Origin: Forficula auricularia
Lineage: Eukaryota > Arthropoda > Insecta > Dermaptera > Forficulidae
Length of the DNA stretch: 64,000 nt
Direction of reading: 5' to 3'
Assembly (NCBI GenBank): GCA_024734495.1
Contig: JALMQS010000030.1
Coordinates: 7,248,191 to 7,312,190, forward strand
This document shows positions 1 to 64,000 of the stretch, piece after piece. Each line of letters opens with the position of its first letter. Within the stretch, counting starts at the first letter, position 1. The translations under genes were made by a program, and so were the position numbers. Under the pieces are notes generated by a model. That model was not told the origin of the DNA, did no database searches, and saw nothing but the letters and a program-made list of their open reading frames with translations.

Positions 1-840
1 ACCTGCAAATGTACCTACTTCATTTATATTTTTTATATCATAATTTTTAAGCCATTTTTGTGAGACATTTCAAAGAACTAATCAAAACACTGATTTTTTC
101 TACAAGTTAATGATTCATGATCAAGGCTTATTAAATAATATGGGCGTGATTAAGCTCAATAAAAAAAATATAATTCGAAAATATGGCCTACAATATTGAG
201 TTATTTCGAAAAATTAAACAAAAACACATGCTCATATTTTAAATAATTCTACATAGATATAATTATGATAAAATAAAAATTTCTAATACGTTTATTTTAT
301 TGTATGAATAGTATATTTGAGGGTAGGTGCGTTTGTTTCCACCCCCAACCCCCTCCCCTACTATTAGGCATCCACCCTCACTTCCCTTCGGTTGATCGTC
401 ACCGGATGCTCTCTAAACACCCTCCTCTATTCATGATTCAATCGTAAATAATAAATAATTAGAAAGTTTTTGTATTTTTCCGTTATTTGATCGTAGATAT
501 TATAATATAAATCATATACACATGTATATTTTTATATATTTTCAAAAATAAATATCATGAACTTAGTGAAAAGTAATGTTTCAAAATTTATTAGTGTTGT
601 TAAAAATACACTGATTTTTGCACCAATTACGTTTTGTTCATTGCAGGATAATACATTTTTAGTCCGCGAATTATTTACATTATACATTCGCTATATGACA
701 ATTTGAAAATTTTATCAAATAAATATACAATGATACTTTGTGTACAAGTACTAGTATTTAATGTATTTAAAAATATTTCAAAGTGAGTATATTTTTTTTA
801 ATGGGAGCCCCTGTGATATAGGCAACTAAATTAGCAGATC
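1..840. other. AT-rich non-coding DNA
   Basis: No coding exon or structured RNA seen. It is probably part of the intron upstream of the first visible zfh2-like exon. The only compositional break is a C-rich patch around 335-430. Confidence 0.5.
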
Positions 841-1135
841 AGTTAAGGGTATGCCTACCCTGCAAAAAAAGGCGTAAGCCATTTCCCATTTTTCCACACC
901 GTACAACCGATTGAAATAAAATTATACATTTTTATTGAGACAACCACCTGTGAATCATTATTTCAATTAACAAAAAACCAATCAAAAACAACTTAGCCGA
1001 AGATGAGACCGTGACAGAATTGTCAATCCAAAAGCCCCCTAGCCCGTGAATTTTTCATCCAAATTGTTAGAGCCGTTTTCGAGATTATAAATATATACAA
1101 GAATTGCTCGGTTAATATAATAAGATAAGATAAGA
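840..1135 (+). repeat. Decayed retroelement tail
   Basis: The end of this stretch (a GCCGTTTTCGAGATTATAAAT-like tract, short AT repeat, then a TTGCTCGGTTAATA-like tract) resembles the tail at 35470-35605. That layout is typical of RTE-type LINE or SINE tails in arthropods. No reading frame remains. The assignment rests on the shared tail only. Confidence 0.35.
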
Positions 1136-1139
1136 TTAT

Positions 1140-2215
1140 TATTATAATTTGAAAGTTTATATTGAGAAAATAAGGACAAGTTTTTTATGTGTGACTTTTT
1201 TATTTATCCACCAAAGTTTCGTCGACTTTGCCGACTTCTTTAGGGCTTCTACAATTAATTGCATTTATTTTTGAAATTTTTTATTATTATTTATTTTTTA
1301 TTTTTATCTTTATACCTGTTTAGCAAAAAACTATAAATGCCACTTAAATTCTGGGTGTCTGTTCTAAAATTCACTGTATCATTTAACGAAATGTGAATCA
1401 TTTCACTTATTGTTCTTTTGAAATATACTGGTTCGAAATCTAATATTGATGTATCAATTATTAATCTAAATCATCAATTCAAGTTTAAAGATGCATTAAT
1501 ATTAGATTTCGAACCAGTGTATTTTAAAAGAACAAATAAGTGAAATGATTCACATTTCTTTAAATGATACAGTGAATTTTAGAACGACACCCAGAATTTA
1601 AGTGGCATTTATAATTTTTTGCTTAACAGGTATAAAGATGAAAATAAAAATAAATAATAATAAAAAATTTCAAAAATAAATGCAATTAAATATTGAAACA
1701 AAAATAGATTCCTAATGGATTTTTTCATTTAATAATGACTTGGCTGATCTCATTGACATATATTTTATAATGTATAAATTTAATTTATTCGAAGTTGAGA
1801 TTTCTGTATATAGGGATAAAACGAAAAAAAGTATTCTATTCTATTTTTATAAGAACGGGGTTGCCTTATTTTGTATATATTGATTCTGTTCGTTTATTAT
1901 GAAGTTGTTATTATAAAGAGAAAAATTGTGTATTTGTGAATATTTTTTGAAAATTGTATTCTGATGACCATCAATGGTAACGAAGGTAATAAGAAAATTT
2001 AGACGAATGTGTGACATGACTATTTGGTGGGTAAACTATTGATACATGTTTGTTTTTGGATTCTGACTGTACTTTTGTAAATTCATATCAAGAATGATTC
2101 TTATAATTGTAGAAGCCCTGAAGAAGTCGGCAAAGTCGACGAAACGTTGGTGGAAAAATAAAAAAGTCACACATTAAAAACTTGTCCTTATTTTCCCAAT
2201 ATAAACTTTCAAATT
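1140..2215. mobile_element. Foldback HHR element, family A
   Basis: The outer arms (about 1140-1260 and 2104-2215) are inverted copies of one sequence with a hammerhead-like motif: a relic on the - strand (1211-1250, core CUAAAGA, stem III damaged) and a complete one on the + strand (2115-2151). A second, nested hairpin fills the middle (about 1261-1475 against 1495-1687). The same outer sequence recurs at 55130-56215. It is probably a non-autonomous Penelope-like derivative. No clear TSD was found. Confidence 0.65.
2115..2151 (+). ncRNA. Hammerhead ribozyme motif, family A
   Basis: Core CUGAAGA at 2118-2124, stem II GUCG/CGAC with a 7-nt loop, GAAA at 2141-2144, palindromic ACGU as stem III and U at the cleavage position. 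Stem I is short (GCC/GGU). One extra A lies between A9 and stem II, as in most copies here. The zero-loop stem III means a monomer cannot close it, so a dimeric fold is expected. Confidence 0.75.
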
Positions 2216-2225
2216 ATAAATTAAA

Positions 2226-2455
2226 TATGAAAGATATTAATTTGCCGATGGTAATAGATTCAAATTTACTAGAAAATCATAAGATGGTGTCATCTATTAA
2301 TTATCGGGTTCGATTCCCGAGGGGGTGACAAACAACCCCTCTGACATATAATTAAAAATATTCCATTCCATCGGATTTAATAGATGACACCATCTTATGA
2401 TTTTCTAGTAAATTTGAATCTATTACCATCGGCAAATTAATATCTTTCATATTAA
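2226..2455. repeat. Inverted repeat with tRNA-like B-box loop
   Basis: Arms 2226-2300 and about 2366-2455 are near-perfect inverted copies. The loop holds GGTTCGATTCC, a good tRNA T-arm/B-box match, followed by a GAGGGGGTGA-like tract that recurs at 2697-2706 in the neighbouring copy. This looks like a SINE-derived foldback. Confidence 0.6.
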
Positions 2456-2620
2456 ATTAGGAAAAGTCATTCCATTGAATTTCTTCAAAATTCGAAACAC
2501 TCAACCACCTTTATTTAAATTATATAGCATGGCTATATGTTTAAATTTAGAATCACTATATCGCGAAATTTTACAAATTAAGATAACAATCTTTGAGCAA
2601 AATATTTTACGCGTTTACAT

Positions 2621-2727
2621 ATGTCAGAGAGGTTCGTATCCCGCAGGTGAGCCAGATGGCCCGGATTGCTGTTACTGGCACTCGGGTTCGGTTCCCGAGG
2701 GGGTGAAAAACAACCCTCTGACATATA
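2621..2727 (+). mobile_element. tRNA-derived SINE-like fragment
   Basis: A-box-like GTGAGCCAGATGG near 2646 and B-box-like GGTTCGGTTCC near 2686 are spaced as in a tRNA. The ends TGTCAGAG and CTCTGACA can pair as an acceptor-like stem. The following 80 bases repeat the right arm of 2226-2455. It is not a normal tRNA gene, because no complete cloverleaf could be drawn. Confidence 0.5.
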
Positions 2728-2769
2728 ATTAAAAATATTCCATCGGATTTAATAGTTGACACCATCTTA

Positions 2770-3336
2770 TGATTTTCTAGTTATAAATTAAATTATGGTC
2801 GGAAATGTTAATAATATATTATTATAATATAGGAAAAATTTATATTAAAATTCTATTAATTTCTTAATCATTTTGTTTGATTTAATATATATTTACTCTT
2901 TGAATTTTGAAAATTAATTTATTCAAAGAGTATTAGGGCAATTTATCAAAATATACTAAAAATATATACACATATTAATATATATATATTTTTTTACAAT
3001 ATTTACGTTTTTTTGTTTTCATTTATTCATTTAATTAAATAAAACTTTTTATATATATTTTTACATAATTTTCATAAGGAATTTTTTACTTAGCTGAAGG
3101 AAGGGAGCCACATCATGAAATTTGTGAGTAACTGACCGAAATGACAGCCGTATCCCCCATTTGCACCCGTCATATGATTTGCCAATTTATTCCTAATATA
3201 AACAAATTAATAATAAATATCAACAATAATAATTAATTTTCTTAAAATCGTTTGGATTAGCAACATTCAATATTTATTTTGAGTTAAATTATTTCATGTT
3301 TTTTAATTTTGTGTTTTATTTTGGAAATGTTTTCAG
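2770..3336 (+). other. Intron end before first visible exon
   Basis: AT-rich with no repeat recognised. It ends in a pyrimidine-rich tract and TTTTCAG (acceptor AG at 3335-3336). A GC-richer patch at 3095-3175 has no obvious function. Confidence 0.5.
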
Positions 3337-6300
3337 TTCGAAAGGACGTTATCCAGGGGTCTTCGGCAACAACGCAAATTAAATCAGAACAAATTGACGA
3401 CGAGAGTGGCTCCGGGAGTCATGGCTGTCCATATTGTAACTACGTCGCGACCAGTGAGATGAGATTACAAGGCCATGTAGTGGCTCAACATTCTGCCCAG
3501 CAGCAGCAGCTACAACAGCAACAACACCAACAACATCAGCAACATCAACACCAACACCAGCATAATCTCTCCCCTGGTGAATCAACTCACCAACAACATC
3601 AGCAACAAACCTCACCATCAAGTCGAGATTTCCTTTGTCCATTATGTCAAGACAGTTTCTCAGAACGTGTCCAACTGGAAAGACACGTCATGCAAATTCA
3701 TTCAGTCAATTCTGAGGGTCTACAACGACTTTTATCACTTGTAGATCAATCACATTGGTTAAATAAACAACAACAGCAACAACAACAACCTGGCCATTCT
3801 CCTGCCTCAAGCAATGCTAGTGGCTTGGATGCTTCTGGTAGTGGTGGTATTGCGGATGAAGCTCCTGAAGATTCATTAACCGAAGATGAGGTTAGATGTT
3901 TAGGCTGTAGTAAAACGTTCCGTGATACAGATTCTTTAGCTGGACATTTGGAAATAAGACAAACACAAGCAGGCGCTGCGCTGGTATGCTGTAGATGTCC
4001 ACAAGCATTTTCTAGTATTGTAGCGCAGCAGGCGCATTCACGAGAAATCCATGGAAGAAATACACCAGGTATTGCCGTCAGTGAAAAACATGTATATAAA
4101 TACCGATGCTCTCAATGCTCTCTTGCTTTCAAGACAATGGATAAACTACAATTACATTCACAATATCATCTCATACGTGACTCTACAAAATGTGTATTAT
4201 GTGCTCGTTCATTTCGATCTGTGGCAGCATTACATAAACATGTCGAAACGACACATACTGACCTTAGTGAAGAAGAATCTAACGCTTATCGTCAATCACT
4301 CCTATCTAATCCTTTACTATTAAGATTAGACCCAGCTAGTGCCGCGGCTGCTTTAAAAGATGACATCAATGAAGATGACGACGAGTGTGCACATAGTGAT
4401 GATGGTCAGCCTCCTCAGCCGCGAGAACAATATATAGACGATTATTTAAACAGTCAACCAGTAGCTGAAGAGAATTATAATGATCCAAGCCGGAAATATA
4501 AATGTCATCGATGCAAAGTTGCTTTTACAAGACAATCCTATTTAACAAGTCATAATAAAACTTTATTACATCGAAAAGGTGAAAAATTATCATATCCTAT
4601 GGAGAAATATTTGGACCCTAACCGTCCTTATAAATGTGATGTCTGTAAAGAATCATTTACCCAAAAGAATATTCTCCTTGTGCATTACAATTCAGTGTCA
4701 CATTTACATAAATTAAAACGTGCAATGCAAGAACAACATAATAATAATAATCCTTCTACTCCGTTACAAACAACTCCTACAAATGCTCAACAAGCCACAA
4801 CTCCTCAACAACAAACCAGTATCCCTACAACTCCTACATCAAGCGAAGATGATGATAAAAAACCATACAAGTGTAATATCTGTAAAGTTGCTTATAGCCA
4901 AGGCTCAACACTTGATATTCATATGCGATCAGTTCTACATCAAACCCGAGCTTCAAAATTACAAGATCTTGCCATGGCTGGGCAATTAGATTTTTCTCGA
5001 CCATTAATTGAACAACCAGATACAGTAACAGCAGCGGCTGCAAGACGAGGTGAATCCTCAACACCACCATCCCCTCATACAGCAACAGCAGCTCCTAGTC
5101 CTGCTCCTGTATCCACAACCGCAACCACACCTACAACTCCTGTTTCAGTTCCAACAAATATAAATTGTTCAAATAGTACAACCAATACAACATCATCAAA
5201 TTCTACACAGTCTTCAAATATACTTACATGCCAGAGATGTAATGCACATTTCGCTAATCAAGAACAATTGCAAACCCATCAGCAATTATATTGCTTATTT
5301 GGATCTGCAATTGCTTTATTTCCTGGAATAGACAAAGCGGCAGCAGCAGAGAATGAGGCGCTGCGTATGGGTGGAATTCCAAGCAAAAAGTCTAGCCAAG
5401 TTTACAAACACCTTTTAGAGTCATTTGGATTCGATCTGGTAATGCAATTTAATGAAAATCACCAACGACGAAGAAGAGAAGCTGAAGAAGCAATTATGGC
5501 AGCTGCAGCTGCAGCGGCAGCCCAACCCCCACCCGCAGCTCTTCCTGAACCAGAGCCCGAACCTCCTACAACAAACAACACCGAAGATGATCTATTAGCA
5601 GGTAGTGATCTTCCTGAACTAGCAAAATCTGTATGCCAACATTGTCGAAAAGAATTTTCAAGCGTTTGGGTGTTAAAAGCCCATTGCGAAGAAGTTCATA
5701 AAGATTTAGTACCTCCAGAATTTTTAGAACAATATGCACAAAAAATAAAATCTGAATATGAACGAAAAGCGGACGGAGAGAAAACAGACACTCCGTCTAC
5801 TAATACACCAACAACATCCACCCCTGCCAAAGATGCTCAATTATCAAATACATTGGGCGAAGATATCTCTCCTCTTGGGAAAGAATCTGCAAAAACACCC
5901 CCGGAAAGGCCATCAACAGCTCCATCAACGCCTACAGCTTCTTCCACACCAGCTTCAAGTACCAGTGGGCAAGAAGTACCGTCAAGTTCCTCATCCCAGA
6001 TGCCAACATTGGCTCAACATGTGAATGCTGAAGTTCAGGCTGCTATTTCAGCTATGGCCGCCTCGCAACTTCAACAACAGCTACAACAACTCAATCCAAT
6101 GATGTTGGGTATGGCTGGTCTTGGTATGTTCAACGTCAACGCCCTAGCAGCGATGAATCTTCAGCCTCCACTTGTTCCGATGATGATGCCACCGCCCGGA
6201 TTCGACCACATGGGCGCGAATGCACTTTTCCAAGCGCAGGCGGCTGCAGCGGTTGCCGGTTCTGCAGCTGCAGCGGCTGCCGCAAACGACCCACAGGCAG

Positions 6301-6350
6301 CTCTACTCGCCAAACAACAACAACACCTCTTACAACAACAACAACAAGCC
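3337..6350 (+). CDS. zfh2: zfh2/ZFHX3-like zinc-finger homeobox protein, exon with C2H2 fingers (partial gene)
   Basis: Large internal exon of a zinc-finger homeodomain transcription factor (nuclear, DNA-binding). It starts after TTTTCAG with two bases of a split codon and ends CAAGCC/GTAAGT in phase 0. About 1005 codons hold roughly eleven C2H2-type fingers: two near the start (CPYC..., CPLC...), four in the middle (one lacking a standard second His), three of the YKC.xC type joined by long spacers, and two later ones (CQRC..., CQHC...). Between them lie poly-Q, Q/H, T/P-rich and poly-A tracts. IKSE occurs twice and fits the SUMO psi-K-x-E consensus. The finger order followed by homeodomains in the later exon fits ZFHX3/4 and Drosophila zfh2. 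The N-terminus lies upstream, outside the window. An in-frame ATG at 3309 precedes the acceptor and is not taken as a start. The family call is firm; orthology is inferred. Confidence 0.9.
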
Positions 6351-7200
6351 GTAAGTACTCGTCATTACATTTTTATTATTATTATTAATCGGTTTTTAAA
6401 ATAACACACCAATAAAAATAAATTTGCATTGCATTACATAAATCGAATTAAATATGACAAATATAGAAATGGGAAATAAATCATAACCACAAATGGATTG
6501 AATTATGATGAAATGAATTTAATTCCCTCCCAATAATCGTGCAATAGAATCCAATTGCTACATCCTCCTAATGAGTATCATTTTTACTTTTTATTAGTAA
6601 GAATATCTTCAGAAACGAGGCCTTGGTTTTCCTTTGCATAATATTATCAAAATTTCTTCAATACTATCAAATTTATTAGAGTATTTTATCAACCGTCATG
6701 ATAATTGATGAATAAGTTTCAAATTCTTTTCACATATTCAAACTGATAGGCCGCGTTTTGTTTTCTATGATTTTTTTTTTTTTTTAATATTCATACAACT
6801 CGCCTATTGCTTTTATAAGGAATTTCCATTCAATATCAAATCAAAGGAAATGGATAAAAAAAAAAATACCAAATCATTGGATTGGTTGGTGAGCTTGATT
6901 AGAAAAATACGACCTCAATCTTTTATTAGTTCAGGATTTATTTATTGAATAGCGTGAGAATAAATTAAAAAAATAAATAAAGCAAAGATAATCAACGAAA
7001 AATCCTTTTTCCCTCACCTCAAATTGAAATAATTTTTTTGAATTAAATAAATTAGATATTAATAAAAATAGTTACAAGATTTGATAATAAAAAAAAATCT
7101 TAAAAGTTGTTAAATTTTCTAATTAATAAATGAAGTACATTCGCAGGTATTTGTAAACTTCAGATCTGTTTATTGAAATAAGTATTCAGTTCCATGATAA
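6351..7200 (+). other. Intron 1, AT-rich unique part
   Basis: Donor GTAAGT at 6351. It is AT-rich, with T and A homopolymers. No exon, repeat family or RNA recognised. Confidence 0.5.
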
Positions 7201-7204
7201 GTAT

Positions 7205-7620
7205 TAAATATAACAAATTCGAAGACGGAAAAGTAACAATGCATGTACAAATACGACACGACGATTTCGCTGATCTATTCCAGCTTCTTCGGGACTATAT
7301 AACAAACAGAATCAAATTACGTATACTCATTTAAATCAACCCAAACATTGTATATAATCAACACTTTGATCAAATTTTCCTAAACACTTTGTCAAAGCAA
7401 AATCAAGCGACAAAGTGTTTAGAAGAAATTTGATCAAGGTGATTATATACAATGTTTGGGTTAATTTAAATGAGTATGAGTAATTTGATTCTGTTTGTTA
7501 TTTATATAGTCCCCGAAGAAGCTGGAATAAATCAGCGAAACGTCGCAATTGATCGTACTCGTACAACACTGAGTGTCATTGTTCTTTTTGCCTTGAATTT
7601 GTTATATTTAATTATTAATA
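7205..7620. mobile_element. Foldback HHR element, family B variant, in intron 1
   Basis: Inverted arms about 7205-7397 and 7406-7620 meet at a short loop. The left arm has a - strand HHR relic (7261-7295) and the right arm a + strand motif (7510-7546). The 3' flank GTCGCAATTGATCG is shared with 55835-55850, so the families are related. It lies in zfh2-like intron 1. Confidence 0.65.
7510..7546 (+). ncRNA. Hammerhead-like motif with U4 to C change
   Basis: Core reads CCGAAGA (7513-7519) instead of CUGAAGA. Stem II GCUG/CAGC is intact, followed by GAAACGUC at 7537-7544. Stem I is weak. It is sense with respect to the host intron. The core change makes activity doubtful. Confidence 0.55.
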
Positions 7621-7776
7621 ATCTTGTCATATAAAGTTTTTTTTTAATTAAATAATTATTCAGGCCATATATGGTAGAGAGCCAAAAATAAAAGAATTAG
7701 TCGAATGTATTGTGAAGTGAATTAGGGAGAATTGATTTAATTTGTAGATATATACACATCTTTCTATAGTCTTGTA

Positions 7777-8178
7777 CAGACAGGGCTGTATTTAGGATCT
7801 GTGGGCCCCTAGGCTGGGAATTTTTTTTTCAAATTAACCTAAAAAATCGCATTTTCAGCAAATATCCAATTTAAAACTTAAAAATAATCAAGATAAGAAT
7901 TTATATTTAAGGTGCAAATTTAAGATTTGAATAGAATAATTTTATATTGAATATTAGAGGGCCTCGTGTGTTGTATTTTTGAAAAAATTCCATCTTATTT
8001 TCAAATCTTCGCATTAATTATTTTAAAAATAATCGTTTAAAGATTACGATCACCAAACTTTTATACTACATATTTATCTATTAAAACAGAAAACGTGATT
8101 TTAAAAATTGACGAAGATAGTACAGTGGTGCGGGCCATAGACTGGAGCCTAGGTAGCCTATGCTTAAATCCGGCCCCG
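7777..8178. mobile_element. hAT-type MITE with 8-bp TSD
   Basis: Flanked by GTCTTGTA at 7769-7776 and 8179-8186. The ends are imperfect inverted repeats (CAGGGCTGTATTTAGG near the left end; CGGGGCCGGATTTAAG read inwards from the right). An 8-bp TSD with such ends indicates hAT. No transposase frame is present. Confidence 0.65.
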
Positions 8179-8204
8179 GTCTTGTAATTAAATTATAATC
8201 ACTG

Positions 8205-8248
8205 AGACGTCTGATAAAGCCTAAATAAAATTGGCGAAATGTTCCTCA
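8205..8248 (+). ncRNA. Hammerhead relic in intron 1
   Basis: CUGAUAA (catalytic G8 replaced by A), stem II GCC/GGC, then GAAAUGUUC. It has the same layout as the family B motifs. It starts 19 bases after the hAT MITE's right TSD and is presumably inactive. Confidence 0.45.
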
Positions 8249-8830
8249 AATCAATGTGAATTCTTTGATTTTTTAGTTTCTTGTCCAAATACCTGCAAAT
8301 ATACTTCATTTATTAAATAATATGTACGGGATTGAGTTCAATCTATTATTAATGTTATTTGGACGTTCATTTTGAGCTTTAAGTTAATTTTCATAATATA
8401 CTTGTAATATACGGTAAAATACCAACACCGAAGCCCGCCTCCCCTGTATTTATTTAACGCCAATTCACGAATAAGCAGAGAGATCGCGCAAGCCGATTAT
8501 TATCAAGTATAGATAATAAATGATTTCTCTTAATACTTTTTACCTTAATTGAATTCAAATATTGAGATTGATTGTTGTACTTGAAAATACCAACAATGCA
8601 TTTTCTCAAAAGTTTGAACGACCACAATTTATTATGCATAGTATATATAAAGTATCTAATTACTTAAAATTACTAAGTTATTATTTATTTACAAAGTATA
8701 TAAAAATAAATAAATAAATAAATAAGTAGATTTTTTTAATATCTATATTTTAACTAAAAAATTTGATTATTCTAAGATGATCTCATAAATATCATGACTA
8801 CTCTTTTTTTACTGTACCTTTTAATATATA

Positions 8831-9340
8831 GCCGACTCTCGATAATTCGAACCTCTATAATACGAATTTTTTCGATAATTCGAACCTCTATAATTCGAAT
8901 TTTTTTATAAATTCGAATTCTTCAACTGTTACCTTCGTTAAATCGAAAAAATGCTGTGTATTTTGATACACTCGATAACTCGAAATCTTGTTCGTTACAA
9001 GAGGGGAGAGAACGTTCTATAATTCGAACTAGCCCACTTCCCCTCTATAATTCGAATTTTTTGGCAATGTTTACTCATTTTTTTAATGAGGTATGTTATT
9101 ATCTATTACAATGTTAAAACATATGTAATTTTTTTTGTCGTTTTCATTATTTTTACTTTTTTTACTTGAGGCTATATATAATATTTGTGTAAGCTCATAC
9201 ATATTTTCAAAAATATAATTAATAATTCGATTTTTTTTTCTTTCCTCTTGATAATTAATTCAAACTTCTTGAAAATTCGAAAACTCGATAATTCGAATTT
9301 TTCTTTTAGTCCCTTGGATTTCGAATTATCGAGAGTCGAC
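8831..9340. mobile_element. pogo/Tigger-like MITE
   Basis: Terminal inverted repeats contain CGACTCTCGATAATTCGAA at both ends, followed by many internal ATAATTCGAA repeats. TA dinucleotides flank it. This end sequence is characteristic of pogo/Tigger elements (Tc1/mariner superfamily). No transposase frame is present. Confidence 0.65.
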
Positions 9341-9568
9341 TTTACTATTATATCGATCTTCTAATTGATTTTCCCTTAGCGGAGGATTAATTCTTTTCTC
9401 ACTTTCTACTCTGTCCTATGTCCCAAAATACACACTCTTTTGAATGCTGGTTTGTTTGTTTGTTGTATCATTTGTGTGATGATGATAATGCGTGTGTTGT
9501 TAATGTAGCTATTATTGAGCTCTCATCTGGGCTGTAGTGTAGTAGTGTTTTTGGTTGGCCTTGTGCAG

Positions 9569-9646
9569 GAGGGGTCCCTGACCAGCCTGGGTCCGCTCCT
9601 GGACCTGACCAGTGCGGACCAGGCCAAGGCGCATTTGCATTCAAAA
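9569..9646 (+). CDS. zfh2: zfh2/ZFHX3-like protein, small 26-codon exon
   Basis: Acceptor TTGTGCAG ends at 9568 and donor GTGAGT begins at 9647. The 78 bases are open in phase 0, matching the phase-0 donor at 6350 and the phase-0 acceptor at 20489. It encodes a short leucine-, serine- and aspartate-containing peptide without a domain. It is much richer in GC than the DNA around it and has good splice sites on both sides. Skipping it would keep the frame, so it could be a cassette exon. Transcript data are not available here; the call rests on splice sites, phase and composition. Confidence 0.75.
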
Positions 9647-10960
9647 GTGAGTTCAGCCAAATTTTATTTGTCTCTCTTTTGTTTTTTACTTTTTGTTTTT
9701 GTTTATAACTCCTAAGAAAAATGAAAAATTTTCAAAGGATTCCGCCGCCGCGCTACCTTTTTTTTACAGCCTTTGTAGTTAAAGTGCGAAGTGTTTTGTG
9801 TTTTGTGGTGGGGGAAATGCCGATCCGTGAACAAGGGAAATTCAATTTTGAAATCAAGCACGTGGCGTAAAGGCACGCGCGCGCCTCAAGAGTCTGACGC
9901 TCGACCAAAGTAATTTCTTTCAAATTAAGATTTTCATAAATATTTATGCTGGAAACCTTTCATTTTATTCTATTCATCATCCTCCATTCCAATCCCAATT
10001 TCACCCTTTCTTTTCTTAACCCTTGTTGGGAATTTGCCCTTTTTGAACTTTTTGATTTATGCTTCTTGATTATTTGAATAATTTGATAACACGGGGAGAG
10101 AATATAGAATTCCACGTTTATCTTCTTATTAGTAAATAAATAAATAAATCGATCGAAACGTCGTAGTTTTATTGTATTATTTATTCGTGTTCAATAAATA
10201 ATTATAATTAATTATGTGTGATTTCACTAAAAATTCAAATTTTAAATATTTTTTCAATAGTTATCCTTATAATTTATCACTCTTATAAAATATGATGAGA
10301 TAGAGGGAAAAGCTCTTATCATAGAGTAAAATAGAGTGGAAGGCTGCCGTATATCGAAAAGCGCTCTCTAGCGACTGCAGGGCGTAAATTCTTAGTTCTT
10401 AAGAGCTATCTAAAGATCTTAGAACATTCAAAACCTTTTTTTTCTTATATATTAAGCGCATTTGTTATTCCTGATAAAATATTTTGAATCATCCGCTACC
10501 TGTTTGTAGCGACACCAAAATTTGCCCCAAAAAGAGCGGTTCTCCCCATTTTTTTGCCCAATGGTCTCGCCAGAGAGCTCTGTAACTCGTATACGCTAAA
10601 ATACATTGGCTTCTTTATGGCTTTCATAAGAGACTATGTTAAAAAAGAGTATGCTTGTTTTAGCGCCTCTAGGGACCATTACTGATCATTAAAAGATTTA
10701 TCGAATATAAATATTACAAATTGTACAAAATCATCGATAATATTAATCAACAATATATTTTGAAAGATAATACTATATTTAAAATAAAATATAGTTAGAT
10801 TAAATAATTCTTTGGCAATATAGAAAAAAAGAATTAATAATTTTGATTACCTGGTCACGGTCACCAGATGGCATTTTTGTCGATATGCAGCCTTCCTCTC
10901 TATCTTATCCTCTTTGACTATCAAATGATGTCAATTTTTTTTAAATTTAACTTAAAGTTT
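9647..10960 (+). other. Intron 2, proximal part
   Basis: Mostly AT-rich. A GC-richer stretch at 9735-9910 contains several GCGCGC-like runs just after the small exon. GATCGAAACGTCG near 10152 resembles an HHR 3' half, but no CUGANGA lies upstream. Confidence 0.4.
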
Positions 10961-10964
10961 ATTT

Positions 10965-11205
10965 TTGCAGAGAGTAACGGAATTTTTATAAATCAAAGGA
11001 GACAATAAAAGAGTGTCTTCTGCTTGAAAAATAAATTTTTTAATTTATTTATAACGAGATTATAGTTTCGAGGACTTTGAAAGTCACTTCCTGTGAATCA
11101 TTTGTAATATACTGATGAAGGGGCTAATCCCTCGAAACTATAGTTTCGTTATAAATATTCCTGCAAAAGACACGTACTCTTTTATTGTCTCCTTTAATCT
11201 AATTT
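10965..11205. mobile_element. Foldback HHR element, family D, in intron 2
   Basis: Inverted arms (about 10965-11075 and 11130-11205) share GGAGACAATAAAAG-like ends. The right arm carries a + strand HHR (11106-11148); the left arm keeps only CUCGAAACUAUA on the - strand. Related copies are at 13595-13850 and 61860-62010. Confidence 0.6.
11106..11148 (+). ncRNA. Hammerhead ribozyme motif, family D
   Basis: CUGAUGA at 11112-11118, a stem II of G/C pairs around CUAAU, GAAA at 11134-11137, then palindromic ACUAUAGU as stem III and U at the cleavage position. Stem I is poor in this copy but well paired in the relative at 61945-61991. It is sense with respect to the zfh2-like intron. Confidence 0.65.
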
Positions 11206-12015
11206 TTTTGTTAATTAAATATTTTCTTGTTTTCTTTTAACTTCTTGGAAACTAATCGACATAATTCGGGATTTGAAAACGGGAATCGAAATTAAAAAAA
11301 AATATATAATCAAAGATGGTATTGAAATTAGTAATTTTTAACGGAATAGGGGATAAAAAAAATAAGAAAAAAGACAATCAAATTAAAATAGATCTTGATA
11401 ATTGGAAATTTCAATCGATATTCAATAACGGAAGGAGAGAAGAGAAAAAATTCGATTAACCATCTTCTACTATTTTAAAACTTTCTTTAACAAACATCCT
11501 TTTTTATCTTTTCTTTCCTTATAAGTTGATCCATCACTAAAGAATAATGTAATTTAGTTTCCCAATTATTTTTTTCCCATATACACCTATATTCTTGATA
11601 TTATTATTATCATCTAAATGAAAGAGGAAAATATTACGTCACGGTCTTTTTTTAATATACTTAATTTGACTAAATCAAAAATAAATATCGACAAAGCGGT
11701 TGTGGAAGTGTTAATTAAAAATTCCTCTACGACCTCGTTGGTAAAAAAATATTTCACTGATGCGTTTCGTTGCGATTATTTCGCATGTCATGGTATTAAG
11801 ATAAAATTCCAACCAATCAATATTTTTTTTTTTAATGCTAAACTTTTATATATTTGGGGCCAGGCAGGCTGAGAGTAAAGCGTTCAATCTTTACAAGCTG
11901 GGAACTTGGGTTCAAGACAGTTCTAACCTTCTATAATTTAACTCTTTTTACACATGCACATACAACTAAATCGACCCACTCCCCCCCCCCCATGAAAAAC
12001 AAAATAAATAATTAA
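11206..12015 (+). other. Intron 2, no feature recognised
   Basis: AT-rich, with a short C-homopolymer near 11980. The open stretch 11618-11872 has no recognisable similarity and AT-driven codon use; it is not taken as a gene. Confidence 0.4.
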
Positions 12016-12019
12016 TTTG

Positions 12020-12900
12020 TTAGTAATTAATTTGATTAATAGTTGAAATTTTATTAAAATTACACATACAATTTAATTATAACTATTTATTAAACACAAA
12101 TTGTAGGTATTATTTATTTGTGTTAAATAAATAATTATAATAAATTATTATGTGTAATTTTAATAATTATAATTAATTATTATGTGTGATTTTAATAATT
12201 ATAATTAATCATTATACGTGATTTTAATAATTATAATTAATTATTATAAGGTAAAAGCACCAGTAGTGGGCTCCGTCTGTACCTGTAGTGGGCCAGAGTC
12301 AAGAAAAGTATATGGCATGGGCTATATATAGAACAATTTTTCAAAGTTGGATAAACTAATTTTTGCACTTTTCTTGCATCTGGCCGACTTACAGGTACAT
12401 GCCCACTACTGGTGCTTTTAATAAAAAAATTATTATTTTGTATCTTTTGTGTCCGGTAAATCTATTATGAAATCACGATTGATTCACCCCGAAGTAAAAT
12501 GGGCTATTTTGAGGGAATTTCACAACACATGTGTGTAAAACACTCGGTAAAATATTAAAGTAGGGACGAAAAGTTATTCAAATTTTACGATATCTGGGCA
12601 ACACAATAAAAATCAGAGTAACAGCAGGGATTACTGTTCAATCGTGTGACCTTCCAATAGGAAACGATTTGTATAACGATTGAAATAAAGGGTTCCCAAC
12701 ATTACCCACTATTACATACAGTTTATTTGTGTTAAATAAATAATTATAATTAATTATTATCTGTGAGTTTAATAATTATAATTAATTATTATCTGGGATT
12801 TTAATAATTATAATTAATTATTATCTGGAATTTTAATAATTATAATTAATTATGTGTCATTTTAATAATTATAATTAATTATTATTCTGATTTTAATAAA
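12020..12900. repeat. AT-rich minisatellite arrays
   Basis: About 31-bp units (TTTTAATAATTATAATTAATTATTA plus a short TGTG/CTGG-containing spacer, differing by copy) occur in two blocks, 12110-12245 and 12735-12895. A MITE and unique sequence lie between them. Similar ATAATTATAATTAATTA units recur at 16880-17085. Confidence 0.7.
12252..12420. mobile_element. Small MITE with 20-bp terminal repeats
   Basis: Ends TAAAAGCACCAGTAGTGGGC and its exact inverted copy enclose 129 bases. No coding capacity. The superfamily is unclear; a short TA/TTA-type target is possible. Confidence 0.7.
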
Positions 12901-13059
12901 ATTTCAACTATCCGAGACTATAAAGAAAAACAATACCACGGATAAATTAAAAATCTATTAAAAAAGGCTTTAAATTAAAAGTAAAAATAAAATTTAATAA
13001 TTAAAAATCAGGCAAAAATTGCAATAATGGATGAAACTCGGGTCATCTATTAAAACAGG

Positions 13060-13260
13060 AGCAATAGTAGGGAATTGTAAAACAAATAGAAATCGGAGAA
13101 GAGTGTCCTTTTTGATCTTGTGAAGATGATGATGGTGCAGCTACTTCTCCTTTGGATGTCGTTTTATGAGCGTCGGGGTCAAGTTTCCATAACGGACGTA
13201 GAATATTCTACCTCACAGGAAAAGACCGGGTGGGGGGATAAACTTGCTTGTTCTTCTCCT
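13060..13260. promoter_or_regulatory. GC-richer unique patch in intron 2 (possible enhancer)
   Basis: Non-repetitive and clearly richer in GC than the surrounding intron. No coding frame with splice sites. Function unknown; conservation would decide. Confidence 0.2.
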
Positions 13261-13594
13261 GTTTGTATATATATATATATATATTAAATTGCCAAGAGAG
13301 GAAATAAATGTATTGACTGCGATCCCCCCTCTTGAGCTTAGTTGCAGATTCTGTGACGCAAAATTATTATTTCATTAAATTTGTATTTATAGCATGTTTT
13401 CTTTTCTTTACAATTAGGTATAGTAGAATTGCTTTTTTTATTTATTTATTAAACTTTACATTCGTATAAGAGGACTACAGACAGACAGACCCCCACCCGA
13501 AAATATTCAGATACGCTACACTGACTTCAAATTAATATTTTGACAATATTTCAAAATTCAGTAAAACTTGTTACGGGGCGTTTGCAAGAACGTG

Positions 13595-13850
13595 AGGAAA
13601 ATCAAAATTAAAGGCGACAATAAAAGAGTGTCTTCTGCTGGAAAAATAAATTTTTTAATTTACTTATAACGAGGCTTTGGCCTCTTCATCAGATTATTTT
13701 TCACACATCAATAGGTGTGATTGATGAAGAGTGCAAACCCCTCGAAACTTTAGTCTCGTTATAAATAAATTTAAAAAATGTATTTTTCCAGCACAAGACA
13801 CACTCTTTTATTGTCTCATTTAATTTATAAAAATTCTGCTACTCTCGGCA
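13595..13850. mobile_element. Foldback HHR element, family D, decayed
   Basis: Inverted arms with GACAATAAAAGAGTGT-like ends. The left arm on the - strand has CUGAUGA plus stem II GAGGC/GCCUC (13671-13693) but has lost GAAAC and stem III, as if deleted between two CTCG copies. The right arm (13719-13762) reads UUGAUGA...GAAACUUUAGUC. Confidence 0.6.
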
Positions 13851-14560
13851 AAAAGAAACGTTCAATTTAGTGGGGAAAATCATTTTCATTTGTGATTTTT
13901 ATGTCCATTTGTCTATATGTCTGGATTATAATAGGTATTCATGTGATAACGCAAGAACAGAAAATTTGAAAAGTTTGTTCTAATGCCAAAATGTGAAAAG
14001 GCCGATTAGATTTTAGGTTCACAAGCTCTAGATCATCTGCTTCAAAAATGCAGAAAATATTTTTTGAATGATTTTTTTTTTTGAGATTTTAAGGCCCTGT
14101 CTTAATATATATTAGGTGGCCAAAAAAAAAACTAATATTATTTTATTTTTGGTCTCGCATGAAAATATGTTAATTTGACATGTTTTTAAAATTTTAAGAG
14201 GTCGTTAAGTTTTTTGAAAATTTCCAAATTGGAAGAAAATTGAATTTTTTTAAAGTCGGCTATATCAATTTGTAGAGGTCGCTCAAGATTTTTTTTTTAA
14301 TTTTTAAAGTTGTATACTTTAGATGTTTTCGAGTGACCTGTAAAATATAAATATTATTAAAATTTCGACCTCTATACTTGAAATTTTCAGACTATTTATA
14401 ATTTTCAACATTGCCAATAATAAAACGACAAGAATAAAAATTCACTTTTCTACCATTTCGGAAATTTTTAAAAATCTTGAGTGACCACTTAAAATATTTT
14501 AATCGAGAGGATTTTTGGCGAGCATTTCAAAAACAACAAAAATACAAAAATATTGGTTTT

Positions 14561-14807
14561 TAATTGAGGCTTTTAAAAGCAGAGTGGACCATCCCACTTT
14601 TGATTGTTTTTTATGAGAAATACAGCAAAATAGAGGTCAGGTTTGAGGCAAAAGAGGTACCTGTACTATAATCTACAAGGACGTTTAAAAACTAAGTTTG
14701 GGCCACTCTGTCTATTTAGTTTTATCAAAAACTGCTTGATTATAGAGGTTTATCAGCGAAAATGAGATTCGAGGGTTGCCCCACTCTGCTTCTGAACACC
14801 TCAATTA
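14561..14807. mobile_element. MITE-like element
   Basis: Imperfect terminal inverted repeats of about 27 bases, starting TAATTGAGG and containing AAGCAGAGTGG. No reading frame. Confidence 0.55.
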
Positions 14808-14817
14808 TATATACAAC

Positions 14818-15005
14818 AGATTAAAAATTCAGTTTATTGGACAAAGTTTTTTATTGAAGTTCTTCTTCAATTTTTTGTACAACGTTTCGCATCTCTCTCG
14901 AGACTTTTTCAAAGTACTGCAAACAAGAACAAAATCAATTAGGTGAAAGTCTTCACAAAAACTTCAATAAAAAACTTTGTCCAATAAACTGAATTTTTAA
15001 TCTAC
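14818..15005. mobile_element. Foldback element with HHR relic
   Basis: Arms 14818-14865 and 14958-15003 are inverted copies. Between them the - strand has an HHR-like relic (14881-14922): UUGAAAA in place of CUGANGA, a GUCUC-containing stem II region and GAAACGUU. One-sided and probably inactive. Confidence 0.5.
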
Positions 15006-15179
15006 TAATTATAATGGACATTAATCAACATAATTATATATACAATATTTTTTTAAAGAATCCTTAAATGAATTATCGAAATTTTTCCAATTACCATTGT
15101 CTTAAGAATTTTTGTAAATTTCCAATAAATAATAGGAGTATTTTTTATTATTTCACTCTTTTTTTTTTTTAATTAAATT

Positions 15180-15400
15180 AGATTCTTTGAATAGTGTTCG
15201 TTCGGATGGTTTGAGGTAAAGAGATGAGTTTCGAGTAGAGTAGTTGATCGTCAGCTAATGGTCCCCAGCTGGTCATTTTGGCCCCCACTCACGCCGGCCG
15301 GGACTAACTAACCGTGGATTGCCAGCCATTAAGCTCCCAGCATGCCTTACCTCTTACCTCTTACCAGCCAGCTTACCTTTTCACAAACACAAATTGAGTT
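15180..15400. promoter_or_regulatory. GC-richer unique segment in intron 2 (candidate regulatory DNA)
   Basis: Contains short direct repeats (CTTACCTCTTACCTCTTACC), CAGCTGG and GCCGGCCGGG, and several TAAT/ATTA sites. It is not repeated elsewhere in the window. Long introns of developmental transcription factors often hold enhancers. No direct evidence. Confidence 0.25.
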
Positions 15401-15824
15401 TTGTCTCTTCTCTTTCTTTTCTCTTTTATTTCTTCCTAGTACTACTACTACTTATTTTTATTTTCATATTCTTAGTCGTTATTTAATAAAAATTGTATTG
15501 TTTAAAAATTGTATATGATAATTATGATAAGTGAGTTGGCATATTTGGAATAAGAATAGAAATCGAATCGAAACGGTTCGAATGATGAGCCTTAAATAAA
15601 GAAGAAGAGGTGGAGGATGATTGATGGTGACGAATTCATGTCCAATTGGCTAAATTTATGTGGAAACAGGCTAAGAATGCAAATTGTTTCCCTAGGATAT
15701 GTGGGCCCACCAAAAATAAAATATTATTAATTGAGAAATAATGGAAAGGCAGCTCAAGGATAGTGAAAATAATTCCCTCGAGTAAAATAGATTTTGTTGG
15801 ACAGTCATTTTTTTCTGACTCAAA

Positions 15825-15866
15825 AACTGACATTTCGTAGGATTTTTCCCTCCTTCTTCAGGGTCT
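15825..15866 (-). ncRNA. Hammerhead relic, family E, in intron 2
   Basis: On the - strand: CUGAAGA, a damaged GGAGG-type stem II and GAAAUGUC. It is closest to the intact copies at 38358-38400 and 38579-38621. It is antisense to the gene. No inverted partner was seen. Confidence 0.5.
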
Positions 15867-16710
15867 ACAAATTAATATAAAAACGGGGTTGGCCATCATT
15901 TATTTCATTCAAATACCTACGTTCATAAATACACATATAGCCAGATTATTTATTTATCTATCTATCCATCCAGAAAATACTCCAACATACAATATGTCGT
16001 GTCCTATAAAGTTGACAAGTCAACTGTACATTGGACCGGATTAAAATTAATAATTAAAAAAATTATTATTTTCATTATTGGCGATTTCAGATTGAACATG
16101 AAATTATACAATTGTGTTCGTAAAAAAGAAAAGATTCAACTTTTAAATCGAGTTTTCTTTTCAATCGAACTTGGCTCAAGTCACTAAATTTCTAAAAAAT
16201 TTATAAAAAAATTCTAAAATCAAATAGTATAAATCATTTCGGTTATTATATTATTTCCAAGAATAGTACATAATTGATAATTGATTCTTATTCAAGAAAC
16301 TAATTAACAATTTGACATCTCTATAGAGACAGGTATATAAGTAGAATTTATTATTAGATTTATTCAATTCTCTAGCCAGAAAATTGTTGGAGGAAACAAA
16401 ATATTTTCTCCCATAAGATTAGTTTGTTACAGATGATATACTGAGAGAGCTTTGCTCATATTATCTACCTATTATCAATTGTTCTATATTTTATTTGTAT
16501 CTGCTCTACGAGGCATCTACCTCAGAGCATTGTTCAATAATAAAATAAATAAATACATAATTTTTCTGTTAACTAGCGCCTCTAGTTGCTGATTTTCGTC
16601 AATAAAATTATTTTTTAAAAACGTATAAATATTCTAAAAACAATTATAGTCAGATTTTGATATTTATTATTATTATTATTTAAATTTTTATTTTTATCGA
16701 ACTTAGTTCC
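15867..16710 (+). other. Intron 2, no feature recognised
   Basis: AT-rich unique sequence; no exon with flanking splice signals or known repeat recognised. Confidence 0.35.
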
Positions 16711-16713
16711 TTT

Positions 16714-17085
16714 TTGTAATTAATTTTTAAATAATTCGACCGCGTAAGTTTAAATAATTTCTATGACTTAGCCTGCAAATTCTGCAGTTTAATAAATCAT
16801 TTTATTATTATTTTTTCAACGAACAGGCTAAGTCAAAAAAATTATTTAAACTTACGCGGTCCAATTATTTAAAAATTAATTATTATTATTCTTAAGAGTT
16901 GAATTTTATTAAAATCGCACATTATTAATTATAATTATTTATTGAACACGAATTTTAATGATTAATTTTATTAAGATTTGAAATTCAATTAAAATCGCAC
17001 ATAATTAATTATAATTATTTATTCGTGTTCAATAACTAATTATAATTAATTATGTGGGATTTTAATTAAAATTCCAACTCTTAAT
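16714..17085. repeat. Hairpin plus AT-rich direct repeats
   Basis: Arms about 16714-16760 and 16835-16885 are inverted copies containing ACCGCGTAAGTTTAAATAAT. The following 200 bases repeat ATAATTAATTATAATTATTTA-type units also seen in intron 2 near 12000-12900. Confidence 0.6.
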
Positions 17086-17738
17086 AAAATTGATCACAAA
17101 AATAAAAGCTTCAATATTTTATAAATTTGAAAATTATTAACAAATCCAATCACAAGATTCTTGTTAGAATTAACGAATCAATATAACTACGTAAATTTTT
17201 TTCCCCTCTCTTCATCAAATATCTTTATCAGCCTATTATAATGATGAAACATAATTTTTATAAAATCGCATATTTACTCTCACCTGGTGCAATATCAATG
17301 AGATGTATTCTTTGATGAGAAAAAAAGGTGAGGGGGGTTTGGGGGGTTCCTCCATCCCCCATTTCCGTCCACGTGTGATGATTCTTTCTCAATAAGCCTC
17401 TTTTATTTTCCCTCTCTTTCTTTAATCTAAGCCCTATATAAAAATACACACACACAGACAGGCATTTCTATATTGGTGTGAATTCGCAATTGCAAATGTA
17501 TGTATGTATGTAGTCTTGGCATAAAAGGAAGATAAAATAGAGATGCGAATTCTCTCTCTCTCTTTCTAAACAAATTCAACTGCTGTTTAATGAAGAACTT
17601 TAATGTTTCGGTTTTTTGCATCTTTACTTAAGATAGAGAATTCTTCAATGATTCCTTTTTTCTCATGGAAAGATAAATAGTTGTAAAGCCAATGCAATCA
17701 TTTGATGCACATATACATTCATCTATGTATAAAACCCT

Positions 17739-18299
17739 AGAACGCATAAGCCGGACCTGACAGGCCCGGCCACACCTTTTCTTTTCAATAACTTTCCAGA
17801 AATTATGGGACATAAATTCCAAGTTCTTAATATTCCTTCATTAATACTTAATAAAAGTATTTTAAAAGATTTTTCAAAAAAAAAAAAAAAAAAGAATTTA
17901 TATACCTAATTTTTTTTAAAGCCATTTAACAAACGCAAAGTCACAAGGTGGGCCTCTCAGTTCCGGGGTTTTCTAGTATTAAAACAGTAAAAAAGTATTG
18001 ATATATTATTTATTTTAATAAATCCTAAAAAAATTGTAAAAGGTATTATAAACCAATAACTTATAGTAGGCCTGACAGGCCCGGCTCGTGACTTTAGAGC
18101 GAAGTATAGTAAAAAATACATAAAAACAGTAAAAAAGTATTGATATATTATTTATTTTAATAAATCCTGATATAAATTAATAAAAAAGCATGAATATAAT
18201 TATTGAAAAATATTTTATAAACCAATTAAACATATAGTGGGCCGATGAAAAGGCCCGGCTCGTGACTTTGTGTTTGTAAAAAATCTTGCGTGCGTTCTA
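17739..18299. repeat. Repeat with CTAGAACGCA ends and GGCCCGGC units
   Basis: CTAGAACGCA at the left end matches TGCGTTCTAG at the right. Inside are three GGCCCGGC-containing units, two of them followed by TCGTGACTT, and a direct repeat of about 45 bases (17982-18028 and 18125-18170, beginning AACAGTAAAAAAGTATTGAT). It may be a non-autonomous transposon with subterminal repeats. The class is unknown. Confidence 0.45.
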
Positions 18300-19560
18300 G
18301 TCCTGCTCAAATTGTGCTCAAATGGGCCCCTATGGGGAAAGTTTTGGGGCAGTTCTGATTTTTTGCATTTATATATTTTTTGGGCCGCTGCGATTTTCCA
18401 CCAAAATTTCTATGTTTGCCGGCGAAGAACCTCAGCCAGGACCCTCTAAACGACAACGGGTCATATAATTTTTGCTCATATAACAAAATGTAATATTTAA
18501 AATCTAATAATTTTTGAAAAATTTTCGTTATGATTTCAACCTTTTTGTGACTGAATTTGTGCAATTTCGGATTTCATTAAATAACTTGAACAATATGTAA
18601 TTTTTGAAAAAAATTACCTGTACCTTTACATATACGATCTAAATAAGGTATGTGCAGAGAACTGGGAGGAATTCACTAATTGACAGCCTTTAATAACAAA
18701 TTAAAGTTTTGGAGTGGAAAAAGTGGGTTTTTGCGGAGACAGCCGAAATACGCCAATTTTCAACTAGCCCTTGTCCAAACGGTCCATCGGAGAAAAAAAA
18801 ACTAAATAATGAAATTTGTAGGAAATTTTATGAACTTTCATTATACAAATGAAAATTATTTACGAAAAGTTGATAGTTTCCGAGTTATAAGCGAAAAACC
18901 ACCAACCGGGTCCTCTTGGTTAGCAGGCTGGTACGCTAACCCCTAGCCTAACCCGGCCCCTATTCTAGGGTTAAATAAATATATAATTCGATGCAACTTG
19001 TACTTTTCCTCACTCAAACTTTCTCCCGTCCTTTTCTTTCACATTTAATAAAAGAAATTGAAACTAATTTAATTTTTTTTTTCAATTTTTATCTTCAAAT
19101 TCGTAAAGCGAACCCACCCTCTTTTGATAATAATAAAACTTTCCAAAAATAACTATTTATTTTCGTGTATGACGCTTAATTTGATATTATTGTTCTCACT
19201 AAAAAAAAAAATAAACAATAATTTGAAAAGTTCTCTATTCAATCAAAATCCTCTGACATTATCATTTATTTTCATAGCTCTATTGTTGTTATAGTGATAA
19301 TATATACTGTGATTAATACTCTATTTTTACGATTAGCTTTAATAATAATCTAAAAGAAGTGGTAGGGAAAAGGGTGAAGCCGTGATAGGTAAAATTTATT
19401 TCGAATCGTATTTTATATTTATTGAGTGGATTCTTATAAAAAAATTTTATTTTTGTGTGGAGTTATAAATTAAAATTTTTTATGGTTGGTATTTATATTA
19501 TACATGCATTCGTAAGAATGAACAGTCAGCTTAAAAAATTTTAAATAGTCATAAAATTAA
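18300..19560 (+). other. Intron 2, distal part
   Basis: Mixed AT-rich DNA. A GTTATAAGCGAAAAACCACC-like stretch (18880-18905) resembles a common repeat also near 41150. No exon recognised. Confidence 0.35.
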
Positions 19561-20375
19561 AAAAAAATTCTGACCACTTTCTTTAACAAAGGTGACTAAC
19601 AAAATTTACGATCTGCTTAAATTTATGTATATTAAAATTATATTAAAAAAAAAATAACTAAAAAAACACGCTTCTAAAAAGAACAAAATAATGTATTACT
19701 TAATCAAAAAGTGTGGGGCTCAGAAACGCATGTACTTTTAATTAATTTCGACAAAGGGCCCAACGCTTTTTGATTGTTACATAATTTTGTACTTTTTAGA
19801 AGCGTGCTTTTTAGTTTTTACATGCTTTATATTAGCTTCATCTGTATGTATCTATGTATTTATTTATTTATCAATGTGACTTTTGTTCTGTTAAATTCCG
19901 CAAACATTTCTCTATAAAAATAATTGTTTCCCTAATCAATTTAAATGAAATTATATAAAATTAAAATCAATAAAAATAAAAACATTTCATTCTGTTAAAT
20001 TCCGCAAACATTTCTCTATAAAAATAATTGTTTACCTACTCAATTTAATTAGATGAAATTATATAAAAGTAAATACATTTCATTCTGTTAAATTCCGCAA
20101 ACTTTTCTATATAAAAATAAATACGACTTTGTTGAAATTAATTAAAAGTTTCTGCGCCCCACACCTTTTGTTAATTACATATTTTGTACTTTTTAGAAGT
20201 GTGTTTTTAGTTTTTTTAAAATATAATTTTTTTTATTATTTTTATATAATTTCATTTAAATTGAGTACTTAAACAATTATTTTTATGGAGAAATGGTTGC
20301 AGGAATTTAACAGAACAAAAGTCACATACATACATACATATACATACATACAGGAGAAGCTAATATAAATGTAAA
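19560..20375. repeat. Complex foldback/tandem repeat next to exon 20489
   Basis: A unit containing TGTTAAATTCCGCAAACATT occurs three times head-to-tail (about 19888, 19990, 20085), with an inverted fourth copy near 20300. Outer inverted arms include TTTTAGAAG(C/T)GTG and the TTTTGTTCTGTTAAATTCC-type end. It ends with (CATA)n around 20325-20352, about 110 bases before the splice acceptor. Confidence 0.65.
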
Positions 20376-20488
20376 ATAAATTATTAACTATTAATAAGAT
20401 TAGATTTTATTTTTGATTAGTTTTGTTGCTTGAAAAAATTTTCTTAGTTAGAAATTAATTTTTTGTTCGTTTGTATGTTTGTTTCTAG

Positions 20489-23400
20489 GTGAATGCGGCT
20501 GCGCAACAAAAACGAGCACGTACCAGGATTACAGACGACCAATTGAAGATTTTACGCGCGCATTTTGATATCAATAATTCACCATCGGAAGAACAAATTC
20601 ATGAAATGGCCAGTCAGAGTGGATTACTACCCAAAGTCATTAAACATTGGTTCCGAAATACACTTTTTAAAGAACGCCAACGCAACAAAGACTCACCGTA
20701 TAATTTCAACAATCCACCAAGTACAACTTTAAATTTAGAAGAATATGAAAAGACAGGTGAAGCGAAAGTTACTAATCTAAATCCTAGTGCCACTAGCACT
20801 CCTGTCCCTTGTGAAGAACGTCCACCATCTGAACCAGCAGCGGCTGCCACTCCTACTCCACCCACCGCTCCAACGACGCCCACACCTGACAAGAGAAAAA
20901 CTGTTGTAAAACTTGAACCTCAAGAAATCAATCAAGAAATGTCACAACAAGATGAACAGAATGAAATGCTATTCGATAGGGTTGATGTTAAACCCCCAAT
21001 AAGTCCACAATCAACAATAACTACATCTACAACGACTTCCACAACCACTTCTGTTTCACCTGTATTGATGATGCACCATCAACAGCAATATCAACACCAA
21101 TCTCTTCAACAACCACAAACACCAACACATTCTTTAGTTGATGTGATGTTACCGCCAAAAGTAACACCAACCACTCCGGTATCTGGAGGACCTCCTGGCG
21201 CAACATCATTTGCAGCTGCTGCGGCTGCTGCCGCTGCCGCTGCTGCTGCAGCTCGATCTCTGAGCCCTGGCAACTCTTATACTCCAGATGGATTTGGTCA
21301 CTGCGGTTCTGGAAATGGATCTGGAAGCTCTTCTGGGAAGCGAGCAAATAGAACTCGATTTACTGATTATCAAATTAAAGTATTACAAGAATTTTTCGAA
21401 AATAATGCTTACCCAAAAGATGATGATTTAGAATATCTCTCAAAATTGCTTACACTAAGTCCTCGTGTCATTGTTGTTTGGTTTCAAAATGCAAGACAAA
21501 AAGCCAGAAAAGTTTATGAAAATCAACCACCTGTAGAGGCACCACCAGGAATTGACGAAACGGGAGCAAATCGATTTCAACGTACACCCGGTCTTAATTA
21601 TCAGTGCAAGAAATGTCTTCTAGTATTTCAAAGATATTATGAATTAATAAGACATCAAAAAACACATTGTTTTAAAGAAGAAGATGCTAAACGAAGTGCA
21701 CAGGCCCAAGCAGCAGCGGCTCAAATTGCTGCTGTTTTAAGCTCAGAAGATTCCAATTCTAGTACTGTTGAAAACAACACTTTATGTCAGACAATACCTC
21801 AAATAACAAATGTTGTAACAACTTCTGTACCAACTCCAATAACCAATCCAAGTATGGGTGCTTCGTCTCTTGTTACTACACCGACTACTCCAACTTCAAC
21901 AACACCTATAAATGCAGCACATGCTCCTGCTCCCCCTCCTCCCACTACACCAACACCAACACCTCGCCCTCCTTCAGCTCCCTTAACTCCGAACACACCA
22001 GCATCAGGAACAACAAATGATGCTAAAGAAGGAACATTTCAATGTGATAAATGCAATCTGGTCTTCCCGAGGTTTGATCTCTGGCGAGAACATCAATTAG
22101 TTCATATTATGAATCCCAATTTATTTCCATCATATCCTCCTGATTCTCCTTTTGGCATCCTTCAGCAACAAGCTCAATTACAACAACAAGCCCAAGCTCT
22201 AGAAGCTCACGCTGCTGCTGCAATGATGGTTGCCAATAAAAGAAAATTTGAAGACATTGATGATGGCTCTATGCCTGTAGATGGTGAAGCTCCTAAGGAT
22301 AAACGACTTAGAACTACTATTTTACCTGAACAACTAGATTACCTTTATCAAAAATATCAACTAGAAAGCAATCCTTCAAGAAAAATGTTAGAAAATATTG
22401 CAAGAGAAGTAGGCTTAAAAAAAAGAGTGGTTCAAGTTTGGTTCCAAAATACAAGAGCTAGAGAAAGAAAAGGTCAATTCCGAGCACATGCTCAAGTAAT
22501 CAATAAAAGATGTCCATTTTGTCCAGCATTATTCAAAGTTAAATCTGCTCTAGAATCTCACTTGGTGACAAAACATGCTGAACAATGTACACGCGGAGAA
22601 ATAAATATTGATGCATTGCCAGACGAAGAATTAAGCATGGATTCGACTTACACAAGTTCTTCAGCTGATCAAAAGCCACCCCATGGTATGATGCCACCAT
22701 TATTTCCACCATTACATGCAGCCGATGTGGAACATTCATTGAAAAAATACTACGAAGAGTCGGTGAAAAGATATATCACTGAAATACAAGCTCATCAAAA
22801 TGGGCAAACTGTCAAACAAGATCCTGAAAGTCAAAGTGTTGGAGGAAGTGGGGGTGGTGTGACATTAAGTGGTGATTCCCCGTTAGACTTATCAAAGCCT
22901 ATGCGCGTTTCAACTGATACTGGAGGAGCAGAAACTGGCCCTTTAACTGACCTCTCTGATCGATCGCTTTGGTGGTTCGATGATGATTCTATGAGTGAAT
23001 GTATGGATACCCTTGATGATGGAAGCAATCCTACAAGCCCTGCATCAAGCACACAATCAGCTGGACAACAAACGGGAGGAAATGGCGGTGGAAGTAGTGG
23101 GGGTGGAAACACACCCGGCCGAACTCAAGGAAAACGTTTTCGTACACAAATGTCATCTGTTCAAGTTAAATCAATGAAAGCTCTTTTCAACGAATACAAA
23201 ACACCAACAATGGCAGAGTGCGAGATGCTAGGTCGTGAAATTGGTCTCCCAAAACGTGTAATTCAAGTTTGGTTTCAAAATGCGCGCGCGAAAGAAAAGA
23301 AAACAAAACTGGCACTAGTGAAAGCATTAGGAGATGGTAGTGTCAGTGGAAATGGAAATGGAAATGGTAATGGCTGTAGTACTCCTGGCTCAACAAATGC

Positions 23401-23935
23401 TGAACCACGAACTCCAGAAGAATGTAAATTGTGCCAATTTAAATATTCGCACAAATACTCTGTTCAAGATCATATTTTTACAAAGCGACATATAGACAAT
23501 GTCAAGGCAGCTATTGAACAAGGTCGATGTGGTGCTGATTCTAGTGATGGTGAATTCACTGTACCACCAACACCACCACAACAGTTACAACAACAAAATC
23601 AATCCTCTCAACAAGAAATCACAGCTGCAAATTCACCTCAATTGGCGCAACAACTGCAATTACTCCAAATGGCTCAACAACATGCGGCTGTCGCGGCAGC
23701 AGCCAGCGGAAGCGGTGGTGACAACAAGTCGCCGCCATCCCAAGAAGATGTAGCCCTTCTACAGCAGCTCTACGGTCTTGGCCTGGCGGGACTTCAGGGC
23801 AATAACTCTGCCCAAACCAACATGTTCCTACATCCTGCAATGTTCAGCGCTGCCGCTGGTGAGTCTCTTCCGTCCGATGATGATGATGATGATGGTGATG
23901 ATGAGGAGATGGATGATGAATCTGAGGAGGATTAA
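20489..23935 (+). CDS. zfh2: zfh2/ZFHX3-like protein, C-terminal exon with four homeodomains
   Basis: Acceptor TTTCTAG ends at 20488; the first codon is GTG (Val, not a start). 1148 codons to TAA. Order: HD1 (about residues 8-67, WFRNT), HD2 (285-344, WFQNARQKAR, 21341-21520), C2H2 finger (21598-21668), C2H2 finger (22037-22106), HD3 (about 22297-22480, WFQNTRARERK), C2H2 finger (22504-22578), HD4 (about 23128-23310, WFQNARAKEKK), C2H2 finger (23418-23492). PLDLSKP at 22880-22900 matches the CtBP-binding PxDLS motif. VKLE and VKQD fit SUMO-site consensus. Poly-A, T/P-rich and Q-rich spacers separate domains. Four homeodomains match ZFHX3/4. The last residues are strongly acidic (D/E run). A good donor, G/GTGAGT near 23860, could splice this tail away; the true 3' end is therefore not certain. 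Confidence 0.92.
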   Translation: MNAAAQQKRARTRITDDQLKILRAHFDINNSPSEEQIHEMASQSGLLPKVIKHWFRNTLFKERQRNKDSPYNFNNPPSTTLNLEEYEKTGEAKVTNLNPSATSTPVPCEERPPSEPAAAATPTPPTAPTTPTPDKRKTVVKLEPQEINQEMSQQDEQNEMLFDRVDVKPPISPQSTITTSTTTSTTTSVSPVLMMHHQQQYQHQSLQQPQTPTHSLVDVMLPPKVTPTTPVSGGPPGATSFAAAAAAAAAAAAAARSLSPGNSYTPDGFGHCGSGNGSGSSSGKRANRTRFTDYQIKVLQEFFENNAYPKDDDLEYLSKLLTLSPRVIVVWFQNARQKARKVYENQPPVEAPPGIDETGANRFQRTPGLNYQCKKCLLVFQRYYELIRHQKTHCFKEEDAKRSAQAQAAAAQIAAVLSSEDSNSSTVENNTLCQTIPQITNVVTTSVPTPITNPSMGASSLVTTPTTPTSTTPINAAHAPAPPPPTTPTPTPRPPSAPLTPNTPASGTTNDAKEGTFQCDKCNLVFPRFDLWREHQLVHIMNPNLFPSYPPDSPFGILQQQAQLQQQAQALEAHAAAAMMVANKRKFEDIDDGSMPVDGEAPKDKRLRTTILPEQLDYLYQKYQLESNPSRKMLENIAREVGLKKRVVQVWFQNTRARERKGQFRAHAQVINKRCPFCPALFKVKSALESHLVTKHAEQCTRGEINIDALPDEELSMDSTYTSSSADQKPPHGMMPPLFPPLHAADVEHSLKKYYEESVKRYITEIQAHQNGQTVKQDPESQSVGGSGGGVTLSGDSPLDLSKPMRVSTDTGGAETGPLTDLSDRSLWWFDDDSMSECMDTLDDGSNPTSPASSTQSAGQQTGGNGGGSSGGGNTPGRTQGKRFRTQMSSVQVKSMKALFNEYKTPTMAECEMLGREIGLPKRVIQVWFQNARAKEKKTKLALVKALGDGSVSGNGNGNGNGCSTPGSTNAEPRTPEECKLCQFKYSHKYSVQDHIFTKRHIDNVKAAIEQGRCGADSSDGEFTVPPTPPQQLQQQNQSSQQEITAANSPQLAQQLQLLQMAQQHAAVAAAASGSGGDNKSPPSQEDVALLQQLYGLGLAGLQGNNSAQTNMFLHPAMFSAAAGESLPSDDDDDDGDDEEMDDESEED

Positions 23936-26440
23936 TTTCACTCATATTCTTAATATTTCTGCCTCTCTATTCTTTCCCCTTGGCTGCCGCCTTATAAGTC
24001 TGCGCACTTAATCTAACTAGTCGTTAATTAACTTCTTTTGAAATAGCTCATTTTTTGTCTTTACATCGCGGTCTCTGCCGACAGCCAAGAATCTTAAATC
24101 CCTATTATTATTCAAATTGCTCACAATAGTTTCATATATATCCGCTATACTAAAACTACTTCCTATCCTTGGCTGGCTTCCACTCACCCTCCATCTTGAT
24201 CTTTGCTACTTTTAACGCGTTCATGCATTCTATATAAGAATTAAATGATTAAATTATAAGTAGCTTAGCAAAAAGCTTTAAATCATAATTTAAGCTGCGG
24301 GATAGTTGGGAGGGGGGGCGGTAATCCAGCCATAATTAAATTCAACCATTTTTTATTTTAATATTATGACCATTTTTTATATAATTAAACTGTGTCAACT
24401 TTCTTTATTACACTTTAACATCTATTACTATTTTTTTTTTGGAAATGTTATTTCTAAAAAATTATGTATATAGAATTTTTTTTTTTTAGAAATATCATTT
24501 TTTGTGTTTATTTTGTATTTATTTAATTTTGTAATTATTTTTATTATTATTATTATTATTTTTATTATTATTTGAATTTATTTAAAAATTGATTTCCTTA
24601 ATAATAGTTGTATAAATTATGTATTTTGAAAAAATGAATCTCTCCATATGTATGTTGATACTTTCTTTTGTATATATAGAAAAAACAAAAAAGAAATTAT
24701 AAATTGTTCGAATTAATTTATTTTCCAATCTGCCATGTCTTAAAAAACAAAATATTAAATAGCCCGTGCCCTCACGTGAACATATGAAATACAATATTTT
24801 TAATCAAAGCCGTTTATTTTGTAGGTCGGTGAACATAGAGATATAGAATCCTAAAACTGATATTCAAAATGACATTTTATATTAATTGAACAGTTTATAA
24901 TTTCTTTTTAATATATATTTTTTTATTTTTATTTATTATAATTTTGTTAAATGGTCATAATATTAAAATCTCTATCCTTTCCATATCCTTTTTATTTACT
25001 TAAAAATTATATGTTTAAAATTAAAAAAACAAACTGAAATCATCCCCCTCATACACCCATTGAAACAATCATCCGTTAATTTTTACAGAAATGACATTTT
25101 AAATTGCGAGAGAGAGATGATGTTCGCCAAAGATGAGCAAGGAGTTTGTGATCCAATTCTATTATACGTTTTTTTTTATTATTGAATCTAATTAAACCAT
25201 TAGATGTGTCGAATATCGTAGGTATATTGCTCCAAGCTCACCTCCTTATATTTATATTCATATATATTTATATATATTATTATCAGTGAATTTCTCTTAT
25301 ATTTTTCATAATTATTATTATTATTATCATAGGAAAGATATATTATGTATATATAGTAAATTAAAAATAAAATCAATATATTTATATATATAAAATATAT
25401 AAAAAATATATAAAAAATATAAATATTATATATATTATTATTAGTTTTTTTTTGTAAATTATATAATTTCTTAAATTAATTCGTTGCCCAAACTCATAAT
25501 GGGCAAAACCTCGCATAATTATTTAAAATAAATAAAATATATATTTATATACTTATACATAAAAATCTATAAAAGTAGAATCTATCTATTTTAGTAAGAA
25601 ATAATGATTTCTTCTATAAAAAATAATTAAAATAAAAATCCTTGCAAAATTATTATTATATAAACTTAAAGAATAGACATTTAAATTTATATATATATAG
25701 AAAATATATATATATATATTTTATATATATATGAAAACTCCTCTTTTATGTTAAATTTTTGTTTTCATTTATTTAATATTTTTTTTTCCCATTATTTTTT
25801 TTTTTTATTTGTTTGTTTATTATTTTTTTTTTATTAAAAAAAAATCATCCCTTGTAAATATACTTTTTCTTTATATTCATATCATAAAAAAAAATTATTA
25901 TTATTTTTTTTTGTAATTAGATTTTTTATATGAAAAATGAAATTTTTGTGTTTAAAAATACATAAAGAAAATTTAAAACAAGAATATTATGATTTTTTTT
26001 ATTTATTTATTTTTTTTACCTTTTCATTTTTTTTTATTTATTTGTTTGTTTTTTGTTCTTTAATCCATTTTTCCTTTATTCCCACCCCCTCTACGCCCTA
26101 TTGTCCCGCAGCAAATATAATAGAGGCCTATATGGGTAGTTTCATCCCTTAGTAGGCCTATTTCTAATAAAGTTGATCTCATGTAGAAAAATTTATTGCC
26201 AGTTTTTTTTTTCTATGGGAGCTACTCGTTTGCTTTTATCTTCCGAAATAGGGTGTGGAGAAGTAAAATAAAGAGGGTAGAAAAAAATTGATGAGAAAAA
26301 AACAGAAGGAATCACACACAAAGGAAGGGGAGATACTTCGATGACGTCATTATAGGATCAAGTTTATTCTAGAGATTTATAATTTTTTAAAGATAAAAGT
26401 AAACGTTAAAATTTAAAAAAATAAAACAGGTAAATTTTTT
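23936..26440 (+). other. 3' UTR and downstream AT-rich DNA
   Basis: Follows the stop codon. It is very AT-rich, with (TA)n and T-runs. AATAAA occurs at several places, for example near 25366 and near 26167; the latter is followed by a GT-rich patch. Which one is used cannot be told. GGTCGGTGAACATAGAGATA near 24825 is shared with 58285, so part is repeat-derived. Confidence 0.45.
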
Positions 26441-26445
26441 CAAAA

Positions 26446-27484
26446 TACCGAGTGAGAGTTTTTTACCATGAGACAGTCTTATAACTCAAAAACAGTGCTA
26501 AATGGAAAAAAGTTTCAAATAAAAGTTTATTTATATCGGGGGGGAAAGTAAACTACGCTATTCTTTGTCGACGTAGAACAAGCTTTCAAGGGTATTTCGA
26601 GATCAAGTTCTGTTTTTTAAATGGAAACCTCTATTTTTCTTCACATATTCTGAATCTACAAAAAAAAAACTGAACAACTTTTATTAGAACTATTTTTTTA
26701 TACGACATCAAATAAAAACAAATATTAAATCAATTAGATCTCAAAAATCCTAATATAATTAACAATTATTAAACTTAATTATCAAATAATAATGATCAAA
26801 TATTTAATTATTAAATAAATAATTTAATAATAATTAATAATTTAATAATTTTCCGACTATATTTAGTGACATTCCAGAGTGTATCTCAAGTCTTCTGGAT
26901 GAAACATATTTCTTTAACAAAAAAATGCTCCATTTTTATTATGGTAATAATACAATATAACTATTTACTGAATTGACACGAGAAATAAATTTTTTAAGGT
27001 CAAGAATTTTAAGTAGTTCTATTAAGTAGAAAATAATCTCTTGATCTGTGTATAATTAAGTTTTAAGATCATTATAACACTTATTTTCATTGTTGTGAAT
27101 CTTCAATTTAATAATTATTTATTTAATAATTAAATATTTGATCATTATTATTTGATAATTAAGTTGAATAATTGTTAAAAATAATTATTAAGATTTAAAA
27201 TATAATTGATTTAATATTTTCTTTATTTGATGTCGTATAAAAAAATACTTCTTATGAAAGTTGTTCAGTTTTTATTGTAGAATATGGTGACCTAAAGAAA
27301 AATATAGGGTTCTATTTATAAAAACAGAACTTGACCTTGAAATATCCATAAAAGCTTGTCGACAAACAATAGGGTAGTTTGCTTTCCTCCTAGATATAAA
27401 TACACTTTTATTTGAAACTTTTTTCAATATTATCCACTGTTTTTGAGTTATAAGATTGTCTCAAAATAAAAAACTCAGCCGGTA
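26446..27484. mobile_element. Foldback DNA transposon, deleted copy
   Basis: Inverted arms begin TACCGAGTGAG and end CTCAGCCGGTA, both followed inward by GAGACA(G/A)TCTTATAACTC. The centre, read on the - strand (26850-26965), matches two separated parts of the DUF4817-like region at 60040-60290 with the middle deleted. The inverted symmetry continues about 50 bases past both ends (to about 26397 and 27532). Confidence 0.65.
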
Positions 27485-27639
27485 TATTGAAAAAATTTAC
27501 TTGTTTTATTTTTTTAATTTTTAACGTGAAACAAGTGACCTTGAAAACTTAACTCATAGTAAATGAATATTTCATAAAATATTTACTTTATTAAAGATGT
27601 TTTACCTTGCACCAACACCATTAATTATTATAATTTTTT

Positions 27640-28010
27640 AAGTTTTGAGCGTGCTTGTTAAAGTTGATGTAATTTTTCACCAGATTGTCGTGAACCATCC
27701 CAGAGGGGGGCATAAAAAAGCCTGAGGCTGGGTGCCTCTGGACCAACTTAGATAGCCCTCTGGGGTGCGATACAAATTGTCCAATTCTACCCCCTTGGCC
27801 AGTTATAAAAACGACCCCCTTGTGCCAGCCAAAGCCTTCTCCACCTTGAGATCATCCGAGCCCATTCGGAATTGCTTCTTTATGGAAATGGAAAAAAAAG
27901 AATAAAATGAGGGTACAAATGCGAACGTAGCACCCTTCACACCCCCCCCCTGGCCACTCTAATCCAAAGAAATAAGAAATAAAAGCTGGAGGGGTGTGTA
28001 AAAAACGAGA
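27640..28010. promoter_or_regulatory. GC-richer unique segment downstream of the gene
   Basis: Non-repetitive, clearly richer in GC than its neighbours, about 4 kb past the stop codon. It contains AGCCTGAGGCTGGGTGCCTC-type short inverted elements. No frame or splice sites support coding. Candidate regulatory DNA only. Confidence 0.22.
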
Positions 28011-28515
28011 TGAGGGAAAAAATGATTTAATTTGCCGTTAAATGGCCTTTCTTTCATTTCATGAAAAGAAAAACCATCCAAAAAATAGATTGAAATTAAG
28101 AAGGACTCAATTGTATCACTGATTATTTGACAAAGGTTTCGACAACCAATGGTTTCTTAATTGATCAAAATATAAAAAGACTACTTTACTTCTTTATTTT
28201 TTAAACAATTCTATTCATTAAAAAGAAAAGAGAATCTTTAGTTAAAAAAATACTTATTCAAGAATTAATGAGTGTAAGTTCTAAAGGGCCCAAGTGCCAA
28301 AAATTCAGAACCGAGATAATCAAATGAAAGTATCTTGGTAAGTAGAAAACATCTTTTTAGCTTTAAATATTTTTAAAGTAATAGAACTTCGTTAAGGGAG
28401 ATTGATGGTGTGGGTTTTTGGTGAAACATTTTAAATAAAATAATGAAAATTTTGAAAAATTTAAGAAACTTTTTAAAATTTAAAATATAACCTACTTAGT
28501 ATTTTATTTGAAAAG
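28010..28515. other. No feature recognised
   Basis: AT-rich, with short matches to other repeats near 28290-28330 (AGATAATCAAATGAAAGTAT, also at 31240). Confidence 0.3.
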
Positions 28516-28519
28516 TTTT

Positions 28520-28930
28520 TATTTTGCCCAGAGTAGCTGAGTTGTTGATTCTTAAAGAGAAACAAAGAGGTTGGTTGTCCTCTGCTTGATGCAAATAAAC
28601 ATACACACATATATATCAAATATATATTATTTATTTGTTTGAGGCTATAGTTTCCAGGCTTGGCCCCTCATCATCACTTTTTTAAATTATAGAAATTTTT
28701 CATCGGGTCAGTATCGCGTGGATATTGAAAAATGTTTTGCTTTTTACTTATCCGAAAGCCAGTTAGAAAATATCCACGCGATACGACCCCATGAAAAATA
28801 ATATTTATAATTAAAAAAGACTGATGGTGGGGCAAGCTCTTAGAAACTATAGTCACAAACGAATAATATATATATATTTTATATATATATGTGTCTATGT
28901 TTATTTGCATCAAGCAGAGGACAACCTATT
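28520..28930. mobile_element. Foldback HHR element, family H, decayed
   Basis: Inverted arms with CCTCTGCTTGATGCAAATAA-type ends and a central hairpin around ATATCCACGCGATAC. HHR relics: - strand 28640-28680 (GAUGAUGA...GGAAACUAUAG) and + strand 28828-28862 (CUGAUGG...GAAACUAUAGUC). The CAGAGTAGC(T/A)GAG start is shared with 51585. Confidence 0.6.
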
Positions 28931-30640
28931 AGTATTTACAATTTTTAAAAGGTTTCTTAAATTTTTCAAAATGTTCTTTACTTTAATACAATTTCCTTTA
29001 AATAAGAGCCCTGAGAAAAACTAAAAAAAATCTTATATTGGACTGAAAAAAAAAAATGAAAATAGGAAATCGTAAAAGGGTCTTCATTACTTATTTCAAA
29101 AAAGAGTCTAAGTACCACAAACAACATATCATTTTAATAAGGCAATTCGGCATATAGACCCTTTAGAAATAAAATAAACTGCCACATACAGGCAGTGCTA
29201 ACTTTCACCTAGCGGATAAAGACCTAAATATACCGCTGTCACTTTCTACCTTTGGAATATTATTAGACCATTTCTACATGTATGACTAAAAATATCCGAA
29301 TTTGGCACTTAGACCCTTTAAAACTTACACTCCTCAATTATAAAATTAATAAGTGATATTTAACGATATAGAAATAAAAAGTAACGCTTTTAAATTGAGG
29401 AAGAATTACAATTACACAAAAATTTAATATATTTATTAATAACAGTGAAATTTCTAAATTTCCCTTCAAGAACTACAATATGGTAAAACTCAATTTTGAT
29501 TTATCATTTTAGATGCACTATATATAGACAATTTAACCCTTTTGTATAAGAATGTGTACCTTACGTTAAATAGAAATCAAATATTTTAAGGTTATTAAAA
29601 AAATCTATTAATTTCAAAAATCTAATTGCCATTAGTCCAATCCAGAACTACTTTGGGTTAAGCTTCCATTCTGATTTTATCAGGAATTGATTTAGTTGGG
29701 GTTTTCTTGAGAATGTCATCTCATGAGAGTTGTCTCATTGCATAATAAGAAAGTAAAGCGTCATAATGTGTATGACCATTTCAAAAAATATTTGAAAAGT
29801 TATTGCACTACAACTTCGAATGAATACATTGTTTATATACACTATAAACCACTACTTATATTTGATTAAAAATTTTACGAAATATAAAAAAAAAAAATAC
29901 CCTTAATAATATTTAATATGAAAAAATCATTTTAAAATGAACAGATATATATAACGCGAACACAATATTCTGGAGTTTAGTTTAAACTAGATATATACCT
30001 ATATACTATAAAATAAATTTAAAGTTTATACCTGAATAAAATTACACTGGAGAATATAGGCTCTATTTAACAGAATTCCATATTCATGATAAAACATTTA
30101 TTTACAAGATTTATTTATAAACAACAAAATCAACAATATAAATAAACACAATTAATTGGTTAATAATTAAACTTTTCTAAATAATAATTTCAAGCTTAAT
30201 TAATAAATTTATTTTATTTTCAGAAAAACAAACTTCCGATATATTTCGAACGATGAATAATAGTATTTACTAGAAAATTGAAAAAAGTACATTCAAAAGA
30301 ATCAATTTCTATATTCTATATATTTTAAAAATTCATTAAAATAATCATTTGTTTTTTTTCTCTCTGTGATATTAATTTATATAATTGCAATTTCAATCAA
30401 TTTTTTTCATTTATATCGGCTAATTTTATATAATAAAACATTTTTTTTTTGTTTCATATTACTCAATTATTATTGAATATTTTAAAAATAAATACTAATA
30501 TTAATTATTATATATATAATATATATTTATTTTTTTAAATTTGAAATTATACTAATTATAATCACAATTAATGCTTAGGAGCATAGTATAAATATGAATA
30601 AGAATAAATAAACCTAAATGAGGTAAAAAGAGGATTTAAT
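28930..30640. other. AT-rich DNA, no gene recognised
   Basis: No domain-bearing frame, tRNA-like motif or clear repeat boundary noted. Confidence 0.35.
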
Positions 30641-30654
30641 ATTTTTTTTTTATT

Positions 30655-31030
30655 TTTATAATGATATTAATACAAGAAGAAGTTGCACCAAGAAGGTACA
30701 ACCTCTGTAGTCCTCGGTGGACCCTTGTATCGTGAAGATAAGAATGGATTTAGGGATTGGGTAGCAGTCGAAGGTATCTGTGGATGCTGGTCTTGAAAGA
30801 TTGAAGGTTATAATTTGCTGGAAAGACGGTCGGGGGAAGAGGGTTCCAGTCTCTAGAAGTCATAGGGATAAATGAATTGGCGAATGCGTTTGTTCGATTA
30901 GTATCCAGTTTAACCGCGTAGGGGTGTTGAATCTTAGAAAATCGTGTATTTCTTGCAAATGAAGCCCTTGGTGGGATTATCGATATATAATAATATTTGC
31001 TCAGTCTAATATCATCTACCCTTATAAGGT
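30655..31030 (-). pseudogene. LINE 3' end: C-terminal fragment of a non-LTR reverse transcriptase protein
   Basis: On the - strand a frame (about 31010 to 30750) ends with the pattern seen at the C-terminus of jockey/RTE-type LINE proteins: HPYAV, NSFIP.TSRDWN.LP..VFP..YNLQSFK. It is followed by an untranslated tail with TACAAGGGTCCACCGAGG and an AT-rich 3' end near 30655. The polymerase core is missing, so this is a 5'-truncated dead copy. The exact LINE clade is uncertain. Confidence 0.65.
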
Positions 31031-31033
31031 ATA

Positions 31034-31500
31034 GACCAGAGCTGTCAAACTCGCGGCCCGACAAAAAATTATAAACTCTTCCTTAAAATATTGAGACTTT
31101 TGTGCACTTACTGGAAAAGTCATCTGATACAATCTGACCTGATAATATTTTGAGATCCACTTAGACAAAATAGTATGGTTACAGTAACTGTAGATTGTAC
31201 CATAAGTTCTTAAGAGTTCAAGTGCCGAAATTGTGGAACTGAGATAATCAAATAAAAGTATCTTGGTAAGTAATAAAAACATCTTTTTAGATTTAAATAT
31301 ATATTTTTAAAGTAAAACAACTTCTTAAAAGTGTAAGACCCCTGAGAAAAATAAAAAATGTGTGAGCCGCATTAACATAAGCTCACAGGGGGGGGGGGTG
31401 AAAGTTTAATTTTACAACCCACTAATGGTTTATGACAAATAAAATTTTTTAAAATTAGGGAATTTAAATTATTAATTTAAAATCAGGGCTTGTTTCTTAT
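31034..31500. other. Unassigned DNA with hAT-like end
   Basis: CAGAGCTGTCAAACTCGCGG at 31038 resembles a hAT terminal repeat, but no partner end was found. A G-run lies at 31388-31398. Confidence 0.3.
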
Positions 31501-32215
31501 TACTCATCAAAAAACTCATCCTGATAAATTTGAAATTTTTTAGACCACCGGTATAAAAGATATCGAATTTCGGTTTTTCGCTCATAACCTTCAAAAATGG
31601 TCTAAATTAAAATTTTTGTTTTTTTACATACTTTTTAGAAAAAAAAATACAAAAAAATTATTTAAAGTGTTTTTATATGCGATATTTGAGTTTGAAAATT
31701 TTAATCTTGTTTTTCAAACTCTATGAACTCTTCGATTTTTTACAAAGCACTTTTTGGTATTGAGTTCTCTTTTTTTAGTTATTTTGAATTGGTTTTTATC
31801 GTTAACAGGTGTTTAAAATAAATAATTAGTATTTTAATTTGTTGAAAGAAAATCAAAATCAAAAATCGAACCCGGTCTTAAAATTTGTAGAAGGAATAGA
31901 AGTTTAAAATAAAAAATTATCAAAAAAATCGAAAAGAACGTTCAGTTTCAAAAACAATTTTAAAATTTTCAAACTCAAAAATCTCATATAAAAACACTTT
32001 AAATAATTTTTTGTATTTTTTTTCTAAAAAGTAAGGGAAAAAAAAATCCAAAATTAAAAAAAAAAAAATTGAATTTGGACCATTTTTGAAGAAATTATGA
32101 GGAAAAAAAACGAAATTGGATATCTTTTAAGCCGGTGATCAGAAAAATTTCAAAATTTACCAGAAAGAGTTTTTTGATGGATACTAAAAAATGTCAAAAA
32201 ATGAAGGAAATCAAA
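31500..32215. repeat. Long foldback (about 330-bp arms)
   Basis: Left arm 31500-31790 and right arm about 31900-32210 are inverted copies (for example AAAAGATATCGAATTTCGG against the complement of ACGAAATTGGATATCTTTT). No HHR motif and no frame. Confidence 0.6.
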
Positions 32216-33333
32216 AATTAAAATTTGTCAAACCGTCCGAATTGGCCTGGAATACTTACTCCATATATTATACAAATTCAATATTCCTAAACACGGTTTC
32301 TTCTGGAGACTTGAATGCACAAACAAGATGCAAATATTATTAGATCTGAAGGAGAAACAATATTATATAGTTATTATTCAGTACGCAGTACTTGGATTTG
32401 GCCGTTATTTATGTAGATCTGGTTAGAAAATATTGATATTAATAATTACTTTATTTATTTCTTATTTTTATATTTTTTTTCAAAAGTTCAATGAGGATTC
32501 GTTGAAGTAAAAAAAGATTCAAAATACTCTTAGATTGAAGGCCCTTAGAGATGCTGCTATAGTTAGATGATATCTAAGGCCCTATCTTTTGTTACAAATG
32601 AATATTTTAATTTTTTAACCGACTCTCAATTAGTAGTTGAAACGTTTTCAAAGGATAATTTAATTAAGAGTGACCTGAGAATAGAAAAAAAAACGCAGCA
32701 TCGTTTTCCAAGCCCCTCTAGGCGAATACTGTGCTTTGTAATTGGGAAAATGAGTGATGTCTAATCGATATCGAAATTAAAGAGTAGAATAAGATAGAGA
32801 GAGATCCTTGGCGGAGGATAATTTAAATAATGAAACAGGTTCATGATAAATACATTCTTCACATTCAAGAACATCAACATGAACACGATTTGGTGAAATT
32901 CTTCTGGCTTGGATAATAGTCAAGGAATTTCAATGTAGATATTATTTGATCGGAGAAGAAGAAGGCGAGGATTTTTCATCATTTCAAATATCTACGTATA
33001 TATATCTTTTTTTAAATTCAATCCGCTTGAGTAGATAATTGGAAAAATTAGAGAGATAGGTTGGAAAGTTTTTCTTACCATTAATGTGTATTTTGTAAAA
33101 TGATTTTCGCTAACAAATCCAATAATTTGTTAAAATTGTATTTTCCCCCAATCATTAATGTCTCCAATTCAAACAAAACTTGTATCCAAATTTCAAAAAG
33201 TTAAAACAATGTCTTAGGCTTGATTTATAAAATATTAAAAAATACAAATCTTTAACAATGTAGAACATGTTTATTTTCAACCAATCGTTTCGGGAGAAAG
33301 ATTTGCTTATTTTGAGACAATAATTTCGGAAAC
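32216..33333. other. No gene recognised
   Basis: AT-rich. The GAGACTTGAATGC motif at 32297 recurs elsewhere in the window (see findings). Confidence 0.3.
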
Positions 33334-33443
33334 TTTATCTTCACTAATATTTCATTATTCGTGTCCATGATTAATAATTAAAGGAATCGTAGGGAGTTGG
33401 ACAGGACTTTAAATTAAATTAAATACAAGTTTTGATTGAATAT

Positions 33444-33483
33444 GCCATGCGTTTCGTTGCTGTTTTGCAACTTCCTCAGTGGC
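33444..33483 (-). ncRNA. Hammerhead motif, family F, left arm (U16.1 changed)
   Basis: CUGAGGA, stem II GUUGC/GCAAC, GAAACGCA and stem I GCCA/UGGC. The palindrome ACGU reads ACGC, which removes the conserved U next to the cleavage position; probably impaired. Confidence 0.65.
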
Positions 33484-33593
33484 TCATTTATTAAACGTAT
33501 TTGTCAGGATTTTTAACTAAGAGAAAAAACATTTCAAACAGTATTCTTTTTTTCTCTTAGTTAAAAATCCTGACAAATACGTTTAATAAATGA

Positions 33594-33633
33594 GCCACTG
33601 AGGAAGTTGCAAAACAGCAACGAAACGTATGGC
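33594..33633 (+). ncRNA. Hammerhead ribozyme motif, family F, right arm
   Basis: GCCA (33594-33597), CUGAGGA (33598-33604), stem II GUUGC/GCAAC with loop AAAACA, GAAA, ACGU palindrome, A at the cleavage position, then UGGC closing stem I. Every conserved core position is present. Confidence 0.8.
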
Positions 33634-33778
33634 ATATTTAATCAAAACTTGTATTTAATTTCATTTAAAGTCTTGTCCAACTCCCTACGATTCCTTTAAT
33701 TTATCTTCACTTATATAATATGTTTGGTTATTGGGAACTTGGACTTTGAAATAATGGGATGTTAAATTTTTAAAAGTT

Positions 33779-33817
33779 CCAAAGTTTTGTCCTATATTTT
33801 TTCGACTTCTTCAGGCA
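33779..33817 (-). ncRNA. Hammerhead relic
   Basis: CUGAAGA, GUC/GAC stem II with a long loop, then AAAACUUUGG (G12 lost). It resembles family A and lies about 70 bases right of the 33346-33699 element. No inverted partner. Confidence 0.45.
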
Positions 33818-33819
33818 AT

Positions 33820-35077
33820 CTACGAAACAATTACAACAATTACAAACACATGAAATCATCAAACAAAATTACATACAAAATTAACTTTTAAGGTTAACAT
33901 CTTCGTAAGTAATATATAGTTCATTAGACCATGTCAATAAAAACAATTACTTTTTGACCAATATAAACATTTCTTGTGAATATTTAATAGTATCTATTGT
34001 AGTTTTTAGTTACAATTGAATTTCCTTCTATAGCTAATAGTCCAGGCAAATTACCTGAAAAAGGCATATAAAAGAATTATCTTTCGGCAAAGGTTTTATT
34101 GTTGCCCCAATATTATTATCGTAAGTTTTCCACCAAATCTCGGGGTTTTTTCAGTTTTTCTTGAATAACTCCAAAACAGCTTATGAAATCAAAAAGATAC
34201 GTATTTGATAAATTAAACCTCTTTAAATTCCTCGTAAAATGATAACAATTTTATCCATTTCGGTTTAGTAGAACCGATACTAGGGCCTGTCTAAAATACC
34301 ACTTTTTTCAATTTTTTCAAAAATTAATACTTTTTGTCTAAAAAATGGCTCTTAACGCCTATGACTCAACATTTGAGTACAAATACCATATATTAGGATA
34401 CCCTAGTACTGTTATTCACCATGACCTCATTTTAATTACGATAATTCATCTTTAGATTTTTCAAAATTAAATCTTTGTCCTGGAAAATTAAACGCCTAGT
34501 CGGACAAACACCAAATTTTTAAAATTTATTTAATTGTAGTGTACTTTTAGGTACATTTATGATAATATTTCCACTAAGGACTTCATAGAGATATAAAATA
34601 TACATGCAATCAATAATATTTCTTGATTTAAAATAATAGAAATGATCAAAATCTCGGAAACATCTTGGAGACTTGAATGCGCTAACTAATAACTAAACAT
34701 TTGTTTTCACGATTTCAAGAAAAAAACCAGCGAAATGTGTATTTAAAATATTTGATAAAAATATAAGAATCAAATATATATTCAAAAAGCTAACATAGAA
34801 TACATATACCTTTTCTATGATCTGTGCCATAGTCAGAAGTTCTTATTTCTTCTATATTAGTTGCAAGTTATAGTCACCTCTTTCTCTTAACTTATTTATC
34901 GTTTTAACTCCGCTTATCCTCTAAATTTTGAATAATATATTATTTATTTTGAAAATATATATATTAGACGCCTATATTTCGAATAACTCATTCAACCAAT
35001 TCAATTGAACCGTAAATTATTACATGATTGAAAAATAAACCATATTTGGTTCTTTAATGAGTTCGAAACAGCTGATT
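33820..35077. other. No gene recognised
   Basis: AT-rich unique DNA. A GAGACTTGAATGCGC motif occurs at 34670. Confidence 0.3.
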
Positions 35078-35085
35078 GGTTAGAG

Positions 35086-35513
35086 CAGTGGTTCCCAAAG
35101 CTATCTGGACGGCGATCCATCTAAAAAAAATTTCAAAGTTCGCTGCCCACTTTATATACAAGTACCTGGAGGCACCGAGCGATGCTCGGTAACTTTTTTC
35201 TTCAGTTAAAAGCTTTATTTTAATATTATTTTTAATTTAAAATTCTGATGTTTTTAAAATAGTTCTATAGTCCAGTGGTAGAGTGTGGGCTTCTGATGCA
35301 AGAGGTCTCTGGTTCTAATCTGACATTCGTCAAATCAATTTTTTTTTATTGAGATATTCATCTATCAATAATTACTTTAATTAAGAAAAAATCAAATAAG
35401 ATGAATTTTGATGAGGTCCAGACCTAGACAGATTGTTTTCTCATCCTCAAAACTTGTTAATAGATTTTGTTTCATCAAAATCGGTAGGGCCGTTTTCAAA
35501 ATAGAACCAAGAT

Positions 35514-35563
<50 letters not shown>

Positions 35564-36005
35564 TTATATATAAATACAATTTTGCTCGTTTAATAAGAGT
35601 AGATATACTACTCTGATCAAAAAGTACCCGGAATTCATCAATAAAATGAACCGCATTTATATGAAATCATTTTCCTTAAATAAAGGGTAAAAATTATTAG
35701 CTTTGAGTCACGTATTATGGTAAATTGAATAAAGTATCATGAATATTATGGTGAATTGATTGCAAAATTAATCATTAATGAAAATCAAGAGATAATTTTA
35801 AAATCTTAAGGGTTTCTTGGAAAATAATTAATAAATAACGAATTTTGAATTTTGACTTAGTTTTTTAGGTAATTTTGAATTTCACATGTGTTTAATTAAA
35901 TTCTTGGCAAGTTTTGCGGCCGAACAACACGGGGCCGACGTTTTGCGACTATCATCTTATCAGTTTCAAGGCTCACCTAATATCCGCTCAGTTTAGGAAC
36001 CACTG
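35086..36005. mobile_element. hAT-type element with 8-bp TSD and nested SINE
   Basis: Ends CAGTGGTTCC / GGAACCACTG, flanked by GGTTAGAG at 35078-35085 and 36006-36013. The length of 920 bases includes a nested retroelement (35161-35610). No transposase frame remains. Confidence 0.75.
35161..35610 (+). mobile_element. Nested tRNA-derived SINE with (TA)n tail
   Basis: Starts AAGTACCTGGAGGCACCGAG (also at 63972). A-box-like TAGTCCAGTGGTAGAG near 35268 and B-box-like GGTTCTAATCT near 35312 form a tRNA-like head. The tail carries AATCGGTAGGGCCGTTTTC and a (TA)n run at 35518-35560. Confidence 0.6.
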
Positions 36006-36107
36006 GGTTAGAGTACATCAACCTAAATTCTGTATTGGTTTCTCTGATAGATAGCTTATGAATTTACTTAATTAACAATTAGTAGAATATTGTTATTAAA
36101 CCATACT

Positions 36108-36716
36108 ATATATATTTGTCTAGATTAATTTGTAACAACGCTTAGAGAAATTTCTCTAAAAAAAATTACCGTCTTGCCTAGAATCGAACCGACGAACTCT
36201 TGAACTAAGGGCATTAGCTCTAGCCATTACACCAATGCAACATTAATATTTATATCTTGATTTCTGTTACTAAAACTATATATTTTTGATTTAGACTTTG
36301 TGTCGAGATAATATTGTATTCATTTGAACTCGAATGAAAATGAAAAAACACCAATAGATTTTAAATTAAGAAACATTAAATATATATTAATTAACGAGGC
36401 AAATTTGAAATATAATTGTCAGCTCGGATTTTAAACTGATGGCTCCAATCGATTTTCTTTAACCAGGCAAATTTGAAATATAATTTAGTAATTTTGAAAT
36501 GAAAGACTCCAATTCATTTTAAATTAAGAAACATTAAATATATTCATAATTATTCCCCCCCCTCGCCACTCAAAAATTAAAGAGGCGAAACTTTTAAGAG
36601 ACGATGTATTTTTGGTAGTTTACGGGTATACATTTGGAGTGTGGTTTTTTAAGAGGAATAAAATTTTTGGACCGAGACGCTGCCCGCCAGGGCACGCCCT
36701 CGAAGCTCGTAATATA
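36108..36716 (-). repeat. 600-bp dispersed repeat with tRNA-like part (inverted copy at 62640-63275)
   Basis: The reverse complement matches 62640-63275 over nearly its full length. It includes a tRNA-like segment on the - strand (36165-36245: TCTAGCCATTACACC and AATCGAACCGACGAAC are complements of A- and B-box motifs) and a GACGCTGCCCGCCAGGGCAC-type end. It looks like a composite SINE or nested insertion. The class is not clear. Confidence 0.65.
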
Positions 36717-36719
36717 GTA

Positions 36720-37430
36720 CTTAATTTATTCAAATATAATTCCGATTACCCTTTAGTTTAAATTGAATACACATTCAGAAATAGATATAGGTAATTTATA
36801 GATGAGGTTTTTTTTTTTCAATTGTGCTGATGATAATAATCGTCAAATCAAAATTATAAAATCACCACCCACCATTATATTTCTTCATCCATCGTTTGAA
36901 ATCTTAGCTAAATAATTTTTTAAGCAATCTCTTTTTGAAATAGGATATAACATTATTCTTTAATTAAAAAAAAAAGTGAACTTCTCATTGCGTAATACAC
37001 TCTCATTTGATATTAACACACTGTATTGTTTTTTTATTATTTTATCGATTACATAATTGAACTTTATTATTTTCAATTGATTAAAAATAAAAAAAAAACA
37101 TATTTTTTGATATGTTTTATTCGATTGAGGTGGCGAAAAATGGACAACGTGTCTGAGATTTAAAAGCGTGGACATTAAATCTTAGTATTGCGTGCACGGG
37201 AGCGTTCATGTACCCGGCGTGGTTTTTATCAATAGAAAATCGGATTCGGCCAAAAAAAAAAATCACCATCTTCATTGTTTCGGTCTAATTGAGTTAATAG
37301 CTGCTCTGGAATTCGGGAAATAAATACGCGTGTGAAAATTTATTTATTTGTTTTTTATCTATTTTTTTATTTTTATTGTATCTTCTTCTATAGTTACGTG
37401 ATTTATTATTAAAATTTGTTTTTATGTATA
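36720..37430. other. Unique DNA, partly GC-richer
   Basis: 37125-37330 is less AT-rich and non-repetitive (GTGCACGGGAGCG, TACCCGGCGTGG). No gene recognised; it could be regulatory. Confidence 0.3.
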
Positions 37431-37511
37431 AAATATAATAACAAGTAAAGGAATGTAGGGAGTTGGACAAGACTTTAAAATTAAATTAAATAATAAGTTT
37501 TGATTAAATAT

Positions 37512-37552
37512 GCCATACGTTTCGTTGCTATTTTCGCAACTTCTTCAGTGGC
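37512..37552 (-). ncRNA. Hammerhead ribozyme motif, family F, left arm
   Basis: On the - strand: GCCA, CUGAAGA, stem II GUUGC/GCAAC with loop GAAAAUA, GAAA, ACGU, A, UGGC. The core is complete and stem I has four pairs. Confidence 0.8.
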
Positions 37553-37922
37553 TCATTTATTAAACTTATTTGTCAGGATTTTTTACTACGAGAAAAAACA
37601 TTTCAAACAATATTCTTTTTTCTATCACAATTCATTCAACTCATCAACCGACATAAAAATATAAACTTTTAAACAAATTAATTGTTTTTTGTACATAATA
37701 ATCTTCTTAATGACATCTTAAAATAAATAATAAAAATAAAAAAAAAAAATTTCTTTGTTCAATTTGATTCTTTTAGTTTTTTGACAAAAAACAATTAATT
37801 TGTTTAAAGGTTTATATTTTATGTTGGTTGATGAGTTGAATGAATTGTGATAGAAAAAAGAATATTGTTTGAAATGTTTTTTCTCGTAGTAAAAAATCCT
37901 GACAAATAAGTTTAATAAATGA

Positions 37923-37962
37923 GCCACTGAAGAAGTTGCAAAATAGCAACGAAACGTATGGC
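37923..37962 (+). ncRNA. Hammerhead ribozyme motif, family F, right arm
   Basis: GCCA, CUGAAGA (37927-37933), GUUGC/GCAAC, GAAACGUA at 37951-37958, UGGC. Core complete; the loop of stem II differs from the left arm by a base or two. Confidence 0.8.
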
Positions 37963-38357
37963 ATATTTAATCAAAACTTGTATTTGATTTAATTTGGAGT
38001 CTTGTCCAACTCCCTACGATTCCTTTAATTATTAATCATGGACACGAATAATGAAATATAATAACAAGATATAGAAAATAGGTACTTGCAATTAGATATT
38101 AAAAACTAGCGTGATTATCGGCGACACGTAGTCCCCTGGCGGGGGAAGTCTCTTTAGGCCCCTTCGGCCAGGATCGGTGTATATTAACCCCCCCCCCCTC
38201 TAAAAAACTAAAATTATAACGAAATTTTCTCTGGAGAGAGACGGACTGGTAGAAATTTTAATTGAATGTAATGGAAGGCAGCCCAGAGGTAGAGGAAAGA
38301 AAAAATTAACACATATAAAATAAGGTGTAATTTATTGAATCCTCCTCCTTTCCTTTC

Positions 38358-38400
38358 AAACCGACGTTTCGGAGGATTTTTCCCTCCTTCTTCAGGGTTT
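38358..38400 (-). ncRNA. Hammerhead ribozyme motif, family E, left arm
   Basis: AAACC, CUGAAGA, stem II GGAGG/CCUCC with loop GAAAAAU, GAAA, ACGU, C, GGUUU. All core positions present; stem I is five perfect pairs. Confidence 0.83.
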
Positions 38401-38578
38401 CAAAGGGTCAATGAATGAAACAAATAAAATGTTTTCTTCTTCTCTCCACACACACTAATTAAGAAAAGGAGGAAAAAAATGTTTTTCTATGCCTTTGCTA
38501 AAAAAAAACAGAAAGTTTTGAACACTACTATGGAGAGAAGAAGGAAACATTTTATTTATTTCATTCATTGACCCTTTG

Positions 38579-38621
38579 AAACCCTGAAGAAGGAGGGAAG
38601 AATCCTCCGAAACGTCGGTTT
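38579..38621 (+). ncRNA. Hammerhead ribozyme motif, family E, right arm
   Basis: AAACC (38579-38583), CUGAAGA (38584-38590), GGAGG/CCUCC, GAAACGUC (38609-38616), GGUUU (38617-38621). Beyond stem I, CCCUU and AAGGG can pair after a small internal loop. This is the best-formed copy in the window. Confidence 0.85.
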
Positions 38622-38904
38622 GAAGGGAAAGGAGGAAGGATTCCTATAAATTACACCTTATTTGATGTGTTAATTTTTTCTTTCCTCACTACCCCTGGGC
38701 TGCCTTCCATTACATTCAATTAAAATTATAAAATTTTAAAACTCAAAATATAAATATATTATAACATTCTTATTTTTTTTTTTTTTTTACATTTAATAGT
38801 TAAATAAAAAATATTTTCAACTAAACTCGATTTTATTTTTTAAATTTAAAATTTAAAATATTTAATAAATAACAATGTATATAAAAAGCAGAGAATATGG
38901 TATG

Positions 38905-39240
38905 TAGTGGCGGATTTAGGTTCGACAGCTCTCTAGCCCCTGTCCGATATGGCGCCATTTTTGCATTATAGTAGTAATTATTATAATAAAACATCTATAA
39001 TTTACAAATATTAAACATATTTTATTTTGAGGTGTATTAATTTAGATATAATAATAAATTTCTTAAAATTAAACAATAAATAAATTTTTTATGACTAATC
39101 ACATATCAGATAAAACTAAGCCAAATCGTTCTTTAAATTTTCCAGCGTCTAAAATTTTGGCGTCCCTAAAAGTTTAACGCCCTTATAATTTTACCGCCCT
39201 TGGCCCGGGCCTCACTGGCTTAAGCGTAAATCCGCCACTG
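38905..39240. mobile_element. hAT-type MITE with 8-bp TSD
   Basis: ATGGTATG at 38897-38904 and 39241-39248. The terminal inverted repeat AGTGGCGGATTTA is present at both ends. 336 bases, no coding frame. Confidence 0.78.
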
Positions 39241-39418
39241 ATGGTATGAAGACATGACAGTTTCACCCTTTTAATTTCAAATTCTATATATTTATTTTTG
39301 AAGAAAAATTGTAAGTTTGAATGATGAGTAGTTTTGTGTTTAAATTAACAATGAAAATTTTGAAATGATTTGAAAATGATTACCTATAATTAAAAAAAAA
39401 AACTGTATCAATCTTATT

Positions 39419-39505
39419 GGCAAATTATTCAAGCTGTAGTACTGCCATCTATTGGCAAATTATTCAAGCGGTAGCACTGCCATCTATTGGCAAATGATTC
39501 AAGCT
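39419..39505. repeat. 35-bp tandem repeat, about 2.5 copies
   Basis: Unit begins GGCAAATTATTCAAGC and contains ACTGCCATCTATT; copies differ by one or two bases. Confidence 0.8.
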
Positions 39506-41600
39506 TGACGTACGAACGGAACAGTTTATTTGATTAATATAGATAGATATAAAGATATATCCCTTTGAACGTTTTTAGGGAACCCAACACAAACATAAAA
39601 AGTACCTACAACTGATGAACTGTGATTACTTAAAAAATATTTTATGTTTTGATTAGTATGATACCATTGTTCTAAGAAAATGTCAGTTTAGCTGGTTTTT
39701 TGGACTAAGTAACTGTTATACTTGGTAAATTAAAGATGCTAGTTGCCTGACGGGGGTAAAAAAATGTGTGCTCACAAGAAAATCTATTATTTTTAAGCTA
39801 AAAGATAAATTTTCCCCCTATTGAGGATAATCTTTTCTCTTATTATTTTATTCAACAATTGAACTAATTCAGAGCTAAAGATTGGTGCGATCCGATGAGC
39901 GAACAGCTTAACATCTTATTAGTTAGCAGCAATGCCTAAAATGATATAAAAGAAATTTGCAAGATCTAATTAAAATATAAAAAATAAAAAAATAATAATA
40001 CGAGTGTCTCTGAGATAGGTTAAAGTCATGTGGTCCTTACACGTTATAGATATAAAATACGTATAATTCTTTGAGGGTTAAAATTTTACGGGTTAGAAGA
40101 TATGAATCATAGATATAAGAATGATAAAAAGAACACAAATCTTTTTAGGGTGTTCTGTGATGCAAGACATTTTATTCCACCCTCATTGGTTCTAATCTCC
40201 TTGGATGAAAACTTTCGATCAATCAATAATAGTTGAGTAAAATAAATCTGATTTGTTAAAATATCTTTAATTTTTGAACATAAAAAGAAATGTTCGCTTG
40301 TGATGTTTCACACGCACCTGCCTTATGTGGGAGCCTCAGTCCGGAAATTTAATCTCGTTATGCGTTTATATTAGGCCTATGCAAACGTATATGTGTGCCT
40401 GTGTATGTGTGATTGTGCAAATGGAAGGAAGGCCAGGTGTGCAGGGATTTGTCACCCCTGACCATCCTCATTTTCACCCACCTTTTTTTGCACCCTCAAT
40501 CATGTTCGGTTCGTTTACGATTTCAGCCTGCTTCAAATCGAGTGATATTGTCTCCTGTGCTTCTTTCAATCATGTATAGACCATAGTACCCAATGCACAA
40601 GTGACAGTGATCACAAATGAACGTTCCCCGCCCCCCGAAAAAAGGGATTCCCTTCTTCAGCAAACACTAATCGAGCATTCAAGTCTCCAACCGAATTTCT
40701 TTCTTTTCTTTTTACCAAGAGACATTCCAAAAGAGAAGGTCATAAAAATAAGATGATAATCGATCACAAAATATAAATCAAACCTTTTATAGAATATAAA
40801 CGAATTATTTTTCAAGATATAAAAAAAAAACAAAAACCAAGGACTAATGTAATATGTTCGGTACCAAATAAGTTAATGAGTATAAAAACGATGAAGCGTG
40901 GAAGAAGCATATAATTTCCAAACTATCATTGATATGAAAGTGGTTTTTCAAAATTATCATATTGAAAATTGTTTTATATAGGGCCACATCATTGTGAATA
41001 AATGTAAAAAATAAAAAAATGCCTATATATGAAAATCGATTGTAGCTAAACGGCTGAACCGATTTTAACGTTTAAGTAGGTTATTCGACGCGAAATTTTA
41101 TGCTCCTTCATTTTGGTAAGAGTTAAATTTTCTGTAGGACGCATCGTTTTCGAGTTATAAGCAAAAATCTGAAAAAAGTCGTGGTTTTTAGGCCCTCAAA
41201 AATTTAGCATAGCCAGAAACCATCGCCACCACGTGACTTTACCCTACCTCTGAGACGCTCGTATTATTATTTTTTTATTTTTTATATTTAAATTATAGAT
41301 CTCGCAAATTTCTTTTAAATAATTTTAGTCTCAATTACATATTTTTAAATGGGACTTTATAATCGTAATACTAATTTTAATAAAATAAAAAAAAAAAAAA
41401 AACTGGCCAAGATTGATTTATGGTACTTTGGAGATTTGAGAACTAAAATATCTCTTGAGTTTTTTGCTTAATATTTATTTAAAGCTGTGTAATTCCCTGT
41501 TAGCACACTTGGTCTAGAACTTGTTTTCTAGATACTTGGAGATCTTCTAGACATCTTAAAAACAATAAGAGGTGAATAAGACATCTTCTAGAGCAGTATA
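39506..41600. other. No gene recognised
   Basis: Mixed AT-rich DNA. 40300-40700 is GC-richer and unique. 41030-41170 resembles a common repeat (CGGCTGAACCGATTTTAACG ... TTCGAGTTATAAGC). The open stretch at 40325-40579 shows no known domain. Confidence 0.3.
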
Positions 41601-41611
41601 CTACTTGGGTT

Positions 41612-42157
41612 GAAAGTCAAATGGTATTCACTAAACATGGCTAAATAATTAGTGGAGGTAAGTGAAAGTCAAATGGTATGCACAACTCAGTAGTCCAGTA
41701 TCCTTAGTGGATGCTGACTACGTCACTGACTAGAGAAACACTTGTCTTCTTCACTCTGCCATACCTCATTTTATACCCCTCAATGATAATCTATTCTTAG
41801 TTATCTTCCGAGTAATCACTAATGAGCTCAAAGATTAGACTTTGCCCTGTACTCATTAGTGATTACTCGGAAGATAACTAAGAATAGATTACCATTGAGG
41901 GGTATAAAAGGAGGTATAGCAGAGTGAAGAAGACAGTTTTTCTCAGTCAGTGACGTAGCCAACATCCACTAAGGATACTGGACTGCTGGGCTGTGCACAC
42001 CATTTGACTTTCGCTTACCTCCACGAATTATTTAGCCATGTTTAGTGAATATCATTTGACTTTCACTTACCTCCACTAATTTTTTAGCCATATTTAGTGA
42101 ATATCATTTGACTTTCACTTACCTCCACCAATTATTTAGCCATGATTAGTGAATTTT
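41612..42157. repeat. Foldback with 52-bp tandem units in the right arm
   Basis: Arms about 41612-41828 and 41857-42070 are inverted copies. The right side continues with units of about 52 bases (CATTTGACTTTC.CTTACC ... AGTGAATAT), three in total; the left arm has fewer than two. No hammerhead and no frame. Confidence 0.7.
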
Positions 42158-42464
42158 TTTAAGTCGGTTTTATCAGTTATTTTATTATTCCATGTGAATT
42201 GGTAATACAATTAAACATTAATCAATCAATTAAAACATAAAAATATACAATAAAACATATAATAATATGTATTATACCTGTGAATAATTAAATTACACAC
42301 GTTGATTGGATGATGATCAAATACATGTCATAAGCACAAACAATATTTAGAAAAGAAATCATATAGGTACATTACAATCAAGATACTAATCAGATTCAAC
42401 TCTAGATAGTGCTGGCGTAGTGTCGTAGTTCGTACGAAGTTTGATTTACATAAGTAAAAATAGT

Positions 42465-42935
42465 AGGTATTCGCTCCGTGCGTAACCGCGCCATCCGAGG
42501 CCAAAAAAACAACTTCAGGTACAATAATAGTGTATAAAAGCAATAGGCATTTACGAAAAATTGATTAGAACTACGAAAAATGATTTGTACAACTTGGACT
42601 GGTGTTGTATCAAATTTTAAAACCAATAACTGATAAGATAATCTTAAATTAAAACCAAAACTTGGTATACTCTCTCAGCTGAATACAAACATTTCAAAAA
42701 TATACAATTAACATGCAAGGTTATGTAATTTTAAAAATGTTGAAAAAAATAAATTTAGATATAATTTTATAAAAAAATATTTTATTGTTTAAGAAAGTAT
42801 TTTAAACTATAAGGTTTATAAAACATGTGTTATTCGATCCGTGTGCAACCGCGCTTAGCGCCACCCGTGGCCAAAAATACAACTTCAGGTACAATAATAG
42901 TGTATAAAAGCAATAGGCATTTACGAAAAATAATT
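42465..42935. repeat. Direct repeat pair of about 95 bp
   Basis: 42465-42560 and 42838-42932 share a CCGTG..TAACCGCGCC-like start and an identical TACAACTTCAGGTACAATAA-to-GCATTTACGAAAAA stretch. No frame. Confidence 0.7.
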
Positions 42936-43884
42936 AAACACTTTTTGATTCAGTAAAATATACTTTAATATACACAGATGAATGCTAAATAAGGAGGTAG
43001 ATTGTACCCGAAGTTCTTAAAAGTGTCACCTATGGCGCTGCCTCTGTTGCATAATGAAGATTATTCTTTCTCTCTATTAACTACCAATCTCAATAGGTAT
43101 GTACCAAACATTTTTATTTTTTCTTAAAACATCTGACTTTTAGTAAATGACAATGAAAAGAGTTTCTGAAAAAATAATTATATAATTTCAACTTCTTTTA
43201 ATATTTCTTTCTTTCTCATTACTAATATAATTATTATTTATGGAATACTTTTGTTCAACACATCATTTGTGTACATATGTATAATTGTATATTGGTAAAT
43301 ATTATAATCCTGATAGCAAATGCAAAGCTCGTCGTTAGCTCTTTTCTTATCCAATGATTCTTATTAAATGCACAGGCAGTATTCAGTAATAACTTTTTGT
43401 TTTTTTATGAACCTATTTTAATTACGAATGTTTTATTTATTCTCTATTATTATTCAAATGATTTTTCTGCAAGTTAGAGAGGAAAAGTAATCTTTATTTT
43501 TAAATAGCCATCATCAATATCAATAGATCGATAATTAGTTTAAGATAAAGTATAGTTTAAACAGCTTTTTACATCATAAAATACAATATTAATAGATGTC
43601 AAATAATATTAAGTTACTTGATTCATATGCGTCCGGAATGTATGCAGGCGAGTTGATTTTTCCGATATAATAGAAAAGTAAGTAGGTATATGTATCACAG
43701 AAGTTTTTTAAGAAATTTGGTGTTGCTACTTGGTGAAACATTTTATCCAATAATATCACAGACGATTTAATTTGTTAAATTATAATCAGTTTAAAGTTGG
43801 TGGTGTTTCACAGTAAGGAAAAATAAATAGAAGGTTCCAAACAAATAGTCATTGTCAAGAATAGAAAAATTTCAATAGTTTTGT
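42936..43884. other. No gene recognised
   Basis: AT-rich unique DNA. Confidence 0.3.
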
Positions 43885-44356
43885 TATACTATAGTATATT
43901 TCAATTTTTTCGAAAATGCTCCTCAATTTCCTTTAATTTTCAAAAGTTCTCTTTGTACTCTTAGTCTATAAGAAGGGTAGTTATGTACCAAATTTCATTA
44001 AAATCTGAGATGGTGGGGTCAAAAATGTGTTAAAATTGTGTTGAGTTAGTGTAGAATGACTCTCCTCTACGTCTACAGATATCTTCCCGCACAACGGATA
44101 AAATCTTCTCTTCTTCTTTTCACGATGGAAGTGGCGATTCAGGCCTTTAGGGATTGCATGTTCTTGGTGTAACTCCTTCACATGAATATCATTAAAAAAA
44201 TGATAGGTGAAGCATTATTAAATCTAATTAATTAATTGTTAAATCATTATTAATTGTTGTTTTTTTCAATATTTTATTGATTATTTATTTACATTGTTGA
44301 AAAAATAAATAAAGCTAAATCTACGCGTTTATTTTAGCTATTCTTTATTTTACTAT

Positions 44357-44369
44357 ATTATAACAATAG
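44357..44369. repeat. Left 13-bp TSD of PLE insertion
   Basis: ATTATAACAATAG, repeated at 46919-46931 and present once in the uninterrupted copy near 53602-53614. Confidence 0.85.
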
Positions 44370-44431
44370 TTAATAGAGTAAAGGGTGTGTGGTTTCACAG
44401 TGAATGAAATAAAACTCAAAGAGGTTTATAC

Positions 44432-44474
44432 AAACTCAATATATTTCGGATTATTAGTCCATCATCAGGAGTTT
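44432..44474 (-). ncRNA. Hammerhead ribozyme motif, family C, PLE left arm
   Basis: AAACUC, CUGAUGA, stem II GGA/UCC around CUAAUAA, GAAA, AUAUAU palindrome, U, then GAGUUU. Stem I has six perfect pairs. It lies downstream of the - strand GIY-YIG frame, as expected for a PLE. Confidence 0.8.
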
Positions 44475-45029
44475 ACAGGTTGAAAACTAGTATTAATTGA
44501 ACGAGTGGTCGCCATTCTTGACATTCAAATCATGGTTGCCAATATAACAAAATATAACATTCAAATCTTACACAAGAAAAACACCAATGAAAATTTAAAA
44601 TTTAAAAAATTTTTTAAAAAATTGTTTTACAAAGATTTTTCTTTTTTAATTATAAAATATATAAATGTAAATATAAGAAATCTAAGTAAATATGAATATT
44701 AATACAAATAAAAATTACAAGTATAAATATAAAGTCTTTTTAGAATAAAATTAGAAAGTAAAATTACAAATTTAAGTCATAGACACAAAATTAATTATAA
44801 ATATCAGTTTACAAATAAGCCTAAATAACATATAGAGATGAAGAATTAAGATAAAATATAATAGGGATAAATTAGATGAGATAAATTACAATATACAACA
44901 ATTTTTGTGGTTATCTCATATATCAAAGTGTCATTTATTTTAAAGACTGAAGGCGCGTGATTTGAATTTAATTTTGATTGTAATTTGGGAAATAGTATAT
45001 ATTTGAGAGAGACTGAGGTTAAGTTTTTT

Positions 45030-45500
45030 TTAATTTTTGTTAATTAGTAGATCTATTATTGTGGAATTTCTAATGTCCTGCTGGTTATTGAGAATTTTAT
45101 CTTTTTCAATTATAGCTTTCTTAATTTCGGTTGATTCTAACAGGTCTAGTTTCCGGCTTTTAGAGGCGAAGTGTAGTGGTATAGGATTTTGGGGTGAAGG
45201 TGAGTGATTGTTTTCAATAAGGTGGTCTGCGAAGGCGGAGGTTGGATCACTCTGTATGGTTTCTGATTGTAGCTTTCTTAACGAACTCAAATGTTCTTTA
45301 TACCGGGTTTTGAAAGTTCTGCCCGTCTGACCAATATAAAACGAGTCGCAGTCTTGACATTCAAGTTTATAAACACCAGATTTCTCCTTTGGGTCAATTT
45401 TATCAAGTTTATTATTAACTAATATAGATGACAGGTTAAAGTTGTTATATAGTGCTGGGGTGATGCCCTGTTTGTGTAAGAACCACCACCTAAACACCAA
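45030..45500 (-). pseudogene. PLE GIY-YIG endonuclease fragment, left arm
   Basis: About 150 codons ending TAA. GVYKL and FYIGQTGR are the GIY and YIG motifs; a Cys pair (CQDC) and later KTRYKEH and DHL residues match the Cys/His-bearing GIY-YIG domain of Penelope-like elements, which nicks target DNA during retrotransposition. Homology to the right arm starts at the FLHKQG residues (45482); the first codons come from the central spacer, so the ATG at 45500 is not a real start. The reverse transcriptase is absent. Confidence 0.82.
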
Positions 45501-45509
45501 ATTGTCAGC

Positions 45510-46209
45510 CTTTTATTCAATGTTTCTACCGTCTCATAAACATCCCATTGTCCCCCGAAAACTACAATTTAGAACTTAACACTATCCATCAAATAGCAGA
45601 AAACAACGGCTATCCCTCAAGCATAATTAAAAATATCCTCCGAAAACTAACATTTAGAAAAACCCTGGCCCTAATTGAACCACCTCCCCTCAAACAGACA
45701 AAATTTATAGAAAACTTCCCTTCATCTCTGATCAATTTAATAGACCAATAGTCACTTTCTTACACAAACAGGGCATCACCCCAGCACTATATAACAACTT
45801 TAACCTGTCATCTATATTAGTTAATAATAAACTTGATAAAATTGACCCAAAGGAGAAATCTGGTGTTTATAAACTTGAATGTCAAGACTGCGACTCGTTT
45901 TATATTGGTCAGACGGGCAGAACTTTCAAAACCCGGTATAAAGAACATTTGAGTTCGTTAAGAAAGCTACAATCAGACACCATACAGAGTGATCCAACCT
46001 CCGCCTTCGCAGACCACCTTATTGAAAACAATCACTCACCTTCACCCCAAAATCCTATACCACTACACTTCGCCTCTAAAAGCCGGAAACTAGACCTGTT
46101 AGAATCAACCGAAATTAAGAAAGCTATAATTGAAAAAGATAAAATTCTCAATAACCAGCAGGACATTAGAAATTCCACAATAATAGATCTACTAATTAAC
46201 AAAAATTAA
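45510..46209 (+). pseudogene. PLE linker plus GIY-YIG endonuclease fragment, right arm, frameshifted
   Basis: A first frame (about 45530-45751) has the PLE linker between reverse transcriptase and nuclease (NIPLSPENY, IAENNGYPSSII). It runs out in a stop at 45749, while the continuation FISDQFNRPIV...FLHKQG is in another frame from about 45721, so one frameshift lies near 45712-45722. The second frame continues through GVYKL, FYIGQTGR and the His/Cys residues to TAA at 46209, nearly identical to the left arm. Upstream polymerase motifs are missing. Confidence 0.8.
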
Positions 46210-46766
46210 AAAAAACTTAACCTCAGTCTCTCTCAAATATATACTATTTCCCAAATTACAATCAAAATTAAATTCAAATCACGCGCCTTCAGTCTTTAAA
46301 ATAAATGACACTTTGATATATGAGATAACCACAAAAATTGTTGTATATTGTAATTTATCTCATCTAATTTATCCCTATTATATTTTATCTTAATTCTTCA
46401 TCTCTATATGTTATTTAGGCTTATTTGTAAACTGATATTTATAATTAATTTTGTGTCTATGACTTAAATTTGTAATTTTACTTTCTAATTTTATTCTAAA
46501 AAGACTTTATATTTATACTTGTAATTTTTATTTATATTAATATTCATATTTACTTAGATTTCTTATATTTACATTTATATATTTTATAATTAAAAAAAGA
46601 AAAATCTTTGTAAAACAATTTTTTAAAAAATTTTTTTAAATTTTAAATTTTCATTGGTGTTTTTCTTGTGTAAGATTTGAATGTTATATTTTGTTATATT
46701 GGTAACCATGATTTGAATGTCAAGAATGGCGACCACTCGTTCAATTAATATTAGTTTTTAACCTGT

Positions 46767-46809
46767 AAACTCCTGATGATGGACTAATAATCCGAGATAT
46801 ATTGAGTTT
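46767..46809 (+). ncRNA. Hammerhead motif, family C, PLE right arm (A14 to G)
   Basis: Same layout as 44432-44474, with stem I AAACUC/GAGUUU and AUAUAU palindrome, but GAAA reads GAGA. This single change hits a conserved core adenine; cleavage is probably lost. Confidence 0.75.
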
Positions 46810-46966
46810 GTATAAACCTCTTTGAGTTTTATTTCATTCACTGTGAAACTACACACCCTTTACTCTATTAACTAACATCATGTTTCACCTAAAACCTACA
46901 CCACTTTCCATAAGTAAAATTATAACAATAGGTGTCTTTAAAAAACTTCACTAGTTTACAATAATA

Positions 46967-47194
46967 ATGCCAAAGTTTTCAATATTGAAAAATAATATAA
47001 TCGTTTTTGTTTATTTGATTATTATTTGGATGATTAATCTCATGTTTTTGAGAAATAAATGGCGAAAATTGAAAAAAATTCGTAAAATTTTCAAGAATTG
47101 CATGAAAACTTGCTGGGCTGGATCTGATTTGAGTGAGACTTTGCATAATGAAATTAAGGGTATTAGGTATACATTCATACGGGTGAATAATTAG
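46967..47194 (+). CDS. Hypothetical 75-residue open frame in duplicated repeat, copy 1
   Basis: I do not recognise the product. It has a short hydrophobic segment (residues about 10-28, IIVFVYLIIIWMINLMF) followed by a Lys/Arg-rich stretch and two Cys. The same frame is at 53652-53879 with Ser to Arg at one site and silent changes. The repeat context argues against a host gene; it may be a repeat-encoded peptide or chance. Confidence 0.3.
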   Translation: MPKFSILKNNIIVFVYLIIIWMINLMFLRNKWRKLKKIRKIFKNCMKTCWAGSDLSETLHNEIKGIRYTFIRVNN

Positions 47195-47325
47195 ATTATC
47201 TCTACAAAATTAAAGAGTGCAACGATGTTAAATATTGGTGTAGATTCTTAGTAGTGGCGTACGGTCCATGGATGCTGCCTAAAATTTCAAAACGTCAAGA
47301 GTATTTTCATACCGTGTTACAAAAA

Positions 47326-47770
47326 TCTAGTATTAAATTTGAAAAATAACACAAAATCGATGAATTTTACAAAAAAGTGTGTGTGTGTGTATTTCTATAT
47401 TTGCCTAAAGTCAATTACAAAAGTCTTTCATTTGGAAACCGATAGTACAATTCATATGATCCTAGTCGGCTGATACGGGTGAGAATCTTGGAAAGCTCTA
47501 TGGTAGGGGTTCGCTTATGTACGGTAATATCCGATAGGGTTTCTTTTTTTCAGTAGACATACCGTGAACAGCTCTATGGTAGGGGATCGCTTATGTATGG
47601 TATTGTTCGAGAGGGTTTCTTTTTTTCATCAGACACACCGTGAACCTTGAAACTTAGTCTGTATTGCAAAAGACTAGCTATACTATGTTATAAATAATCG
47701 GTATCTCATCGTAATTTTATTTAATTCAAAACTCTCCTCTTTTTAGTTCGAAATTCTCCAAGCGAAAAAT
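47326..47770 (+). repeat. Repeat with scattered inverted copy at 51460-53065
   Basis: 47326-47680 matches the reverse complement of about 52845-53065 (GTCGGCTGATACGG, AGGGTTTCTTTTTTTCAG), and 47700-47760 matches the complement of 51465-51540. The partner is broken up by family H elements. 47510-47640 contains a local direct repeat (CTCTATGGTAGGGG twice). Confidence 0.65.
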
Positions 47771-47855
47771 AAAATGTTGCATCATCACTAGCATCCATAA
47801 TAAATGACAATAAAAAGAGGAATAGTAGGAAATTGGACAAAATTTTTTTATTAAA

Positions 47856-47902
47856 TGGGCCAGACGTTTTCATCGATTTATTTTGACTTCCTCAGTGGTC
47901 CA
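47856..47902 (-). ncRNA. Hammerhead-like relic, family F type
   Basis: GGACCA, CUGAGGA, weak stem II, GAAAACGUC (one inserted A), UGGCCC. Stem I still pairs at five of six positions. Probably inactive. Confidence 0.55.
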
Positions 47903-48129
47903 TTTTATCACTCTATGTCAAAAAACAATTCCACTATGCGATAATTTTTTAACACATTTTTGACTCGAATTACTTCACAAACTTGACATCTTCAGGAGTC
48001 GATTACCTCTAAAAACGACCCGATTTGTCGAGTAAGAATTTGACTTTCGGGGTGTGTGCTGATCACACTACAATATGGGATATGTTATTTGGATTCTAAA
48101 ATCACTTTCAAAATGGTCAGTATAGCTCT

Positions 48130-48370
48130 TCGACTATTAGTTGTGATCATCATCATCATCATCAGCCTGTCGATAGCGACAATCCACTGCTGAATATAGG
48201 CCTCTTCCATCAAATGGAAGGGGGTTGGCATTAAGTCACCACGCTTGCCAGATTGGTGACTAGGAATCAGATTATAGCCGGTCAAATATCAATGCAGGGA
48301 CTCGGACTCGAACCCGGGACTCCTGCTTAGAAGGCTAGTGTCTTTAAGCTCTCGGCTAATCCTATTCCTT
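48130..48370 (-). mobile_element. tRNA-derived SINE with LINE-like tail, - strand
   Basis: - strand head (48300-48370): TTAGCCGAGAGC and GGGTTCGAGTCC are A- and B-box-like. The 3' part reaches CTGTCGATAGCGACAATCC / CACTGCTGAATATAGGCCTC and ends in (GAT)n, a tail widespread in insect genomes. Confidence 0.65.
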
Positions 48371-48477
48371 TTATTTTATTAGTTGTGATATTGATGAATA
48401 ATCCCTGACTAAAAAACCACGGATTTTAAAAAAAATAAAACAAACTTTAGTGTGTACATCACATTATCTACAAAACA

Positions 48478-48520
48478 ATGAAGAAGAGGGAATAAGCCTC
48501 TGGAACGTCGGTCTATGAAT
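48478..48520 (+). ncRNA. Hammerhead relic, family E type
   Basis: AUGAAGA, stem II GAGG/CCUC, UGGAACGUCGGUC. Core damaged. The flanks match the 61590-61775 element (GTCTATGAAT..., AATTATCTTCTTTTTT). Confidence 0.5.
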
Positions 48521-49084
48521 AAACAGATAGTTTAAATTATCTTCTTTTTTGAATTTTGGACTGTCTCATCAATATCCACACAATTTATTTATTTATTTTT
48601 ACTATTATTAATAATCAGAGGAAGATGATAATAATAACATCAACGGTAACATGTTTATTACGTCCGCATACCATCCGAGCAATATAGGTAATAATTTTAC
48701 CTGAAGGAGCATCACGAAATAAAGGCTGCAAGTTGCACTAATCACCGTCTATCGTGTTCTAATTAAGGTCATTGCAATATTACAATGATTAGGGATCTTC
48801 TTCTTTTTTTAACACATAAAGAATCTACGTGGAATTGCGAGAAAAATATTATCAATAATAACTCTGTTCAACAAAAATTTCTCCCCATAAACCTAACATT
48901 GGATTCCAGAAGAGTTTTATACGCTGATTATCATGTAATTTTGCGATTTTTTACAACACGTCAGAGTTTTGAGATATTATCGGTCAAAATGACGAAAAAG
49001 GCCCTTTTGACTTATTTTCGAGTCCCATTAGATATTAAACAGCAATATTTGAAATCAAAATGTTTTGTTGACGTAATAGAAAAC

Positions 49085-49369
49085 AAGAGGCGACTGTGGG
49101 TCAGTGGTTAGAGTGTTGGGTCGCTGACTCGAAGATCGCTGGTTCGAGACCGAGTCTCGGCAGATAGATATTTTCAGTCGCCTCCTCTTGGAAAGTAATG
49201 GCAACCTAAGAAGAGTATAATTGCCTAGTAACCTCTCTAAATTAGCCGTTCGGAACCGGCGTTAAAAAGTAGGTCCCATATATCTGTGTAAAACAACTAA
49301 ACACACTCAGCACAGGTATATGTGGAGAGGAGCCGACACCCGTTTCGGGTATGGCACTCGAAGAAGAAG
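49085..49369 (+). mobile_element. tRNA-derived SINE with 10-bp TSD
   Basis: TSD AATAGAAAAC at 49075-49084 and 49370-49379. tRNA-like head with A-box GTGGGTCAGTGGTTAGAGTG and B-box GGTTCGAGACC. The body includes TTAGCCGTTCGG and GTAGGTCCCATATATCTGTG; tail (GAA)n. An uninterrupted copy of the target lies at 49560-49585 (inverted). Confidence 0.85.
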
Positions 49370-49628
49370 AATAGAAAACAGCTTCCTCTTTGATTTTCAA
49401 ATTATTAATTGTCAATTAGAACTCGAGTTATAACTCAAAAAACTAAAACTATGCGATTAAAAAATGATAATAAACATAGATAAAAACATAAGGTCTTAGT
49501 TTTTTAGTTATAACTCGAGTTCTAATTGAGCTAAAAACAACTGGTAAATTGAAAATCAAAGAGGAAGCTGTGTTCTATTACGTCAACAAAATATTTTGAT
49601 TTCAAATATTGCTGTTTAATATTTAATG

Positions 49629-50030
49629 CAGCGGTCGGGGAACCGGAGTAAATTACCCCAAATGGGGGTAACAATGAAACTATCGGGGGTAATGAGGATA
49701 TTTTTAAAATTATAAACTATTTTAGTATTTTTACTTTGATAACCGAGGACTGTATTCAAATTGCGCTCACGTCAAAAAGTCCCAATTTTGAAGTCATTTT
49801 AGCGAAAATGAAATATCATCATCATTTTTCTAAAACGTAAAAGCGTTTGAATAATGTTAATGTTTACAATTTTTATTTACTTACAGATAGTTTTCATTTA
49901 AATTACAAAATAATTCAATAAATAATATACATTTACTTTGCTTTTTTTTTGCTTTTTAGAATGTAGGGGTAACAGGGACCTAAGCAAAAATATTTTGGGG
50001 TAATGGGTAAAAAAAGTTCCCCGACCTCTG
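49629..50030. mobile_element. hAT-type MITE with 8-bp TSD
   Basis: ATTTAATG at 49621-49628 and 50031-50038. The terminal repeat CAG(C/A)GGTCGGGGAAC matches hAT ends. Internal GGGGTAA repeats; no frame. Confidence 0.82.
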
Positions 50031-50519
50031 ATTTAATGGAACTCGAAAATAGGTCAAAATGGCATTTTTCGTCATTTTGACTGATAATATCTCAAAACTC
50101 TGATGTATAGTAAAAAATCGGGAAATTGGATGATAACACTGGGCAACAAAAAAATAATTTTTAAATGCTTCGAGCACTTGATGAGTCAATTCCTACCAAT
50201 TTTGGGTTGAGAAAAACGAATATGACAATGAAAATTTTTTCTTAGCTCTAGTTTCTGTGAAATACAGTAGGTGGCGGATCAAGAGAAAAAGATACATTTT
50301 AATTACATATGCTAACAACATTGAAAGTGCATTTTATTTTTTTACAAATTGTAGTTACATTCTAAGAGTTCTACATTGCTGGAATAATACTTCACAGATG
50401 GTCGTGTCTGAAGAGATTTATGTGGTGCCTTCATCAGATCGTCGTTTTTTAGCTTGCCTCTTTTTTGTTGCCCAGTGTTATTAGTCCATCAGGAATTTAC
50501 AGATTAGTTTTTAACCTGT

Positions 50520-50562
50520 AAACTCCTGATGATGAACTAATAATCCGAAATATATTGAGATT
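50520..50562 (+). ncRNA. Hammerhead motif, family C, fragment copy
   Basis: AAACUC, CUGAUGA, stem II with one mismatch (GAA/UCC), GAAA, AUAUAU, U, GAGAUU. Core complete; stem I has one mismatch. It sits in a partial family C element (about 50480-50635). Confidence 0.7.
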
Positions 50563-51584
50563 GTATACACCTCTTTGAGTTTTATTTCATTCACTCTGAA
50601 ACTACACTCCCTTTACTTTATTAATGTTTATTATCCTTTATAATCACGTAGTTTTAGTTTTTTAGTTATAACTCGAGTTCTAATTGAGCTACAAACAAGT
50701 GGTAATTTGTAAATCAAGAGGAAGCTGTTTTCTATTAGTTCAACAAAATATTGTGATCTCAAATATTGTTGTTTAATATCTAACGGAACTCGAAAATAGG
50801 TCAAAATGGTCTTTTTCACCGTTTTGATCGATTATATCTCCAAAACAAGAGCTAATCGGTAATCTTTATGGTGATTTTTGAATTCAGCAGGTGGAAATAC
50901 ATAAGAATCAGCTATTTTTGAGCCCGAAGCAATTTCATTGTTGGGCAGTGTAATCAGTGTAGAAAACTCTACAAGAATCCATTGTTAGGGAGAAATTTTT
51001 GTTTAATTTTTGTCGAACAGTGTATTCATCTTATTTAAAAAATTTTTGTTTATACTCCTAAATAACAAAAACTTAATTTTTACACACACAAAAAAACATC
51101 CAGTTGAAAGTATTAATTCGGTCTCCCCTCGTTGGTTGGCCTGAACGACGCGTCACTCATGATTGATGTCTGACCACAAAATTTGATAGAAGAGAAAAAA
51201 AAATGTTTTCAAGTGGGTAAAAAAAATAATATTTTTGGGTAAAAATTTAAGTTAAACCAACTGGAAAGAAACTTTGGTTATTCTAAAATAAGTAAAAAAA
51301 AAAAAATCGAATATTTAAAAAATAACCAAGTATAAAATTCGAAAATTGTTTATTCTTATTGGCCTATTGCCGTAGACCTACTTTCATTGAATATCTACCT
51401 ACAGTCCAGAGGATGCTGTCCAAAATATAATCCTTAAATTTTTAAAATTTTATTTTATTTTTCGATGGGGAATTTCGAAATGAACCAAAGAGAGGAGACT
51501 TTTGAATTAAATAAAAAAATTACGATGAGAGTCCGATTATTTACAACATAGTTTACGTAGTAATTGAAAAGTTTTTGTTTTGCC

Positions 51585-52830
51585 GAGAGTAGCAGAGTTG
51601 TTGATTCACAAAGAGAAACAAAGAGGTTGTCCTCTGCTTGATGAAAATAAACATATTTTTTTTTACTTATGGAAAGTGGTGTAGGTTTTAGGTGAAACAT
51701 GATGTTAATTAATAGATGAAGGGTGTGTAGTTTCACAGTGAATGAAATAAAACTCGAAAGAGGTTTATGCAAGCTTGAGAAACTACACACCCTATATATT
51801 AATACACACATCTATATCGAGATGATATATTTGCATATATATATTATTTATTTGTTTGAGACTATAGTTAAGAAGACATGGTCTACCATCATCAGTCTTT
51901 CTTCAATTATAAATGTTTTTCATGGAGTCAATTTCCATATGATATTGACTTTTTTCAAACATTTACAACAGATAGAACACTAGTATGAACATTTTTTTGA
52001 ACATTGGGTTGAATAATTTATCTAATCCCTGTGAATATAAAACGTTAGAAATACAAATATATATAAATTTCCATTTAGATTTATTAAAACAAGAAAAAAG
52101 AGGGGGGGGATGTAAAATCGAGAATAAATGAAATTTACTTTTTAGAATATAAGAATGGCATAGATATAGAGATGCAAGAAGCCATAAATACAATATTAAC
52201 TAGCTTTTTCTCGAAAATGGACTTACACCACTTTCAAGAAAAACATGGCCCCACGATAAATCAGGACGGGTTTTTCTCTCAAAAGACTGTCAATGCACGC
52301 CTACTATTTGGGTTTAAAAACATGAAAGAAACAGACCCGAAATATCCATAAAAAACAACATTAAGATTTTTTTGGTAACAGCCCAAAAATCGTATATGTG
52401 AAATGCAGAGAATAGCTAAAGCTTCAATCTCAAAGAGAAACAAAGAGGTTTGTCCTCTGCTTGATGCAAGTAAACATACACACATATATATATATCAGAG
52501 GATGATATATCTGTATATATACATTATTTATTTTGTTTGAGGACTATAGTTTCAGAAGACTTCCGGGACACCAAGAGAAGAACACAGAAGAGAAGAACAC
52601 CAAGTTTTCAATATCCATATCACTATTATGCTCCGTGGAAATGCATGTGTTTACCTAATTGAAGAAAGACTTGATGGTGAAGGCCAAGTGCTTCAGAGCT
52701 ATGGTCTCAAACAAATAAATAATGCATATGCACAAATGTATCATCTCTGATATATGTATGTGTGTATGTTTGTTTGCATCAAGCAGAGGACAACCTCTTT
52801 GTTTCTCTTTGTGAATAGTATACGTAGTCT
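51585..52830. mobile_element. Family H foldback elements, nested and decayed
   Basis: GCCGAGAGTAGCAGAGTTGTTGA-type start at 51577 and repeated CCTCTGCTTGATG / CATCAAGCAGAGG ends at 51630, 52455 and 52780. HHR relics: - strand 51862-51900 (CUGAUGA with GAAA changed), - strand near 52543, + strand 52660-52720 (CUUGAUGG). A family C fragment (51640-51800) is inserted. Confidence 0.55.
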
Positions 52831-53130
52831 TTAGAAATACAGCGTAAGTTTCAAGGTCTGCTGAAAAAAAGAAACCCTATCGATATTACCATAAATATGC
52901 GATTCCCTACCACGGAGTTTTCCAAGATTCTCATCCGTATCAGCCGACTAAGATCCTGGATAGAACTTGTTTCTAAATGAAAGACTTTTGTAACTATCTT
53001 TCGAAAAATACAGAAATCACACATACACTCACATTTTTGTATTATTTTTTTAAATTTAATACTAGTATCAATTTATTTATCTATACATATATGTATATAG
53101 TATATACCCTTCAATATATTTTTATAAAAA

Positions 53131-54034
53131 GTATACTATAGTATATTTCAATTTTTCGAAAATGCTCCTCAATTTCCTTTAGTTTTCAAAAGTTCTCTTT
53201 GTACTCTTAGTCTATATGGAGGGTAGTTATGTACCAAATTTCATTAAAATCTGAGATGGTGGGGTCAAAAATGTGTTAAAATTGTGTTGAGTTAGTGTAG
53301 AATGACTCTCCTCTACGTCTACAGATATCTTCCCGCACAACGGATAAAATCTTCTCTTCTTTTCACGATGGAAGTGGCGATTCAGGCCTTTAGGGATTGC
53401 ATGTTCTTGGTGTAACTCCTTCTCACATGAATATCATTAAAAAAATGATAGGTGAAGCATTATTAAATCTAATTAATTAATTGTTAAATAATTATTAATT
53501 TGTTGTTTTTTTTCAATATTTTATTGATTATTTATTTACATTGTTGAAAAAATAAATAAAGCTAAATCTACGCGTTTATTTTAGCTATTCTTTATTTTAC
53601 TATATTATAACAATAGGTGTCTTTAAAAAACTTCACTAGTTTACAATAATAATGCCAAAGTTTTCAATATTGAAAAATAATATAATCGTTTTTGTTTATT
53701 TGATTATTATTTGGATGATTAATCTCATGTTTTTGAGAAATAAATGGCGAAAATTGAAAAAAATTCGTAAAATTTTCAAGAATTGCATGAAAACTTGCTG
53801 GGCTGGATCTGATTTGAGGGAAACTTTGCATAATGAAATTAAGGGTATTAGGTATACATTTATACGGGTGAATAACTAGATTATCTCTACAAAATTAAAG
53901 AGTGCAACGATGTTAAATATTGGTGTAGATTTTTAGTAGTGGCGTACGGTCCATGGATGCTGCCTAAAATTTCAAAACGTCAAGAGTATTTTCATACCGT
54001 GTTACAAAAATCTAGTATTAAATTTGAAAAATAA
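53131..54034 (+). repeat. Dispersed duplication copy 2, uninterrupted (empty site)
   Basis: Matches copy 1 (43885-44356 plus 46932-47349) and has a single ATTATAACAATAG where copy 1 has the 2.55-kb PLE insertion. Divergence is low. Confidence 0.85.
53652..53879 (+). CDS. Hypothetical 75-residue open frame in duplicated repeat, copy 2
   Basis: Same as the frame at 46967-47194: hydrophobic segment then basic stretch, two Cys, same length and stop position. Function unknown. The open frame is kept in both copies, but they differ at too few sites to show selection. Confidence 0.3.
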   Translation: MPKFSILKNNIIVFVYLIIIWMINLMFLRNKWRKLKKIRKIFKNCMKTCWAGSDLRETLHNEIKGIRYTFIRVNN

Positions 54035-54700
54035 CTGGTAGTTTCTGCTGGAATCTTTCTTTAATTGGAAATCGAATCTGTCGTTTACATTGAAATTGAA
54101 TTTAATCCGCCACGACGATTCTCTTTTTTTCTTCCAATTTCCAATGTAAAATACACTATCATTTCATATTCATTGAATTTTTCTGTTTTAAATAAATCCA
54201 CTCTCGATGGATAATATGGACAATTTCGAAGAGAAACTGCCCGGATCTGCATTTTCTGGAAGTATGTAAAAAAGGAATGGGATGTTTGTGGTTGGCCCCG
54301 AAGGGTGGGTCGTGACCTGAAAACAACAGTAGTTGAGTGGTTAGTTAGTTAGGCCCATGTGAACGCAATGAAGGAAGGACCCCATCGAAACCCCTCGCAG
54401 CGACGATTGTGTCAAATCATTCGGTTTGCATGCCTTTTCTAGGAGAGATCGTGTTCGCCCGTGGGGGGTCAATCGGCTCCACATTCGGTGGGATGATGAC
54501 CCCCCCATTGGACTCATTTCATGTCCGAAACGTCACGACCCACGCCTACGGGGTCCACGATTGTATTTTGCATTGCTTCTGACATACGGCCGAATGATTA
54601 ATTAATTCCTATCGGTGGGGGTGAAGTGGAAGGGTCATCGGTTAATAACACTTCAGTTCGATTTCGATATATATATACAGTGGGAATGCCAAGTATTTGA
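54035..54700. promoter_or_regulatory. Unique GC-rich block (candidate conserved regulatory DNA)
   Basis: The longest non-repetitive, GC-richer stretch downstream of the gene. It contains many runs such as GGCCCCGAAGGGTGGGTCG, TTGGACTCATTTCATG and ACCCACGCCTACGGGG. It starts exactly where duplication copy 2 ends. No frame with domains or splice sites. It could be an enhancer or an unrecognised non-coding RNA or exon. Confidence 0.3.
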
Positions 54701-54757
54701 CCCTGTCACTGAGCTAACTAGACAAGAACTGGGAGAGGAGGCAGAAGAGAGGTAATA

Positions 54758-54780
54758 TGTCTGTCTGTCTGTCTGTCTGG
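54758..54780. repeat. (GTCT)n microsatellite
   Basis: Five GTCT units. The open frame starting here has no recognisable product. Confidence 0.8.
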
Positions 54781-55629
54781 CTCGTTAAACAACGTCACCC
54801 ACCCATCATTAGAAATGGACCTTATGGTGCGAAAGTGGGAGAGATAGATATAGAAGAAGCGCGCGCTTTGGTCTTCGAGGAGGGGACGGACGGTCGGACA
54901 AACGAATATACAGAAAATTCTAGCAAGTCATCATTTTTAAATTTACTTAATAAATATAGGATGTTCCAAAAAGTGGGTGTCTCTCTAATTCAATTAATAA
55001 AAATTAATTTTCTATTTTTATTTTGTTTAAAATTCATATTATGACGTATTCAAGAGCATATAGGTATTGGAAATTTTAAATAAAAAAATTTTCTATTTCA
55101 ACATTAAATAAAGTTTTAAAGTTTATAATAGGAAATAAGGACAAGTTTTTATGTGTGACTTTGCCGACTTCTTCAGGGCTTCTACAATTGTGGGAACATT
55201 ATTAATATCAAGTTGCAAGAGCACATTATAATTTCAGAACAAACAAGTTTCAATATTTTGCTCACCAAATAGTCACAAAACACACATTCCTCTAAATTTT
55301 CTTTTTATCTCCGTTACCATCATTGAAGACCACCAGAAACTTTTTTTTTTTTTGGCTTTTTGGCCTTTTTAGCCATAAGCCACTTTACGATACTATATAT
55401 TTATTTTTCAAATTTGTCTCTACTCCCGGGGTCAGATTTTAGCTGGATGCCTCGAGTCGGATTCGAACCCGGGTCCCCTGGTTAGCCCAGAAACTTAAAT
55501 TTCAAAAAAAAAAATTATTTGTTATTTCTAAGACTAATATAATTGTTACTATTGTTATTCAGTTCCATTATTTAGATATTAAATTTGGCAAATCAGAGGA
55601 AAATAGAAACAATTAAACAGTGTTAAAAC

Positions 55630-55668
55630 ATTCGACGTTTCGCCAATTTATTATGGCTTCATCAGGCT
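55630..55668 (-). ncRNA. Hammerhead ribozyme motif, family B, left arm
   Basis: CUGAUGA, stem II GCCA/UGGC, GAAACGUC. Core complete. Stem I is only one or two pairs, so the outer helix is doubtful. Confidence 0.65.
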
Positions 55669-55802
55669 CCTGATCAATTTCACAAAATACTTTGTCATTT
55701 ATCTTCTTACCAATTAGAATATCTATATATATATATACCAATATTAACACACTTATTTATACAATACTATTAATTATTTAGAGTAGCCAGCAATGGATTC
55801 AA

Positions 55803-55845
55803 CCAGACTGATGAAGCCATAGTAAAATGGCGAAACGTCGCAATT
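55803..55845 (+). ncRNA. Hammerhead ribozyme motif, family B, right arm
   Basis: CUGAUGA (55808-55814), stem II GCCAU/AUGGC, GAAACGUC (55832-55839). Core complete; stem I poorly formed. Confidence 0.65.
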
Positions 55846-56120
55846 GATCGAATGTTTTATCACTGTTTAATTGTTCCTATTTTCCTCTGATTTGTCAAAT
55901 CTAATAATTGTTAGTATAAAATAAAAGAAAAGGAAAATTGTTTATAAGAATGTGCCAAATTTTAGGAAATTTAAGTTTCTGATGATCTTCAATGATAAAA
56001 AGAAAATTTAGACAAATGTGTGATGTGACTATTTGGTGGGTAGATATTGATACATGCTTGTTCTGAAATTATAATGTGCTCTTGCAACTTGATATTAATA
56101 ATGTTTTTGTAATTGTAGAA

Positions 56121-56157
56121 GCCCTGAAGAAGTCGGCAAAGTCGAAGAAACGTTGGT
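56121..56157 (+). ncRNA. Hammerhead ribozyme motif, family A
   Basis: GCC, CUGAAGA, stem II GUCG with its last pair lost (CGAA instead of CGAC), GAAACGUU, GGU. Core complete. Confidence 0.68.
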
Positions 56158-56219
56158 TGATAAATAAAAAAGTCACACATAAAAACTTGTCCTTATTTCC
56201 TATTATAATAAACTTTAAA

Positions 56220-56780
56220 TTAATACACATTATGGACGAAAATGACTATAATAATTAAATAAAGTATGGTAATAATCAAAAGAAATAGAAAAAATAATAT
56301 TTAGTTCAATTTTTGTAACTTTTTACCATATTAGAAAAAATTTAACTACGATAATTTTGATGATTTTCATTTTTACTTAAATGTTGATTAATTTATCATA
56401 ATATAATTATATTCCCATAATACTAATTAGGTTTTAGTTCTCTTTCTAGAATGATGAAGTCTCTAGCGTTAGACTTATCGCGCATTCAAGTTCCCAACAA
56501 TAAAACCTTTTTAAATCGATTATTTTACAAAAATATTATCTAGTATATTACTAGATAATCTTATTTTATTGATTGCTATATTAACAGACCAAATAAATAC
56601 TATTTTATTAAAAAAAATATGTATTCATTAAATAAAATACAGTTGTTAATTAATTTTTCCAGTTTCAGGAAAAATGTTGATTAGGTTGGATAGCCTTTGA
56701 GTTTTTTCGGAATATTTGGTTTTTAACTAGGTGTGTAGTAAAAAAATTCTTTTATTGAGTTCAGTGAAAAATCAATTGCG
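56220..56780. other. No gene recognised
   Basis: AT-rich. GCGCATTCAAGTTCCC at 56472 is one of the recurrent motifs noted in findings. Confidence 0.3.
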
Positions 56781-56789
56781 TGTTGTGGT

Positions 56790-56848
56790 AGAGGACATAC
56801 ATGAATGTTGTTTCGGGTTTAACAGCGAAAACCATCTTCAGCAACTAA
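56790..56848 (-). ncRNA. Possible hammerhead with looped stem III
   Basis: - strand: CUGAAGA, stem II GGUUU/AAACC with an 8-nt loop, GAAAC, then ACA...UGU that could close a looped stem III. Stem I is not convincing. It differs from the palindromic type elsewhere here. Confidence 0.4.
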
Positions 56849-56849
56849 G

Positions 56850-57860
56850 ATATATAATTCATAAATTTCATAAGTTTGACTCATAAATAAGGAACATGTT
56901 GATAAAAATTACATTTTTTTAATTATATAAAAGCCTCAGAGAACACGAAGACACCCATAGGTGTTACCCTCCTTGATTAATACTAAAAGTGTGGGTGTTT
57001 TAAACTTGAAATTTTATTAAAATAAACGCAACTGCTTTTAATTTTGGTTATTATTTGAATACAGTGTCGTTTAAATAATATTTTTTCCCAATCAATTCCT
57101 TGATTTGATGAAATATTTTATTGTCATGTGCGCAAAGTTTTAATAAAATTGGTTGCTTAGAAGTTTCTAAGTCAAAATTCGATTATAAGATTTTACCCTG
57201 ACAAATAGAAGAATCAAAGGAACCAAAATAAAATACAAAATTTCTTAATTATCTAGGTCTTTTTCAAATATCCCTTATGTGGGTGGATGATTTGTCTCCA
57301 TTTCTCCCTCGTCCCCCTCTCTTTTTTTTAATCGAATCAAATTTTATTCTGCGTTTCAAATTCATTTTCCATCTATTGAATATTTTAACAGAAATATCCA
57401 TTCAACCGTTTCGTAATAACTTTTTTTCTTATTCTTATAAATTTTCATCTCTATTTTCAAACACCTTATAACTATTTTTCCATCTAAAAAAAAAAAAATT
57501 GAATTTTATATTTTTTTCTTCTTCTTCTTCTATCTCTTCTTTAATAATAATTACATTGAATGGTTGGTCACCTGGTCCCGAAAGAAAAAGAGAGAGAGAA
57601 AACGAAATTTGTGGCAATTACTCGGCGATTAAAGCACGCGGCGCGTAAGCTAAAGAAGAAGCATGCGTGCACTGATGCGTGCACAACAACAACACCAACA
57701 ACACCACCAACAACAACAACAATAACAACAATAAAGTCAACGATAAAAACCAAAAGAAGATGAAGAGAAAAATAACAAGGATAATTCTATAGAAACGAAA
57801 TCCAATCGACATATTTCTTAAGAGTTTTAACGAGAAGGAAAATAATTAATTTTAATTGAA
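56850..57860. other. No gene recognised
   Basis: AT-rich, with a (CAA)n-type run near 57685-57735 and a GC-richer patch 57560-57680. Open stretches here are low-complexity. Confidence 0.3.
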
Positions 57861-57861
57861 G

Positions 57862-57904
57862 TCTCGCTGAAGAAGTCGCAAACATAGTGACGAAACGTTC
57901 GTCT
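57862..57904 (+). ncRNA. Hammerhead ribozyme motif, solitary
   Basis: CUGAAGA (57867-57873), stem II GUCGC/GUGAC (five pairs, one G-U), GAAACGUU (57892-57899), CG closing a two-pair stem I. No inverted partner nearby. Confidence 0.7.
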
Positions 57905-57909
57905 TATTC

Positions 57910-59210
57910 AATATAAAACTCTGAATTTAATTAATTTATTCAATTTCCTAAGATCTTATAAATTAATTTTAATGGAAGGGAGAGAGATTTTCATTAGTTG
58001 TGATATTGGTGAATAATCCGGGAATAAAACACCTCGGATTTTACAAATTGTATTAAACTGTTTGTGAGGTTTAAAAAAATTAACTTTCAATTTCTAGAAA
58101 AAATTCAATTAGAGTTTTCTTATTAAAACTTGGAATAAGAATTACAAATAGAAAAAAAGAGGTCGGTAAACATATCCTCCAGGAACTAAAAGTTCACTTT
58201 TTATGAATTACAGCGATTACTTGACCACTCAGTAGTCTATGTTACAAATTTCATGTCAATCGGTTAAGTTGTTTAACCTGGAGGTCGGTGAACATAGAGA
58301 TATAGAATCCCATAAAAATTATATTTATGTGTAATACTTAATAAATATAGTGCATATACCATATAAAGAAAATCAATTCAATAAAACATTCTAATTTAAA
58401 GTGGGGTAAAATTGGAAGAAAAAGTGCAAACATTTTCAAGACTCAGTCTGTTCTTTTTTAACGTTATTATAATATGGTCTTAAAATCTCGATGAAATCAA
58501 AGAAAAAATTGTTTTCTGCATTTTTGAACAGACAGTTGCCTGTCTCCCAGGCGTACCGAGTAATTTGAAACACGCCCCATAAACTTCATCCCATATCTTC
58601 AATTGGGATAAAATTTATACACACTTAAGTACACTAAATAATATGTACTTGATGATTTAAACAATATTTATTTTTTCAAATATATCCATCAATTTCTTCG
58701 TTTAATTAGAATCTGGGTAAAATTTATACACTTTACAGAAAATCTAATTTTTGATAAGGACAGAAAAATTAAAACAAAATTCATCCATTTGAGTGAATTT
58801 CCGGAAAAAAAAAAAGCTTAAATAAGTGAATGCGCAAGTAAATAAGTTAAGATTTATCTAAAGAGATAATTCGATATTTATTTTCGTAATGATTCTGAAA
58901 AAAATGGTACTTTTTTTCCTTTAAGACAATTAAGTTTTAAAATCCTTTCTAGAATGAAATAAAAAGAATGAGTGGGAGAGTTGAAGAAGAAGAAGAAGCA
59001 GTCGTTCCTTTGTACCATCCGTGGTACCGAAAAGTCTCCGGCAAACGACATCTCGCGCATTCAAATCTCCTCTAATAAGGACAGCTCCCTTTGTCTTGAG
59101 TAACAGATGGGCCGTCGGTGAGGGTGGTGGACAGACTTCTCACATCGGGACAATCTAATCTTCTTTACCACAAGAATAAAAATCTTCTTTTTCTTGATTT
59201 TCTATCAATT
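57910..59210. other. No gene recognised
   Basis: AT-rich. 58283-58315 repeats the GGTCGGTGAACATAGAGATA segment of 24825. 58960-59130 is GC-richer and includes CGCGCATTCAAATCTCC at 59053. Confidence 0.3.
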
Positions 59211-59226
59211 TATATATACCGAGTGA

Positions 59227-59478
59227 AGGAATTATTATTTAACGGGTTATAGTGAGTGTTTCACAAAGAGGAAATAAAATTAAAAAATTAAAAAATCTTT
59301 TAAATTATTTTGGAGATTTTTTATATAAAAAATATAAAAAATCTCCAAAATAATTTAAAAGATTTTTTAATTTTTTTAATTTTATTTCCTCTTTGTGAAA
59401 CACCGCTATAACCCGTTAAATAATAATTCCTTTGTTTAATATGTTTCACTATAAACCAACACCGCTTTCCCTAAACTT
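59227..59478. mobile_element. Short palindromic element with 12-bp TSD
   Basis: TATACCGAGTGA at 59215-59226 and 59479-59490. The first 200 bases are a near-perfect hairpin (arms about 59229-59322 and 59337-59430); the right end (TTTCACTATAAACCAACACC) resembles the family C/PLE end (46885-46905). No HHR core found. Possibly a minimal PLE derivative. Confidence 0.72.
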
Positions 59479-60052
59479 TATACCGAGTGAGTTTTTTTTA
59501 TCTTGAGACAGTCTTATAACTCAAAAAGGGTGCATTATATGAAAAAAGTTTCAAATAAAAGTTTATTTATATCAGGGGGGAAACTAAACTACGCTATTGT
59601 TTGTCTACCTAGAACAAGCTTTCATGGGTATTTCGAGGTCAAGTTCTGATTTTTAAATGAAAACATATATTTTTCTGTACATATTCTGAAACTACAAAAA
59701 AAAACTGAACAACTTTTATTAGAACTATTTTTTTATACGACATCAACTAATTAAAAATACTAAATCAATTAGATCTCAAAAAAATCTTAATAATTATTTT
59801 TAACAATCATTCAACTTAATTATCAAATAATAATGATTAAATAATTAATTATTAAATAAATATTTATTAAATCTAAAAGTCACAACAATGAAAATAAGTG
59901 TTTATAATGATCTCAAAAACTTCATTATGGGTAGGTACACAGATTTAAGAGATTATTTTCTACTTAATAGAACTATTTAAACTTCTTGAGTTTAAAAAAG
60001 TTTATTTCTCGTGTCAATCCAGTAGATAGTTATATTGTATTACCATAATAAA

Positions 60053-60319
60053 AATGGAGCATTTTTTGTTGAAGTCAGAATTGAAATGGTCTTAATTTAT
60101 GGTGAATGTGGAAGAAGTGTTATTGGGGCTGCCATTGAAATGGATGCCGAGCGTTTTCCTGATAGAAATACACCCTCACAAGCTTCATTTTATCATGTTG
60201 TAAATCTGTTAAAAAACAAAAGAAATTGGAACTGGAATCCATCCAGAAGACTTGCGATACACTCTGGAATGTCTCAGAACAGTGTCACAAAATTATTAAA
60301 TTATTTATTTAATAATTAA
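60053..60319 (+). pseudogene. DUF4817-like helix-turn-helix fragment of a transposase
   Basis: The frame contains LIYGECGRSVIGAA, AERFPDRNTPSQASFYHVV and SRRLAIHSGMSQNSV. This order (YGE, then FP.R..PS...F, then SRR.A...G.S..SV) fits the DUF4817 DNA-binding region found with insect DDE transposases. Upstream, ATGGAGCATTTTTTGTTGAA is in another frame, suggesting a frameshift. No catalytic domain follows; the frame ends in the inverted arm. It probably binds nothing today. Confidence 0.6.
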
Positions 60320-60634
60320 ATATTTGATCATTATTATTTTATAATTAAGTTGAATGATTGTTAAAAATAATTATTAGAATTTTTTTTGAGATCTAATTGA
60401 TTTAATATTTTTTTTATTTGATGTCGTATAAAAAAATAATTCTAATAAAGGTTGTTCAGTTTTTTTTGTAGATTCAGAATATGTACAGAAACATATAGAG
60501 TTTTATTTAAAAAACAGAACTTGACCTCGAAATATACTGGAAAGTTTGCTCTAGGTCGACAAACAATAGCGTGGTTTAGTTTCCCCCTGATATAAATAAA
60601 TTTTTATTTGAAACTTTTTTTCATATAATGCACT

Positions 60635-60830
60635 AATTAATAAAGTGGAGGGTGTGTAGTTTCACAGTGAATGAAATAAAACTCAGAGGTTTATACAAAC
60701 TCAATATATTTCGGATTATTAGTCTATCATCAGGAGTTTACAGATTACAACTGGAAACTACACACCTTTTACTTTATTAATTAATATCTATTTCACTTAA
60801 AACCTACACCACTTTCTCTAAGTAAAAAAA
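60635..60830. mobile_element. Short family C HHR element with 12-bp TSD
   Basis: ATATAATGCACT at 60623-60634 and 60831-60842. It is 196 bases. The left part carries an HHR on the - strand; the right end matches the PLE end (AAAACCTACACCACTTTC). The internal coding region is gone. It is inserted in the DUF4817 element. Confidence 0.82.
60697..60739 (-). ncRNA. Hammerhead ribozyme motif, family C
   Basis: AAACUC, CUGAUGA, stem II with one lost pair (AGA/UCC), GAAA, AUAUAU, U, GAGUUU. Core complete and stem I perfect. Confidence 0.75.
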
Positions 60831-60899
60831 ATATAATGCACTGTTTTTGAATTATAAGACTGTCTCAAGATAAAAATAAACTCACCCGGTATATATTTT

Positions 60900-61585
60900 C
60901 TTTGGATATATCGAAGCGAGAGGGGGAGGTGGATTTTTTTGCTGCTTATTTGAATGGAAATAAAGGATTTTTTTCTGATCAATATGATTGAAAGGTTCTT
61001 CACCCTGGATTCTGAGTCAGAGCCAAGTTATGTCTGCGACCTTCAAATTGAAATTGTTTTTTTATTTTTTCTATCTCTCTTTCTGTCTCATTTTATCTTT
61101 CATGAAGCTCACTTTCTTATTGAAAAGATTGATGAACGAATCTCTCTTATATCGAAGGGGGGATTAAATATTTCGAATCAATTCAGGTGGGAATCCCCGT
61201 TCTCGCTTAGCCAATTGAATAATATCGCGTATTTCTGTGGATTTTGAGAAGATTGGTTATACTGGAGGTTCTTCTTCGTCGTCTAACGTTAAATCAACCA
61301 TTAGTACCTACACGTTTTCCCAAGAAGATTGGATATATTTTACACCCCACGAGTCTAAGCCCTCTCCATTTTATAAGCGAAACCAGAGGGTTAAATTTCC
61401 TCACCTGATAGGGTGTTTTCAGAAATTTGAATTATATATCTTATGTGTCTTAATCATTGCTAGGATTTATAGAAATAATTTCAATTTTCTTGCAAAATAA
61501 TAATAATTTGCCCTTTTCTAAGCAATAAACGTAATACAGTAGAATTAGTACATTGCTAAATGGCTATGGCTAAATTGAGGCGGTC
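60900..61585. other. No recognised gene; two moderate open stretches
   Basis: Open stretches at 60954-61247 and 61237-61500 overlap by a few bases but show no known domain. The DNA is less AT-rich than its neighbours. An exon of an unknown gene cannot be excluded. Confidence 0.25.
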
Positions 61586-61623
61586 CAAAAAAAGAAGATA
61601 ATTTAGACTATCTTTTCATTCAT

Positions 61624-61667
61624 AAACCGACGTTTCGAAGACTTATTCACTCCTTCTTCGGGGGTTT
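61624..61667 (-). ncRNA. Hammerhead-like motif, left arm (U4 to C)
   Basis: CCGAAGA, stem II GGAG/CUUC, GAAACGUC, GGUUU. U4 is changed to C, and an extra C disturbs stem I. Confidence 0.6.
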
Positions 61668-61693
61668 GAAAAGTCAGTGAAGGAAATTTTTCA

Positions 61694-61736
61694 AAACCCT
61701 GAAGAAGGAGGGAATGAGTCTTCGAAACGTCGGTTT
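61694..61736 (+). ncRNA. Hammerhead ribozyme motif, right arm
   Basis: AAACC (61694-61698), CUGAAGA (61699-61705), stem II GGAG/CUUC including a G-U pair, GAAACGUC (61724-61731), GGUUU. Core complete. Confidence 0.78.
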
Positions 61737-61859
61737 ATGAATAGTCTAAATTATCTTCTTTTTTTGGACTCCCTCATCAATATTCACTCAGTTCACTTAT
61801 CAGTCCGCCTCCAAAAATTACTTCAATCTTATTTTATTTTAAATTTACAATTTCTTTTC

Positions 61860-62010
61860 GCCGAGAGTAGCAGAATTTTTATAAATTAAAGGAGACAATA
61901 AAACAGTGTGTTTTCTGCTGGAAAAATAAATTTTTAAATATTGATATAGAGACTATAGTTTTGAAGACTTTGTCCTCTTCATCAGTCTATTACAGTTCAG
62001 GAAAACTTTC
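61860..62010 (-). mobile_element. Family D HHR element, single arm
   Basis: Starts CCGAGAGTAGCAGA and GGAGACAATAAAA as in 10965-11205 and 13595-13850, but without a right arm. Confidence 0.6.
61945..61991 (-). ncRNA. Hammerhead motif, family D (G12 to A)
   Basis: AUAGA, CUGAUGA (complement of 61979-61985), stem II GAGGAC/GUCUUC, AAAA in place of GAAA, ACUAUAGU palindrome, C, UCUAU. Stem I has five perfect pairs, but the catalytic G12 is lost. Confidence 0.65.
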
Positions 62011-62384
62011 ATTTATCAATTCCTCGACCTGCTTAGAGCCACAAGTACCTCGGTGGCTAGGTCCTCCAAACATCAATACAATCTAGCTACAATACATCAA
62101 TACAAATTAACTACAACAATTTAACAAATAATAAACAACTACAATAAAAATAGAAATGTATGCTCATTAACAAATAACATGATCATAGATTTCCATCAAA
62201 AGACAAAAAGTAATTTACAAATTCCACGCAAAAACCCAATATCAGGAGCAAGCGACGCATTAGCCATCCCGGCATTTGCTATAAGTTGTTAAGGAAACCT
62301 GGTCAAAACATTAACAAGGATGGTATGACCTCTCTCTACCTCAGCTAATATCTGCTAAATAAAATTTTGTACAACTCTAGGACC

Positions 62385-63575
62385 CCATGTGGAAATTTTG
62401 GAACGGTCGGAGATCATTCCGGCCATCATCCAATACCTGTCTGGTGTCCCAATGATCAGATCATGCCGACATCAGATTCTATGATCGTCGGAGACAATAA
62501 TCGGTTAATTTTTACACTATAACGAAATTTATATATCACTTACGAAAATTATTACTCGAGGCAGAAATTATATTTATACACAGATATTATAGTAAGGGAT
62601 AAAACACACTCTTTGCTAACTATTTATAAAACGAGCTTTTCGTGCGTGCCTCGAAGCTCGGCCCTCCGGGCTGGTGCCCTGGCGGGCAGCGTCTCGGTCC
62701 AAAAATTGTATTCCTCTTAAAAAACCACACTCCAAATGTATACCCGTAAACTACCGAAAATACATCGTCTCTTAAAAGTTTCGCATCTTTAATTTTTGAG
62801 TGGCGAGGGGGGGGGGGGGGAGGAACAATTATCAATATATTTAATGTTTCTTAATTTAAAAAGAATTGGAGTCTTTCATTTCAAAATTCGAATATATATA
62901 TTTCAAATTTGCCTGGTTAATGAAAATCGATTGGAGCCATCAGTTTAAAATCCGAGCTGAGAATTATATTTCAAATTTGCCTCGTTAATTAATATATATT
63001 TAATGTTTCTTAATTTAAAATCTATTGGTGTTTTTTCATTTTCATTCGAGTTCAAATGAATACAATATTATCTCGACACAAAGTCTAAATCAAAAATATA
63101 TAGTTTTAGTAAAAGAAATCAAGATATAAATATTAATGTGACATTGGTCTAGTGGTTAGAGCTGATTACCATAGTTCAAGAGTTCGTCGGTTCGATTCTA
63201 GGCAAGAGGGTAATTTTTTTAGAGAAATTTCTCTAAGCGTTGTTACAAATTAATCTAGATAAATATATATAGTATGACATCTGTATCAAACTTGGTGGTT
63301 ATGTCTGGGCCAATTTGAAATATTTTGAAACTGGGCAAGTCTCCGCCAGAGGGAAAGTCGGTCGAAATTTCGAGAGTCGGATAAGAGACCATTCCGAGAC
63401 CAATCTGATATTAATTCTAATCTACGTCCGATTGAATGTCCCCATGTGGCAAGTCTGTGACTAAGCACACATAGAATCTGATGTGGGCATGATCTGATCA
63501 TTTTGACACCAGACAGGTATTGGATGATGGCCGCAATGATCTCCGACCGTTCCAAAATTTCCACATGGCTCGGCT
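62385..63575. repeat. Inverted repeat pair of about 100 bp
   Basis: 62385-62495 and 63480-63575 are inverted copies (TTGGAACGGTCGGAGATCAT, CATCATCCAATACCTGTC). The open stretch on the - strand at 63286-63615 spans the second copy and has no known domain. Confidence 0.65.
62640..63275 (+). repeat. 600-bp dispersed repeat (inverted copy at 36108-36716)
   Basis: Reverse-complement match to 36108-36716. It contains a G-run (62808-62821) and, at 63121-63215, a tRNA-like segment with TGGTCTAGTGGTTAGAG and GGTTCGATTCT as A- and B-box-like motifs. Confidence 0.68.
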
Positions 63576-63971
63576 TAGTCTCAAACTTGCCACATGGGAC
63601 TTTAGGACTTGACAAACTTTATAATTGATTTAATCATACTATAATCTCCAAGTAGTAATAAATAGACTGCTCCATAAATCAATGCCAGATCCTACAAATG
63701 AATGCAAACCTACATATTAATATCTGAATTAACTAACTTGTAGGAACCAGACCAATTTAAATTAATACCATTCTTCCCTAAATCCTTATAATCTAAATAA
63801 CCATCTGAATCATCCTGATAACAAAAACCACCTCTGGTTTTAACACCTATATACTTCTAGTCCCAACCCTGGATTGACTACCCCTTTCAACCATATCTAT
63901 GACAATGACAATGTTTTGATTTACACATTAAAACCTGTCCAAGTACCTGCGAACTAACTTAATTAATTAAA
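63576..63971. other. No gene recognised
   Basis: Unique, moderately AT-rich DNA. Confidence 0.3.
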
Positions 63972-64000
63972 TAAGTACCTGGAGGCACCGAGCGATGCTC
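63972..64000 (+). mobile_element. Start of a SINE cut by the window end
   Basis: Identical to the start of the element at 35161 (AAGTACCTGGAGGCACCGAG). The rest lies beyond the window. Confidence 0.6.

Follow-up and report, generated by a model that had tools for sequence, protein, structure and literature searches.

Predicted minimal hammerhead ribozymes in head-to-head Penelope-like insertions of Forficula auricularia

Insertions and hammerhead motifs in the window

The window, i.e., the whole 64-kb stretch of DNA analyzed here, contains repeat insertions with hammerhead motifs on both strands (Table 1). The insertion at 44370–46918 is a Penelope-like element (PLE) whose two arms, delimited by BLAST at 44367–45482 (-) and 45757–46874 (+), are 99.2% identical and joined head to head, with a tail on one side only (46875–46918). 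The 13-bp sequence duplicated at its borders, ATTATAACAATAG, is single (53604–53616) in a related repeat copy lacking the insertion. In the window copy and in each of the 10 loci fetched (L222–L231, where L224 is the window copy and L229 and L230 are two arms of one insertion), a GIY-YIG endonuclease precedes the hammerhead on its own strand, with the hammerhead located 559–574 nt 3' of the endonuclease in all ten. In the related copy L231, RVT_1 and GIY-YIG matches occur in one frame, the latter at 20.9 bits, just below the Pfam cut-off of 22.6. Thus, a single ORF with reverse transcriptase (RT) and C-terminal GIY-YIG, as characterizes PLEs, is found in L231, and GIY-YIG alone in the window copy; pLTR-like arms, one-sided tail and target duplication are all present. 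The initial annotation had proposed several PLE-type families with minimal hammerheads of palindromic stem III, as the endonuclease on the hammerhead strand and the RVT_1 plus GIY-YIG relative corroborate. Collectively, the data support that reading as correct yet incomplete: it overlooked that the motifs pair head to head, that the core holds an extra base, and that insertions have a one-sided tail and duplicated targets.

The ACGT families comprise short, ORF-less units. The arms of the family A insertion at 38218–38727 look like two subfamilies, and an 11-bp flank is common to both sides. Endonuclease matches adjoin the AUAUAU and ACUAGU types; none was found inside any ACGT-type unit at the loci searched, and the sample held no ORF-bearing ACGT copy. 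On the basis of their shared anatomy, the ACGT-class short units most likely use PLE machinery.

Table 1. Coordinates of insertions, hammerheads and associated features in the window
Feature	Position	Strand	Details
Family F hammerhead remnant, left arm	1205–1251	-	covariance model
Family F hammerhead	2110–2156	+	covariance model, 52.6 bits
ACUAUAGU-type hammerhead	11104–11146	+	palindromic stem III of 8; ACGT-class model gives 14.5 bits (E=0.046)
Old family A hammerhead	15821–15869	-	covariance model
Head-to-head family C insertion	33347–33701		left tail
Family C hammerhead	33440–33487	-	covariance model, 43.6 bits; decayed stem III ACGC
Family C hammerhead	33590–33637	+	covariance model, 50.6 bits
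Head-to-head family C insertion	37439–38059		right tail; stem II GUUGC/GCAAC
Family C hammerhead	37508–37556	-	covariance model, 50.4 bits
Family C hammerhead	37919–37966	+	covariance model, 51.0 bits
Head-to-head family A insertion	38218–38727		no ORF; left tail; arms 38218–38450 (-), 38455–38727 (+)
Family A hammerhead	38355–38403	-	covariance model, 68.0 bits
Family A hammerhead	38576–38624	+	covariance model, 68.0 bits
Target duplication, left copy	44357–44369	+	13 bp
Head-to-head PLE insertion	44370–46918		AUAUAU-type hammerheads; self-BLAST and empty-site comparison
AUAUAU-type hammerhead, PLE 3' end	44425–44485	-	stem I 9 bp, stem II 3 bp, extra U
Left-arm fragment of PLE GIY-YIG endonuclease	45030–45512	-	Pfam PF01541, E=9.8e-5
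Right-arm fragment of PLE GIY-YIG endonuclease	45679–46209	+	Pfam PF01541, E=1.4e-4
Partner hammerhead of PLE	46765–46830	+	decayed core (GAGA for GAAA)
Target duplication, right copy	46919–46931	+	13 bp; empty-site comparison
AUAUAU-type PLE 3' end	50503–50624	+	decayed hammerhead
Related repeat copy without PLE insertion (empty site)	53132–54035	+	
Head-to-head family E insertion	55577–55906		between family F arms 55115–55342 (-) and 55973–56219 (+)
Family E hammerhead	55626–55673	-	covariance model; weak stem I
Family E hammerhead	55808–55839	+	covariance model; stem I lost
Family F hammerhead	56116–56162	+	covariance model, 46.0 bits; decayed stem II
Family N hammerhead	57859–57907	+	covariance model
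AUAUAU-type PLE 3' end	60634–60750	-	decayed hammerhead
Head-to-head family H insertion	61576–61810		hammerheads 61621–61669 (-), 61691–61739 (+)

Motif counts, extra core base and stems

From dinucleotide shuffles, 17.0 copies of CUGANGA would be expected in the window; 45 are present, a number that none of 100 shuffles reached. The 15 complete cores listed by the initial annotation are exactly the 15 window matches to CTGANGA + N + loop + GAAA + self-complementary stem III, and the recurrence of CUGANGA, short stem II, GAAA and such a stem III on both strands was recovered by a pattern scan and a genome-built covariance model alike. A strict structural filter (stem I ≥3 bp, stem II ≥3 bp, stem III palindromic or hairpin) leaves 8 motifs, all with palindromic stem III; shuffled sequences gave a mean of 0.03 and a maximum of 1. 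The remaining 7 of the 15 cores are decayed or weak by sequence, with a damaged stem II at 50520, 56121 and 60697 and a weak or missing stem I at 11106, 55803, 55630 and 57862.

The covariance model, derived from 18 ACGT-class sequences of the same genome, all from outside the window, yielded 26 window matches at E≤1 and 22 at E<0.01, counted before the AUAUAU class (44432, 46773, 50520 and 60697) was added. A covariance search with copies from elsewhere in the genome hence succeeds, and the earlier figure of about 36 motifs corresponds to no fixed number. The proposed search with standard hammerhead models would have failed: over the whole window, Rfam 15 gave 0 hammerhead matches at the gathering score and 0 at E≤10, and no hammerhead match at E≤10 on 37440–38740 alone, so that this hammerhead form goes unreported by Rfam models in the window. 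Seemingly strong Rfam microRNA matches at 33486–33591, 38343–38636 and 59236–59422, all below gathering scores, fall on hairpins of inverted repeats. In phage and prokaryote collections, the motif was found in 55 and at least 118 stretches, with one match each, and these were taken as chance; among 15 of those at least 173 stretches scored with the covariance model, which hold the motif by construction, the best reached 23.7 and 21.3 bits (E 7e-5 and 5e-4). The score of 23.7 bits is exceeded by 17 window matches. The window motifs are confirmed to be real and not due to chance.

A first hammerhead scan of the window returned nothing because an extra base after CUGANGA was disallowed. Indeed, all 8 strict window motifs need this base and 0 of 8 fit without it; of the 96 parsed motifs, 94 have one extra base between CUGANGA and stem II, and the ACGT form has 39,249 genome-wide matches with an extra A versus 991 without. 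Stem II therefore does not directly follow CUGANGA as in the type I definition, and when the motifs are read without the extra base, the closing pair forms in 0%. This does not exclude hammerhead membership, since known hammerhead alignments tolerate insertions of at most one or two bases at this position (PMC10085705, 2023, excerpts). The 96 parsed motifs contain CUGANGA, GAAA, A15.1-U16.1 and H17, the latter being C in 61, T in 21 and A in 14 with a parser that excludes G. As the parser requires a palindromic stem III, the types obtained are all self-complementary: ACGU, AUAUAU, AUAUAUAU, ACUAUAGU, ACUAGU and AUAU.

For the ACGT class, aligned alone, 95.1% of the cells pair in 18 rows preselected for stems I and II of ≥3 bp; both sides change in 8 of 9 pairs, and slid partners pair at 27–50%. 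Without selection, stem I is paired in 74% (maximum 67.6% in 1000 partner shuffles) and stem II in 87.5% (shuffle maximum 78.7%), so that compensatory change conserves the predicted stems I and II in this class. In the unselected AUAUAU class, pairing is not above shuffles, with 61% for stem I against a shuffled mean of 65% and 80% for stem II, which equals the shuffle maximum. MFE folding recovered precisely stems I and II for 3 of 6 single motifs (families A, C and D), and MFE co-folding of two copies predicted a domain-swapped duplex and not the expected stem III dimer. Judged from sequence, the motifs are predicted type I minimal hammerhead ribozymes.

Genome-wide pairing and insertion anatomy

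Two strict patterns have about 55,100 matches in the 1.06-Gb genome, and the reversed patterns gave 2 against 39,249 (ACGT pattern with extra A) and 0 against 15,852 (second pattern). The dense landscape originally described stands insofar as the window holds about four times the genome average (strict ACGT pattern, 10 per 64 kb versus 37 per Mb); yet, the window is not unique. Among the matches listed, 31 of 35 neighbors within 400 nt are head to head with their ribozymes outward: 15 of 15 in the AUAUAU class, with 0 of 15 tandem, and, among the first 100 places listed for the ACGT class, 16 outward, 1 inward and 3 tandem. All three tandem neighbors belong to one array (L023) of five units 111–125 nt apart. 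Genome-wide, 1,321 outward pairs have a spacer of 170–200 versus 14 in the control, and inward pairs with this spacer (202) are at control level (207).

Target duplications of 9–19 bp were found in 18 of 20 tested family A insertions (flanks sharing ≥9 bp; L032 left out, one right end in L017 set by eye), compared with 44 of 380 mispaired flanks. This narrower test supersedes one with a wider window, in which 17 of 21 shared ≥8 bp versus 41% of mispaired flanks. Between family A copies, arm lengths and centers vary, and the tail is on one side only. Among 22 insertions, the tailless arm is longer in 15, the tail arm in 4 (one being the reference itself, L017, 4849–5500), and the two agree within 5 nt in 3 (p=0.019); the unit 5' end is reached by 10 of 22 tailless and 3 of 22 tailed arms (p=0.045). 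Both arms of an insertion share diagnostic variants in 119 of 132 comparisons versus 57% when mispaired, which suits one RNA copied twice and two RNAs from one source equally well.

Arm 5' ends lie within 5 nt of the predicted cut in 4 of 109 arms, some of which are cross-family alignments starting at the conserved core with fuzzy BLAST ends, and within 10 nt in 0 of 44 family A arms. The test is weaker than these counts look because the loci were selected for holding a motif, which leaves insertions with neither arm extending past the cut under-represented. Nevertheless, the lack of a pile-up at the predicted cut suggests that the template RNA was probably uncut by the ribozyme when copied. 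Arm ends also seem to cluster about 36 nt ahead of the cut; this cluster consists largely of cross-family alignments from the conserved core, plus a few genuine family A cases.

Proposed mechanism, related systems and alternatives

Minimal hammerheads of PLEs were reportedly described by Cervera and de la Pena in 2014 and by Lunse, Weinberg and Breaker in 2017. Like those in the literature, the hammerheads here are type I with a self-complementary stem III, little or no stem III being typical, and occur in thousands of copies per genome in association with PLEs; they differ by the extra base after CUGANGA and by their head-to-head arrangement, where the literature stresses tandem copies (PMC7761336, PMC6155905, PMC6466107, excerpts). 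Inverted arms and tails of PLEs have been published before, as have minimal hammerheads and their dimerization, and the present data are useful for the mechanism: about 55,100 matches in many families allow arm 5' ends, arm pairing and source variants to be counted at scale. The counts suggest that RNAs are copied without a ribozyme cut and, on the reading proposed here, that both target strands are primed in most sampled family A insertions.

Stems, extra base, outward arms, tail, duplications and arm ends are directly visible, and strand cutting, priming and cDNA jump are inferred from them. We regard it as probable that minimal hammerheads at PLE 3' ends accompany cDNAs that were primed on two strands of the target, joined head to head and copied from an uncut template. 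The element protein would cut both target strands, and a cDNA would be started from each cut strand on sense RNA. The two neighboring start sites would both lie 3' of the ribozyme, therefore giving two arms but one tail. The longer, tailless cDNA would often get to the RNA 5' end and then jump onto the other, unfinished cDNA, whereby the arms become joined head to head. If the template stays uncut during copying, cleavage would occur late or serve another step. With a purified PLE protein, both strands are indeed cut and extended, and synthesis begins at an internal site of the RNA (PMC11167929, excerpts). This element, PAc (Poseidon, Anolis carolinensis), resembles the present ones in its internal RT start and in having both strands cut and extended; its hammerhead lies near the pLTR-ORF junction, cutting is dispensable for insertion in vitro, and its authors likewise looked in vain for RNA-seq reads that stop at the cleavage position. 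The PAc work concerns one tandem locus in vitro, whereas the genome here records many head-to-head copies (PMC11167929, excerpts).

As an unlikely extension, the palindromic stem III may dock two template RNAs in one integration complex, one per nicked strand, with the dimeric ribozyme firing only after copying and clearing the templates for head-to-head joining. If true, docking would jointly explain the palindromic stem III, inverted pairs, uncut templates and the two-subfamily arms at 38218–38727.

Among the alternatives to two-strand priming, self-priming, where a single cDNA folds back and copies itself into an inverted duplicate, is the one to be taken seriously, albeit with a clearly lower probability. 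It has been published for Adineta vaga Penelope with an antisense template, as inferred from palindromic junctions, and would account for the near-symmetric insertions L010, L016, L017 and L013, for the source variants shared by the arms, and for the family A insertions in which both arms reach the unit 5' end (3/22) or stop at nearly the same internal point (1/22). However, self-priming on a tail-bearing first cDNA predicts a longer tail arm, seen in only the 4 cases above, and the arms at 38218–38727 look like different subfamilies. A. vaga Penelope shares inverted pLTRs, an optional one-end tail and palindromic junctions with the present insertions; it has a 31-bp tail and 8–10 bp duplications, and the word hammerhead is absent from the paper, whereas short ORF-less hammerhead units are frequent here (PMC3846280, excerpts).

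It is very unlikely that the units are retrozymes, i.e., tandemly repeated units whose transcripts the ribozyme cleaves to form circles ahead of copying. Animal retrozymes are likewise small, non-autonomous units (170–400 nt) with type I hammerheads, and the L023 array would fit them; yet, they are characterized by tandem repeats and circular RNAs, while here inverted pairs prevail and the templates look uncut (PMC7229834, excerpts). Tandem neighbors amount to 3 of 20 in the ACGT class, all at L023, and none in the AUAUAU class, and arms run past the predicted cut site. An origin of the short units as MITE-like DNA transposons, with terminal inverted repeats holding ribozymes by accident, is hardly credible: they are short, ORF-less and present in thousands of copies with inverted termini, but variable family A arm lengths and centers, a one-sided tail and duplications of 9–19 bp argue against it, and the endonuclease-bearing PLE has the same anatomy. 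Finally, decayed chance matches in AT-rich DNA, conceivable for a sequence as short as CUGANGA with 17 expected in the window, can practically be dismissed in view of the shuffled and reversed-pattern controls and of the 22 window matches retrieved by a model built from non-window sequences.

Hammerhead fold and the extra base

The window contains 45 copies of the core word CUGANGA, compared with 17.0 in shuffled sequence, and eight motifs with both stems and stem III, compared with 0.03 in the shuffles. The 15 complete hammerhead cores listed in the initial annotation were all recovered by a looser pattern (15/15). A covariance model built from 18 sequences outside the window gave 26 window matches at E ≤ 1, of which 22 were at E < 0.01; Rfam scans of the window reported no hammerhead. 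In the Rfam scans, microRNA families reach 129 bits on the window's inverted arms, yet stay below their gathering scores; such scores are a trap for automatic microRNA annotation.

In the window and 40 further loci of this genome, 300,020 bases in all, 96 motifs were parsed, whereas 20 shuffles of the whole set yielded 0 or 1 motif each. An extra base, A in 74 motifs and U in 20 others, separates CUGANGA from stem II in 94 of the 96, and the first pair of stem II forms in 0% when the motifs are read without it. The remaining two are both arms of one element, in locus L020, and have a canonical core. Short insertions within or adjoining the core have been reported for other hammerheads (PMC3088659; PMC10085705). 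Across the 1.06-Gb genome, the extra-base ACGT pattern CTGANGAAG-N(6-20)-CGAAACGT has 39,249 matches (reversed control, 2), and the one-base-shorter pattern CTGANGAG-N(6-20)-CGAAACGT has 991 (control, 4); the latter may be one-base deletions or separate families. The AUAUAU pattern has 15,852 matches (control, 0). With 10 ACGT matches, the window reaches ~156 per Mb, compared with 37 per Mb genome-wide; it is dense in motifs yet not unlike the rest of the genome.

Pairing was assessed in the 18 aligned sequences, which had been selected for ≥3 bp in both stem I and stem II: 95.1% of cells pair, compared with 27–50% when the partners were slid, and eight of the nine pairs change on both sides. 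In unselected motifs, pairing of both stems I and II in the ACGT class lies above all 1000 partner shuffles, while in the AUAUAU class neither stem exceeds all of them. The stem III palindromes of the 96 motifs are ACGU (74), AUAUAU (11), AUAUAUAU (5), ACUAUAGU (3), ACUAGU (2), and AUAU (1), of which only the variety is informative, since the parser demands a palindrome.

Outward-facing pairs and insertion anatomy

Neighboring motifs are mostly arranged head to head. At the first 100 ACGT-class places listed, neighbors within 400 nt comprise 16 outward, one inward, and three tandem cases, the last all within one array; in the AUAUAU class, all 15 such neighbors at the listed places are outward. 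The remaining listed places of both classes have no exact neighbor within 400 nt. Genome-wide, 1,321 outward pairs have 170–200 bases between their core words (control, 14), whereas inward pairs of the same spacing are at control level (202 against 207). Indeed, most seemingly solitary motifs of family A, a short ACGT-type unit without an ORF, belong to inverted pairs, as an inverted partner arm is present in nine of 11 sampled loci whose motif was listed alone. These partners are truncated or mutated, that of L031 being only 31 nt long; none was found in L037 and L038. The array in L023 is the sole satellite-like one among the loci fetched.

The clearest insertion is 44370–46918. Its left flank ends in, and its right flank begins with, ATTATAACAATAG, which is present once in a related copy (53604–53616). 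Both arms contain a fragment of a GIY-YIG endonuclease and a hammerhead near the outer end, and a 44-base tail occurs in the right arm only. In nine further 3.5-kb loci with an endonuclease 99–100% identical, two of which (L229 and L230) are the arms of one insertion, a hammerhead lies 559–574 nt downstream of the endonuclease on the same strand. The nine loci L222–L230 appear to represent a lineage that has spread recently and whose ORF is broken. Their 176-aa endonuclease frame is 100% identical in all nine and has the same start after a stop. A 433-aa frame in L231 matches RVT_1 (E = 2e-8) and, with a score slightly short of Pfam's cut-off, GIY-YIG (E = 4e-4). Of the 150 endonuclease candidates scored among 9,781 in the genome search, 28 lie in open frames of 400–834 aa.

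Family A shows the same anatomy. Its tail 20-mer has 4,506 genome matches (control, 0). Flanks share at least nine bases in 18 of 20 insertions, compared with 44 of 380 mispaired flanks, A+T averaging 93% (L032 dropped; L023, L031, and L037–L039 not entered; one end of L017 set by eye). Minimal hammerheads of Penelope-like elements (PLEs), palindromic stem III, dimer cleavage, inverted pLTRs, and tails are already known from the literature. Outward hammerhead pairs are not described in what are mostly titles and abstract openings on hammerheads with inverted repeats or Penelope.

Origin of the arms and timing of cleavage

At 11 diagnostic sites in 15 family A insertions, the two arms agree in 119 of 132 comparisons, whereas mispaired arms agree in 57% (maximum of 77% in 2000 shuffles); thus, both arms of one insertion trace back to a single RNA or to sister RNAs. 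The clearest exception is the window insertion 38218–38727, which agrees at six of 10 sites, and three of its four differences separate two main subfamilies (grouped by eye). The arms of L021 and L026 agree at 7/9 sites. The arms are also unequal: in 22 family A insertions, the longer arm is the tailless one in 15 and the tailed one in four, with three within 5 nt (p = 0.019), and the 5′ end of the unit is reached by 10 tailless and three tailed arms (p = 0.045).

Penelope of A. vaga is reported to have duplications of 8–10 bp, inverted pLTRs, and an optional 31-bp tail (PMC3846280). For PAc, the Poseidon PLE of Anolis carolinensis, the purified protein is described as cleaving and extending both strands, reverse transcription beginning at internal positions of the RNA, and the tail as being the stretch that separates two start sites (PMC11167929). 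Self-priming, the main rival explanation, would also yield paired arms. The best fit to the arm and PAc facts is that two cDNAs would be primed in one insertion event, after which a template jump would join the arms.

If templates were cut before copying, many arms should start at the predicted cleavage point. Of the 109 arms reaching their 3′ end (130 minus 21 whose extent the reference limits), only 4 have their start ≤5 nt from that point, and an estimated ~4.4 would fall there if starts were spread evenly over about 270 nt; in family A, none of 44 starts within 10 nt. Ribozyme action ahead of copying is therefore not seen in the arm starts, in a sample that, being drawn by motif, under-represents insertions whose two arms both end at the cut. 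Likewise, cleavage was not needed for PAc insertion in vitro, and its authors report finding no RNA-seq reads that end at the cut site (PMC11167929). No genomic cut-site test was found in the Penelope/hammerhead literature, as represented mostly by titles and abstract openings. On the other hand, families A, G, and H have little beyond the hammerhead in common, suggesting that the hammerhead is under selection in the source elements. Most A–G and A–H matches run from 36–58 nt ahead of the cut to no more than ~20 nt beyond it, and some longer ones occur between G and H. The simplest reconciliation is that the ribozyme would act after or beside copying.

Other features of the window

The two long open frames have a layout that we take to be that of animal zfh-2/ZFHX genes, and they are probably exons of one such gene, with repeats between them. 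The AT-rich inverted repeats, another family, are fold-back elements.

Features of the window and of two further loci
Feature	Location	Positions	Description
Long open frame	Window	3288–6404	C2H2 zinc fingers
Long open frame	Window	20489–23935	Four homeodomain stretches in addition to C2H2 zinc fingers
AT-rich long inverted repeats	Window	26403–27527 and 59473–60899	83–91% alike within and between loci
600-bp repeat, two copies	Window	36102–36695 and 62674–63276	Inverted orientation; 94% identical
PLE-like unit	L020	525–2082	Hammerheads without the extra base, stem III ACUAGU; distant endonuclease match (26–27% identity)
Tandem array	L023	4594–5214	Five family A hammerheads, 111–125 nt apart, adjoining an inverted arm
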